Below are positions 1 to 64,000 of a DNA stretch of 64,000 bases, one piece after another. The stretch is from Halichondria panicea (Eukaryota > Porifera > Demospongiae > Suberitida > Halichondriidae), in contig NC_087381.1 of assembly GCF_963675165.1 (NCBI RefSeq), positions 2,046,001-2,110,000 on the forward strand, read 5' to 3'. The notes beneath the pieces are model-generated. The model was not told the origin of the DNA. It did not search any database and saw only the letters and a program-made list of their open reading frames with translations. How positions within the stretch are numbered: position 1 is the stretch's first letter; every line of letters begins with the position of its first letter. A program made the position numbers and the translations under genes.

Positions 1-565
1 TATAGATCCTTGTACCAGTGTCTGTTGTGCCACAACTTGTGGATTAGCATGAAACAGCTGATGAACGTAGAAATCTTGGCAGTCCTTCTTTGAACCGAGG
101 AGTGGCAGCGATTTAAGACAGCTTGTACAAGTCTGACTACTCTCAATTCAACTGCTGCCGTCTGCCATTATCTGTCTTGTATTGTACAGGTTATTAAAAG
201 CTTTAGGCAACCAATGACTTTCGGCTGCCAGTTCTCATCACGTAAAACTAAAACAAGCTAATCTCTGCTGGTGTCTTAGATGACTATATCCTAGCTGAAT
301 GCCTGATGATGTTATTACTCCATCATCTTCTCTTTTCTAGCACTAGCATCCATTCTTAAACTGTAGTTAAGAAGCCCACAATCACTTTTGCAGGCTACGC
401 AATTCTACTTAACCTCACGCAATTTTTGGATCACGTGGAAAAATCAATGAATAATCTCTACCCAAATTCTGGTAGAGACACAAAATGTGTCCCATGCAGA
501 GTCACCAGTCCCTTTTCTCCCGCCCCCGTCCAATCAGAGAAAAGGGAGTGGCTTGCGAGTCTACT
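1..565. other. Intergenic DNA, no gene seen
   Basis: No open frame with recognisable domain content and no RNA gene seen on either strand. The stretch ends where the left copy of the D1/D2 segmental duplication begins (about 566). Confidence 0.5.
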
Positions 566-1075
566 TGGATAAGTCATGTAATAGTTGTGACACATGCACG
601 AGTGCCACATGCATGCGCAGGATCTGCGGCCTCGAGGGCAAAGGCACTACTGAGCCAATATATCCAATGTGCGCACGAGTGAGCTGAGTAACAACTGATT
701 TGTTGCATTCCTTGTTGCATTCCTTTCCGTGTACACATCACTCCTTTTATAGGACAACTAGTTTGCAACTACTCGTGGTCGGCTGTGGAATGCACCAGAC
801 GCATGAAAAACGTTTTCTGCTTACCACTGAATACTGCAACAGTGTTGTACTATAAAAGGGACCGTTTCAGGTTACTGGGTGGAGGGTTACTGGGTGGAGG
901 GTGGGCTTTAGGTAACTTCAACCATACTCTGCCAGTATCTAGATAGTGGCACATTTGACCTGTGCCATAATTATGGTAGATATTGGCACAGTGTTTCCTT
1001 TGATCTGCCCACTCAAAATGCAACAACTCTACTAGAAATATTGGGGGCTCCAAGGGCTCCCCCTTCCTACGCCAC
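566..1075. mobile_element. Truncated MITE-like element (left-copy version)
   Basis: Matches the right part of the element at 8616-9196 and ends in the same CTTCCTACGCC terminus. The left terminus is missing because the duplication breakpoint lies inside the element. Confidence 0.55.
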
Positions 1076-1553
1076 TAAAATGCTATTGTATTCTTCAGAG
1101 GCTCCATTGCAATATGTTTTATACTAACAGCACATGAGGAGATGGAGCGTTTTACTATGCGGATTCTATATCGTCCTCAAATCGCCTATGTCAAACCACT
1201 AAGTGCTTATATTAAAAGATTTTTCACTATTATCAGCTGTACATACCTGTACAGAGCACTTAGCACATGGAAATGTGGTTAAACGATATTGAGTCGGCAA
1301 TAATTATTAGGCATAGTAATCTCCTCATATGCTCCTCTTTATACCAATCATGAATATAATTATACCTATTACAGACGGGTAGTAATTTTAGCGTTATCAG
1401 ATTTTTCTCTGTTTTTTAGGGTACTAATTTTGGCGGATTTGTAGCAAGTTCATGTAGCACAAAAAGATGTACAAGTATGAGTTTTAAGGTTGAATGGAAG
1501 TTTGGAGTCAGATACAGGGCTAGGTTGCTTAGCATACTCTCAAAAGTAAAGTA

Positions 1554-1849
1554 CAGTAGAACCTCGATTATCCGGCCCTCCATTATCCGGAACCTCGATT
1601 ATCCGGCTTGGCAGTTTTTTTATCAGATCAGAAAATGGGCGTGTCCCTAAAATGCGCATGCGCGTTACAGCTGTTACCATGGAGACATACCTGCTTATCT
1701 TATGCGCATGCGCAGACAACCATGTGGCACTGCTGTTTATCAATAAAGTGGGTGGATCAAGGCGTGGTTTATCTATTCAATTATCCGGCATATTCACTTA
1801 TCCGGCCTGCTTCTGGAACCAAGGTGTCCGGATAGTCGAGGTTCTACTG
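1554..1849. mobile_element. Pogo/Tigger-like MITE, 296 bp
   Basis: Terminal inverted repeats begin CAGTAGAACCTCGATTATCC and end with the inverse (..CGAGGTTCTACTG), flanked by TA on both sides (1552-1553, 1850-1851). The duplicate locus near 9680 has an empty site with a single TA, so the insertion is younger than the duplication. No transposase is encoded. Confidence 0.85.
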
Positions 1850-1879
1850 TACTACAAGAAAAAGAAAAAAAAGCTGCGT

Positions 1880-1885
1880 TTTATT
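1880..1885 (-). terminator. Candidate poly(A) signal for D1
   Basis: AATAAA on the minus strand about 125 bases past the D1 stop codon at 2009. The duplicate gene has the same signal at 9713-9718. It lies inside a foldback element. Confidence 0.45.
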
Positions 1886-2008
1886 ATTAGCGCGTAGTGT
1901 TAATTACAAATTCGCTAAAATTCACTAAAATTATAATACCCGTTTATAATAGTAACAATAAGGTACGTATACCAAATAATTATAGAGCTTTGTACTAACC
2001 AAGTATGG

Positions 2009-5000
2009 TCAAGTAATCTCACCATCATCATCATCAGTGATAGTAACCATAGCAGTTGCGTCCACCACATTCACAGGAAACACTCCATCTAGAGCCTCAA
2101 TCTGAAGATTTAACTGTTCCACATTCTCCACAACTTCATCGTTCATAATGAATAGTTTCCCCCTGTACTGGAGCTCCTCAATGGCAAAGGTAATTACTTC
2201 ATCGATGCTCTCATAATCCCTACCAGCTGTGAGTGAGGCAGGTGTGATTACAGACACTTGTAAATTTGATGTACACACAATTCTCACAATAATAAAATAG
2301 TCAGAATCTCATATTTTGCCTGATCTATCAAGTACTAGGTATACGCACACAGGGGCGTAGCCAGGATTTTGGAGAAAGAGGTGCTATCACAGATAAAAGA
2401 GGGCGCTAACCCCCCCCCATTTTTAGCCGCGCAGCAGCCGAAATTTGGTTGACCGGAAGCCACACCTCTTATTAATGACGTCATAATTAACTTATCTGCC
2501 AAGTTGGGCGTGGCTGAACGTTTATTTGCATAGAGAAGCTGGCCACGATCACAAAAGAGAACTAGTTTATAGATTTAAGCCAGAATGCCTCACAGTTTAG
2601 AGACTAAATCGTTTTCCTTGCTATACTCGCTAGCTAACAGCCTAACTGCAGCAAGATCTGGAAGAGAAAGGGTGCTCAAGCTCAAATGACAATCAGATAC
2701 ATTTCTGTGTGATTTGTATACTTGACTCAGACTGGTTGGGGGTGCTCGAGCACCCCTAGCACCCCCCCTGGCTACCCCCCTGGCACACGCATGAACAGCC
2801 TAGCTCGCGCAGAGTTGTATTTAAGTACAATTAGGAGAGTAGACTTGCTAGAAGTACGAGTATATAGAGAATGAGATTTGGATATAATTATGGATGGCAT
2901 GCGTACACGTATATATAGATCTACAAACATAGCAATTACATTATTGGTTAGAATCAGTCTCTCTAGAACTCTGCTTTCTCTTTCCAAGAGTAGTATTGTC
3001 GTTGTTGGCTTCGTTCATGTGAGTATAGCTACTACAGCTGGCCTATAATATAGCTAGCTCTTCCAGCTAGTACGTAGCTTTATTCTTGTGTATTATCTAA
3101 TGCAAATAGTAGATCAGTTTAACCGAACGTAGCCACAACCAATTCCGCATTCCTGAAGCGTGACATTCCTGAGCGAGACATACATACATACATATACATG
3201 CATACAATTTTCTGATATGATTCAGTATTAGTTGCCTCGCGCTAAGGCGCTCTGCAATTAACAATGATGTAATGACCCACCGATTGCTGAGTCATCAATA
3301 GTGAAGAGTCTGACTCTGACGTCACCCACTGCCCCACGAGTCTTGTCCAGAGTGAACCTGAAAATGCACACCCCCTCTCTCGCACTCAGTGATACGTCAG
3401 AGAAACTCACATTCATTACTGTAGGGTTAGAGAATACATAATTCTACTGATACAGCTCAACTAAGGCAATGAGACAATGGCGTTTCCTATGCTATATCAA
3501 AGACATCATCTGCTGGTAAGGCTAAGGGAAGTTTGATAACAATTATAGGAGCTAATGAGACAGAAGCTCGTCAAAAGGTTCGGATCGAAGAGGAATAGAG
3601 AATTGCAGTTAGAGAGACCTTTAAGAAACAGCAAGTCAAACTAATGATTACTACTCAGTACAATTTCTCTTCGCTAAGGCTCACCCCACATAATGCTTCC
3701 AGCATCCCCTAGTATTTATGCCTCTCTGTCCGCATGCGCAAGCGAGGTCTTTGCGTCTGTCTGTCTGCTTGTGTAGACTGCTACAGATCAATCACAAGTG
3801 CAAGTAAGAGCTTCTATAGGCTTCTAGTCATTAATTTCGTAAAATAATGCTTGGTTCTCGAGATATACCTGGTTTTGCTTATACTAGGAATGCCATTTCA
3901 GAATAATTTATTGGTTTATTACGTGACGTAGAACAAATTGTCCATGGAATGTTACTACTTACTTAGTAGTTAGTTCTGCACTAGAATGCTATAGCTATTA
4001 ATTGGTACCGTAGCTGCCAAAGTAAGAAAAGAGCTGCAAAGCTGCACTGCTCAGTATAGCCATTAATTGACTTTGGTCATTGACGATGGCATCGTTTATA
4101 GCAACAATTATGGTTGATCATTTCCCACTATTTTGCAGCATTATTCCCTGCAATGGGCTGCATGCAATTACATTTAATGTAAATTGCACATGTGTGTAAT
4201 TGTAATAATTATAGTTAGTAGCCTCCAACAAGGCATCAGCACCCGTGGTGCTTTCATTATGCCTCAGTGCGCATGCGCAAGCGAGGTATACGGTAGTGTG
4301 TTTGTGTGTGTGTGTTGACAGCTACGGCTGCTCAAGGATGAATCAAGTGCAAGTATAAGAGTTCCTATAGGCTTCTAGTCATGGATTTGCAAAATAATGC
4401 TTCGTTCTCGAGTTATGCCTAGTTTTGCTTTATACTTGGAATACCATTGCAACCTTTTCCGAAGAGTGCGTAGCAAAACTTGTCTATAGAGTGTTGCTAC
4501 TCTACTTAGTAGTTAGCTCTGCACTAGAACGTTAGCTATTGGAAGCTGCTGCAAGCTAAAGAGTGACACTGTCAGAGAAGAGAGCTGCAAGACTCTGCTG
4601 ATTGCAGCCATTAGGCTTGAACTTTTGGCATCGATCGTTTTTAACAATAATCATGGTCGATCATTATCCACTCTGTGATTCTGGATTCTGCCTGCATGCA
4701 GCAAAATTAATCAATTCATGGCTATTAGTAGCTATGTAGCTTTGGCACCTCCACCCGCGGTGCTTTCATTCTTCTTACAAAAGTTGGCTAACTACAGCAA
4801 AGATTTCTCACATTTGTATATATATAATCTTGCTATGATATTGCCTGTATTGCAGATACATTATGACTTACATACCTAGCAAATCGAGATCGAGATCATG
4901 GATCTCCACGGTAGCGACTGCCGGGGCCTGAATATACACTCCAGAGGAGGCAGACAGGAATACTTGAAATGATTTCGTTGGCTCAGGGAAGACATCGTTG

Positions 5001-7144
5001 ATCAGTGGGATAGTTATCTGGGCTTGATCTACACCTCGTGCAAATGTCACATTCTCTTCAGTATGCATAAAGTCTTCACCAACTGAGAACGATTGCAAGA
5101 GACCACAATATAATGATTGCACTAGCTAAAGCAGCAATAATAATTATGGTACTCTCACAAATGGACTAAAATCAAAATATTAGTTATGTAGCTATGTATA
5201 CTGTGTACATACAATTTTCGGTATGCATAGCCCTCACTTATAGCAGCGTTATCCCCAACCATCTGAGCTGTTTTCAGTCTGACCACAATATCAGAGTCCA
5301 GATCTCCTTCTTTTACTATGGTAACAGTTACGGAGCTGTTGTTCTCGAATCCAGTGAACTTGTTGGACGCCAAAGAAGCAGCTGGCACTGTGATGGATAA
5401 ATTGAACACAACACAGACACCTATAATGTTACCAAGGGCAATTGTATAAGATTAAGAGGAGCAATAACGTCAACATTATACAAATTCTTTTTACTCACAT
5501 GCAATAGGCCTTTGTGTCATTCCTGCAAAGTAGCCGTAGCCCACTCTAAATTCATACCAGTACACAATCGCATTGATCCTCATGTTGTCAACGTGGCGTA
5601 GTATCGGAGAGTCGCTAACACCTTCAACAAGTATCGAGTAAGCACAAATTCCTTCACCACTAGGACATGGAATTGCTGTTATTTCACTGCTTGTAATGTC
5701 CCTGTCGTTAAGACGAATTCCAGATGGTGATGTATCAACTGGAAATAGAATGTTCAAAAAGTAAGACCCAATCTGATCTTTAGTACCGACAGAACTTCTA
5801 AACGAGTGGGTGTTGTAGCGACTGCGATACTGCTCCACAGGGGGCACGACAATCATGAACGGATCACTATGAAACACGCCATCTAAAGTACTTGACATCG
5901 AAAACTGAACGAGTAGAATCGGTTGACTCGACATAAAATAGCATGAACTGTCAGAAGATATAACAAACCGACTCATCTCTCCCTTATCTAGAGAAATAGA
6001 CATTGATTCGTCGTTAGTGCATCTAATTTGAATATTCGTACTATCCCTCGAGGCTACAATTTCAAAAGTGTCACCGGACGTCCTGTTAGCCAGAGGGGCA
6101 GTGATGAATTGCTTGCCCCAGGTAACAGTGGGTGGTATCTGCTCGTTCATATGATCACAATAGCTGAAATTGCTGGGAACAGTTCCACACTCGTGACCAC
6201 TAAAGAACGCAATCGGTTTGTCGGAGACGACTCTTGAACCTGACAAATCTTCATCACTTCCTAAATATAGAGTTTGAATTTTCTTAGCAATGTTAATAGT
6301 TACTGGCTGACCAGCTTCTATCTCCCCTTTAGGAACTTGATCCTTTAAATCGTCAGCAAATAGATCAACATTTTGAGTTAAAGTGATTTGCAATGTAGTA
6401 TCATCTTCAGTAGTTACAATAACCAACGCACTTCTTCCTTCAATGTCTAGAAACTCGCTGGCTTGGGGATAATCGTAGTAGTCTTCATAATCATCTTGCT
6501 GTTCTTGTATCTGTGAAATTGGCACTGACACGGCATAATACTCGTAACCGTCGCTAGGGTGATGCAAACAAGGAAGAACTTTGAAAGCATCTGAGGATTG
6601 GAATTCTTCAGCAAGAGCTATCACTGACATAGGTTCACCATCTCTAGAGTAAATGTAGACACCTTTGTCTCTCTCTTCGGGGCTCCGGAGATTAATTTTG
6701 TCGGCTGGAAAGCCAAATTCAATTGGAGTGGAGTATGTTTCGATTTTACGATCATCCAAGGGAGATTGTACAAAGACAGTGACTTGTTGGTTAGTTACAG
6801 AGTTGACAGCAAACCGAACTTTGTTGATTCTGGAGCTGGACCCTGGGTTGAAGTTGCCGAAGAAACCAACGAAGAAAGAGTTGCCTTCAGTTGTGAAACT
6901 TTCCTCACCTGTAGAGAATAATTAGACCCAATAATGAACTTCAATAAATATAGACTGAGGTGCACAGTACGTATACACATATGATTTACAATCAGGATAT
7001 AAAAGCAAGACTTACTGTAGCAGTTAAAGCATTGAGGACCCTCTCCATAAGACAACCCTCCACCAGAAACACAGCAGCCTGATAAAGTGGCAGGGAATCC
7101 ATCAACCTCATCACCATGGCAATCGAGAGAGGAAAAACATGATT
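2009..7144 (-). CDS. D1: secreted-type IgGFc-binding / Calx-beta protein, 5' incomplete
   Basis: Exons in transcription order: Cys-rich module 7144-7016; IgGFc-binding domain 6908-5499 (about 470 codons); Calx-beta 1 in two exons, 5387-5238 and 5092-4876; Calx-beta 2 in two exons, 3418-3281 and 2226-2009. The IgGFc domain shows SDKPIAFFSGHECGTVP, CDHMNEQIPP and WGKQFITAPL. The Calx-beta halves end in acidic motifs (TITDDDDG) typical of Ca2+-binding loops. The frame is open throughout. The last exon can read past its donor (GTGAGA at 2022-2017) to TGA at 2009, followed by AATAAA, so it may be terminal. Unlike B and D2, I found no signal-peptide exon between 7144 and D2, so the 5' end is lost or unrecognised. 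The likely role is extracellular adhesion or ligand binding (inferred from domains). Confidence 0.75.
2351..2783. mobile_element. MITE, 433 bp, GGGGCGTAGCCAGG termini
   Basis: Termini AGGGGCGTAGCCAGG and CCTGGCTACCCCCC are inverted. The element is flanked by CACAC on both sides (2346-2350, 2784-2788). The duplicate locus near 10174 has one CACAC and no insert, which gives exact edges and a 5-bp target duplication. A related copy is at 54583-54942. It lies in a region 3' of D1 Calx-beta 2a and carries no coding frame. Confidence 0.85.
3720..4765. repeat. Two tandem copies of a dispersed repeat in a D1 intron
   Basis: Each copy (about 3720-4260 and 4262-4765) begins with a GCATGCGCAAGCGAGG core, continues with text resembling GGCTTCTAGTCAT, ATAATGCTT and TTCTCGAG, and ends near a CACC(C)G(T/C)GGTGCTTTCATT motif. 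A partial copy is at 59340-59580. No ORF. The family looks abundant, judging from recurrence in this one window. Confidence 0.6.
5499..6908 (-). CDS. D1 exon: IgGFc-binding N-terminal-like domain
   Basis: Single 1.41-kb phase 1-1 exon, donor GTGAGT, acceptor CAG. It carries conserved Cys and Gly motifs (FFSGHECGTVP, CDHMNEQIPP, SSDSSCYFMSSQPILLVQFS) and ends in RPIAC at the donor. The Asp/Glu/Tyr-rich loop near 6470-6510 is longer than in D2 or B. This domain family occurs in mucin-associated FCGBP-like proteins and in many invertebrate secreted proteins. Confidence 0.85.
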
Positions 7145-8615
7145 CTGTGTGGAGAGTTTGAAAGTTTTGGTTTCGTTTATTGCTACAATATTCAGTTCAC
7201 TTCGTAGTTTTTGTAAGGAAAACTATGCTAACGGGTGGTGCAAGCTGCGCTGTGCTACTGCCTCTCGCTGTTGTTTTGCTTTCGCTCAAGAAGAGGTGAA
7301 GAGGTATAATGTTAACTTAATGTGACATATTTTCACAGGCAGATTTATTTGCGTTTTCACTGTTTAGCTCAATTTGCTGTTATTAAATTTTGCTAAATTC
7401 TGCTCAAGTTGTGATTATTCATAGCGTTTCTAATTACTCGCAAGTGGTTTTAATGAGATTCATTGCAGTTTCAAATTATATGCGAGTACACATTTTTGCG
7501 ATTTTACTCTGGCCAATCCTTTCACATTCAATTTATAGTGATGGTTAATGTTCAATTGTGTGTGTTTTTAATTATTGCACACATTTTAACTACACTGTTG
7601 TCTCAATTCCTAATGAGTTATGTTGTCAAATTGTGCTAATGTAATATTAACACCGGTAATTCTTATTATTATATTCATTTATCTATGTGATAAAATGACA
7701 GCCATGCATACTGTAGAGTGTAGATGTTACTTTGAAAGCATGGTAGATCTATTATAGTCATTGCATACGTCTGCAGTGTTGCTGTCACTGCGTTGTTGTG
7801 GCAGTCATTTAAAGATGACGGAATTGCGTAGAGAAGAAAAGTGAAGCCTGAGAGGTCATTGTCTATTGAAAGCGAACGCAATTTTGATAAACACCCATGG
7901 TCCGGGATGTAGTCGACTAGAAGCTGTATGCTAGTGAACATGTTTGTACAATGAGGAAATGCTTTCCAAGAAAATTACTTACTTACCTACTTACTTACTT
8001 AGTCAGTCAGACGAAATGCGGTGAAATATATAAATAGACTAAGTGCAATTTTTCAAATATCAACGTAATGCATGAGAATATTCATTGACTATAATTTCAC
8101 ACATTTAGACAGATAAAAGGCTAACTAAGCTATCTGCCCAGTCAGTTTCTTGATGTGGCCTTTCCCTGCAGAGATAAAGCAGTCTGAACACGAGTCAAAA
8201 TTTGTGCAATAATTGAAAACACACAAAATCGCACTATCAATCCTGTACAACCTACTGGTTGTACTAAGTTCATTATATGTGGATTCGGTATCTGGTTATA
8301 GTATCCTATAACACATAAGCCTCTTTACACCGCACCTAATCGAATCCGGGTCAGATTTTTCTGAGTAGTGGGCATAGTAAAATGACCACTAATTGCATTT
8401 GCGCAAACATTGGAAGCTACAGGCTTACTCTAGAAACACCCACGAACATGTACAACACCTCAGAATTAGCACTCTGTGCTTACTCACAGCTAAACCGCTT
8501 CTGACACAATCTGCACTACCTCCAAAGGTGGGTTGGCTAATCCGGATTAGAACCCGGATAAGGGCCATTTACACGAACGCGGTTAGGTTTAATCTGGATT
8601 CCAACACGGATCTAT
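7145..8615. other. Non-duplicated spacer upstream of the D1 Cys exon
   Basis: No convincing exon. Segments at 7235-7300 and 7359-7430 recur in diverged form near 28986-29045 and 47157-47230, so they are dispersed repeats. A (TTAC)n simple repeat lies near 7976-8005. Related GGATTAGA/AATCCGG-type sequences at 8320-8350 and 8535-8610 look like remnants of another repeat. Confidence 0.45.
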
Positions 8616-9196
8616 GGGCGTAGGAAGCAATTTCTCAATGGGGAGGGTGGCTCTAGTTTTTTGAATGGAAAAATGTCTACATAGTGCAGCTTGGATAAGT
8701 CATGTAATAGTTGTGACACATGCACGAGTGCCACATGCGTGGAATATATTGGCTCAGTAGTGACTTAGGCGCCGCAGGCCTCGAGGACAAAGGCACTACT
8801 GAGCCAATATATCCAATGTGCGCACGAGTGAGCTGTGTAACAACTGATTTGTTTGTTGCATTCCTTTCCGTGTACACATCACTCCTTTTATAGGACAACT
8901 AGTTTGCAACTACTCGTGGTCGGCTGTGGAATGCACCAGACACATGAAAAACGTTTTCTGCTTACCACTGAATACTGCAACAGTGTTATACTATAAAAGG
9001 GACCGTTTCAGGTTACTGGGTGGAGGGTGCGCTTTAGGTAACTTCAACCATACTGTGCCAGTATCTAGATAGTGGCACATTTGACCTGTGCCATATGGTA
9101 GATATTGGCACAGTGTTTCCTTTGATCTGCCCACTCAAAATGCAACAACTCTACTAGAAATATTGGGGGCTCCAAGGGCTCCCCCTTCCTACGCCA
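8616..9196. mobile_element. MITE-like element with GGCGTAGGAAG termini
   Basis: Begins GGGCGTAGGAAGC and ends CTTCCTACGCC (inverted), about 580 bp, no transposase. The left duplication copy has only the right part (566-1075). Similar termini flank the larger element at 55091-56765. Confidence 0.6.
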
Positions 9197-9498
9197 CTAA
9201 AATGCTATTGTATTCTTCAGAGGCTCCATTGCAATATGTTTTATACTAAGAGCACATGAGGAGATGGAGCGTTTTACTATGCGGATTCTATATTGTCCTC
9301 AAATCGCCTATGTCAAACCACTAAGTGCTGCTATATTAAATGATTTTTCACTATTATCAGCTGTACATACCTGTACAGAGCACTTAGCACATGGAAATGT
9401 GGTTAGACGATATTGAGTCGGCAATAATTATTAGGCATAGTAATCTCCTCATATGCTCCTCTTTATACCAATCATGAATATAATTATACCTATTACAG

Positions 9499-9776
9499 AC
9501 GGGTAGTAATTTTAGCGTTATCAGATTTTTCTCTGTTTTTTAGGGTACTAATTTTGGCGGATTTGTAGCAAGTTCATGTAGCACAAAAAGATATACAAGT
9601 ATGAGTTTTAAGGTTGAATGGAAGTTTGGAGTCAGATACAGGGCTAGCTTGCTTAGCATACTCTCAAAAGTACATTACAAAAGTACTACAAGAAAAAGAA
9701 AAAAAGCTGCGTTTTATTATTAGCGCGTAGTGTTAATTACAAATTCGCTAAAATTCACTAAAATTATAATACCTGT
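9499..9776. mobile_element. Foldback/MITE-like element, uninterrupted copy
   Basis: Counterpart of 1374-1942 without the pogo-like insertion. Ends ACGGGTAGTAATTTTAGCG and its inverse. Contains the AATAAA used as the candidate D2 poly(A) signal. Confidence 0.5.
9713..9718 (-). terminator. Candidate poly(A) signal for D2
   Basis: Minus-strand AATAAA about 110 bases past the TAG at 9824-9826. The position is conserved with the D1 copy. Confidence 0.45.
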
Positions 9777-11094
9777 TTATAATAGTAACAATAAGGTATA
9801 CCAAATAATTATAGAGCTTTGTACTAACCAAGTATGGTCAAGTAATCACCATCATCATCAGTGATAGTAACCATAGCAGTTGCGTCCACCACATTCACAG
9901 GAAACACTCCATCTAGAGCCTCAATCTGAAGATTTAACTGTTCCACATTCTCCACAACTTCATCGTTCATAATGAATAGTTTCCCCCTGTACTGCAGCTC
10001 CTCAATGGCAAAGGTAATTACTTCATCGATGCTCTCATAATCCCTACCAGCTGTGAGTGAGGCAGGTGTGATTACAGACACTTGTAAATTTGATGTACAC
10101 ACAATTCTCACAATAATAAAATAGTCAGAATCTCATATTTTGCCTGATCTATCAAGTACTAGGTATACGCACACGCATGAACAGCCTCGCGCAGAGTTGT
10201 ATTTAAGCACAATTAGGAGAGTAGACTTGCTAGAAGTACGAGTATATAGAGAATGAGATTTGGATATAATTATGGATGGCATGCGTACACGTATATATAG
10301 ATCTACAAACATAGCAATTACATTATTGGTTAGAATCAGTCTCTCTAGAACTCTGCTTTCTCTTTCCAAGAGTAGTATTGTCGTTATATTGTTGGCTTCG
10401 TTCATGCATGTGAGTATAGCTACTACAGCCGGCCTATAATATAGCTAGCTCTTCCAGCTAGTACGTAGCTTTATTCTTGTGTATTATCTAGTGGATCAGT
10501 TTAACCGAATGTAGCCACACCCAATTCCGCATTCCTGAAGCGTGACATTCCTGAGCGAGACATACATACATACATATACAATTTTCTGATACGATTCAGT
10601 ATTAGTTGCCTCGCGCTAAGGCACTCTGCAATTAACAATGATGTGATGACCCACCGATTGCTGAGTCATCAATAGTGAAGAGTCTGACTCTGACGACACC
10701 CACTGCCCCACGAGTTTTGTCCAGAGTGAACCTGAAAATGCACATCCCCTCTCTCACACTCAGTGATACGTCAGAGAAACTCACATTCATTACTGTGGGG
10801 TTAGAGAATACATAATTCTACTGATACAGCTCAACTAAGGCAATGAGACAATGGCGTTTCCTATGCTATATCAAAGACATCATCTGCTGGTAAGGCTAAG
10901 GGAAGTTTGATAACAATTATAGGAGCTAATGAGACAGAAGCTCGTCAAAAGGTTCGAATCGAAGAGGAATAGAGAATTGCAGTTAGAGAGACCTTTAAGA
11001 AACAGCAAGTCATACTCAGTACAATTTCTCTTCGCTATATAAGGCTCACCCCACACAATGCTTCCAGCATCCCCTAGTATTTATGCCTCTCTGT

Positions 11095-12115
11095 CCGCAT
11101 GCGCAAGCGAGGTCTTTGTGTCTGTCTGTCTGCTTGTGTAGACTGCTACAGATCAATCACAAGTGCAAGTAAGAGCTTCTATAGGCTTCTAGTCATTAAT
11201 TTCGTAAAATAATGCTTGGTTCTCGAGATATACCTGGTTTTGCTTATACTAGGAATGCCATTTCAGAATATTGGTTTATTACGTGACGTAGAACAAATTG
11301 TCCATGGAATGTTACTACTTACTTAGTAGTTAGCTCTGCACTATAGAATGCTATAGCTATTAATTGGTACCGTAGCTGCCAAAGTAAGAAAAGAGCTGCA
11401 AAGCTGCACTGCTCAGTATAGCCATTAATTGACTTTGGTGTTTATAGCAACAATTATGGTTGATCATTTCCCACTATTTTGCAGCATTATTCCCTGCAAT
11501 GGGCTGCAGCAATTACATTTAATGTAAATTGCACATGTGTGTAATTGTAATAATTATAGTTAGTAGCCTCCAACAAGGCATCAGCACCCGTGGTGCTTTC
11601 ATTATGCCTCAGTGCGCATGCGCAAGCGAGGTATACGGTAGTGTGTTTGTGTGTGTGTGTTAACTGCTACGGCTGCTCAAGGATGAATCAAGTGCAAGTA
11701 TAAGAGTTCCTATAGGCTTCTAGTCATGGATTTGCAAAATAATGCTTCGTTCTCGAGTTATGCCTAGTTTTGCTTTATACTTGGAATACCATTGCAACCT
11801 TTTCCGAAGAGTGCGTAGCAAAACTTGTCTATAGAGTGTTGCTACTCTACTTAGTAGTTAGCTCTGCACTAGAATGTTAGCTATTGGTATAGCTGCAAGC
11901 TAAAGAGTGACACTGTCAGAGAAGAGAGCTGCAAGGCTCTGCTGATTGCAGCCATTAGGCTTGAACTTTTGGCATCGATCGTTTTTAACAACAATCATGG
12001 TCGATCATTATCCACTCTGTGATTCTGGATTCTGCCTGCAAGCAGCAAAATTAATCAATTCATGGCTATTAGTAGCTATGTAGCTTTGACACCTCCACCC
12101 GCGGTGCTTTCATTC
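11095..12115. repeat. Two tandem copies of the dispersed repeat (right duplication copy)
   Basis: Counterpart of 3720-4765, with the same GCATGCGCAAGCGAGG cores at about 11098 and 11615 and small indels relative to the left copy. Confidence 0.6.
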
Positions 12116-12839
12116 TTCTTACAAAAGACAGCAAAGATTTCTCACATTTGTATATATAATCTTGCTATGATATTGCCTGTATTGCGGATACATATGACTT
12201 ACATACCTAGCAAATCGAGATCGAGATCATGGATCTCCACGGTAGCGACTGCCGGGGCCTGAATATACACTCCAGGGGAGGCAGACAGGAATACTTGAAA
12301 TGATTTCGTTGGCTCAGGGAAGACATCGTTGATCAGTGGGATAGTTATCTGGGCTTGATCTACACCTCGTGCAAATGTCACATTCTCTTCAGTATGCATA
12401 AAGTCTTCACAAACTGAGAACGATTGCAAGAGACCACAATATAATGATTGCACTAGCTAAAGCTGCAATAATAATTATGGTACTCTCACAAATGGACTAA
12501 AATCAAAATATTATACATTTATAGCTATGTAGCTATGTATACTGTGTACATACAATTTTCGGTATGCATAACCCTCACTTATAGCAGCGTTATCCCCAAC
12601 CATCTGAGCTGTTTTCAGTCTGACCACAATATCAGAGTCCAGATCTCCTCCCCTTACTATGGTAACAGTTACGGAGCTGTTGTTCTCGAATCCGGTGAAC
12701 TTGTTGGACGCCAAAGAAGCAGCTGGCACTGTGATGGATAAATTGAACACAACACAGACACCTATAATGCTACCAAGGGCAATTGTATAAGATTAAGAGG
12801 AGCAATAACGTCAACATTATACAAATTCTTTTTACTCAC

Positions 12840-14242
12840 ATGCAATAGGCCTTTGGGTCATTCCTGCAAAGTAACCGTAGCCCACTCTAAATTCATACCA
12901 GTACACAATCGTATTGATCCTCATGTTGTCAACGTGGCGTAGTATCGGAGAGTCGCTAACACCTTCAACAAGTATCGAGTAAGCACAAATTCCTTCACCA
13001 CTAGGACATGGAATTGCTGTTATTTCACTGCTTGTAATGTTCCTGTCGTTAAGACGAATTCCAGATGGTGATGTATCAACTGGAAATAGAATGTTCAAAA
13101 AGTAAGACCCAATCCGATCTTTAGTACTGATAGAACTTCTAAACGAGTGGGTGTTGTAGCGACTGCGATACTGCTCCACAGGGGGCACGACAATCATGAA
13201 CGGGTCACTAAGAAACACGCCATCTAAAATACTTGACATCGAAAACTGAACGAGTAGAATCGGTTGACTCGACATAAAATAGCATGAACTGTCGGAAGAT
13301 ATAATAAACCGACTCATCTCTCCCTTATCTAGAGAAATAGACATTGATTCGTCGTTAGTGCATCCAATTTGAACATTCGTATTATCCCTCGAGGCTACAA
13401 TTTTGAAAGTGTCACCAGACCTCCTGTTAGCCAGAGGAGCAGTGATGAATTGCTTGCCCCAGGTAGCAGTGGGTGGTATCTGCTCGTTCATATGATCACA
13501 ATAGCTGATATTACTGGGAACAGTTCCACACTCGTGACCACTAAAGAACGCAATCGGTTTGTCGGAGACGACTCTTGAACCTGACAAATCTTCATCACTT
13601 CCTAAATATAGAGTTTGAATTTTCTTAGCAATGTTAATAGTTACTGGCTGACCAGCTTCTATCTCCCCTTTAGGGACTTGATCCTTTAAATCGTCAGCAA
13701 ATAGATCAACATTTTGAGTTAAAGTGATTTGCAATGTAGTATCATCTTCAGTAGTTACAATCACCAACGCACTTCTTCCTTCAATGTCTAGAAACTCGCT
13801 GGCTGGGGTATAATCGTCGTCATCATAATCATCTTGCCGTTCTATCTGTGAAATTGGCACTGACACGGCATAATACTCGTAACCGTCGCTAGGGTGATAC
13901 ACACAAGGAAGAACTTTGAAAGCATCTGAGGATTGGAATTCTTCAGCAAGAGCTATCACTGACATAGGTTCACCATCTTTGGAGTAAATGTAGACACTTT
14001 TGTTTCTCTCTTCGGGGCTCCGGAGATTAATTTTGTCGGCTGGAAAGCCAAATTCAATTGGAGTGGAGTATGTTTCGATTTTACGATCATCCAAGGGAGA
14101 TTGTACAAAGACAGTGACTTGTTGGTTAGTTACAGAGTTGACAGCAAACCGAACTTGTTGATTCTGGAGCTGGACCCTGGGTTGAAGTTGCCGAAGAAAC
14201 CAATGTAGAAAGAGTTGCCTTCAGTTGTGAAACTTTCCTCAC
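12840..14242 (-). pseudogene. D2 exon: IgGFc-binding domain carrying the frameshift
   Basis: Same architecture as the D1 exon. After the lesion the frame from about 14094 down is open for about 420 codons and keeps SDKPIAFFSGHECGTVP, CDHMNEQIPP and WGKQFITAPL. The acidic loop near 13805-13845 reads QDDYDDDDYTPASEF, differing in length and composition from D1 and B. Confidence 0.8.
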
Positions 14243-15297
14243 CTGTAGAGAATAATTTAGACCCAATAATGAAATATGAAGGTGCAAAAGTATTATGCAT
14301 GTGTGCAATACAACATTTACAATGAGGGCATCAAATCAAGTCTTACTGTAGCAGTTAGAGCATTGAGAGCCCTCTCTATAAGACAACCCTCCACCAGGGA
14401 CACAGCAGCTGGACAAAGTGGCAGGGAATCCATCAACCTCATCACCATGGCAATCGAGCGAGGACAAACAAGATTCTGCGAGAATCAGTTGGAGGAATTA
14501 ATTGAAATACAGTGTGTATATAGAGTGTATTAGGAGACTTAACGATAATCAATAGATTACTGTTGACAATATAGTGCAGCGTATCTAGCAGGGGGCTTGA
14601 GTACCACCTGGCCTCACATGCAGACATGCAACCATGAAACTAATCTATAGCTATCAGCACTAGAGAAGATGGAAATGGTTGAACCAGCCAGGTGTAGACA
14701 AGGCAAAAAAACCGTGCAACAAGTGTAATTAAACAACTCACTCGTGGTCAAACCACAACGATTGTCCCCACAATCAAAAACCAGAAAGTCGTCAAAGGTC
14801 TAGCTATACTGCACAGCTCTATCCTATCATATTCTATACTTGCAGGCTTTTTCAGAGGTCAGTTTGCATCATTGTTGATTACAGTGGTGCCTCTTATTAT
14901 ATGTATATACAATGAACACAATGCTCTTATAGTACACATGAAGCTCCTTACGACCAGAATGAGGCTGGCTGTGTTAAAAATTCAATTTATTCAGATGCTC
15001 TATTGCTATGTTCAAACAATCATGAAACTACTTTAGAGCTTCTTACTAATTACACCGTATCAAAACACTGTATGTTGTGGTGGGTTTAAGATGGGCGGAC
15101 GTCCATTAGCATAATGTAGTAGTACAACACCTCAATCCATTATGGAGCCTGACAATTGCACCAGATGGTTACAGGTTCGTGGTTGCAACAGTTTTGTTTT
15201 TTGTACACCAGCTAGTATACTGTTACAGCTATTCAAGTGACTATGCTCACAATAAATAGCTTAAATCTCATTTAGCCCTGTTTCATCAAAGACTCAC

Positions 15298-15376
15298 GTT
15301 GCGCATGACTTGTAGAGCTTGATACCAGCATACAGATGACAATCACCAGCATCTTTGAGACTGAAGAAATCATCAT
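15298..15376 (-). CDS. D2 first exon: signal peptide
   Basis: The ATG at 15376 is followed by a second Met, then SSVSKMLVIVICMLVSSSTS and HAQ, and a phase-1 donor C|GTGAGT. It is homologous to the first exon of gene B (57269-57194), which supports this start. Parts of the following intron also resemble the B intron (shared GCACCAGATGGTTACA and GGTTGCAACA). Confidence 0.75.
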
Positions 15377-15556
15377 TCTCCTGTGCAAATTAGATCTATA
15401 GTCTCGATATATATGAGGACAGAAAATTAATAGTAAATATTTCTAGTTGGCTGGTTAAAATCTTAAATACTTTGCAGTACATTCACTTACATTCAGTTCT
15501 ACTCATTAGTACTGCACACTCCGCACTGCACAGACTAAGACTTGCCTGGAGTCAGC

Positions 15557-15564
15557 TTTTATAG
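15557..15564 (-). promoter_or_regulatory. Candidate TATA box for D2
   Basis: TATAAAAG on the minus strand, about 185 bases upstream of the D2 ATG. Sequence and distance fit a core promoter with a short 5' UTR. There is no direct evidence of use. Confidence 0.35.
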
Positions 15565-16206
15565 AGCAATGCGGCTATACTTCGATGCAAGACTGACATA
15601 ATTTATTGTGTATAGTGCGAAATTTTCAAAAACTACGACGTTGCTAATCCACGAAATCCGCGAAAATTAAGCACCTCGAAAATTTCGCGCTATACAAACA
15701 CAAAATTGAATGTTAATTAGCTTGGCCATCACCACCAGAGTGCTGTGTACGTTGGACCATAATCATGCTCATGCAGCCATGCATGCAGTGATCATGAGGT
15801 TGTTGTGCTCATAGTATAGTACCAATGAATCAGTTTGCATATCAGTAATCTCTGAGTTGAGTGACTCAATATGAGCTACATATGCATAGTACATTATAAT
15901 AATTAATTATCGGTAACTCGTATGGAGGTTCTCTAACTACTTGATGTTGGAGAGGCATCCTTTATCATAGGCACACTAAAGTTTGCACATGTCACATGCA
16001 ATGCAATTCACATGCATGGTATTTATAATGCGGATTACTCAAAAGGCATTAATTTATAGAATCAACCATAATTATGCTCAGAAATAGATCAACAATTATA
16101 CCACTTTTGTACATTTTATATACGTGCATATACACAATGACACAATGCAATGAACATAATGTACAAACAGTATGACTGTGTGTTTGTTCATAATAATTAT
16201 TACACT
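15565..16206. other. Intergenic DNA between C and D2, with a short foldback repeat
   Basis: No coding exon seen. A foldback (about 15612-15694) has arms GTATAGTGCGAAATTTTC and its near-perfect inverse. Gene C ends at 16207 just to the right. No strong AATAAA was found for gene C; only TATAAA-like text lies near 16113. Confidence 0.45.
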
Positions 16207-17572
16207 TCAACCAATAGACAGAGTTGCAGCATCAGAGACGACTGATCCCGCACTGTTGGTCACAACAACTGTGTAATCTCCAGCATCGCCAGACTCAACA
16301 TTGATAATTTGCAGGGTGGATGAATTGGATCCTTCGATGTCTCCGTCGACGTCAGTGAGAGCGTTCCTGCCAGGACCAAACCACTGGTAGCTCAATCCTT
16401 CACCAGAGGCTTCCACGGTGAGTGTGGCAGTTCCACCCGCTTCCGCATTCACATCGCTCGGTTGTACGTCAATTGCAGGACCTGTACACAAAGGCAAGTA
16501 AAGCATGAACATGCATGCCCGCCACACAGACACAAACTGAGCCGTAAGAATATAGGCATGTTTCAAATCTCACCAATAGACAGACTTGCAGCATCAGAGG
16601 TGACTGATCCCGCACTGTTGGTCACAACGACCGTGTAGTCTCCCGCATCGCCAGGCTCAGCGTTGAAAACTGTCAACGTTCCTGAAATGGACCCCTCAAT
16701 CTCTCCGTCACTGTCAGTCAGAGCCACTCCGCCAGGACCAAACCACTGGTAGGTCAGTCCTGCACCAGAGGCCTCCACGGTGAATGAGGCACTTCCGCCT
16801 TGCTCGACACCCACACTCTCTGGTTGGGTCTCAATTTCAGGGGCTACATAGAGTGAGTAGTGAAACGATCAGCACTGAACTCAGCATTGCTTGTTTGGCA
16901 CGAACAATGGAAGGGATTAACCACCGAGTCGACCATAATCAACTGGACCGCTCACCCACTTTTTAGAGGCTCAACGTGCTATGCTGCTATCAGCGGTGCA
17001 CACACATGCAGTTACGTTGAGGAGGATCGAGCTTAGTTTACACTCTATAATTGTAGTTTACACGGCCATGACGTACGTACTACAAACAAGGGGAACGACA
17101 CTTTCACTATAATATACTAAAAAGTTTAACGCATGCTGCCCACACGCACTCAATTTGGTACGAACTCAAGAAACGGCTCGGCCAGGGTGAATATACATTT
17201 ACCTGTGGTTGTGATTGTAATGGTTGACGTGAAACCAGCTCCATCCGCTGGATCGGTTGCACTGATGACAATGGTCTGGCTTCCTGAAGCTCCAGCGACA
17301 GACACAAAGAACGGGAATTGTCCACCTGCATGCAAACAGAAACAATGCGTCAATCACACGAGACCAACAAACGATGGATGAAGGCATGCAGCAGAGACAC
17401 CAAAACTCACATCCTTCTGTTACTGATTCATCATTGAAGCTGCACTCAAAGTCCAAGCCGTCGAGGTCCCTACTTGACGTGCAGCTCACACTCACTTGCT
17501 GAGACTCAGCGAGGAACTCGGCACTGCAGTTCAGGATCAGAGGAGCAAGTGTGGGACTTTGGGTAGGTTGAG
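16207..17572. repeat. Array unit 6: truncated terminal unit
   Basis: Exons 17572-17411, 17325-17203 (4-Cys module); Ig a about 16843-16574; final Ig about 16482-16207, which has an Ig b-type upstream intron but Ig d-type 3' coding text. The final donor is G|GTTGAA instead of GTGAGA, giving a stop. Confidence 0.8.
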
Positions 17573-20500
17573 CTGCATGTGTGGAAAGGGGAATGTTTGA
17601 CTAGCACACACTGACTATTATTATATCCTTCCGAAAACCACACGTATAATTACACATGCACTAGCAAGAATATAATTGCACTTGAACCGTAAAAATAGGC
17701 ATGTTTCAATCTCTCACCAATAGACAGAGTTGCAGCATCAGAGACGACTGATCCCGCACTGTTGGTCACAACGACTGTGTAATCTCCAGCATCGCCAGAC
17801 TCAACATTGATAATTTGCAGAGTGGATGAATTGGATCCTTCGATGTCTCCGTCGACGTCAGTGAGAGCGTTCCCGCCAGGACCAAACCACTGGTAGCTCA
17901 ATCCTTCACCAGAGGCTTCCACGGTGAGTATGGCAGTTCCACCCGCTTCCGCATTCACATCGCTCGGTTGTACGTCAATTGCAGGACCTGTACACAAAGA
18001 CGAGTAAAGCATGGACATGCCCGCCACACATGCAGACACAAATCAGATGAACTCGCCGACGGAAAGTGAGACAGTGTCAGAATCGACAATTCCTCCATTG
18101 ACAGTTATAATTCGCACTCTATAGTCTCCAGCGTCATCTGGTCCAGCATTGGTAATCCGTAAAGTGGATGCGGTGGCTCCTTCAATCTCTCCATCAGGAC
18201 CAAACCACTGGTAGCTCAGTCCCTCTCCGGTTGCCACCACACTGAGCGTGGCATTCCCACCCCGCTCAACGTCCACATTCTCTGGTTGGGTCCCAATCAC
18301 GGGGGCTTCGCCTGAAACCGACATGCACACGAGTAATAATACCTGAGCCGAACAAATACGCATGTTTCAATTAATCTCACCGATAGACAGGGTTGCAGCA
18401 TCAGAGATGACTGATCCCGCACTGTTGGTCACAACGACCGTGTAGTCTCCAGCATCGCCAGACTCAACATTGATGATTTGCAGGGTGGATGAATTGGAAC
18501 CTTCGATGTCTCCGTCAATGTCAGTGAGAGCGTCCCCGCCAGGACCAAACCACTGGTAGCTCAATCCTTCACCAGAGGCTTCCACGGTGAATGTGGCAGT
18601 TCCACCCGCTTCCGTATTCACATGGCTCGGTTGTACGTCAATTGCAGGACCTGTACACAAAGACGAGTAATGCATGGACATGCCCGCCACACATGCAGAC
18701 ACAAATCAGATGAACTCACCGACGAAAAGTGAGACAGTGTCAGAATCGACAATTCCTCCATTGACAGTTGTAATTCGCACTCTATAGTCGCCAGCGTCAT
18801 CTGGTCCAGCATTGGTAATCCGTAAAGTGGATGCGATGGCTCCTTCAATCTTTCCATCAGGACCAAACCACTGGTAGCTCAGTCCCTCTCCGGTTGCCAC
18901 CACACTGAGCGTGGCATTCCCACCCCGCTCAACGTCCACATTCTCTGGTTGGGTCCCAATCACGGGGGCTTCACCTGAAACCGACATGCACACGAGTAAT
19001 AATACCTGAGCCGAACAAAGACGCATGTTTCAATTAATCTCACCGATAGACAGGGTTGCAGCATCAGAGATGACTGATCCCGCACTGTTGGTCACAACGA
19101 CTGTGTAGTCTCCAGCATCGCCAGACTCAACATTGATGATTTGCAGGGTGGACGAATTGGATCCTTCGATGTCTCCGTCAACGTCAGTGAGAGCGTCCCC
19201 GCCAGGACCAAACCACTGGTAGCTCAACAGTCCTTCACTAGAGGCTTCCACGGTGAATGTAGCAGTTCCACCCGCTTCCGCAGCATTCACATCGCTCGGC
19301 TGTACGTCAATTGCAGGACCTGTACACAAAGGTACGTACTACGATAAACACAAACAAGGGGAACGACACTTTCACTATAATATACTAAAAAGTTTAACGC
19401 ATGCTGCCCACACGCACTCAATTTGGTACGAACTCAAGAAACGGCTCGGCCAGGGTGAATATACATTTACCTGTAGTTGTGATTGTAATGGTTGACGTGA
19501 AACCAGCTCCATCCGCTGGATCGGTTGCACTGATGACAATGGTCTGGCTTCCTGAAGCTCCAGCGACAGACACAAAGAATGGGAATTGTCCACCTGTATG
19601 CAAACAGAAACAATATACGTCAATCACACGAGACCAACAAACGATGGATGAAGGCATGCAGCAGAGACACCAAAACTCACATCCTTCTGTTACTGATTCA
19701 TCATTGAAGCTGCACTCAAAGTCCAAGCCGTCGAGGTCCCTACTTGACGTGCAGCTCACACTCACTTGCTGAGACTCAGCGAGGAACTCGGCACTGCAGT
19801 TCAGGATCAGAGGAGCAAGTGTGGGACTTTGGGTAGGTTGAGCTGCATGTGTGGAAAGGGGAACGTTTGACTAGCACACACTGACTATTATTATATCCTT
19901 CCGAAAACCACACGTATAATTACACATGCACTAGCAAGAATATAATTGCACTTGAACCGTAAAAATAGGCATGTTTCAATCTCTCACCAATAGACAGAGT
20001 TGCAGCATCAGAGACGACTGATCCCGCACTGTTGGTCACAACGACTGTGTAGTCTCCAGCATCGCCAGACTCAACATTGATAATTTGCAGGGTGGATGAA
20101 TTGGATCCTTCGATGTCTCCGTCGACGTCAGTGAGAGCGTTCCCGCCAGGACCAAACCACTGGTAGCTCAATCCTTCACCAGAGGCTTCCACGGTGAGTG
20201 TGGCAGTTCCACCCGCTTCCGCATTCACATTGCTCGGTTGTACGTCAATTGCAGGACCTGTACACAAAGACGAGTAAAGCATGGACATGCCTGCCACACG
20301 TGCAGACACAAATCAGATGAACTCACCGACGGAAAGTGAGACAGTGTCAGAATCGACAATTCCTCCATTGACTGTTGTAATTCGCACTCTATAGTCGCCA
20401 GCGTCATCTGGTCCAGCATTGGTAATCCGTAAAGTGGATGCGGTGGCTCCTTCAATCTCTCCATCAGGACCAAACCACTGGTAGCTCAGTCCCTCTCCGG

Positions 20501-23500
20501 TTGCCACCACACTGAGCGTGGCATTCCCACCCCGCTCAACGTCCACATTCTCTGGTTGGGTCCCAATCACGGGGGCTTCGCCTGAAACCGACATGCACAC
20601 GAGTAATAATACCGGAGCCGAACAAATACGCATGTTTCAATTAATCTCACCGATAGACAGGGTTGCAGCATCAGAGATGACTGATCCCGCACTGTTGGTC
20701 ACAACGACTGTGTAATCTCCAGCATCGCCAGACTCAACATTGATGATTTGCAGGGTGGACGAATTGGATCCTTCGATGTCTCCGTCAACGTCAGTGAGAG
20801 CGTCCCTGCCAGGACCAAACCACTGGTAGCTCAACAGTCCTTCACCAGAGGCTTCCACGGTGAATGTGGCAGTTCCACCCGCTTCCGCAGCATTCACATC
20901 GCTCGGCTGTACGTCAATTGCAGGACCTGTACACAAAGGCAAGTAAAGCATGAACATGCACGCCCGCCACACAGACACAAACTGAGCCGTAAGAATATAG
21001 GCATGTTTCAAATCTCACCAATAGACAGACTTGCAGCATCAGAGGTGACTGATCCCGCACTGTTGGTCACAACGACCGTGTAGTCTCCCGCATCGCCAGG
21101 CTCAGCGTTGAAAACTGTCAACGTTCCTGAAGTGGACCCCTCAATCTCTCCGTCACTGTCAGTCAGAGCCACTCCACCAGGACCAAACCACTGGTAGGTC
21201 AGTCCTGCACCAGAGGCCTCCACGGTGAATGAGGCACTTCCGCCTTGCTCGACACCCACACTCTCTGGTTGGGTCTCAATTTCAGGGGCTACATAGAGTA
21301 AGTAGTGAAACGATCAGCACTGAACTCAGCATTGCTTGTTTGGCACGAACAATGGAAGGGATTCACCACCGAGTTGACTCACCCACTTTTTAGAGGCTCA
21401 ACGTGCTATGCTGCTATCAGCGGTGCACACACATGCAGTTACTTTGAGGAGGATCGAGCTTAGTTTACACTCTATAATTGTAGTTTACACGGCCGTGACG
21501 TACGTACTACAAACAAGGGGAACGACACTTTCACTATAATATACTAAAAAGTTTAACGCATGCTGCCCACACCCACTCAATTTGGTACGAACTCAAGAAA
21601 CGGCTCGGCCAGGGTGAATATACATTTACCTGTAGTTGTGATTGTAATGGTTGACGTGAAACCAGCTCCATCCGCTGGATCAGTTGCACTGATGACAATG
21701 GTCTGGCTTCCTGAAGCTCCAGCGACAGACACAAAGAACGGGAATTGTCCACCTGCATGCAAACAGAAACAATGCGTCAATCACACGAGACCAACAAACG
21801 ATGGATGAAGGCATGCAGCAGAGACACCAAAACTCACATCCTTCTGTTACTGATGAATCATTGAAGCTGCACTCAAAGTCCAAGCCGTCGAGGTCCCTAC
21901 TTGACGTGCAGCTCACACTCACTTGCTGAGACTCAGCGAGGAACTCGGCACTGCAGTTCAGGATCAGAGGAGCAAGTGTGGGACCTTGGGTAGGTTGAGC
22001 TGCATGTGTGGAAAGGGGAACGTTTGACTAGCACACATTGACTATTATTATATCCTTCCGAAAACCACACGTATAATTACACATGCACTAGGAAGAATAT
22101 AATTGCACTTGAACCGTAAAAATAGGCATGTTTCAATCTCTCACCAATAGACAGAGTTGCAGCATCAGAGACGACTGATCCCGCACTGTTGGTCACAACG
22201 ACTGTGTAGTCTCCAGCATCGCCAGACTCAACATTGATAATTTGCAGGGTGGATGAATTGGATCCTTCGATGTCTCCGTCGACGTCAGTGAGAGCGTTCC
22301 CGCCAGGACCAAACCACTGGTAGCTCAATCCTTCACCAGAGGCTTCCACGGTGAGTGTGGCAGTTCCACCCGCTTCCGCATTCACATTGCTCGGTTGTAC
22401 GTCAATTGCAGGACCTGTACACAAAGACGAGTAAAGCATGGACATGCCTGCCACACGTGCAGACACAAATCAGATGAACTCACCGACGGAAAGTGAGACA
22501 GTGTCAGAATCGACAATTCCTCCATTGACTGTTGTAATTCGCACTCTATAGTCGCCAGCGTCATCTGGTCCAGCATTGGTAATCCGTAAAGTGGATGCGG
22601 TGGCTCCTTCAATCTCTCCATCAGGACCAAACCACTGGTAGCTCAGTCCCTCTCCGGTTGCCACCACACTGAGCGTGGCATTCCCACCCCGCTCAACGTC
22701 CACATTCTCTGGTTGGGTCCCAATCACGGGGGCTTCGCCTGAAACCGACATGCACACGAGTAATAATACCGGAGCCGAACAAATACGCATGTTTCAATTA
22801 ATCTCACCGATAGACAGGGTTGCAGCATCAGAGATGACTGATCCCGCACTGTTGGTCACAACGACTGTGTAATCTCCAGCATCGCCAGACTCAACATTGA
22901 TGATTTGCAGGGTGGACGAATTGGATCCTTCGATGTCTCCGTCAACGTCAGTGAGAGCGTCCCCGCCAGGACCAAACCACTGGTAGCTCAACAGTCCTTC
23001 ACCAGAGGCTTCCACGGTGAATGTGGCAGTTCCACCCGCTTCCACAGCATTCACATCGCTCGGCTGTACGTCAATTGCAGGACCTGTACACAAAGGCAAG
23101 TAAAGCATGAACATGCACGCCCGCCACACAGACACAAACTGAGCCGTAAGAATATAGGCATGTTTCAAATCTCACCAATAGACAGACTTGCAGCATCAGA
23201 GGTGACTGATCCCGCACTGTTGGTCACAACGACCGTGTAGTCTCCCGCATCGCCAGGCTCAGCGTTGAAAACTGTCAACGTTCCTGAAGTGGACCCCTCA
23301 ATCTCTCCGTCACTGTCAGTCAGAGCCACTCCACCAGGACCAAACCACTGGTAGGTCAGTCCTGCACCAGAGGCCTCCACGGTGAATGAGGCACTTCCGC
23401 CTTGCTCGACACCCACACTCTCTGGTTGGGTCTCAATTTCAGGGGCTACATAGAGTAAGTAGTGAAACGATCAGCACTGAACTCAGCATTGCTTGTTTGG

Positions 23501-26500
23501 CACGAACAATGGAAGGGATTCACCACCGAGTTGACTCACCCACTTTTTAGAGGCTCAACGTGCTATGCTGCTATCAGCGGTGCACACACATGCAGTTACT
23601 TTGAGGAGGATCGAGCTTAGTTTACACTCTATAATTGTAGTTTACACGGCCGTGACGTACGTACTACAAACAAGGGGAACGACACTTTCACTATAATATA
23701 CTAAAAAGTTTAACGCATGCTGCCCACACGCACTCAATTTGGTACGAACTCAAGAAACGGCTCGGCCAGGGTGAATATACATTTACCTGTAGTTGTGATT
23801 GTAATGGTTGACGTGAAACCAGCTCCATCCGCTGGATCAGTTGCACTGATGACAATGGTCTGGCTTCCTGAAGCTCCAGCGACAGACACAAAGAACGGGA
23901 ATTGTCCACCTGCATGCAAACAGAAACAATGCGTCAATCACACGAGACCAACAAACGATGGATGAAGGCATGCAGCAGAGACACCAAAACTCACATCCTT
24001 CTGTTACTGATGAATCATTGAAGCTGCACTCAAAGTCCAAGCCGTCGAGGTCCCTACTTGACGTGCAGCTCACACTCACTTGCTGAGACTCAGCGAGGAA
24101 CTCGGCACTGCAGTTCAGGATCAGAGGAGCAAGTGTGGGACCTTGGGTAGGTTGAGCTGCATGTGTGGAAGGGGAACGTTTGACTAGCACACATTGACTA
24201 TTATTATATCCTTCCGAAAACCACACGTATAATTACACATGCACTAGCAAGAATATAATTGCACTTGAACCGTAAAAATAGGCATGTTTCAATCTCTCAC
24301 CAATAGACAGAGTTGCAGCATCAGAGACGACTGATCCCGCACTGTTGGTCACAACGACTGTGTAGTCTCCAGCATCGCCAGACTCAACATTGATAATTTG
24401 CAGGGTGGATGAATTGGATCCTTCGATGTCTCCGTCGACGTCAGTGAGAGCGTTCCCGCCAGGACCAAACCACTGGTAGCTCAATCCTTCACCAGAGGCT
24501 TCCACGGTGAGTGTGGCAGTTCCACCCGCTTCCGCATTCACATTGCTCGGTTGTACGTCAATTGCAGGACCTGTACACAAAGACGAGTGAAGCATGGACA
24601 TGCCTGCCACACGTGCAGACACAAATCAGATGAACTCACCGACGGAAAGTGAGACAGTGTCAGAATCGACAATTCCTCCATTGACTGTTGTAATTCGCAC
24701 TCTATAGTCGCCAGCGTCATCTGGTCCAGCATTGGTAATCCGTAAAGTGGATGCGGTGGCTCCTTCAATCTCTCCATCAGGACCAAACCACTGGTAGCTC
24801 AGTCCCTCTCCGGTTGCCACCACACTGAGCGTGGCATTCCCACCCCGCTCAACGTCCACATTCTCTGGTTGGGTCCCAATCACGGGGGCTTCGCCTGAAA
24901 CCGACATGCACACGAGTAATAATACCGGAGCCGAACAAATACGCATGTTTCAATTAATCTCACCGATAGACAGGATTGCAGCATCAGAGATGACTGATCC
25001 CACACTGTTGGTCACAACGACTGTGTAATCTCCAGCATCGCCAGACTCAACATTGATGATTTGCAGGGTGGACGAATTGGATCCTTCGATGTCTCCGTCA
25101 ACGTCAGTGAGAGCGTCCCCGCCAGGACCAAACCACTGGTAGCTCAACAGTCCTTCACCAGAGGCTTCCACGGTGAATGTGGCAGTTCCACCCGCTTCCG
25201 CAGCATTCACATCGCTCGGCTGTACGTCAATTGCAGGACCTGTACACAAAGGCAAGTAAAGCATGAACATGCACGCCCGCCACACAGACACAAACTGAGC
25301 CGTAAGAATATAGGCATGTTTCAAATCTCACCAATAGACAGACTTGCAGCATCAGAGGTGACTGATCCCGCACTGTTGGTCACAACGACCGTGTAGTCTC
25401 CCGCATCGCCAGGCTCAGCGTTGAAAACTGTCAACGTTCCTGAAGTGGACCCCTCAATCTCTCCGTCACTGTCAGTCAGAGCCACTCCACCAGGACCAAA
25501 CCACTGGTAGGTCAGTCCTGCACCAGAGGCCTCCACGGTGAATGAGGCACTTCCGCCTTGCTCGACACCCACACTCTCTGGTTGGGTCTCAATTTCAGGG
25601 GCTACATAGAGTGAGTAGTGAAACGATCAGCACTGAACTCAGCATTGCTTGTTTGGCACGAACAATGGAAGGGATTCACCACCGAGTCGACCATAATCAA
25701 CTGGACCGCTCACCCACTTTTTAAAGGCTCAACGTGCTACGCTGCTATCAGCGGTGCACACACATGCAGTTACGTTGAGGAGGATCGAGCTTAGTTTACA
25801 CTCTATAATTGTAGTTTACACGGCCATGACGTACATTCTATGATAAACACAACAAGGGGAACGACACTTTCACTATACTAAAAAGTTTAACGCATGCCCA
25901 TACGCACTAAATTTTTGGTACGAACTCAAGAAACGGCTCGGCCAGGGTGAATATACATTTACCTGTGGTTGTGATTGTAATGGTTGACGTGAAACCAGCT
26001 CCATCCGCTGGATCGGTTGCACTGATGACAATGGTTTGGCTTCCTGAAGCTCCAGCGACAGACACAAAGAACGGGAATTGTCCACCTGCATGTAAACAGT
26101 AACAATGCGTCAATCACACGAGACCAATAAACAGTGGATGAAGGCATGCAGCAGAAACGCCAAAACTCACATCCTTCTGTTACTGATTCATCATTGAAGC
26201 TGCACTCAAAGTCCAAGCTGTCGAGGTCCCTACTTGACGTGCAGCTCACACTCACTTGCTGAGACTCAGCGAGGAACTCGGCTCTGCAGTTCAGGATCAG
26301 AGGAGCTAGTGTGGAACCTTGGGTAGGTTGAGCTGCATGTGTGAAAGGAGAACGTTTGACTAGCACACACTGACTATTATTATATCCTTCCGAAAACCAC
26401 ACGTATTATTACACATGCACTAGCAAGAATATAATTGCACTTGAACCGTAAAAATAGGCATGTTTCAATCTCTCACCAATAGACAGAGTTGCAGCATCAG

Positions 26501-29500
26501 AGACGACTGATCCCGCACTGTTGGTCACAACGACTGTGTAATCTCCAGCATCGCCAGACTCAGCATTGATAATTTGCAGGGTGGATGAATTGGATCCTTC
26601 GATGTCTCCATCCACGTCAGTGAGAGCGTTCCTGCCAGGACCAAACCACTGGTAGCTTAATCCTTCACCAGAGGCTTTCACGGTGAATGTAGCATTTCCA
26701 CCAACTCCAACTTCTATATCACTAGGCTGACTTGTAATGACTGGTGGTTGAGTAGCTGCAGCTGCACCAGAAAACGATCTTGATATAGCTAGGAGGTTAC
26801 ATCTAGAACTTACCAATGTATAATATGGCCTCTTCAGAATCTACTGATCCACCAAGATTGGACACACGGACACTGTAGTTTCCAGCATCACCAGACTGAG
26901 CAAAAACAATCTGCAAAGTAGTTGTAGTGGATCCCTCAATCCTTCCATTACTGTCTGTGAGAGCCTCTCCATTGGCACCAAACCATTGGTAGGTCAGTCC
27001 TGCACCAGAGGCTTCCACGGTGAATGTGGCATTGGCACCAATAGTAACTCTAACACTGATTGGCTGTCTTGTAATTACTGGTTCAGTGACTGTAGCAAAG
27101 CAGATTGTGAAGCATCAAGCACTATCGCACACCACTTATCTTTTTGACTCACCTATAGTTAGCGTGGCCTCCTCAGAATCCACTGACCCACCAATATTGG
27201 ATACAAGAACTGTGTAGTTTCCAGCATCACCAGATTGAGCAGCAACTATCTGCAATGTAGCTGCAGTGGATCCTTCAATCCTTCCATCACTGTCTGTGAG
27301 AGACTCTCCGTCAGGACCAAACCATTGGTAGGTCAGTCCTTCACCAAATGCCTCCACTGTAAATGTGGCAGTTGAACCTGCAGCAGCTTCAACATCGTTT
27401 GGCTGTCTTGTAATTACGGGTGGATCAACTGTGGAAGAACAATCATAATTATATCGACTCTGTTCACCATTATTGATGAAACGTCAATCAAAGGGCAGTA
27501 TATCATCGCACCATATAAATACATACAACATACCTATGGTTAGCGTGACCTCCTCAGAATCCACTAATCCAGCAACATTGGATACACTAACTCCGTAGTT
27601 TCCAGCATCACCAGACTGAGCATCAACGATCCGCAATGTGTCTGTAATAGATCCCTCAATCTCACCGGTGTTGTCGGTCAGAGCTTCTCCGTCGAGGCCA
27701 TACCACTGGTAGCTCAGTCCTTCACCAGAAGCCTCCACAATAAATGTGGCAGTTGAACCAGCAGCAACTTCAACATTGCTTGGTTGCCTTGTAATTTCAG
27801 GTGGAGAGACTGAAAGAATAAAAAATCAAAAAATGAATGTCATGGAGGTTATCTCTGTTCAACTTCACCAATTGTCAAAGTTGCTTCATTTGAAAATATG
27901 TATCCGCCAGTAGCGAACACTTGAACACGGTAGTTTCCAACATCATCTGATTGAGCACTGACAATCCGCAAGGTAGCTGTAGTGGATCCCTCAATATCTC
28001 CTTCACTGTCCGTGAGAGCTTCACCATTAGGACCAAACCACTGGTAGCTCAGATCTGTCCCAGAGGCCACAACAGAAAACGTGGAGGTTCCACCAGTGGC
28101 CACTCCACTACTTCTTGGCTGGTTAACAATGAACACTGCATGAGCAAGAAAGTGTAACTAACAATCATGACATTACAAGTAACGTACATTGAGCAAGAAA
28201 GTGTAACTAACAATCATGACATTACAAGTAACGTACATTCAGCGATGAGAATGAAGCTAGATGAAAACAGAGCACCAGATGTAGGGGGTAGAAAAGGTGG
28301 ACCAGAAAAGTCAGTACGGATCCTACGAACTTGAAACGCCTCCAGGCTCTCTGTGATATTGTCTGGATAGAGTGTAAATTCAAAGTCTACCGTCTGATCG
28401 TCCGGACCAAATACTAGCAGGACAGTATTCTCCCCTTGAGCTGATATAGAGTAGTCATTGTTACTAACACTTCCATCTCCATTCAATGTAGATATCGTGG
28501 CTGGTGAAATACTGGCATTTGGTGTGTTAGAGCTGGCTTCAATAGTAACCAGGAAGGTCTGTTCTGATATGCGCCCATCTTGCTTTTCAAGAGTAACAGT
28601 GACGTTCCGTGCCTCCTGAGGCTCAACAAAGGTGTATGATGCATTCTCAAACCCAATACGTATATCTGTAATGGTAATTAAAGCCTCACAAACAATATTT
28701 AACATAAATGTTACAAACCATCGTCATCTTGAATGATGCATAGTGATGAGCGTCTGCCTGAACTCTCGTCATTGCTTCCTTGAACTGAGACAACAAGTAT
28801 GAACACTTCCTCATCAGCTTCATCGAATTCATCATTTACGATAGGTATTTGGACGTCAACATCATTTTTCTGGGATCCGTCCTCGTCAGCCTCTACAGTT
28901 ACAGCAATTGCATCTGGTGAGAAGTCTTGAAGGCTCTCAGGAAAACCTAAAAAGAGAATTCAAAAATAGTCACTGATCATAATGAGTGTTGTAAACTGCG
29001 CTGTGCTAATGCCTCTCACCATGTTTTGCTTTCGTTCAAAAGTATTAGAGTGTTGGAAGAAAGTGTGTATAATTATCTAACTGAGAATAACTGAGAAGAA
29101 AAGACTTGTACATGCATCTATTGTATTATAATTGACTTGTGTACATCCATCAGTGTTTTGTGGCTTCTAGACCTAAAGTATTTTGCCAGGATCTGGGGTT
29201 CAAAATTGCCAGAGGAGATAGGACTACATGCATCACGTGCGCCTCAATTAATTAACAATCCAGGTTTAACAAATGGACAAGGATTTGTGCATGAAAAGTA
29301 AGGATCTTCAAGCAGCCAAAACAGCTAGCGATCCCACGGTAATTTTCTCTAAAATTTAGCTATCATGTAGTGAAAGGATAGTAGTACTAACTTGTGGATC
29401 AGCAATTCCAGTGGGATCCCGGCTCAATAGCTTGAAATTCACCATCAAACCTACTGTACATAATCTACTACGGAGAGCAGTCTATGGAGATTCATTCCAT

Positions 29501-32500
29501 TGCCATGTGATTGATGACACATGTCCCACCTCCTCTGGCTAGCTGTTTAACAGCTCTTTTTCTGACTCTTGTAGCTATTAAACAAAAAGCTAGCGCTTCA
29601 GTGCAAAGCTGTGTTGAATAGAAAGTTTGTGCGAACAGATGATGCTATGAAAGATTCTAAAGAGACTGCAACAGCCTTCACTGTATAAAGTAAAATTTGC
29701 CATTAAACTACCGGTAGAAAACAAAGCTTTAGCTTGCAAATCCACGAATCAAAATCCAAGAGAACTTGGCAAGCCTATAGAAGCTGTTAGTTTTCATCGC
29801 ATAGCAACCATTGAGCAGTTATGGCTGGAATATGGAATACACACACACACACGTAGACGTACGTCTAGACATAGACACACACACAGTCAGCTTTACAGTA
29901 TCCCTCGAGGCATAATAACAAAAACTTACATCTAGCACGATTCGGAGAGTATGGATTGTCATCATCTGGGATACCATCAGGTATTGGTTGACCCAATCTG
30001 ATAGCATCTTCGACAGCGTACGGGGTCAGCAGTGCAGTAACCCTATTGGCCAGTCTTAAGTTCTTCCTGATGGTAACTTCTATAAATCCAGTTCTCTCAG
30101 AAGCACTGTAATCGTTTTTTTCCAACTCAAAGTTTACAACTGAATGAAGAGAAAGTATGGTTTTCAAAAACAAGCAAGTAGCTATATAATAGCGTCGATT
30201 CTAGGTTGCAGGGAAGCAGCTTGGTATACTTTGCATGCATGTGCATGCAAAGTATATTTCACAAATTTCACGATACAAATTGTAAATAAACAGATTATTT
30301 CAAACAGAACAAGGGTAACCTCAGATCAAACTCACATAATCTTGCATTTAGATACTCCTACTTTGTTATTGCCACCCATGTGTATGGAATAGGTTACCAA
30401 CTTCAGTTGTGCAATCAACGGGGGACCTACCTTTAAACAATTTATTAGGTCACCTGTCATATTATATCCTTTTAATCCCAGTATTAAATCTTTTTTCCCC
30501 CCTATTAGTTCTGTTTGTTTTTTTCGTTGTGTGCGTGTATATGTTTTGGGAAGCACCTAGATAGGATTACCTTTTGTGCAACGCGTTCCATGCATGTATA
30601 TGTATTGGATAATTATTTCACAAAGGAAGAATTTTTGTTGATCTATGGTGGTAAAATGTTCATGTTGAATAATTGTGCTGCAGCAGTGTTGCATCTTCTA
30701 GCTCGATCTGTTTAGCAAAGACTTTAAGAGGAGACCTTCCTGGCAGCTCTAGCTGTAGTTAGTAAGAGTGATGGACTCTTCTTACACATTATTTTGTAGA
30801 GGTTGGATGAATAACTTCCTGAGTGTCGAGTCTAAAAGCTTTTAGGAGGATCGTTAGCTTCTTTATCTTCAGAAATAACTTCTTGTCAAACATAAAGGTA
30901 GCGCATAATTATTTGAAAGGCCATAACTTTAGTTCCAAAATTTGGTAGCAGATAGATCGACTTGCCTGGTCCATAATCACAGGGGACCAGCAGGAACAAG
31001 AAAGGGCGTAAACCAAAGCAGGACTCAGTTATCTTTGCACAATACTTATGTAATGAGTGTACTAACTTCAGATTACAAAATAGTGTATAATACTGTACCA
31101 GGCCGCTCCTCCGAGTTTCGAGGGCGGCCTGGAATCGAATGTATTCAGCACGTACAATATTTCATTTGTGATAGCTCACCGTCACTGTCTATAATCACAA
31201 CTGTTAGACTGTTTAGAAACAATGCGTTGGGAGATGGTGGGGTGGACATTAGAGTCAGCTCAAACAGGAGCGTTTCATCATCCTCTGCAGCAATACTGTC
31301 AGCTCTCAGAGTGAACTGGTAGATAGCATTCCTAGTTGTAAATACTCTAAATCTAGGATTTCCCAAAGAGTAGTCTCTGGTGGGACCTGCATATATAGTA
31401 GGTGGGAAATTGTTGTGACTTTGCTTGTCACACATCAAATTAACATACTTGCAGTTCCAGCAGGGTCTACTGCAACGTTTCCTAGAAGGATGGTAGTGGT
31501 GGTACTAGGACGCTTCAGATATCCAATCTCAATCTCATAAGCAGATAAACGCTCAGGTAGAACAAGACGATTCTCCAGGAATCCATACACTACATACAGC
31601 AAAAATAACTCGTTCCTTAGAAAATTGATCAGAGTAAATAAACATACCTATACAATCAAAGCATTGGTCCGATGTTGTGTATGATAGTGCCTCTGTATTG
31701 ACACAGCACTCTCTTCTCTCAATCTCTTCTGAACCCGTAGCTCCCAGCCCAATAGTGTCACCAGAACATTGATAGTCAAGAAAACACCCACGGATAAAGC
31801 TAGGATCTGCAGAAATATATACATCATAATTTACGAATTAGCAATACCGATTGAAACTTGTTTCTTTTCATGTATAATTATGGGCATGGTGACTTTAACC
31901 CGAGACACGTGGTGGTTGCAGGTTTTAGTAGTTGGACAAGGACAGTGTATTTGCTTGTTATAATTTGTGTGTCACGGTATTCTGAGCCTGCATTCCCACC
32001 TGGATGTCAAAGTACTGTGTTCTTACAGCATGGATATGCAGCCTCAACATAACTAAAACTTTTAGTTGTATAACTGCGAGCAAAGCTAAGAAGATTAAGC
32101 TTGGGTGTGGTTTCCTGGCATTGAAACGCGAATATTAGACCCATAACATTTTCTGCTGAGGGCTCTGGAGCCAGAACACGTACCACAGCAGTAATGATAT
32201 TCTCAAAGCCTTACCAGAGCTTAGGGCATAATAATTATAATTATTATGTACATGAGGTTTGTATTTCAAAAACACGTATTTTAATCAGCCTGCATTCGAG
32301 GCTAGATCTTTTAAAATACCCTTCTGCACTTTTTCTGCAATTTTATAGATCTACAACTACCGACGATTAATTTTAAGCAATTTGTGCTCTTTGTTTCATA
32401 CTGTAGGTGACAAATATAGGTGTCTCTACAACAAACAAAAGGTTTAATCTCTCTTACTAAAATAATGGTTTAAAGCCTGACTAATTTATTGTAGCCAAAC

Positions 32501-34596
32501 TATGTTGCCTATTATCTCATCATGTCCTACAGTATAAAAGCTATATTAATTTTGTCAATTAAGAAACTTACTGAACGTCAAAAAGGCACGATCAGAAATG
32601 ATAGATCCATCAGAGTTTGACACTACACAACTATAGCCTCCAGCATTACTCAGTTGCACATTTAAGATCTGCAGAGTGGCTGTATTTGACCCTTCAATCT
32701 CTCCAGCTTGGTCTGAAAGGGGCTCTTCATCCGGGCCAAACCACTTGTACCTCAATCCTTCACCAGAGGCTTCCACGGTGAATGTCGCAGTTCCACCCAC
32801 TTCCGCATTCACATCGCTCGGTTGTACGTCAATTGCAGGACCTGTACACAAAGACGAGTAAAGCATGGACATGCCTGCCACACATGCAGACACAAATCAG
32901 ATGAACTTGCCGACGGAAAGTGAGACAGTGTCAGAATCGACAATTCCTCCATTGACTGTTGTAATTCGCACTCTATAGTCGCCAGCGTCATCTGGTCCAG
33001 CATTAGTAATCCGTAAAGTGGATGCGGTGGCTCCTTCAATCTCTCCATCAGGACCAAACCACTGGTAGCTCAGTCCCTCTCCGGTTGCCACCACACTGAG
33101 CGTGGCATTCCCACCCCGCTCAACGTCCACATTCTCTGGTTGGGTCCCAATCACGGGGGCTTCGCCTGAAACCGACATGCACACGAGTAATAATACCTGA
33201 GCCGAACAAATACGCATGTTTCAATTAATCTCACCGATAGACAGGGTTGCAGCATCAGAGATGACTGATCCCGCACTGTTGGTCACAACGACTGTGTAAT
33301 CTCCAGCATCGCCAGACTCAACATTGATGATTTGCAGGGTGGATGAATTGGATCCTTCGATGTCTCCGTCAACGTCAGTGAGAGCGTCCCCGCCAGGACC
33401 AAACCACTGGTAGCTCAACAGTCCTTCACCAGAGGCTTCCACGGTGAATGTGGCAGTTCCACCCGCTTCCGCAGCATTCACATCGCTCGGCTGTACGTCA
33501 ATTGCAGGACCTGTACACAAAGGCAAGTAAAGCATGAACATGCACGCCCGTCACACAGACACAAACTGAGCCGTAAGAATATAGGCATGTTTCAAATCTC
33601 ACCAATAGACAGACTTGCAGCATCAGAGGTGACTGATCCCGCACTGTTGGTCACAACCACCGTGTAGTCTCCCGCATCGCCAGGCTCAGCGTTGAAAACT
33701 GTCAACGTTCCTGAAGTGGACCCCTCAATCTCTCCGTCACTGTCAGTCAGAGCCACTCCGCCAGGACCAAACCACTGGTAGGTCAGTTCTGCACCAGAGG
33801 CCTCCACGGTGAATGAGGCACTTCCGCCTTGCTCGACACCCACACTCTCTGGTTGGGTCTCAATTTCAGGGGCTACATAGAGTGAGTAGTGAAACGATCA
33901 GCACTGAACTCAGCATTGCTTGTTTGGCACGAACAATGGAAGGGATTCACCACCAAGTCGACCATAATCAACTGGACCGCTCACCCACTTTTTAGAGGCT
34001 CAACGTGCTATGCTGCTATCAGCGGTGCACACACATGCAGTTACGTTGAGGAGGATCGAGCTTAGTTTACACTCTATAATAATAGTTTACACGGCCATGA
34101 CGTACATACTACGATAAACATAAACAAGGGGAACGACACTTTCACTATACTAAAAAGTTTAACGCATGCACTCAATTTGTACGAACTCAAGGAACGGCTT
34201 GGCCAGGGTGTATATACTAATTTACCTGTGGTTGTGATTGTAATGGTTGACGTGAAACCGGCTCCATCAGCTGGATCAGTTGCACTGATGACAATGGTAT
34301 GGCTTCCTGAAGCTCCAGAGACAGACACAAAGAACGGGAATTGTCCACCTGCATGCAAACAGAAACAATGCGTCAATCATACGAGACCAACAAACGATCG
34401 GATGAAGGCATGCAGCAAAGACACCAAAACTCACATCCTTCTGTTACTGATTCATCATTAAAGCTGCACTCAAAATCCAAGCCGTCAAGGTCCCTACTTG
34501 ACGTGCAGCTCACACTCACTTGCTGAGACTCAGCGAGAAACTTGGCACTGCAGTTCAGGATCAGAGGAGCAAGTGTGGGACCTTGGGTGGGTTGAG
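16207..34596 (-). CDS. Gene C: giant Ig-like / 4-Cys module / Calx-beta protein, 5' end unresolved
   Basis: Order: unit 1 (4-Cys module plus four Ig), Cys-rich exon 31806-31648, Calx-beta 1 (31589-31449, 31386-31180), Calx-beta 2 (30139-29930, 28946-28719), single-exon Calx-beta 3 (28665-28237), five diverged Ig exons (28135-26477), then units 2-6. I count 28 Ig-like exons and six 4-Cys modules. The Ig domains have the QWFGP C-strand and DAGDYTVVVTNSAGS F/G region but Val where the two canonical Cys should be. Every exon examined is phase 1-1. The last Ig exon reads through its donor position as Gly-TGA at 16207. No transmembrane helix is seen, so a secreted or matrix role is inferred. I could not find a signal peptide upstream of 34596. 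It may start in the 34.6-35.5 kb gap, be spliced from gene B, or be two genes. Confidence 0.65.
17719..19842. repeat. Array unit 5: rearranged (Ig a lost, Ig b-c duplicated)
   Basis: Exons 19842-19681, 19595-19473 (4-Cys module); Ig b 19319-19044; Ig c about 18974-18720; Ig b-like 18653-18384; Ig c 18311-18057; Ig d 17988-17719. A deletion junction near 19330 joins the intron upstream of Ig b to the intron downstream of the 4-Cys module. The second Ig c uses a GC donor. Confidence 0.8.
18051..18056 (-). other. GC splice donor (GCGAGT) after the second Ig c of unit 5
   Basis: The minus strand reads CCGTCG|GCGAGTTC where paralogous exons have GTGAGT. The exon frame is otherwise intact. Confidence 0.55.
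19988..21999. repeat. Array unit 4: 4-Cys module plus Ig a-b-c-d
   Basis: Exons about 21999-21838, 21752-21630; Ig a 21288-21019; Ig b 20926-20651; Ig c 20581-20327; Ig d 20257-19988. Offset about 2157 bp from unit 3. Confidence 0.85.
22145..24156. repeat. Array unit 3: 4-Cys module plus Ig a-b-c-d
   Basis: Exons 24156-23995, 23909-23787; Ig a 23445-23176; Ig b about 23083-22808; Ig c 22738-22484; Ig d 22414-22145. Introns as well as exons are almost the same as unit 4, indicating very recent duplication or conversion. Confidence 0.85.
24301..26332. repeat. Array unit 2: 4-Cys module plus Ig a-b-c-d
   Basis: Exons 26332-26171, 26085-25963 (4-Cys module); Ig a 25601-25332; Ig b 25239-24964; Ig c 24894-24640; Ig d 24570-24301. 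The period to unit 3 is about 2157 bp. Confidence 0.85.
26477..28135 (-). CDS. Gene C middle block: five diverged Ig-like exons
   Basis: Exons 28135-27869, 27809-27534, 27428-27153, 27089-26814 and 26761-26477. Each encodes one Cys-less Ig-like domain of about 90 residues (xxITRQP start, TYQWFGP or SYQW core, SGDAGNY, EEATLTIG end). They differ from each other far more than the array copies do, so they look like older members. The last one has a 3' half close to the array Ig d and grades into the array. Confidence 0.8.
28142..28240. repeat. Tandem duplication of about 49 bp in a short intron
   Basis: Two direct copies of GAGCAAGAAAGTGTAACTAA... ending GTAACGTAC, lying between the Calx-beta 3 donor and the next Ig exon. 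The duplicated unit includes the ACGTAC that reads GTACGT as donor. Confidence 0.8.
28237..31589 (-). CDS. Gene C Calx-beta block (three domains)
   Basis: Calx-beta 1: 31589-31449 plus 31386-31180 (ends VVIIDSDG). Calx-beta 2: 30139-29930 plus 28946-28719 (IPIVNDEFDEADEEVF, ends IIQDDD), with a long loop PDGIPDDDNPYSPN. Calx-beta 3: single exon 28665-28237, with an insert, ending SSSFILIAE. The first halves show the usual FxxxxYxxxE pattern and the second halves the acidic Ca2+ loop. The intron 29929-28947 holds a dispersed repeat (28986-29045) and no exon that I recognise. The donor of Calx-beta 2b is the unusual GTTTGT. Confidence 0.75.
31648..31806 (-). CDS. Gene C internal Cys-rich module exon
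   Basis: Reads SFIRGCFLDYQCSGD ... RRECCVNTEALSY ... DQCFDC. The spacing C-x5-C, CC, SY, C-x2-C matches the N-terminal module of B, D1 and D2 (SCFSSLDCHGD ... GCCV ... LSY ... QCxNCY). In those genes it directly follows the signal peptide; here it follows an Ig exon. Phase 1-1, donor GTATGT. Confidence 0.7.
   Translation of the reverse strand: MLALSVGVFLTINVLVTLLGWELRVQKRLREESAVSIQRHYHTQHRTNALIV
32572..34596. repeat. Array unit 1 (separated copy), with chimeric last Ig exon
   Basis: Exons: 4-Cys module 34596-34435 and 34348-34226; Ig a 33872-33603; Ig b 33510-33235; Ig c 33165-32911; Ig d' 32841-32572. Near-identical to units 2-4 until the middle of Ig d', where the sequence switches to a unique Ig half that has a Cys in its F strand (GGYSCVVSNSDGS). 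Right-hand homology to the other units ends near 34622. Confidence 0.8.
32905..32910 (-). other. GC splice donor (GCAAGT) after Ig c of unit 1
   Basis: Equivalent exons in other units use GTGAGT. Here the minus strand reads CGTCG|GCAAGTTC, a good GC-AG donor consensus. Confidence 0.65.
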
Positions 34597-35491
34597 CTGA
34601 ATGTGTGGAAAGGGAAATGTTTGCAAAACATATACTCTTATAGGAAATTTAATACTATAATTATAATTATATGCTATACTGAATGCTATGTGTACAATTT
34701 AACAAAGCAAATAATCAAGCTAGGATATAAACTTTCCTGGAAGGAGCTGAATGATTATGCAGATTAAATTTTCATGGACAAGTCAAAGTCAGCCTTTTGG
34801 CGCATACTTGCGATACAATATTCGAGGATATAATTTGAGAAATGTTATACCCTCATAACAATAATTATTATACCCGTAACAATTAGGGACAATGCACATT
34901 TATTGCTTAGCAACCAAAATTCAGGTTGAATCTACGCATGTCAACCAGAAGGATGTGTAGCAGCAAAATTGATTTTCTCTCAGTTAAGGACGAATTTAAG
35001 AAAACGGCTAAAAAACAAAAAACAAATACAACACCATGCAAGAGAGCTTGCGAATTAGGCAAAGATTTTGTAGAGAACAGAAAAGAAGAAAAAAAAACGT
35101 TGCAACCAGCAACCCGTTTTGAAAATGCGTGTGCTTGTTTTCTATCATGCTCCAGTGTATCAGAAGAGGAAACGTGCGCCGCTATAGCAGAATAAAATTG
35201 TGACAACCGTTTTGAAGCCAAAACGACATACAAGAGCCTGAAGAGGCTTAAATGGTGGTGCAGTACACTTCTACATGTGCAATATTCCGCTTTCCCAATC
35301 CCAACACTGATGCCTGTTCGATGCATTAAAGTGACTGCTAAACTGAACACTGATAACTTCCTGACCCTCAGCCTCATGTAGCGAAAAGTGATACAGAGCA
35401 GCATCAGAAAACATGAAAAGAGACTGATAAACATTGCATTGTATAACTATTTAAAGTGTGTAAATTATTGTTCTCTCACTGCTGAACACAT
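34597..35491. other. Gap between genes B and C; possible relic ORFs
   Basis: A minus-strand frame of 175 codons (35434-34907) starts with a hydrophobic MFISLFSCFLMLLCITF stretch that could be a signal peptide, but I see no strong phase-1 donor joining it to the first gene C exon. On the plus strand, 34926-35195 encodes a Lys/Glu/Cys-rich 89-residue frame followed, after one in-frame TAA, by about 60 more open codons. The plus reading has the more protein-like composition and may be a decayed gene or transposon piece. No family recognised. Confidence 0.3.
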
Positions 35492-35497
35492 TTTATT
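35492..35497 (-). terminator. Candidate poly(A) signal for gene B
   Basis: Minus-strand AATAAA about 205 bases past the gene B stop at 35699-35701. It supports B ending here rather than splicing into C. Confidence 0.5.
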
Positions 35498-35698
35498 CCA
35501 AATAAAAAGCACTTCCTAGTGTGCAATAACAAGCGATAATGACAATTATTTGCACACTTGGTGATGAGTCGCAATTTGAATGTAAAACGCTGATGTAACC
35601 ACTTATTAAAAAGTAATAATAATAGAGTGCTAGTACTACACGCGTATGGAAAGATAGAACATGTAGATCCTTTTATACAACCAGTGCTCAACAATTAT

Positions 35699-38600
35699 TC
35701 AACCTTCGCAAGTGGGTGCCTCTGGGATCCATAGTGCATTATTCCCGCACACACGAACAGTAGAGCCAGTTAAAACCAGTCCCTCGGCACACGAGTAAAG
35801 AGCTACGTTACCGGCTGTGGTACCAGAGGGTGTGACCACATTCCCATTAGGGGGTGGGGAGAGGAGACCACAGTCAGGAACTACATGGTGGATACAGTGA
35901 ATTATTCTATCATTTGAGACATATAATTACGCCAACATGTTCCAATTGCATGATAAGCATAAAAATAATTTTAGTAGCAGAGGAAGTGTTGACACTCTAT
36001 ACAGTGGTTTACCGTTAGTCTAGCTATAATCAGGTTCAAGACATTAATTATAATAAGTACACAGTTGATATAGTATTGTTTGCCCTACCTGCTCTCAGAC
36101 AGACAGGTGCAATCAGAGTCCATCTTCCATTAGTGGTACAGGTACGAGTGATTGATCCGGTCAGAATGAACCCTTCATCACAGGTGTACGTTGCCACACT
36201 ACCTTCATTGACATCGTTGGACAAAGATAGATCTCCATTGACAAGGTCTGGTAATTGCCCACAAGTTGGAACTGTCGAATGAAGTTTGAACATAATTAGA
36301 AACTAAAGTAAAGGACAGAGTGACTGCTATATACCATAATAATATTCACTAATCATTTATCATGCTGACCTCCACATGAAGGTATATCTTCTGGAGTCCA
36401 CAATCCGCTATTGTCACAGAATCGAATAGAAAAACCATTCAAAACCAGTCCATTATCACACGAGTAGGAACCTAAGTTACCAGTAGTGGTGCCAGAAGGT
36501 GTGATCACAATCCCATTGGTAGGTGGTGAGAGGGGACCACAGTCAGCAACTGCATTGTGAATTATGAAAACATTATTATAAGCATTGTTGATCTGCTGCT
36601 TTTCAATAGCTTAATTAAGACGCCATAGTAGCAGCATTGGTAAGGTGTCACTCTATAATATATACTAGGGGGCTGTTCACACAAGTCTACTAAAATTGAG
36701 TATTATTTTCCCTACCTGCTCTCAGACAGACAGGTGCAATCAGAGTCCATCCTCCATTAGTGGTACAGGTACGAGTGATCGATCCTGTCAGAATGAACCC
36801 TTCGTCACAAGTGTACGTTGCCACACTTCCTTCATTTACATCATCGGACAAAGATAGATCTCCATTCACAAGCTCTGGTAATTGCCCACAAGTTGGAACT
36901 GTCGAATGAAGTTTGAACATAATTATAACTAAAGTAAAGGACAGAGTGACTGCTATATACCATAATAATATTCACTAATCATTTAACGTGCTGACCTCCA
37001 CATGAAGGTATATCTTCTGGAGTCCACAATCCGCTATTGTCACAGAATCGAATAGAAAAACCATTCAAAACCAGTCCATTATCACACGAGTAGGAACCTA
37101 AGTTACCAGTAGTGGTGCCAGAAGGTGTGATCACACTCCCATTGGTAGGTGGTGAGAGGGGACCACAGTCAGCAACTGCATTGTGAGTTATGAAAACATT
37201 CTTATAAGCATTGTTGATCTGCTGCTTTTCAATAGCTTAATTGAGACGCAATAGTAGCTGCATTGGTAACGTGTCACTTCATAATATATACTAGGGGGCT
37301 GTTCACACAAGTCTACTAAAATTGACTATAATTATATACATAATTTAAAATTATGGTATTAGGGTATTATTTTCCCTACCTGCTCTCAGACAGACAGGTG
37401 CAATCAGAGTCCATCCTCCATTAGTGGTACAGGTACGAGTGATCGATCCGGTCAGATTGAACCCTGTGTCACAGGTGTACGTTGCGACACTACCTTCATT
37501 GACATCATCGGACAAAGATAGATCTCCATTGACAAGCTCTGGTAATTGCCCACAAGTTGGAACTGTCGATGAAATAATTAGAAACTAAAGTAAAGGACAG
37601 AGTGACTGCTATATATACCATAATAATATTCACTAATCATTTAACGTGCTGACCTCCACATGAAGGTATATCTTCTGGAGTCCACAATCCGCTATTGTCA
37701 CAGAATCGACTAGAAAAACCATTCAAAACCAGTCCATCATCACACGAGTAGGAACCTAAGTCACCAGTAGTGGTGCCAGAAGGTGTGATCACGCTTCCAT
37801 TGGTAGGTGGGGAGAGGGGGCCACAGTCAGCAACTGCATTGTGAGTTATGAAAGCATTTTTGAACTGCTGCTTTTCAATAGCTTAATTAAGACGCCATAT
37901 AGTAGCAGCATTGGTAAGGTGTCACTCTATAATATACTAGGGGGCTGTTCACACAAGTCTACTAAAATTGGGTATTATTTTCCTTACCTGCTCTCAGACA
38001 GACAGGTGCAATCAGAGTCCATTCTCCATTACTGGTACAGGTACGAGTGATTGATCCTGTCAGAATGAACCCTTCATCACAAGTGTACGTTGCCACACTT
38101 CCTTCATTTACACCACTGGACAAAGATAGATCTCCATTGACAAGCTCTGGTAATTGCCCACAAGTTGGAACTGTCGAATGAAGTTTGAACATAATTACAA
38201 ACTAAAGTAAAGGACAGAGTGACTGCTATATATACCATAATAATATTCTAATCATTTATGCTGACCTCCACATGAAGGTATATTTTCTGGAGTCCACAAT
38301 CCGCTATTGTCACAGAATCGAATAGAAAAACCATTCAAAACCAGTCCATTATCACACGAGTAGGAACCTAAGTTACCAGTAGTGGTGCCAGAAGGTGTGA
38401 CCACGCTCCCATTGGTAGGTGGTGAGAGGGGACCACAGTCAGCAACTGCATTGTGAGTTATGAAAGCATTGTTATAAGTATTGTTGATCTGAATAGAGAC
38501 ACCATTGTAGCAGCATTGGTAAGGTGTCACTCTATAATATACCGGCTGTTCACACCAGTCTACTAAAATTGGGTATTATTTTCCCTACCTGCTCTCAGAC

Positions 38601-41600
38601 AGACAGGTGCAATCAGAGTCCATCCTCTATTAGTGGTACAGGTACGAGTGATTGATCCTGTCAGAATGAACCCTGTGTCACAGGTGTAGGTTGCCACACT
38701 TCCTTCATTTACACCACTAGACAAAGATAGATCTCCATTCACAAGCTCTGGTAATTGCTCACAAGTTGGAACTGTCGAATGAAGTTTGAACATAATTACA
38801 AACTAAAGTAAAGGACAGAGTGACTGCTATATATACCATAATTAATAATATTCTAATCATTTAACGTGCTGACCTCCACATGAAGGTATATCTTCTGGAG
38901 TCCACAATCCGCTATTGTCACAGAATCGAATAGAAAAACCATTCAAAACCAGTCCATTGTCACACGAGTAGGAACCTAAGTTACCAATAGTGGTGCCAGA
39001 AGGTGTGACCACGCTCCCATTTGTAGGTGGGGAGAGGGGACCACAGTCAGCAACTGCATTGTGAGTTATGAAAACATTATTATAAGTATTGTTGATCTGC
39101 TGCTTTTAAAAAGACACCATAGTAGCAGCATTGGTAAGGTGTCACTCTAATAATATACTAGGGGGCTGTTCACACAAGTCTACTAAAATTGACTATAATT
39201 ATATACATAATTTAAAATTATGGTATTAGGGTATTATTTTCCCTACCTGCTCTCAGACAGACAGGTGCAATCAGAGTCCATCCTCCATTAGTGGTACAAG
39301 TACGAGTGATTGATCCTGTCAGAATAAACCCTTCGTCACAAGTGTACGTTGCCACACTTCCTTCATTTACACCACTGGACAAAGATAGATATCCATTGAC
39401 AAGCTCTGGTAATTGCCCACAAGTTGGAACTGTCGAATGAAGTTTGAACATAATTACAAACTAAAGTAAAGGACAGAGTGACTGCTATATATACCATAAT
39501 AATATTCTAATCATTTAACGTGCTGACCTCCACATGAAGGTATATTTTCTGGAGTCCACAATCCGCTATTGTCACAGAATCGAATAGAAAAACCATTCAA
39601 AACCAGTCCATTATCACACGAGTAGGAACCTAAGTTACCAGTAGTGGTGCCAGAAGGTGTGACCACGCTCCCATTGGTAGGTGGTGAGAGGGGACCACAG
39701 TCAGCAACTGCATTGTGAGTTATGAAAGCATTGTTATAAGTATTGTTGATCTGAATAGAGACACCATAGTAGCAGCATTGGTAAGGTGTCACTCTATAAT
39801 ATACTAGGGGGCTGTTCACACAAGTCTACTAAAATTGGGTATTATTTTCCCTACCTGCTCTCAGACAGACAGGTGCAATCAGAGTCCATCCTCCATTAGT
39901 GGTACAGGTACGAGTGATCGATCCTGTCAGAATGAACCCTTCGTCACAAGTGTACGTTGCCACACTTCCTTCATTTACACCACTGGACAAAGATAGATCT
40001 CCATTGACAAGCTCTGGTAATTGCCCACAAGTTGGAACTGTCGAATGAAGTTTGAACATAATTATAAACTAAAGTAAAGGACAGAGTGACTGCTATATAT
40101 ACCATAATAATATTCACTAATCAATTAACGTGCTGACCTCCACATGAAGGTATATCTTCTGGAGTCCACAATCCGCTATTGTCACAGAATCGAATAGAAA
40201 AACCATTCAAAACCAGTCCATTATCACACGAGTAGGAACCTAAGTTACCAGTAGTGGTGCCAGAAGGTGTGATCACACTCCCATTGGTAGGTGGTGAGAG
40301 GGGACCACAGTCAGCAACTGCATTGTGAGTTATGAAAACATTATTATAAGCATTGTTGATCTGCTGCTTTTCAATAGCTTAATTAAGACACCATAGTAGC
40401 AGCATTGGTAAGGTGTCACTCTATAATATACTAGAGGGCTGTTCACACAAGTCTACTAAAATTGGGTATTATTTTCCCTACCTGCTCTCAGACAGACAGG
40501 TGCAATCAGAGTCCATCCTCCATTAGTGGTACAGGTACGAGTGATCGATCCTGTCAGAATGAACCCTTCGTCACAAGTGTACGTTGCCACACTACCTTCA
40601 TTGACATCGTCGGACAAAGATAGATCTCCATTCACAAGGTCTGGTAATTGCCCACAAGTTGGAACTGTCGAATGAAGTTTGAACATAATTATAAACTAAA
40701 GTAAAGGACAGAGTGACTGCTATATATACCATACTAATATTCACTAATCATTTAACGTGATGACCTCCACATGAAGGTATATCTTCTGGAGTCCACAATC
40801 CGCTATTGTCACAGAATCGAATAGAAAAACCATTCAAAACCAGTCCATTGTCACACGAGTAGGAACCTAAGTTACCAGTAGTGGTGCCAGAAGGTGTGAC
40901 CACGCTCCCATTTGTAGGTGGGGAGAGGGGACCACAGTCAGCAACTGCATTGTGAGTTATGAAAACATTATTATAAGTATTGTTGATCTGCTGCTTTTAA
41001 AAAGACACCATAGTAGCAGCATTGGTAAGGTGTCACTCCAATAATATACTAGGGGGCTGTTCACACAAGTCTACTAAAATTGACTATAATTATATACATA
41101 ATTTAAAATTATGGTATTAGGGTATTATTTTCCCTACCTGCTCTCAGACAGACAGGTGCAATCAGAGTCCATCCTCCATTAGTGGTACAGGTACGAGTGA
41201 TCGATCCGGTCAGATTGAACCCTGTGTCACAGGTGTACGTTGCCACACTACCTACATTGACATCGTCGGACAAAGATAGATCTCCATTCACAAGCTCTGG
41301 TAATTGCCCACAAGTTGGAACTGTCGAATGAAGTTTGAACATAATTATAACTAAAGTAAAGGACAGAGTGACTGCTATATATACCATAATAATATTCTAA
41401 TCATTTAACGTGCTGACCTCCACATGAAGGTATATTTTCTGGAGTCCACAATCCGCTATTGTCACAGAATCGAATAGAGAAACCATTCAAAACCAGTCCA
41501 TTATCACACGAGTAGGAACCTAAGTTACCAGTAGTGGTGCCAGAAGGTGTGACCACGCTCCCATTGGTAGGTGGTGAGAGGGGACCACAGTCAGCAACTG

Positions 41601-44154
41601 CATTGTGAGCATTGTTATAAGTATTGTTGATCTGAATAGAGACACCATTGTAGCAGCATTGGTAAGGTGTCACTCTATAATATATACTAGGGGGCTGTTC
41701 ACACAAGTCTACTAAAATTGCATGGGTATTATTTTCCCTACCTGCTCTCAGACAGACAGGTGCAATCAGAGTCCATTCTCCATTACTGGTACAGGTACGA
41801 GTGATTGATCCTGTCAGAATAAACCCTTCGTCACAAGTGTACGTTGCCACACTTCCTTCATTTACACCACTGGACAAAGATAGATCTCCATTCACAAGCT
41901 CTGGTAATTGCTCACAAGTTGGAACTGTCGAATGAAGTTTGAACATAATTATAACTAAAGTAAAGGACAGAGTGACTGCTATATACCATAATAATATTCA
42001 CTAATCATTTAACGTGCTGACCTCCACATGAAGGTATATCTTCTGGAGTCCACAATCCGCTATTGTCACAGAATCGAATAGAAAAACCATTCAAAACCAG
42101 TCCATTATCACACGAGTAGGAACCTAAGTTACCAGTAGTGGTGCCAGAAGGTGTGACCACGCTCCCATTGGTAGGTGGGGAGAGGGGACCACAGTCAGCA
42201 ACTGCATTGTGAGTTATGAAAACATTCTTATAAGCATTGTTGATCTGCTTTTCAATAGCTTAATTGAGACGCAATAGTAGCTGCATTGGTAACGTGTCAC
42301 TCCATAATATATACTAGGGGGCTGTTCACACAAGTCTACTAAAATTGACTATAATTATATACATAATTTAAAATTATGGTATTAGGGTATTATTTTCCCT
42401 ACCTGCTCTCAGACAGACAGGTGCAATCAGAGTCCATCCTCCATTAGTGGTACAGGTACGAGTGATCGATCCGGTCAGATTGAACCCTGTGTCACATGTG
42501 TACGTTGCCACACTACCTTCATTGACATCATCGGACAAAGATAGATCTCCATTGACAAGCTCTGGTAATTGCCCACAAGTTGGAACTGTGGATGAAATAA
42601 TTAGAAACTAAAGTAAAGGACAGAGTGACTGCTATATATACCATAATAATATTCACTAATCATTTAACGTGCTGACCTCCACATGAAGGTATATCTTCTG
42701 GAGTCCACAATCCACTATTGTCACAGAATCGACTAGAAAAACCATTCAAAACCAGTCCATCATCACACGAGTAGGAACCTAAGTCACCAGTAGTGGTGCC
42801 AGAAGGTGTGATCACGCTCCCATTGGTAGGTGGGGAGAGGGGGCCACAGTCAGCAACTGCATTGTGAGTTATGAAAGCATTTTTGATCTGCTGCTTTTCA
42901 ATAGCTTAATTAAGACGCCATATAGTAGCAGCATTGGTAAGGTGTCACTCTATAATATATACTAGGGGGCTGTTCACACAAGTCTACTAAAATTGGGTAT
43001 TATTTTCCCTACCTGCTCTCAGACAGACAGGTGCAATCAGAGTCCATTCTCCATTGCTGGTACAGGTACGAGTGATTGATCCTGTCAGAATAAACCCTTC
43101 GTCACAAGTGTACGTTGCCACACTTCCTTCATTTACACCACTGGACAAAGATAGATCTCCATTCACAAGCTCTGGTAATTGCTCACAAGTTGGAACTGTC
43201 GAATGAAGTTTGAACATAATTATAACTAAAGTAAAGGACAGAGTGACTGCTATATACCATAATAATATTCACTAATCATTTAACGTGCTGACCTCCACAT
43301 GAAGGTATATCTTCTGGAGTCCACAATCCGCTATTGTCACAGAATCGAATAGAAAAACCATTCAAAACCAGTCCATTATCACACGAGTAGGAACCTAAGT
43401 TACCAGTAGTGGTGCCAGAAGGTGTGACCACGCTCCCATTGGTAGGTGGGGAGAGGGGACCACAGTCAGCAACTGCATTGTGAGTTATGAAAACATTATT
43501 ATAAGTATTGTTGATCTGCTGCTTTTAAAAAGACACCATAGTAGCAGCATTGGTAAGGTGTCACTCCAATAATATACTAGGGGCTGTTCACACAAGTCTA
43601 CTAAAATTGACTGTAATTATTATTGAGTCTATACATAATTATAAATTATGGTATTAGGGAATCATTTTCCCTACCTGCTCTCAGACAGACAGGTGCAATC
43701 AGAGTCCATCCTCCTTTAGTGGTACAGATACGAGTGGTTGATCCGGTCAGATTGAACCCTTCGTCACAGGTGTACGTTGCCACACTTCCTTCATTTACAT
43801 CGTCGGACAAAGATAGATCTCCATTGACAGGCCTAGACAGTTGCCCACAAGTTGGAACTGTCGAACAAAGAATGCATGTGGGATGAGGCAAATTACAAAT
43901 GGCATCCTATTATTAAAGGACATTCAGATATTGACCACTCGATTCCAAATCGTTGTTACGCTTTTTTACATGCTGACCTTTGCATGTAGGTATATCTGGA
44001 ATCCACAATCCATTGTTATCACAAAATCGAACTGTAGATCCACTCAAAACCAATCCATCATCACACAAGTATAGAGCTACGTTACACGCTGTGGTACTAG
44101 AGCGGGTGATCACACTTCCATTAGGGGGTGGGGAGAGGGGACCACAGTTGGGTA
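35699..44154 (-). CDS. Gene B sushi (CCP) exon array: 27 domains, alternating A and B types
   Basis: Each exon is one sushi domain of about 60 residues with four Cys and the conserved C-terminal Trp. Type A (14 exons, e.g. 36549-36370) reads DCGPLSPPTNGSV ... SYSCDNGLVL ... CDNSGLWTP ... PSC. Type B (13 exons, e.g. 36271-36089) reads TCGQLPELVNGDL ... ATYTCDEGFILTG ... WTLIAPVC. The first (44154-43978) and last (35880-35699) exons are type A variants of each other, more diverged from the internal ones. The internal A-B pair repeats about every 600-650 bp with highly similar introns. Confidence 0.85.
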
Positions 44155-47100
44155 CTAAGCAAGAATATATAGAAGTGTATTGACAGTAGGAATCCATCAA
44201 TTAAAAAGGGCCCCTTGTTTCTCAATGTGTGCAAGTAATTGCATACTTAGTACATAATATGTGAAATGGAAGGTGCAAAGGTAGTATAGGCACACTCATT
44301 TTATAGAAGCCGATACATCTAGCTACTAAGGTGCTCTCTTATATACCATCTGTGTCTAGTAAGGTGATAGTGGCAGTGCTTATTTCCAGGGAAACGTCAT
44401 CTCCAGCTGTGAGTGTGACGTTGAATAGTTCGGATGGTTCTGGAGTGGTGTCTTGTGTGAGCTCAATTGTTAGAGGTACACTCCAAACTCCAGGGAACAG
44501 CATTAGGGAACCACTGGTAACAGTGACATCACTGCCATCTGTATAATTATGTGTGTGAGTGGTCAGCTGCATATAATTATTATTGCTACTATATACCTCT
44601 AAAGTACTGGGGTATGACATAATGTTCCTAGTGAAGTCATTTTAAAGAAACCATCGGATAACTTCAACATAAGAGATCACATAAAATTTGTTACTGTTCG
44701 CACCCGTTTGCAATAACAAACTCGCTGTCAAAGCCAAACACTATAGAACAAATAAACATTTTTACTCTCGTAATCGTATTGCAAAGTTATGGAATTTACT
44801 TGATGCCCACCATGGATATCAACGCACCAGAATACCCTCTTACTCTATCACTACTTCTGGGAATACTTCAAACAAAACTTTAATTCTGACAACCCATGCA
44901 TGTACATATACTACTTAATATGCTCATGCTACATATGCTCATAGCTCCTCCACATGTTATTGTACTACATATTTATTCAGCTGTGTTGCACAATGCGGCA
45001 CAGTCTGTCAGCCAGCCTTTGTAACAATAATTATACTGTGTTTTTATATCACAATTACATTACAGGCTGTGAAGCAATAATGTAGGTGCATGTACGTACA
45101 TTAGTTACTAGTAGCCCAGAATCCAGCAATCTGATTGGTCAGTACAGGGTTTATATTTCCCATATTAACCTGTAAATTCTCATATAAACCTGTAATTTTC
45201 ATGTTCACAACAACCATTCATTATTTTGTGTTTTTCAAACATGTTTTTTGTAGATTGTGTTATAAAAAACAATGAGAAGTAACTGTTCTGTTTTTGGTAA
45301 TGACATAAAATTATAATGTTCAGTCGCTGTTAATACGTTGGTTGTTGGATGTAGGCATAGAGAGATTGATGGTAACGTTGCAGGTACTAAAGTTAAAGTT
45401 TGGAGGCATAAATTGACAGCAGTTGGTTTGTGAGTTCTGTTGCACTACTGCCATCTGTGAGTGATCAGTGTGTGCCAGTATGTTAATTGGCTTTACGTTG
45501 AGGATGTCTGAAACTGACTTCTTTTGACACTCAGAAGTTCTCTTGTAGCTGCGAACTCCTTCCAAGCTTCGGTGTCCAGTTGTTTCCATTATCATTTGTT
45601 CGTCCACTCCAGCATTGTAGAGTCTAGTAGCAGCAGTTGCACAGAGAGAATGATTCGTTCGGTACCCCTTAATACTAGCTGCAGAGCATAGTCGAGCCAC
45701 TGTTTGGTCCAGCGTACGTATTGTGGCCAATTGGTTTGTTCGAAAACCAAGTAGTAGGTGTTGGGTTTTTCAAGGCTCGAAAGTAAAATGAATTTTTAGG
45801 ACAATCTTTTGGCAGGAGCTGTTGGTAAAGCTTGAATAGCCGAACGAAGCATTCTTCAGGGTTTTCGGGATTGTTGTAGTGAGACACTACTTTTCGGCTT
45901 GAGTTTCCTGCCTTTCAAGCCTCCTGGTCGATTTTTGATATGTCTTCTGTGTATTTCAAATACGACCGCTGTCCTTCAACTTCAATTACTTGAATTTGGC
46001 ATGGTTCTGACCTCAATTGACGATGTTCGCTACCACTTCGTAGAGCAAAGTAGACACCATTCATAAAAAGTACCGTATCAACCAGTGCTTGTGGAGTTTT
46101 GCATCCAAGAAGACCTTTGTTCCATAGAAGTTCTTCTTCTTCTTCTGTTAGAGGTTCAGCCTTCTTCTTTTGTGACCCTAGTCCAGCTCTCTGGGCCATC
46201 GTTCTTTTCCGAATCTGAAAAATGAAGCATTTCAGGTTCTCGGATAGTTCCTCGGATTTCAGGTCACTCAATAGTGGAATAACATCCCCTTGGCACTTTA
46301 ATCGGTACTCACACCAGTCATTCCATAGCTTGAAGTAGTACTTTGTATCTGAAGTTGTGCTATTAGGAATAGCACTCTTCAATTTTTCCATCTCATTTTT
46401 TGTTAACTGAGGTGCAAATGCATGTACGCACTTGCTTGGAGGTAGAGGCACTGCTTGAAGAAAGCTTCATTCGCTTTGAGTTAGGTAGAGAAGATTGTGC
46501 AGGTTCTGTTGGCTCGTCCAGCTTCTCCTCCTTTCTTTGTTCTGTAGAAAAAGTAGCCAGCTCCGCTTCCACATTTATGTCGTAGAGGGCGGGGTCTATG
46601 GGCTCGGTCATTATTATGCCGAGTACTTTTTGAAAAGAGCTTGTCTAGGCCTACGTCTTCGTCCGCGTCCATTCTTTCGTTGAAATGAACCTAGCAACTA
46701 ACTCGTTAGATACTGTTTAGGAGGTATCTATGGGAATTATAAGCCCGCAGGCACTCGTAGTACCCTCGCTTTGCTCAGGATACTACAGCAGGCCTTTGGG
46801 CTTATAATTCCCATAGATACCTCCTAAACAGTATCTAACTATTATGTAAACTCTCGTTAATCTGGTCACCCTCAGGACATTGCAGCTTGGCCAGAATATA
46901 GTGAGGTGTGGCCGCATTTCAGAAAATGGTCGTGGCTAAAAACGATTCTACCTCGACTAATTATTTTTGCGGATCTGTCCCGAGGATTAATGCATTAATC
47001 ATACTTATCTGGCACAGTTCTAACTTATGTCATGCCTTATTTATGCAAGCTTTATTGTGCGATATAGCACCAAACAACAATAGTTTATCGTAATTCAATT

Positions 47101-50100
47101 TTATCTGCCAAACGACACTTACAACGTAATATCCAGCCATAATAAACGTACATTTCACTGTTTAGCTCATTTTACTGGTATTAAATTCTGCTAAATCCTG
47201 CTCAAGTTGTGAAATTAATGTTATTCATGGGCTATAACATAATTACAGTGGAACCTCCATTAACGACCACCTCCAAAATGCAACCACATGCACGCTATAT
47301 AACGGCCAAAAGCTCAAGGTCCGGATTGAAACTACAATGACTTCAAGTAACCTCTGAGGAGCGACCACCTCTCTACTCCCTATAACAAGCAGCTTTCTAG
47401 TCCCTGATCAGCTTTAGCAATGGAAAATTACTTCCCAGAACGGACAGCCACACCCAGAATTAGCAGAAAATTATTGCTAAGATAGCATTATTATGCACAA
47501 CAATCGTGAAAATCTGGCTGTAGCTTGTCCCTACAGCCTTTTCAAAGCTTGTATGAGCTAAAGAAGCAGTTAGCAAAGCTCCAAGATTGATTTGCAGCAA
47601 GAAATGACTCATAGAGCATACATAGCTGGCAATCGAAACCTCCCAAAGAAGACCACCTCTCTTATTATAACGGCCAAAAGGTTGTTTCCCAATGGTGTCC
47701 GTTTATGGAGGTTCCACTGTATCACAGTACCAGTTATAGGCGTTATTTAAATCAGCTCTATACAACTCAATTGTAATACCTTGTGTGTTCCTTTTTTCCA
47801 CGGTGTAACTGACAATGACTGGGTCGGGGTTAGCGCCATTGCTATTGACAACAAGAACAGCTGTTCCAGCCTCCTCCACTGTGGTGAAGCTACTCTGGGA
47901 AAATCCAACTCGAGCAACTGCAGAGGAGAGATAATTATCAAATGGTCTGTTTCTCCTTCTCCAGCTAGGAAGAGGCGAAACTAGTAGACAAAAAAATTAA
48001 ATACGATTTTCTAAAACGAATGAAGAGATAAAATTAGGGGGAAATGAGCTCAATCAAACCTATCATACTTACAATTTACAGAACTGAAACCACGGCGCTG
48101 TTTTGTATCATCTCTACTTCACAATTAAAGGTTGACTATATACACACCCTGTCTTGAATCATTGTCTTCAATCTGAAACTCAATACTAGATCTAGAAGTT
48201 TGAATGGTGACTCTGTCAGGAACTCCAGACAACAGAGACAGCTGCACTCCAAACCTCTCATTTATTTCTCCCTCAAACACTCCATCGTCATTGACTACGA
48301 TGAGTCCTTCAAAGATTGGTGATAGTGAAGAAAGTGTGACTGGCTCATTTAAAGCAGCCACATAGTCCTCCAGATTTGAGTCTCCACCTGCATGGTGAGA
48401 ATTGAGCAAATAAAAATAACAAGTACTGTATATCGAGACCAATTAATGCATAGTAAATCATTTTGAGAATGGCACTGTACATGTATACCATCCCTCTCTC
48501 TTTTGTGAGTATTTAATTTTCGATAATTCGGAATCGACAGAGTTTCACCTTCGAAATTCCGTATATATAGTATTTAGCTGCTCCACAAAACTTAATTACA
48601 AATACTTTTAGCAATAGTTTAAACGCTACTCTAGATTTATTAGTACAGGCCTGTAACCACAAGTATTACATCAAGCTTGATACAATTCTAAATATCAGCT
48701 GAAATGTTTGCGTAAAATAGCATGTATAGCAATGAATATCTGAGGACAAAACCATAACCAGTGTGCCATGCAGTACCTGTGGCATTGATGTTGTATGTAG
48801 AGTACACTAGATCCACTGGTATCCCTAGTTCACCAGAGAGTAGTCTGATATTGAACCGAGCACTGCCTCCTCCCTCCCGAATAACACTCCTCACACCTTC
48901 AAGCACAATCACAGCAGCTGGAGAAATAAAATGTATATAGCATTTCGGGGTATAATAATTATATATATCCAAAACCTAAAAAAGCTCTACACTGTAAAAA
49001 ATGATGTGTGGTTTTGACGCAGAGTGCGTGGCTATTGTGGCAAACGTACGTTTTTTTCTTGCGTTTTTTCCTGATAATTGCCACCATAGTCACGCACTTG
49101 CGTCAAAACCACACACCATTTTTTACAGTGTATATATGCACAGATGCTAAACCAAGTCATCAAACCAACGTTGCTCCAATTTGTGGATCTTATGCTAGCT
49201 GGTTATCTATACCCATAAAATAAACATAAAAGCATTAACTTACTATCTAAGTCATTGATGGTGATCTGAGCCACGTCTCTTCCAATGACAATGTTCCCAG
49301 TAGCGTCTTGTTGGGAGATTGTCAAGCCGATAGAAAATGTCTCATCTCTCTCAACTAGACCATCGGGAATGATCATTATCGTTATTGGTACAGACGAGGG
49401 ACCATCGGGACTGAATACGACTGTCTCATTGATGCCCACATAGTCCATATTCTCTGGGATATATAGAGAAGAGACATAATTATTAAAAGCTACAAAAATG
49501 GTGCCAATAGCTAAAAGCCTACTGGTTTTAACAATAATTATAGTGGTATAGTTCTCGAGGACAATATGGCATCCACATACTGAATATACTCGGTCACATC
49601 ATTACAATAGAGTATATGTACCCACGCTCTATTTTAGGACATTGTGGTGAACTAGAACATTCTGTGACTGGGTTAATTAAGAACTAGAACATTCCGTGGT
49701 AAAGGACCAGAACTTTATGTGTTAAGAACCTTCCAGAGGTTCAGTATTCTAGAACTTTGTGGGTGTTGTAGAACAATCTAGATCTTTGGTGCATGTGTCT
49801 GTATAAAATAGCTAGAGAAGGAGTTATATTCAGTTCTGTTCTCATGTTAAAGTTATAGAAGACTCCTATTTACTTGGATCGTGTTCTGTTTAAGTCAACT
49901 GCGAGCCTTGGCGCAGCCGGGGGCTCATGACAGACATCAATGAACATAAGAGTAGATATCCAGTATATACCTATTGCAGATCCACTCTGGCTTATCAGCT
50001 GCAATTCAACAGTTCTGTCGAGGACACCATACTCCAAAGACACTTGTACAACAAAATCTGACTTGTTTGTGGAGTATGTTGCTTGTAGGAAACTGAACAC

Positions 50101-53100
50101 AGCAACTGAAGTGAAGTAATGACATGCAGCTTGTACTGTACATGTCGTGAAGTCACCAATAACAGAATTTAGCCTACAACATTAACTGCATGCATGCTGA
50201 ATAAAATACAGTAGTTAATCAAATGTATAGCTCATACTATTCCATCTGTTTTACATGCTCTACTGAAATATTGCTCGTCGTGTGAATGCATCCGAGATCT
50301 CACCATCATCATCAGTGATAGTAACCATGGCAGCTGCGTCCACCACATTCACAGGAAACATTCCATCTAGGGCCTCAATCTGAAGACTTAACTGCTCCAC
50401 ATTCTCCACAACTTCATCGTTCATGATGAGCAGTGTTCCCTCGTACTGCAGCTCCTCAATGGCAAAGGTAATCACTTCATCAATGCTCTGATAGTCCCTA
50501 CCAGCTGTGGGTGAGGCGGGAATGCATTACGGAGGTATCTGTAAACTTGATGAGCATTGATATATAGCAGATTATTAAACTGATAAAATAGACAGAACCT
50601 TGATCTGTCTCCACAACTTGAAGGCTATAATAGGGAATAGTGATGTAATGCTCACCAATTGCTGAGTCATCATTAGTGAAGAGTCTGACACTGACGTCAC
50701 CCACTGCCCCTTGAGTCTTGTCAAGCGTGAATCTGACCACGCTCCCCTCCACGTCATTCAGTGACACCGCAGAGAAACTCACATTCATTACTGCCAGTAA
50801 ATACAGACCCCTTTATAATTTGGTGTGCACAAAATCTTAATTGCTATACGAATGAAAAACTACGTATATTAGTGAGATTGAAACACATAAATTATCGTTA
50901 TAAAGTTCTGCTGACATACTATAATTATCACATGAACATACCAGGCAAATCAGGGTCTCGATCATTGATAACAACGGTAGCGACTGCCGGAGCCTGAATA
51001 TACACTCCGGGGAAGGCAGACAGGAACACTTGGAATGATTCCGTTGCCTCAGGGAAGACATCGTTGATCAGTGGGATAGTTATCTGGGCTTGATCTACAC
51101 CTCGTGCAAATGTCACATTCTCTTCAGTATGCACAAAGTCAACACCGGCTGAGATAGAGACAAAATTGAATGATTGCACTATAAATACAGTGATTGGTTT
51201 CATCTTGCTTGTTTGACACTATAGAAACTATAATTATCAAAAAATATGTAAAGATCAGTGTTTTGTTATCTAAAATGCAAATAGCTTAGAAGGGTAATTT
51301 CTTTCCAGCACTAGGCACATCTCTATTAATTTTATGCATAGCCCTCACCAATAGCAACATTATCTTCAACCAGCTGAGATGTTTTAAGTTTGACAACAAT
51401 TTCCGAATCCAGATCCCCCTCCCTCATTACGGTCACGTTTACGGAGCTATTATTCTCGAATGCAGTGAACATACTGGATATTAAAGAAACAGCTGGCACT
51501 GTGGATAGATTGAAAAAAAAACCGTGAAAGAGTATAGGAATTTTACGTATACTTTACAACACAAAACGGTACTACAAAAAGACTTTAGGAATTGTCCACT
51601 GCTATATTTCGATCCCAAATTGCTTTATTTTGAACCTACAATTTAGGTACAGCATCTACTTAAATCACATTTACTTAACTCACATGCAATAGGCCTTTGG
51701 GTCATTCCCGCAAAGTAGCCGTAGCCCACTCTGAATTCGTACCAGTACACAATCGCATTGATCCTCATGTTGTCAACGTGGCGTAGTATCGGAGAGTCGC
51801 TAACACCTTCAACTAGTATCGAGTAAGCACAAATTTCTTCGCTATCAGGACATGGAATTTCTGTTATTTCGCTGCTTGAAATGTTCCTGTCATTAAGACG
51901 AATTCCAGATGGTAATGTATGAACTGGAAATAGAATATTCAAAAAGTAATACCCAATCTGATCTTTAGTACTGACAGAACTTCTAAACGAGTGGGTGTTG
52001 TAGCGGCTGCGATACTGCTCCACAGGGGGTACAACAATCATGAACGGGTCACTAAGAAACACGCCATCTAAAGTACTTGACATAGAAAACTGCACGAGTA
52101 GAATCGGTTGACTCGACATAAAGTAGCAAGAATCATCAGAAGATAAAACAAACTGACTTATCTCACCCCTACTCAGAGACACTGACATTGATTTGTCGCT
52201 AGTACATCTAATTTGAACATTCGTATTATCCCTTGAGGCTACAATTTTGAAAGTGTCACCGGAGGTCCTATTAGCCAGAGGAGCAGTGATGAATTGCTTG
52301 CCCCAGGTAGCAGTGGGTGGTATCTGCTCGTTCATGTGATCACAATAGCTGATATTGCTGGGAACAGTTCCACACTCGTGACCACTAAAGAACGCAATCG
52401 GTTTGTCGGACACGACTCTTGAACCTGACAAATCTTCATCACTGCCCAAATATAGAGTTTGAATTTTCTTAGCAATGTTAATAGTTACTGGCTGACCAGC
52501 TTCTATCTTCCCTTTAGGAACTTGATCCTTCAAATCGTCAGCAAATAGATAAACATTTTGAGTTAAAGTGATTTGCAATGTGGTGTTATCTTCAGTAGTT
52601 ACAATAACCAATGCACTTCTTTCTTCAATGTCTAAAAACTCGCTGGCTTGGGAAAAATCGTCATCTTCATCATCATCTTGCCGTTCTATCTGCGAAATTG
52701 GCACTGACACGGCATAATACTCGTAACCGTCGCTAGGGTGATGCACACAAGGAAGAACTTTGAAAGCATCGGAGGAATGAATTTCTTCAGCGAGAGCTAT
52801 CACTGATATAGGTTTTCCTTCTTCGGAGTAGATGAAGAAACCTTGATTTCTCTTTTCAGGGCTCTGGAGATTAACTTTGTCAGCTGGAAAATCAATTTCA
52901 AAAGGGGTGGAGTATTTGTTGACTTCACTGCTCAAGGGAGATTGTACAAAGACAATGACTTGTTGGTTAGTTACAGATTTGACAGCAAACCAAACTTTGT
53001 TGATTCTGGAGCTCACGTCTAGTTTTACGTTGGCAAAGAAACCAATGAAAAAGGAATTGCCCTCGGTTGTGAAACTTCCCTCACCTGTGTATAATTATAT

Positions 53101-56100
53101 AGTACAATAACTAAAAGCACCGCAGGTATATATAATAATAATAAAAATGTTTTCTTTTTGTAAATTTGCTATAATGCTTTACAAAAGAAAACATTTTTTT
53201 TACAATTCAGAAATTCCAGGATACAAGAAATAGCAAAAGCTAATAAGTTAGTACTCTAAAAATAGTATAACTATGTATTCAATGCATACTAAGTACTGAA
53301 AGATCATTAAAAGGAAGTACAAGCGCTAAGTTCACAATTTGCTACAATCTTGTTCCATAATAGTTGGGAAGAAAGAGTTATTATAGACCGAGGTTCTGCA
53401 TAAAACTGGAGCAAGAGACAGATTATTAACATGTCTTATATCGTATGGTAAGTGTCTCTTCTTAGGTGTGTGCTCGTAGTAACTTAATTTGAATAGATGG
53501 TACAGGCTGGCCAATGCCCTTCTCTGTCCTAGCGTTGGTAGTTTTTTGCTTGTTTCAAAAGATCCAAAGAGTTGTCCACTGCTTTATAGGCAAACTTTTA
53601 TTGCAAACTTTTGAACCTTTTCCATACCCTCGATTGTTGCATTTCAAGTGCGGGTTCCAAACAATCGAAGCATACTCAAGATTTGGTTTAATAAAAGATT
53701 CGTATAGTTTCAGCATAACAGTATAGGGGGAGAATGAGTTGCGAAGTTTCTGTGTAGCAGTCCAACAAGTTTTCTCGACTTCTTACAAAGTGCCTTAGTG
53801 TGGGAATGCCAAGAAAGATCTGATGCAAATTGGATTCGTATATAGATATCTCAACGTCTCCACACGCTCCAGGGATAAGCCATATAACTCTTACCTGCAT
53901 TTTGTTGATCTTTGAGCAGTTGTATAGCAGTCTACACAGACACACACAAACACAGTACTGTATACCTTGCTTGCATGCGCATGCGCACCGAGGCATAATA
54001 ATTATGTTCAATCAATACTTACTGTAGCAGTTAGAGCATTGAGGACCTTCTCCATATGACAACCCTCCACTGGGGACACAGCAGCCTGACAGAGTGGCAG
54101 GGAATCCACCAAATACATCACCGTGGCAATCGAGAGAAGAAAAACATGATTCTGCAGTACATGGACACCATTGCATGAAATACAACCTAAAATTGTAAGA
54201 CTGCTGCTTACTACTATATTTTGAAGGCTCTAATATAATGTTTCTTGTATCATTTTTGTATCATTGAACAGCTATAAGTATCCTATTATGTATACAATGA
54301 TTGTCAAGGAACTCTTCTCTTTGAAGTGGTACAATAGCGAGTACATTTCAGTATAAACTTTCGCGGAATGACCATGCATTATCGAAAGGTTTTGGATTTC
54401 ATTTTCATGGAATAGTAGCCTTTCTGCAGCATGCATGCATGCATGCATGTAATGTTAAATTCGTGGGTATAAATATTTGCGGTAGATGCTTGATCAGCGA
54501 AAAAACCACGAACATTTATACCCTCGATATATACCTGCTATATAGGTATCAGGAGTATATCAAGAGGCCAACTCCCACGCACAGGAGCATAGCCAGGATT
54601 TTGGAGAAAGGGGTGTTATCATAGAGATGAAAGAGGCCTGAAATTTGGTTGACAGAAAGCCACACCTCTTATTAATGACGCCATAATTAACTTATCTGCC
54701 AAGTTGGGCGTGGCTAAACGTTTATTTGCTGGCCACGATCACAAAAGAGAACTAGTTTATACATGTATAGATTTAAGCCAGAATAGCTCACAGCTTAGAG
54801 ACTGAATCGTTTTCCTTGCCTATACTAGCTAGCTAACAGCCTAACTGCAGCAAGATAGCTGGATAATCAGATACATTTCTCTGTGATTTGTATAACTGAC
54901 TAGGCTGGTTGGGGGTGCTTGCACCTCCCTGGCTACGCCCTTGAGTCATCGCACATCCCATTCTACATCTAGGACTGAATCCATAACACTTTTAGTTGTG
55001 TAAACTGTTAGCCATGAATAAAATTAACGTGACATACTTGTATCGTATCGTAACGTGGTTTACACTACAACTGCTACAGTTGCATACTCCTCAGTGGCGT
55101 AGGAAGCACGGGTGCTCAGGGTGCTGGAGCACCCCCTTATCTCAAGCTACCTTACCTACTTGCTCCATGAAGTTCAGAACAGCTAGCTAGTAGTCGTCTA
55201 GCCTCGGTCCCAGGCCGATTTTTGCGTTCAATTTGAGACGGATCGGCCGGGGGTCGAGGCTAGTAGTGGTCAAGCTACATGTAGTAGCTAAAATGTTACT
55301 GAGCTAGCTATACTAGCATAGTTACGTACACAGTACAAAGGTCAGCTAGATGAACCACATCGTAGTAGATATCTCTTATAACCCTTTCCTTACCATTTGT
55401 GAAAGTCTGGAACAGGAGCGTCTTTAGGTCGATCAATTAGTGTGGATCTAGCCTCGATTCCAGGCCGCATTAAAATACGCCTGGAATCGAGGCTAGTGTG
55501 GACCAAGCCTCCATGTCATTCTATTAGTCTAGATCCGGCTAGCAATTCAAGCTGGGACTCCCAGTTCTAGCTCCTTTTGTTTAGCGTGTCAGAGACTGGG
55601 AGAAGATGATTGGCACTCCCTGGCTCCTTTGGATGTACAGCTGTCCAGATCCCTAGAACATACCCTCCATTCTGACGAGTTATCAGTGCATAGGGTGCTT
55701 ACTAGATTCTTGCCAGCCAGTACAGTTCAAGCTACACACAGCACCGCTCAACTATTCTCTACCCCATTATCTAGCTAAATCTGGTCCAACTAGACAGCAG
55801 ACACAGCTAGTTAATTCAGTAAAGCCAGGGGTAGCTGTACTTCTACGGTTGTTCAGTACCCACGGTAACAATTCCTCTGGGCTGGGCTAACTAGTTGAGC
55901 CACGCCTCCCAATTCTCAAGGCTAGGTACATGTCTCTGTCTAGCTGCTTCTTCAGCTTCTTGCTCAGTTTTGTGGCTTAGAGAAAGGCCAGCTACTCAGG
56001 GGGAAGAGTCGAGATGAAAGTCTGGCAGCCAGGTGACGTCCAAACGGTCAGTTATTCCTTCCACCAACTTTTTAATCTAGTCTAGTCCTGCTTGCACTGC

Positions 56101-57269
56101 TACTACTACTGCTACTCTTCCTACTACTACTGCTGCTACTCTTCCAGGCTAGTCAAAGGTTTCTTTTTTTTTTTTTTTAACTACATATGCACAAAGAGAC
56201 ATCAAAGGACACAGATTTTTAGCCTACTTGACTGATAAGGCCGTTACCTAGACTACAGTTTGTTTGTCAGGGAGGAGCTCACATACAACTTCATCTAATT
56301 CATCATAACGATTCGTTACCGTTGTTGTAATTTCTACAACATATTGCCAAGGAAAGAGTTAAAGAGCATGCAAACATGACATCGTTTCCATGAACTTTAA
56401 CTATAGATATAGATCAAGTGTATTAATTGGATCAAAATAGACATGCTGTCACATGCAGATGGATCTATACTATTAAACTGAAGCTGAAGATGGTATTGTA
56501 GAGCAATTGAATGAACATGAACCTGATGATGAACATGAACCTCTTTTTTTATTGTACCCACTTAACAGATTCTCAGGGGCTATAGATTTAAAGTATAATA
56601 TATAGCAGAATAATTTATCTAGGTAAACTCACGTAGAATTAATTATTTTGGCAAATTTTGATAGTGATATATGCCAAAATTTTACGGGGGCAAGCCCCCG
56701 GACCCCCAAATTTTTACATCAGCACCCCCTTACAAAAACATCTTCCTACTCTTCTGCTCCTCCTAATGTACTCCTGGCGGTATACATCACTATAATTATG
56801 AAGTCTCATGCACTATAATTTAGACAGCATGCTTGCAAATTAATCAATGCAAGAGGTTCCATTGAAGTACTAAATTCCCAGCACCACGGTCTGTGAGGTT
56901 TCACCGTATGATGTGGGCAAGAGATCCATTAGTGTAATGTATAGTACACAACTTCACACGATTGTGCAGACTAACCACGTAATGCACCAGATGGTTACAT
57001 GCAAGCCGTGGCCAGTGGTTGCAACACATTATCCTTTAATGTTTTTGTGCACCAGGCTGCATGCACGTACTGCATTTGTTGAATATTTATTATATAATTA
57101 TATTGAGTACCTTCGTTTGTAATTATAATACACCTGTCATTGCATGTACAATTATCCTGGAGCCATCTCGTTTGTTATATTGATAAGACTCACCTTGTGC
57201 ATGTGTAGAGCTTACTACCAGCATACAGATGGCAATCAGCAGCATCTTGGAGACTGAAGAAATCCTCAT
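35699..57269 (-). CDS. Gene B: secreted IgGFc-binding / Calx-beta / sushi-array protein
   Basis: Exons: signal peptide 57269-57194; Cys module 54151-54023; IgGFc-binding 53084-51684; Calx-beta 1 (51498-51349, 51148-50942), 2 (50790-50656, 50514-50304), 3 (50105-49971, 49453-49244), 4 (48917-48777, 48387-48148), 5 (47917-47780, 44538-44347); then 27 sushi exons from 44154 to 35699. The product is roughly 2,700-2,800 residues with no transmembrane helix, so it is probably secreted. Sushi domains are complement-type protein-binding modules, Calx-beta are Ca2+-binding adhesion modules, and IgGFc-binding domains occur in mucosal and matrix proteins, so an adhesion or recognition role is inferred. 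The final sushi exon ends Cys-Glu-Gly-TGA where the sister exons have a donor. The start is supported by homology with D2. Confidence 0.8.
44347..51498 (-). CDS. Gene B Calx-beta block (five domains, ten exons)
   Basis: Each Calx-beta domain is split by an intron at nearly the same place, after an Ile-Gly-like pair in the first three. Second halves end VVINDRDPD, VTITDDDG, ITINDLD, QIEDNDS and ITLLDTDG, the acidic stretch typical of Ca2+-binding Calx-beta domains. Domain 5 is split by a 3.2-kb intron (47779-44539) that carries a LINE remnant, the Crypton relic, a 42-bp inverted repeat and a pogo-like MITE. Confidence 0.8.
44690..44930 (+). mobile_element. Remnant of a non-LTR retrotransposon (RT C-terminal end)
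   Basis: Plus-strand frame reads KLAVKAKHYRTNKHFYSRNR then IAKLWNLL. Another frame further on gives a piece ending in NPC. This fits the R-T-N...FFxxRv..WN pattern at the end of LINE reverse transcriptase ORFs. Frame-broken; lies inside a gene B intron on the opposite strand. Confidence 0.5.
45320..46672 (-). pseudogene. Dead Crypton-type tyrosine recombinase
   Basis: Minus-strand pieces in several frames (46672-46481, 46611-46393, 46451-45915, 45887-45675, 45730-45320) together resemble Crypton-type (DUF3504, KIAA1958/ZMYM-like) tyrosine recombinases: FALRSGSEHRQLR (first catalytic Arg box), PENPEECFVRLFKLY, GYRTNHSLCATAATRLYNAG, TGHRSLEGVRSYKRTS. At least four frameshifts separate the pieces. 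The second catalytic Arg of the H-x-x-R motif is Cys (HSLC). It sits in the intron that splits Calx-beta 5 of gene B, same strand as the gene. It is a decayed transposon, not a host gene. Confidence 0.75.
46705..46839. repeat. Perfect 42-bp inverted repeat with 51-bp loop
   Basis: Left arm 46705-46746 starts GTTAGATACTGTTTAGGAGG. Right arm 46798-46839 is its exact reverse complement. It starts about 30 bases beyond the first Met of the Crypton relic. Perfect arms beside a decayed ORF suggest a separate, younger foldback element. Confidence 0.85.
47246..47719. mobile_element. Pogo/Tigger-like MITE, 474 bp
   Basis: Inverted termini CAGTGGAACCTCCATTAACG and ..TATGGAGGTTCCACTG, flanked by TA at 47244-47245 and 47720-47721. 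Internal GACCACCTCT/AACGGCCAAAAG text is repeated. No transposase. In a gene B intron. Confidence 0.8.
48990..49130. mobile_element. Short palindromic MITE, 141 bp
   Basis: Arms CACTGTAAAAAATGATGTGT ... with the inverse at the right end (..CATTTTTTACAGTG), flanked by TA. Nearly the whole element is a hairpin (GTGGTTTTGACGCA versus TGCGTCAAAACCAC). It lies in the intron between Calx-beta 3 and 4 of gene B. Confidence 0.85.
51684..53084 (-). CDS. Gene B exon: IgGFc-binding domain
   Basis: About 467 codons in one exon, phase 1-1. Shows SDKPIAFFSGHECGTVP, CDHMNEQIPP, WGKQFITAPL and a terminal RPIAC. Third paralog of the D1/D2 exons and clearly more diverged from them than they are from each other. 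Acidic loop near 52650-52685 reads RQDDDEDDDFSQASEF. Confidence 0.85.
53340..53905 (-). mobile_element. Remnant of a non-LTR retrotransposon reverse transcriptase
   Basis: Minus-strand fragments across shifted frames resemble the LINE RT C-terminal half: DLSWHSHTKALCKKSRKLVG, LKLYESFIKPNLEYASIVWN, ALASLYHLFKLSYYEH, and RTSVYNNSFFPTIM. Several frameshifts and stops. Located in the gene B intron between the Cys and IgGFc exons. Confidence 0.7.
54023..54151 (-). CDS. Gene B exon: N-terminal Cys-rich module
   Basis: 43 codons: ESCFSSLDCHGD, FPATLSGCCV, LSYGEGPQCSNCY. Six cysteines, including an adjacent pair. Same length (129 bp) and phase as the D1 and D2 copies. Donor GTAAGT. I do not know a named family for it. 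Confidence 0.75.
54583..54942. mobile_element. MITE related to 2351-2783
   Basis: Begins AGGAGCATAGCCAGG and ends CCTGGCTACGCCC, and shares internal text (CCACACCTCTTATTAATGAC, AACTTATCTGCCAAGTTGGG) with the D1 copy but with deletions. No clear target duplication. Confidence 0.75.
55091..56765. mobile_element. Non-autonomous DNA element of about 1.7 kb, degenerate
   Basis: Left end CAGTGGCGTAGGAAGC is followed by GGGTGCTGGAGCACCCCC. The right end is GGGGGCAAGCCCCCGGACCC ... CAGCACCCCCTTAC ... CTTCCTACTCTTCTG, an imperfect inverse. No transposase frame. It contains two palindromic mini-elements (55198-55263, 55448-55496), a CTA/CTG triplet-rich patch near 56100 and a T-run at 56160. Confidence 0.5.
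55448..55496. repeat. Palindromic mini-element, perfect 18-bp arms
   Basis: CTAGCCTCGATTCCAGGC at 55448-55465 and its exact inverse at 55479-55496, with a 13-base loop. A diverged relative with 20-bp arms lies at 55198-55263. Confidence 0.85.
57194..57269 (-). CDS. Gene B first exon: signal peptide
   Basis: Starts MRISSVSKMLLIAICMLVVS and ends THAQ before donor G|GTGAGT. Classic basic n-region, hydrophobic core and small residues before the cleavage site. Homologous to the D2 first exon. Confidence 0.75.
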
Positions 57270-57457
57270 TCTCTTGTGCAGGTATATATAATCTCTAAAT
57301 CTATAGCTGATTGGTTGCATATAGCCTTGCCATAGTACATTTACAGTACAGAAAAGGCACATTCAGATCAGTTATTGATTGATTCATTAGCTGGATTCTC
57401 TACATTTATAATTATGTCTCGGTGCGCATGCGCAAGTGAGGTATACATGGACACGCG

Positions 57458-58090
57458 CGTCAACCTAGTCTCGAATACCCGCCTCAACCTAAAAGCTTGA
57501 GTCTGGTCAAACTCACATATGAACTTTGTTCTGCACAGTCAGCAAAGTCAAGTGGGCTACACGCCCACAAGCATAGTGATAAAGCCACAAGCCACCGCAT
57601 GTTAGGGACAGAACATACACAGAGGGCTATATCAGACAGTGTATCAATTAAGGCTAGGAGTTGAAAGCCTACGAGAAAAACACTGAGCTTGAAGCCATCA
57701 TTGCACAGAGCTAGAGCTAGAGGGCCATGAAACCATGGTCGACGGTCACATTCACATAAATGAGCATTTAGGCTGTTAATTTCGACAAGGTGTTCCAAAG
57801 GTCCTGTTGCTAGTCTGGAGAGTTCTAGTATCACATCCTTACAACTCTATCCACGAATTTTCCTACGTCGCCTTCTGTCAGGGGCTAATTCTTCTACTAG
57901 TAACAATCCATGCTGCGTGGCGGTTAGCTATAATGATTTCATGTAGACTATAATTTTATTCATGTTCCACACCCACTTGTGGTCAATTAAATGTCCAAGA
58001 AATTCCTGGACACACTTGAACCAAACCTCAATGTGAGTTTGACCAGACTCAAGCTTTTAGGTTGAGGCGGGTATTCTAGACTAGCGTCAA
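57458..58090. mobile_element. Element with inverted arms of about 55 bp
   Basis: Left arm about 57458-57517 (ACCCGCCTCAACCTAAAAGC, TTGAGTCTGGTCAAACTCAC) and its inverse at about 58031-58087. The interior holds a 116-codon minus-strand frame (57834-57484) with no recognised similarity. It sits just upstream of gene B, beside another GCGCATGCGCAAG core at 57424. Confidence 0.65.
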
Positions 58091-58095
58091 CCGGG

Positions 58096-58784
58096 GTTGT
58101 CTAAGTTCACCGTGTTTGAAGCAGTGACGTCATTATAAACATTACATCATTACAAATAATCTTAGTTGAAGCATGAGAGATTTATATAATAAATTAAATC
58201 AGTATACAGTCTCGAGCTCTCATACAGGGCCAGTAGAGACTCAGAGGGATGCTTACGCCTAGCCTAGCTGGAGGACCTTGCTCACTGGAGGAACTTGCTC
58301 ACTTTTGTGAGGGTAGGACTATAGTAATGTATTGATACTAGTCTTATAGGTTAGCAGAGAGTGTGGTGTCACTGACTGACTTAAAGTACTGAGTAGCCAG
58401 ATAAAGTTTGATCCAGAGCCTATTTACTATATTATTATAGTGTACAAGTAGTGTACAAGTATACTAGCCAAGTAATTAATATTAAATATGAAGTTCTTTA
58501 TAGGTCATTGTCAATAGTAAAACTCTGTCATTGGGGTCTGGAAGGCATTCTCTACATACATTTTTCATTATAATGTCTTAAAAATGTCGTTCTTCGAACT
58601 TTTGTGATTCTGTGATTCTTTACTCACTAATTCTGCAGTTACCCGTCGTTTATCTATTCTCTTACCCCTGTATAGGATGACCAGTGTGGCATTCTTCTGT
58701 TAGCAGTGAAACAAAAATAATAGAGGGTACACGTTGTTACACACTGTCAGTTTCCATCAAACATTTTCTTGTCACGAATCGTAC
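58096..58784. other. Intergenic DNA between the kinase gene and gene B
   Basis: No exon, RNA gene or clear element recognised. Confidence 0.4.
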
Positions 58785-59180
58785 ACTTCAGTTACCTAGT
58801 GTGCAGACATGATCACTGCATAAGGCGATCATTGCACGTGCATGCTATGTCGGTATATTCACACCAGGACACTCCTAGCAGTTACCAGTTACCAGTTACC
58901 AGTTACCTCCTAGCACAGAGACTAATGGTTGCATGTGCAGACATGATCACTGCACACGCAGAGACTAATGGTTGCATGTGCAGACATGATCACTGCATGT
59001 GCAGAGACTAATGGTTGCATGTGCAGACATGATCACTGCACACGCAGAGACTAATGGTTGCATGTGCAGACATGATCACTGCATGTGCAGAGACTAATGG
59101 TTGCATGTGCAGACATGATCACTGCATAAGGCGATCATTGCACGTGCATGCTATCTCGGTATATTCACACCAGGACATGC
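58785..59180. repeat. Minisatellite, 43-bp unit with 86-bp higher order
   Basis: Core unit AGACTAATGGTTGCATGTGC + AGACATGATCACTGCA + variable CACACGC or TGTGC, repeated about five times between 58919 and 59125. Alternate units carry CACACG and CATGTG. The array is bracketed by two longer copies ending ATAAGGCGATCATTGCACGT (58801-58870 and 59106-59180). Four CAGTTAC copies lie at about 58879-58906. Confidence 0.85.
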
Positions 59181-59339
59181 CTATGTACATGCAGACATTG
59201 TTATTGAAATACACGGCGCGCCATACAACCCCATTAATAACAAGGGCGTCCTTGTTACTAGTCATCAATAATCTCATGAATACGCTTAAAATCTTCGATC
59301 CTGCTGAGTCAGCATTTTACCCATTCTTACTTATAGAGA

Positions 59340-59580
59340 GCTGCAAGGCTCTGCTAACTTGCAGCCATTAATTTTAGACCAGAAGTTTTGGCATCGATCG
59401 TTTATAACAACAATCATGGCCGATCAGTACCCACTATTTAAGTTTCCCTGTGATTGCATGCAGCAAAATTAAAAATGTTCATCATGATAATTATAAGTGT
59501 ATAAAAGCTAGCTATTAGTAGTTTTATGTTATGTAGCTTTGGCATCAGCACCCGCTGTGCTTTCATTTAATTTGAAACAC
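59340..59580. repeat. Partial copy of the D-intron dispersed repeat
   Basis: Matches the 3' part of the repeats at 3720-4765 and 11095-12115 (GAGCTGCAAGGCTCTGCT, TTTTGGCATCGATCGTTT, CACCCGCTGTGCTTTCATT). Confidence 0.65.
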
Positions 59581-59602
59581 TTGCAATAAGGACAGCCAGT
59601 AA

Positions 59603-59608
59603 TTTAAT
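59603..59608 (-). terminator. Candidate variant poly(A) signal for the kinase gene
   Basis: Minus-strand ATTAAA about 20 bases past the TGA at 59631-59629. Weak evidence; no AATAAA seen close by. Confidence 0.25.
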
Positions 59609-59628
59609 TGTCTGTTGTCACGGTATAG

Positions 59629-62600
59629 TCATTTCTTTCCCACAACACTGTTCTCAGTTACTGATGGAAGGTCATCATAGTGATGAGGGACTTCACCAGT
59701 GGGCATCATCGTGGGCACATTATCTGCAAAATTGCAATGAGAACAAGTTTGTTGATATAATTATATATGGCATCCAGGATAATGAGCATACAGCATTCAT
59801 GCATGCATGTACATGCAGAGACTCCATTTAATTAGTCCTTATAGGTATAATTATACATGCAGCTATAAACAGTCTTCTCTAGCCAATGTCATGATTATAG
59901 TGTATAATTATATAAGGAATACACGGCACATCCAAATTAGAATCTGTCTACACACTTACTGAGCTTCTCTTTCTCTTGACTGTCCTCCCCGAGGCAGTAG
60001 GCACTCTTCTCAGTTGTTAGAGGGTCAGCTGACGGAAGGTTACCATAGTGATGAGGGACTTTAGTGGGCAGACACGACATAATTATAAACCACAACACAT
60101 AAAAATGCTCACGTACATAAGGTATAGGATACATGCACTGACTTACTGAGCTGCTCTTCCTCTTGACTAGTGTCTACTAGAACCATACCGAGCTCAGTAT
60201 AGTCAGCGATGGCTGTCAGTAGCCTCTCCACAATGGAGGACAGTTGTGAAAAGGTTGGCCTCTCCTCTGGGTCCTCCCTCCAACACTTACGCATCACAAC
60301 ATAACTGGGTGTATGGTCAGTTGGAAGTGAAAACCCACAACCTAAAGTAACTCTCTTAAGGGCTTGTGCAATTACAGGTTAAAGAGGGCCGGCTAATTAT
60401 AGTAGAATGGTAGTAAGTCACATGACAATCCTTTCCCTGAGAGGCTTGCAAACAGTACTCAAATCAGCAGGTGCTATATATACCAATACATACAAACTCA
60501 GTACACTCACATCTCAGTGGCACAGGCTGCGTTTAGAGATCTCTCGAGTCTCCTCCCTTCCTCCAGCAGCTGGATGAGGGACAGTGGGTCTACGGCAGGG
60601 TAGGGGCACCGTCCTCCATTGAATATCTCCCACACAGTCACACCATACGACCACTGGGCACATAGACAACGAGTACAATTTGAGTGGTTATACACGTAAT
60701 ACAGGAGTTTAAATTGTTATGTGTAAGAAAGAGCCATCTATATTACATGATGTTAGACACAAGAAAATAAAGCATTGCATTAAGCTTAATTGTGCTGTAT
60801 GCATGGGTATATCATAATTATACTCACCACATCAGTTTTCTCTGTGAAGATGGCATCGTTGAGACTTTCCAAGGCCATCCATTTGTAGGGGACCTTCACA
60901 TTGGCTCGGTTGTTTTGTCTGAAGTAGCCGCTAGCATAGATGTCCTCAGCCAGACCAAAGTCCCCCACCCTGATACCCCCTCCCGAGTCCAGCCTATATT
61001 ATTATGTTAATATGTCTATAAAGTGCAAGCACACTGAAACGATTATGTATAATTATAATTATAACGAGTGTATTATTGACTGTGATGCTGTTACAATATC
61101 GATCCCATCTACGTTCCAATGAGAGTTATCTAAACTAAAACTGTTTATAATAGCAGTGATGTATACAATAACAAACTAGGAATGTTATCACCCGGTTACC
61201 AAATACTAGCTTTAATAATGCGGATAATAACAAAGCACAATGAATACAACTTCCTACGTGGACGAGTATAATTATATGATAATTATTGAGATCTCTGTAT
61301 ATACAGTAATTACGTTAACTCACATGCAGTTTCTGGCTGCAAGATCTCGATGGACAAACTTCTGCTCGGCCAAGTAGGCCATTCCCAGTGCAATTTGATG
61401 GCACATTTTTAATAGCAGTTTCCTCACTGCCAGAATCTGTAGAAAATGGCACGACAGCTGATCAAATAATTTGGTGGTGTCGTCATCTGTAAATTTCGGC
61501 CCCATGGCACCGACCTCTTCTTACTTTGAGACTATAATTATACTCTAACTATCTTTGCTCATGCACAGATAATTATATACAGAGAAGTTAGACTATATAA
61601 TCTTAGCTCGAAAATATACCACACACCTGATCAATCTCACAGTCATCGTCCAGCTCAAGGATGTCCCTCTCTTTCTTGAGGTAGTCGAAGAGGCTCCCGT
61701 TTGCCATATATGGCATCACTATGGCAATACCGGGGCCAGCATCGAGGCAGACCCCGATCAAGGACATAACGTGAGGATGGTGGAGGTCTTGCATCTTATT
61801 CACCTCACACACCATGCTCTGAACATCCGACAACGAGAACAGGCCTATACAGGGTAGACAATGATTAGCAGACTCATCACGAATACATCATGCAGTATAA
61901 CAGTTAGCCAGAAATTGTGTAGGGGTCTAGCTAAATCAATGACAAAGAACATAATACACATAATATATGTTGCGGCTGACAATATGCTATAATAGGTGCA
62001 TCAAGTTATATAATGGGATGTAACCTTTTAATGTCTTCACGGCCACTCCCTGCATAGGTACATTGTTCCAGTCTATCAGGACGCCCTTGTACACAATGCC
62101 AAATTCACCTGCATAGAGAAACCACCATAAATTACGTCAGTGAAATTCACATCTTTGTTACCTTGTCCAATTGTATTACTGGAGAGCTTCAATGTTGAGG
62201 ATGGTATTTTGAATGAGTCTGGGATGGACTCAGCAATCTTATTGAGTTCTGATTCTGTGGATCAGTGAAGATTGCATGTAACAGAGACTATAAACATGTG
62301 ATATGAAACTTACTAACGAGTGCAGTATTGCCATCCACTATCTCTTGATATCTCCTGTGAGTCATATATACAACCGTAAATAGGAGATAATGAACAGCTG
62401 CATACCATTTTATTTACCCAGTAGCCACGAGCTCCATGTTTTGTTGGTGCATTTTAATTGACACTGACTTCTTTTTTCGGTAGTTTAGATACAAGCAGAT
62501 GAAAACTATCAGTACACACACGACCAGTAAAAAGATGATTGCACTTAATGAGATAATAATCTCCTGCAGAGGAACTCTATCAGTCACAGGAAGAATTACC

Positions 62601-64000
62601 GCTGCCACAGGAACTTTGTAAGTCAGTCGCTTATGCAGTTCTTGAGCGATGTTGCTTCCAACGGTCACCTAAAGGGACAGTGATGCAAATTACAGTTTAT
62701 TAGTCACTCACATTTATGATGGATGTGTTTCCCCCTCCTGGAGGCTTGAAGGGGGCAGTACAGATGATGACACTCCTTCTCTCACTGGGTGTTAGGACAC
62801 ACTCTTCCCCTCCCACGGTCACTCGTATCTCACTGGTCTCCACTGAGTCAAGATTATCACCCTGCATGGATACACATGATAACAATAGGGTGAGTATACT
62901 GACTATAAAACATACCACAATACGTAGGAAGTTCACTGTGCCAGTGATGACCTCTTCAGAGGTCTCCAGTCTGAAGTTGGAGGGATCTGATTGGACACTG
63001 ATGGGAAAGCACGCTTGTGTGGTGGGTGGAACATCATCAAACAATAGAGCGTAGTTCAGGGAGATCCCTGACACGTTGGGAGTGGAGCATGTGATAGTGG
63101 TAATGTTCACAGCGCTGCAGATGGTACCATTTCCAAGACTACAGTTGCTCCTCTGTATAGGGGAGAGTATAGCTATATACGTACATATCTTATATCACGT
63201 TGTCAAGATAAAAGCGATATATACGAGTGAGTAGAATATATGTCTATGTAACTTCGGAGGCGCTAGCCAAGGTAACCTAACCCAAGGAGGTTACAAAAAT
63301 GCAGGGTCTATCTAACTTGGACATAATTGTGCATGCAACACTCCTTATTTATTGGCCACTTCCTGTAGATTATATGCTAAACTACTGTTTCAGCCAATCA
63401 AATTGTACAGTCCACTTAATCCAACATAAGCCTCGAGGTACAATTTGATAAAAGGTCGTCGTGATATAAAACACATGATTATTGCAATAATCCTTGTATG
63501 CAGGCAGCTCCCCCTCAGGCTTGTGCCTGTGTATTGCATACAACACACGATCTCATGCTATATAATTATATCTATTCAGTCATACCGTATAATTTTAGGA
63601 CAAAAAAAGCCACGAACATTTCAGTCCCTGTTTAGTTCAATATTGCGGTTCTCTGTGAAAACTTTGTCATAAAATTCACATTTTAAATGAATTAGACCCA
63701 CAAAAGTTTGATCTACCCATTATATGGTAGTTGCTGGCTTACCAGAGGAGCCTCAAATGGCTGGTAGACCTCTAACACAGGCTGTTGTACCACATCAAAG
63801 TTCAGTCCAGTAAAGGTTAGCATGATGCCTCCGCTGGAAATCGTGTTGCTAGGAAATACATTAATCACATTGGGGTTGTCAAGATAACTGAAGACTAGTC
63901 CAGGATTGCTGATTGTGGCAGCATCAATGCTCACCACCAGCATTGCATTAGAGGTGAAGTTTGCTTCTGTGGTAGTGCAACGAATCTCATGAGACTGGAT
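59629..64000 (-). CDS. Receptor tyrosine kinase with IPT/TIG ectodomain, 5' incomplete
   Basis: Visible exons: 64000-63743 (TIG start: [20 protein letters not shown]), 63152-62916, 62861-62712 (second TIG-like part), 62668-62418 (transmembrane), 62354-62314, 62254-62161, 62108-62025 ([13 protein letters not shown]), 61844-61627, 61436-61324 ([11 protein letters not shown]), 60993-60828 ([15 protein letters not shown]), 60653-60511, 60304-60147, 60058-59960, 59723-59629 with TGA. Gly loop, Lys, alphaC Glu, catalytic Asp, DFG and the HRDLAARN tyrosine-kinase signature are all present, so it should be active. TIG repeats before the membrane recall Met/Ron-like receptors, but only the membrane-proximal part is visible. 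It likely transduces extracellular ligand or adhesion signals. The tail has two related exons with HHYGNLPS and HHYDDLPS. Confidence 0.85.
60147..62254 (-). CDS. Tyrosine kinase catalytic domain (exons)
   Basis: Runs from the juxtamembrane LNKIAESIP... segment and [11 protein letters not shown] through VAVKTLKG, the alphaC Glu ([10 protein letters not shown]), [11 protein letters not shown], activation-loop Tyr (ASGYFRQNN), [20 protein letters not shown] and [12 protein letters not shown] at the end. Eight exons, all in frame by eye. One donor is GTTACA (62024-62019), unusual but in the expected place. Confidence 0.85.
62486..62560 (-). other. Transmembrane helix of the receptor kinase
   Basis: About 25 hydrophobic residues ([15 protein letters not shown]..., ending CLYL) followed by the basic stop-transfer NYRKKK, which places the kinase domain inside the cell. 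Confidence 0.85.

Follow-up and report, generated by a model that had tools for sequence, protein, structure and literature searches.

The sponge Halichondria panicea carries a same-strand tandem array of mosaic extracellular proteins, examined here over C5:1.95-2.15 Mb, and two predicted receptor tyrosine kinase genes (A1 and A2) belong to this array, judged by their exons, as the 5'-most members found and not as bystanders. Most members look secreted, with both secretion and expression predicted from the gene structures. Our preferred reading, to which we give an even chance, is that the array encodes secreted multivalent matrix, adhesion or recognition proteins together with receptor kinases that are built from the same exons and may sense them. 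To our knowledge, the signalling receptors of sponge cell adhesion and graft recognition are poorly defined and candidate secreted factors exist; this one array offers named candidates for both roles.

The window, meaning the whole stretch of 64,000 nucleotides that was analysed (C5:2046001-2110000 of a 131-Mb, 39-contig genome), cuts through the array, and the view was widened to C5:1946001-2150000 and to relatives on other contigs. Minus-strand frames were read, exon chains were obtained from a home-made gene finder and domains were tested with Pfam. The gene finder fused adjacent genes, so borders were set manually from signal peptides, stops and sister copies (Table 1).

Table 1. Features of the array and layout of PSI-TIG kinase loci outside contig C12. 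Positions are in window numbering unless a contig is given.
Feature	Location	Strand	Evidence or layout
A1 receptor tyrosine kinase, C-terminal part: TIG domains, TM, kinase	60112..64000	-	Pfam; TM within 62668-62417 by eye
Signal-peptide exon of B'	57194..57269	-	GTGAGT donor; sole hydrophobic segment over cut
Six-Cys module exon of B'	54023..54151	-	exon chain
IgGFc_binding exon of B'	51684..53084	-	Pfam PF17517, E 6.2e-56
Five Calx-beta domains of B', two phase-1 exons each	44347..51498	-	exon chain and Pfam
DUF3504 mobile-element remnant	45323..46466	-	Pfam E 2e-14; in the 47780-44538 intron of B'
27 sushi exons of B', two alternating types	35699..44154	-	last one ends GGT TGA; AATAAA at 35497
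Ig gene or region: QPTQG modules, Cys2 module, Calx-like exons, Ig array	16207..34596	-	ends GGT TGA
D1: signal peptide, Cys module, IgGFc exon, exons of two Calx-beta domains	9829..15376	-	exon chains
D2: Cys module, open IgGFc exon, exons of two Calx-beta domains	2023..7144	-	exon chains
A1, A2		same strand	Calx-sushi-SRCR before PSI
PSI-TIG kinase locus	C2:7.39 Mb	same strand	IgGFc and sushi before PSI
PSI-TIG kinase locus	C5:5.94 Mb	same strand	Calx-like and CCP before PSI
PSI-TIG kinase locus	C5:5.98 Mb	same strand	Cys2-type module and Calx-like before PSI
PSI-TIG kinase locus	C4:3.55 Mb	same strand	three ordered Calx-like exons before PSI, E 3e-7 to 2e-16

Organization of the array

By exon chains and Pfam, the typical member consists of a signal peptide, a six-Cys module, an IgGFc head and Calx-beta domains, in that order, with five Calx-beta domains in five copies and two in the three D copies. 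The five-Calx copies continue into 3-27 sushi units, after which comes either a stop with an adjoining Ig array or an FN3-SRCR tail; among the array genes the number of sushi units ranges from 2 to 27 where they are present, and the type of tail also varies. Four sister copies with five Calx-beta domains lie at C5:1.961, 1.980, 2.026 and 2.006 Mb. According to our own counts from the chains, the first three have 3, 19 and 3 sushi exons, respectively, ahead of an FN3 / Thr-Pro-Cys-rich / SRCR / CCP tail, and the fourth has ~10 sushi exons, 4 CCP exons and, further on, Ig exons. SRCR and sushi exons occur together in one gene in three secreted sister copies and in A1 and A2; the secreted genes of the window itself have no SRCR. 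Signal-peptide exons are found at seven places in C5:1.946-2.130 Mb.

The initial annotation had proposed a tandem cluster of mosaic secreted proteins in the window, and the same-strand array bears this out, with every module that it named present on the minus strand in frames, chains and Pfam matches. The cluster is larger than was thought. The IgGFc exon of B belongs to a set of eight same-strand copies at C5:1.961-2.099 Mb (83-100% identical, B included; next best in the genome, 34%), of which the window shows three (B, D1 and D2), and the array also includes receptor kinases. The seven other close copies, at C5:1.961-2.060 Mb, are 83-87% identical to that of B, and the end of the IgGFc exon is altered in the C5:2.006 Mb copy. 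There are 122 IgGFc matches genome-wide, with further exon clusters at C1:14.6-17.7 Mb, C11:2.15-2.31 Mb and C5:6.0-7.6 Mb.

Four same-strand genes (B, C, D1 and D2) were originally recognized in the window; their domains stand, and their borders have been redrawn. B continues into the sushi half of C, and the two are a single gene, B' (57269-35699, minus strand), with 40 exons, GT-AG borders at 39 of 39 introns and one open frame of 2750 aa. The two had looked separate because a DUF3504 element, presumably a remnant of the tyrosine-recombinase type, sits in an intron of B'. The predicted product has 29 N-glycosylation sequons and no RGD, and its signal peptide is the sole segment above the hydropathy cut. 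The six-Cys module has no Pfam match. Two of the second-half Calx-beta exons of B' (C5:2095245 and 2096955) are above the Pfam cut-off in a genome search, and the Calx-beta exons of a sister copy reach E 6.4e-46 (PF03160) and a sister-copy pair of sushi exons E 1.7e-22. Between B' and A1 there are five copies of a 43-bp tandem repeat (58916-59128).

The D copies are shorter and partly damaged. The IgGFc exon of D1 is frameshifted near 14.17 kb, and D1 is 98-100% identical to the C5:2.006 Mb copy over ~1.85 kb, which points to recent exchange. The exon chains of the three D copies contain no sushi, and a scan of C5:1.946-2.130 Mb found no signal-peptide exon before D2 or before the next copy (D3), so D1-D2-D3 may represent repeats inside one gene, or copies that are incomplete.

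A second family in the Ig region

In the final sushi exon of B' the frame closes at a TGA, the donor there is very weak (score -1.95), and AATAAA follows 0.2 kb further. One sister copy has the same ending. Hence the Ig half of C (34596-16207) probably forms a gene of its own, or transcripts enter it by skipping the last sushi exon. A single gene made of B and all of C was considered and set aside: the GTAAGT donor of the Ig exon at 32572 favours it, the TGA that the sister copy shares weakens it, and exon skipping could still join the two parts. Within the window we found neither a first exon for the Ig gene nor a signal peptide for its Cys2 module. Two hydrophobic ATG stretches (35434 and 35148), which lie after the sushi stop and before the first QPTQG exon, were inspected and neither was taken as the start. 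A candidate signal peptide is present at C1:6448177, 1.3 kb ahead of the Cys2 module of a relative on contig C1. The terminal repeat exons of both arrays (35699-35704 and 16207-16212) end GGT TGA where internal units carry a splice donor, as do both ends in a sister copy; repeat arrays may end in this way, by donor loss into an in-frame stop.

The middle of C had been joined with B, D1 and D2 into one family diversified in place, on the strength of a common Cys module and split Calx-beta exons. This description suits B, D1 and D2 and does not extend to the Ig half of C, which has a larger related array on contig C1. The Cys2 module (31806 to ~31649) is only 39% identical to the module of B over 46 residues (E 1e-4), and the exons at 31386-28237 are better termed Calx-like, with 20.7 and 23.5 bits against a Pfam cut-off of 27. 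The Ig array itself is made up of Ig domains of the I-set type, most of which lack the usual cysteines. QPTQG and Ig exons recur in the large array at C1:6.379-6.445 Mb, where near-identical exons are up to 99% identical, and an alignment of 11.2 kb that includes introns joins C1:6.403-6.414 Mb with window positions 22454-33565 at 96.3% identity (500-bp pieces, ~85% to 99.8%). This near-identity means that the Ig half did not simply diversify in place, and transfer could have run either way. The Cys2 module and the Calx-like exons belong, with the Ig half, to a second family that is shared with C1. An Ig cassette array nearly unchanged between two contigs suggests exon shuffling caught in progress.

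Receptor tyrosine kinases built from array exons

The window ends within A1. Pfam identifies its TIG domains (E 1.9e-15) and its kinase (E 2.3e-72), and PSI is below the cut-off (14.8 of 23.1 bits). The kinase carries [24 protein letters not shown], and its motifs include a glycine loop, [12 protein letters not shown] and DFG. Exons for the signal peptide, Calx, sushi, SRCR and PSI lie beyond the window end, up to C5:2123322; reading upstream from the kinase, they are PSI, SRCR (two exons), two sushi exons, Calx 3-4 and a signal peptide 85% identical to that of B. A2 is the next gene upstream (C5:2.131-2.147 Mb) and repeats this layout with a retained FN3 exon in addition. Identity of A1 and A2 to the rest of the array is 85% for the signal peptide, 78-91% for Calx, 74-83% for sushi and 68-80% for SRCR. 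All 20 exon segments used as queries matched in A2, 18 of them gap-free and with no stop (pN 0.015, pS 0.053, ratio 0.29). Continuity of the two genes is read from exon order, phase and the presence of two tandem copies; the gene finder put the exon after SRCR in another frame, and in our own reading phase 1 applies both to the donor of SRCR (65834) and to the acceptor that follows it (65638; window numbering, past the window end). No IgGFc head and no Calx 1-2 were found in A1 or A2, so these receptors need not share ligands with the secreted members. Both genes have the second-half Calx-beta exon Calx5b in inverted orientation, on the plus strand past the window end (C5:2117231-2117411; C5:2141159-2141347).

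Genome-wide we counted 38 strong PSI-TIG loci, 32 on C12 and six elsewhere; the count leaves aside fragments, two PSI-only loci (C4:3065517 and C2:7377526) and weak TIG matches on C7 and at C12:3.65 Mb. All six PSI-TIG kinase loci outside C12 have, upstream and on the same strand, exons of the Calx, IgGFc, Cys-module, sushi or SRCR types. A PSI-TIG receptor kinase scaffold whose heads differ from locus to locus is a further sign of exon shuffling in progress. On C12, about 31 PSI-TIG receptor-kinase loci occupy C12:4.54-5.57 Mb and a 32nd is at C12:6.73 Mb. Two of these 32 were examined, and neither has array-type ectodomain exons; each has a signal peptide, a head of 335-353 aa that stays under every Pfam cut-off, and then PSI, recognized in one locus by Pfam (E 4e-9) and in the second by a 30% match in the library. 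It is possible that the C12 loci are a large Met-like kinase expansion. A Sema head at these loci is a visual impression; the Sema model has four matches genome-wide and none on C12.

These fusions bear on a plainer account, in which ordinary repetitive matrix genes occupy a repeat-prone region and the receptor fusions are evolutionary by-products without joint function. Recent segmental duplications, the frameshifted D1, the shortened D copies, the mobile element and the inverted Calx5 exon in A1 and A2 are all consistent with such an origin. The same type of fusion occurs at five separate places, counting A1 and A2 as tandem copies, and frames are open and under purifying selection in seven IgGFc copies and both kinases, which argues against it; we consider this account rather doubtful.

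Selection and repeat evolution

Comparison of paralogues within the one assembly served as a proxy for polymorphism among individuals. We tested seven of the eight IgGFc copies (D1 was dropped for its frameshift, and the C5:2.006 Mb copy was shortened), 24 and 33 sushi units and 30 Ig units, the repeat units being those that matched a start or core pattern. The dN/dS of the seven IgGFc exons was 0.15-0.42, below 1 in 21 of 21 pairs, and pN/pS was 0.26-0.63 for sushi units and 0.41-0.51 for Ig units. The paralogues are under purifying selection; diversifying selection among them was considered and rejected, all ratios being below 1. Sushi units from one gene resemble each other more than they resemble those of other genes (type A, 0.937 vs 0.840; type B, 0.891 vs 0.756), which is not so for Ig units (0.748 within, 0.776 between). 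The sushi arrays show the pattern expected of recent unequal crossing-over under purifying selection. An unrooted tree of Calx exons (6 rows, without A2) carries none of our conclusions.

Purifying selection among paralogues speaks against a diversified repertoire of binding heads, and is still compatible with allelic polymorphism or with selection at few sites. The adhesion or recognition role put forward in the initial annotation is plausible; the selection result weighs against a diversified recognition repertoire and not against adhesion. An allorecognition locus, with polymorphic secreted and receptor members that would tell self from non-self, as a sponge counterpart of a linked secreted/transmembrane histocompatibility locus, seems to us improbable. 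Exons common to clustered secreted and receptor members, the variation in array length and tail, and the fact that known sponge aggregation factors are Calx-beta proteins would fit such a locus; the paralogues give no sign of diversifying selection, and no VWD was found in the array, which count against it. Humoral or surface innate immunity is likewise unlikely, though less so: opsonin- or mucus-like pattern-recognition proteins would bind microbes, with the kinases as immune receptors and no self/non-self role. In support of this proposal, one study catalogues for H. panicea a class of pattern-recognition receptors that combine SRCR, sushi and FN3 (PMC8242945); purifying selection and homogenized sushi repeats, which do not resemble an arms race, are unfavourable to it.

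Predicted fold of the IgGFc head

A pattern scan found relatives of the IgGFc head in at least 79 bacterial loci, many of them in Bacteroidota, Ignavibacteria/Kapabacteria and Myxococcota. A structure predicted from two copies in the window was of poor quality (pLDDT 33.7). Adding 45 of the 79 bacterial loci brought the input to 47 sequences, and the resulting model reached pLDDT 81.4 and pTM 0.88 and is nearly all beta. No solved structure in the PDB matched the head well, by sequence or by fold: the best Foldseek E was 3.1e-4 with a highest listed probability of 0.47, and VIA gave a best Z of 6.9 (rmsd 2.6 over 78 residues), with a complement C3 chain among several ties. In a viral library the best match was a Feldmannia virus protein (E 1.8e-9, TMq 0.46). 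As the fold has no strong PDB match, we draw no binding chemistry or function from it.

A candidate ligand-receptor system

In our preferred reading, of secreted multivalent proteins and kinases that may sense them, the long secreted members would assemble into fibres of a matrix or aggregation type, or into coat particles, that are multivalent and probably depend on Ca2+. Receptor members would use the domains they have in common with the secreted ones to attach to the same fibres or ligands, and would signal through tyrosine phosphorylation, a pairing that we infer from shared exons and linkage. Because domain borders coincide with phase-1 introns, unequal crossing-over and exchange of segments would alter repeat number and tails with the frame kept, so that members would differ in valency and in kind of tail, and not by rapid change of residues. 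A bolder version, which we hold to be unlikely, describes a linked self-recognition or adhesion locus whose ligands and receptor tyrosine kinases, drawn from one exon set, would co-evolve by exon exchange, the kinases being the missing signalling receptors for aggregation-factor-like matrix proteins.

Comparison with known systems

Sponge aggregation factors are Calx-beta proteins, such as Microciona MAFp3/p4, and their family is marked by VWD, which is defining, by the Wreath domain and by high allelic polymorphism. A cluster of aggregation factor genes in Amphimedon was reportedly described by Grice et al. in 2017. Like them, the array comprises clustered secreted Calx-beta proteins with domain shuffling; it differs in its IgGFc head, its sushi, SRCR and Ig domains, its receptor kinase members and the lack of a detected VWD. 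Calx-beta is present by Pfam, and of 21 VWD matches genome-wide none falls in C5:1.946-2.150 Mb by an exon-by-exon search, which could miss a split domain; membership in the aggregation-factor family is not claimed.

FCGBP-type proteins are secreted and have an IgGFc head followed by VWD repeats. The array shares the IgGFc_binding head, identified by Pfam, and predicted secretion, and differs in that no VWD repeats were found after the head. At places on C12, C3 and C1, an IgGFc exon and a VWD exon do occur on one strand at a distance of 2-5 kb, an FCGBP-like arrangement.

Sponge SRCR/SCR proteins are known from Geodia cydonium. In H. panicea, the available part of PMC8242945 describes SRCR mosaics that combine SRCR, sushi and FN3, and a sponge receptor figure legend there names IgGFc-binding, Calx-beta and Sushi, so the figure could contain related architectures. 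The array resembles these mosaics in having SRCR with sushi and FN3, and differs, as far as that part of the source goes, in its ordered IgGFc-Calx-sushi architecture with kinase-bearing members. Our searches of open-licence papers turned up no receptor tyrosine kinase architecture with a Calx-beta/sushi/SRCR ectodomain.

A1 shares PSI, TIG, TM and tyrosine kinase with the Met and Met-LP kinases, as given in the accessible portion of PMC6374515, which places the origin of the Met receptor tyrosine kinase in Bilateria; A1 and A2 have Calx-sushi-SRCR exons where Met has its Sema head. The best PDB matches of the kinase were one EGFR-labelled chain (twice), followed by RET, MER and MET at similar E-values. 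In Botryllus, fuhc combines linked secreted and membrane members in one locus, and the array, with its predicted secreted proteins and receptor kinases, is like it in layout, homology aside.
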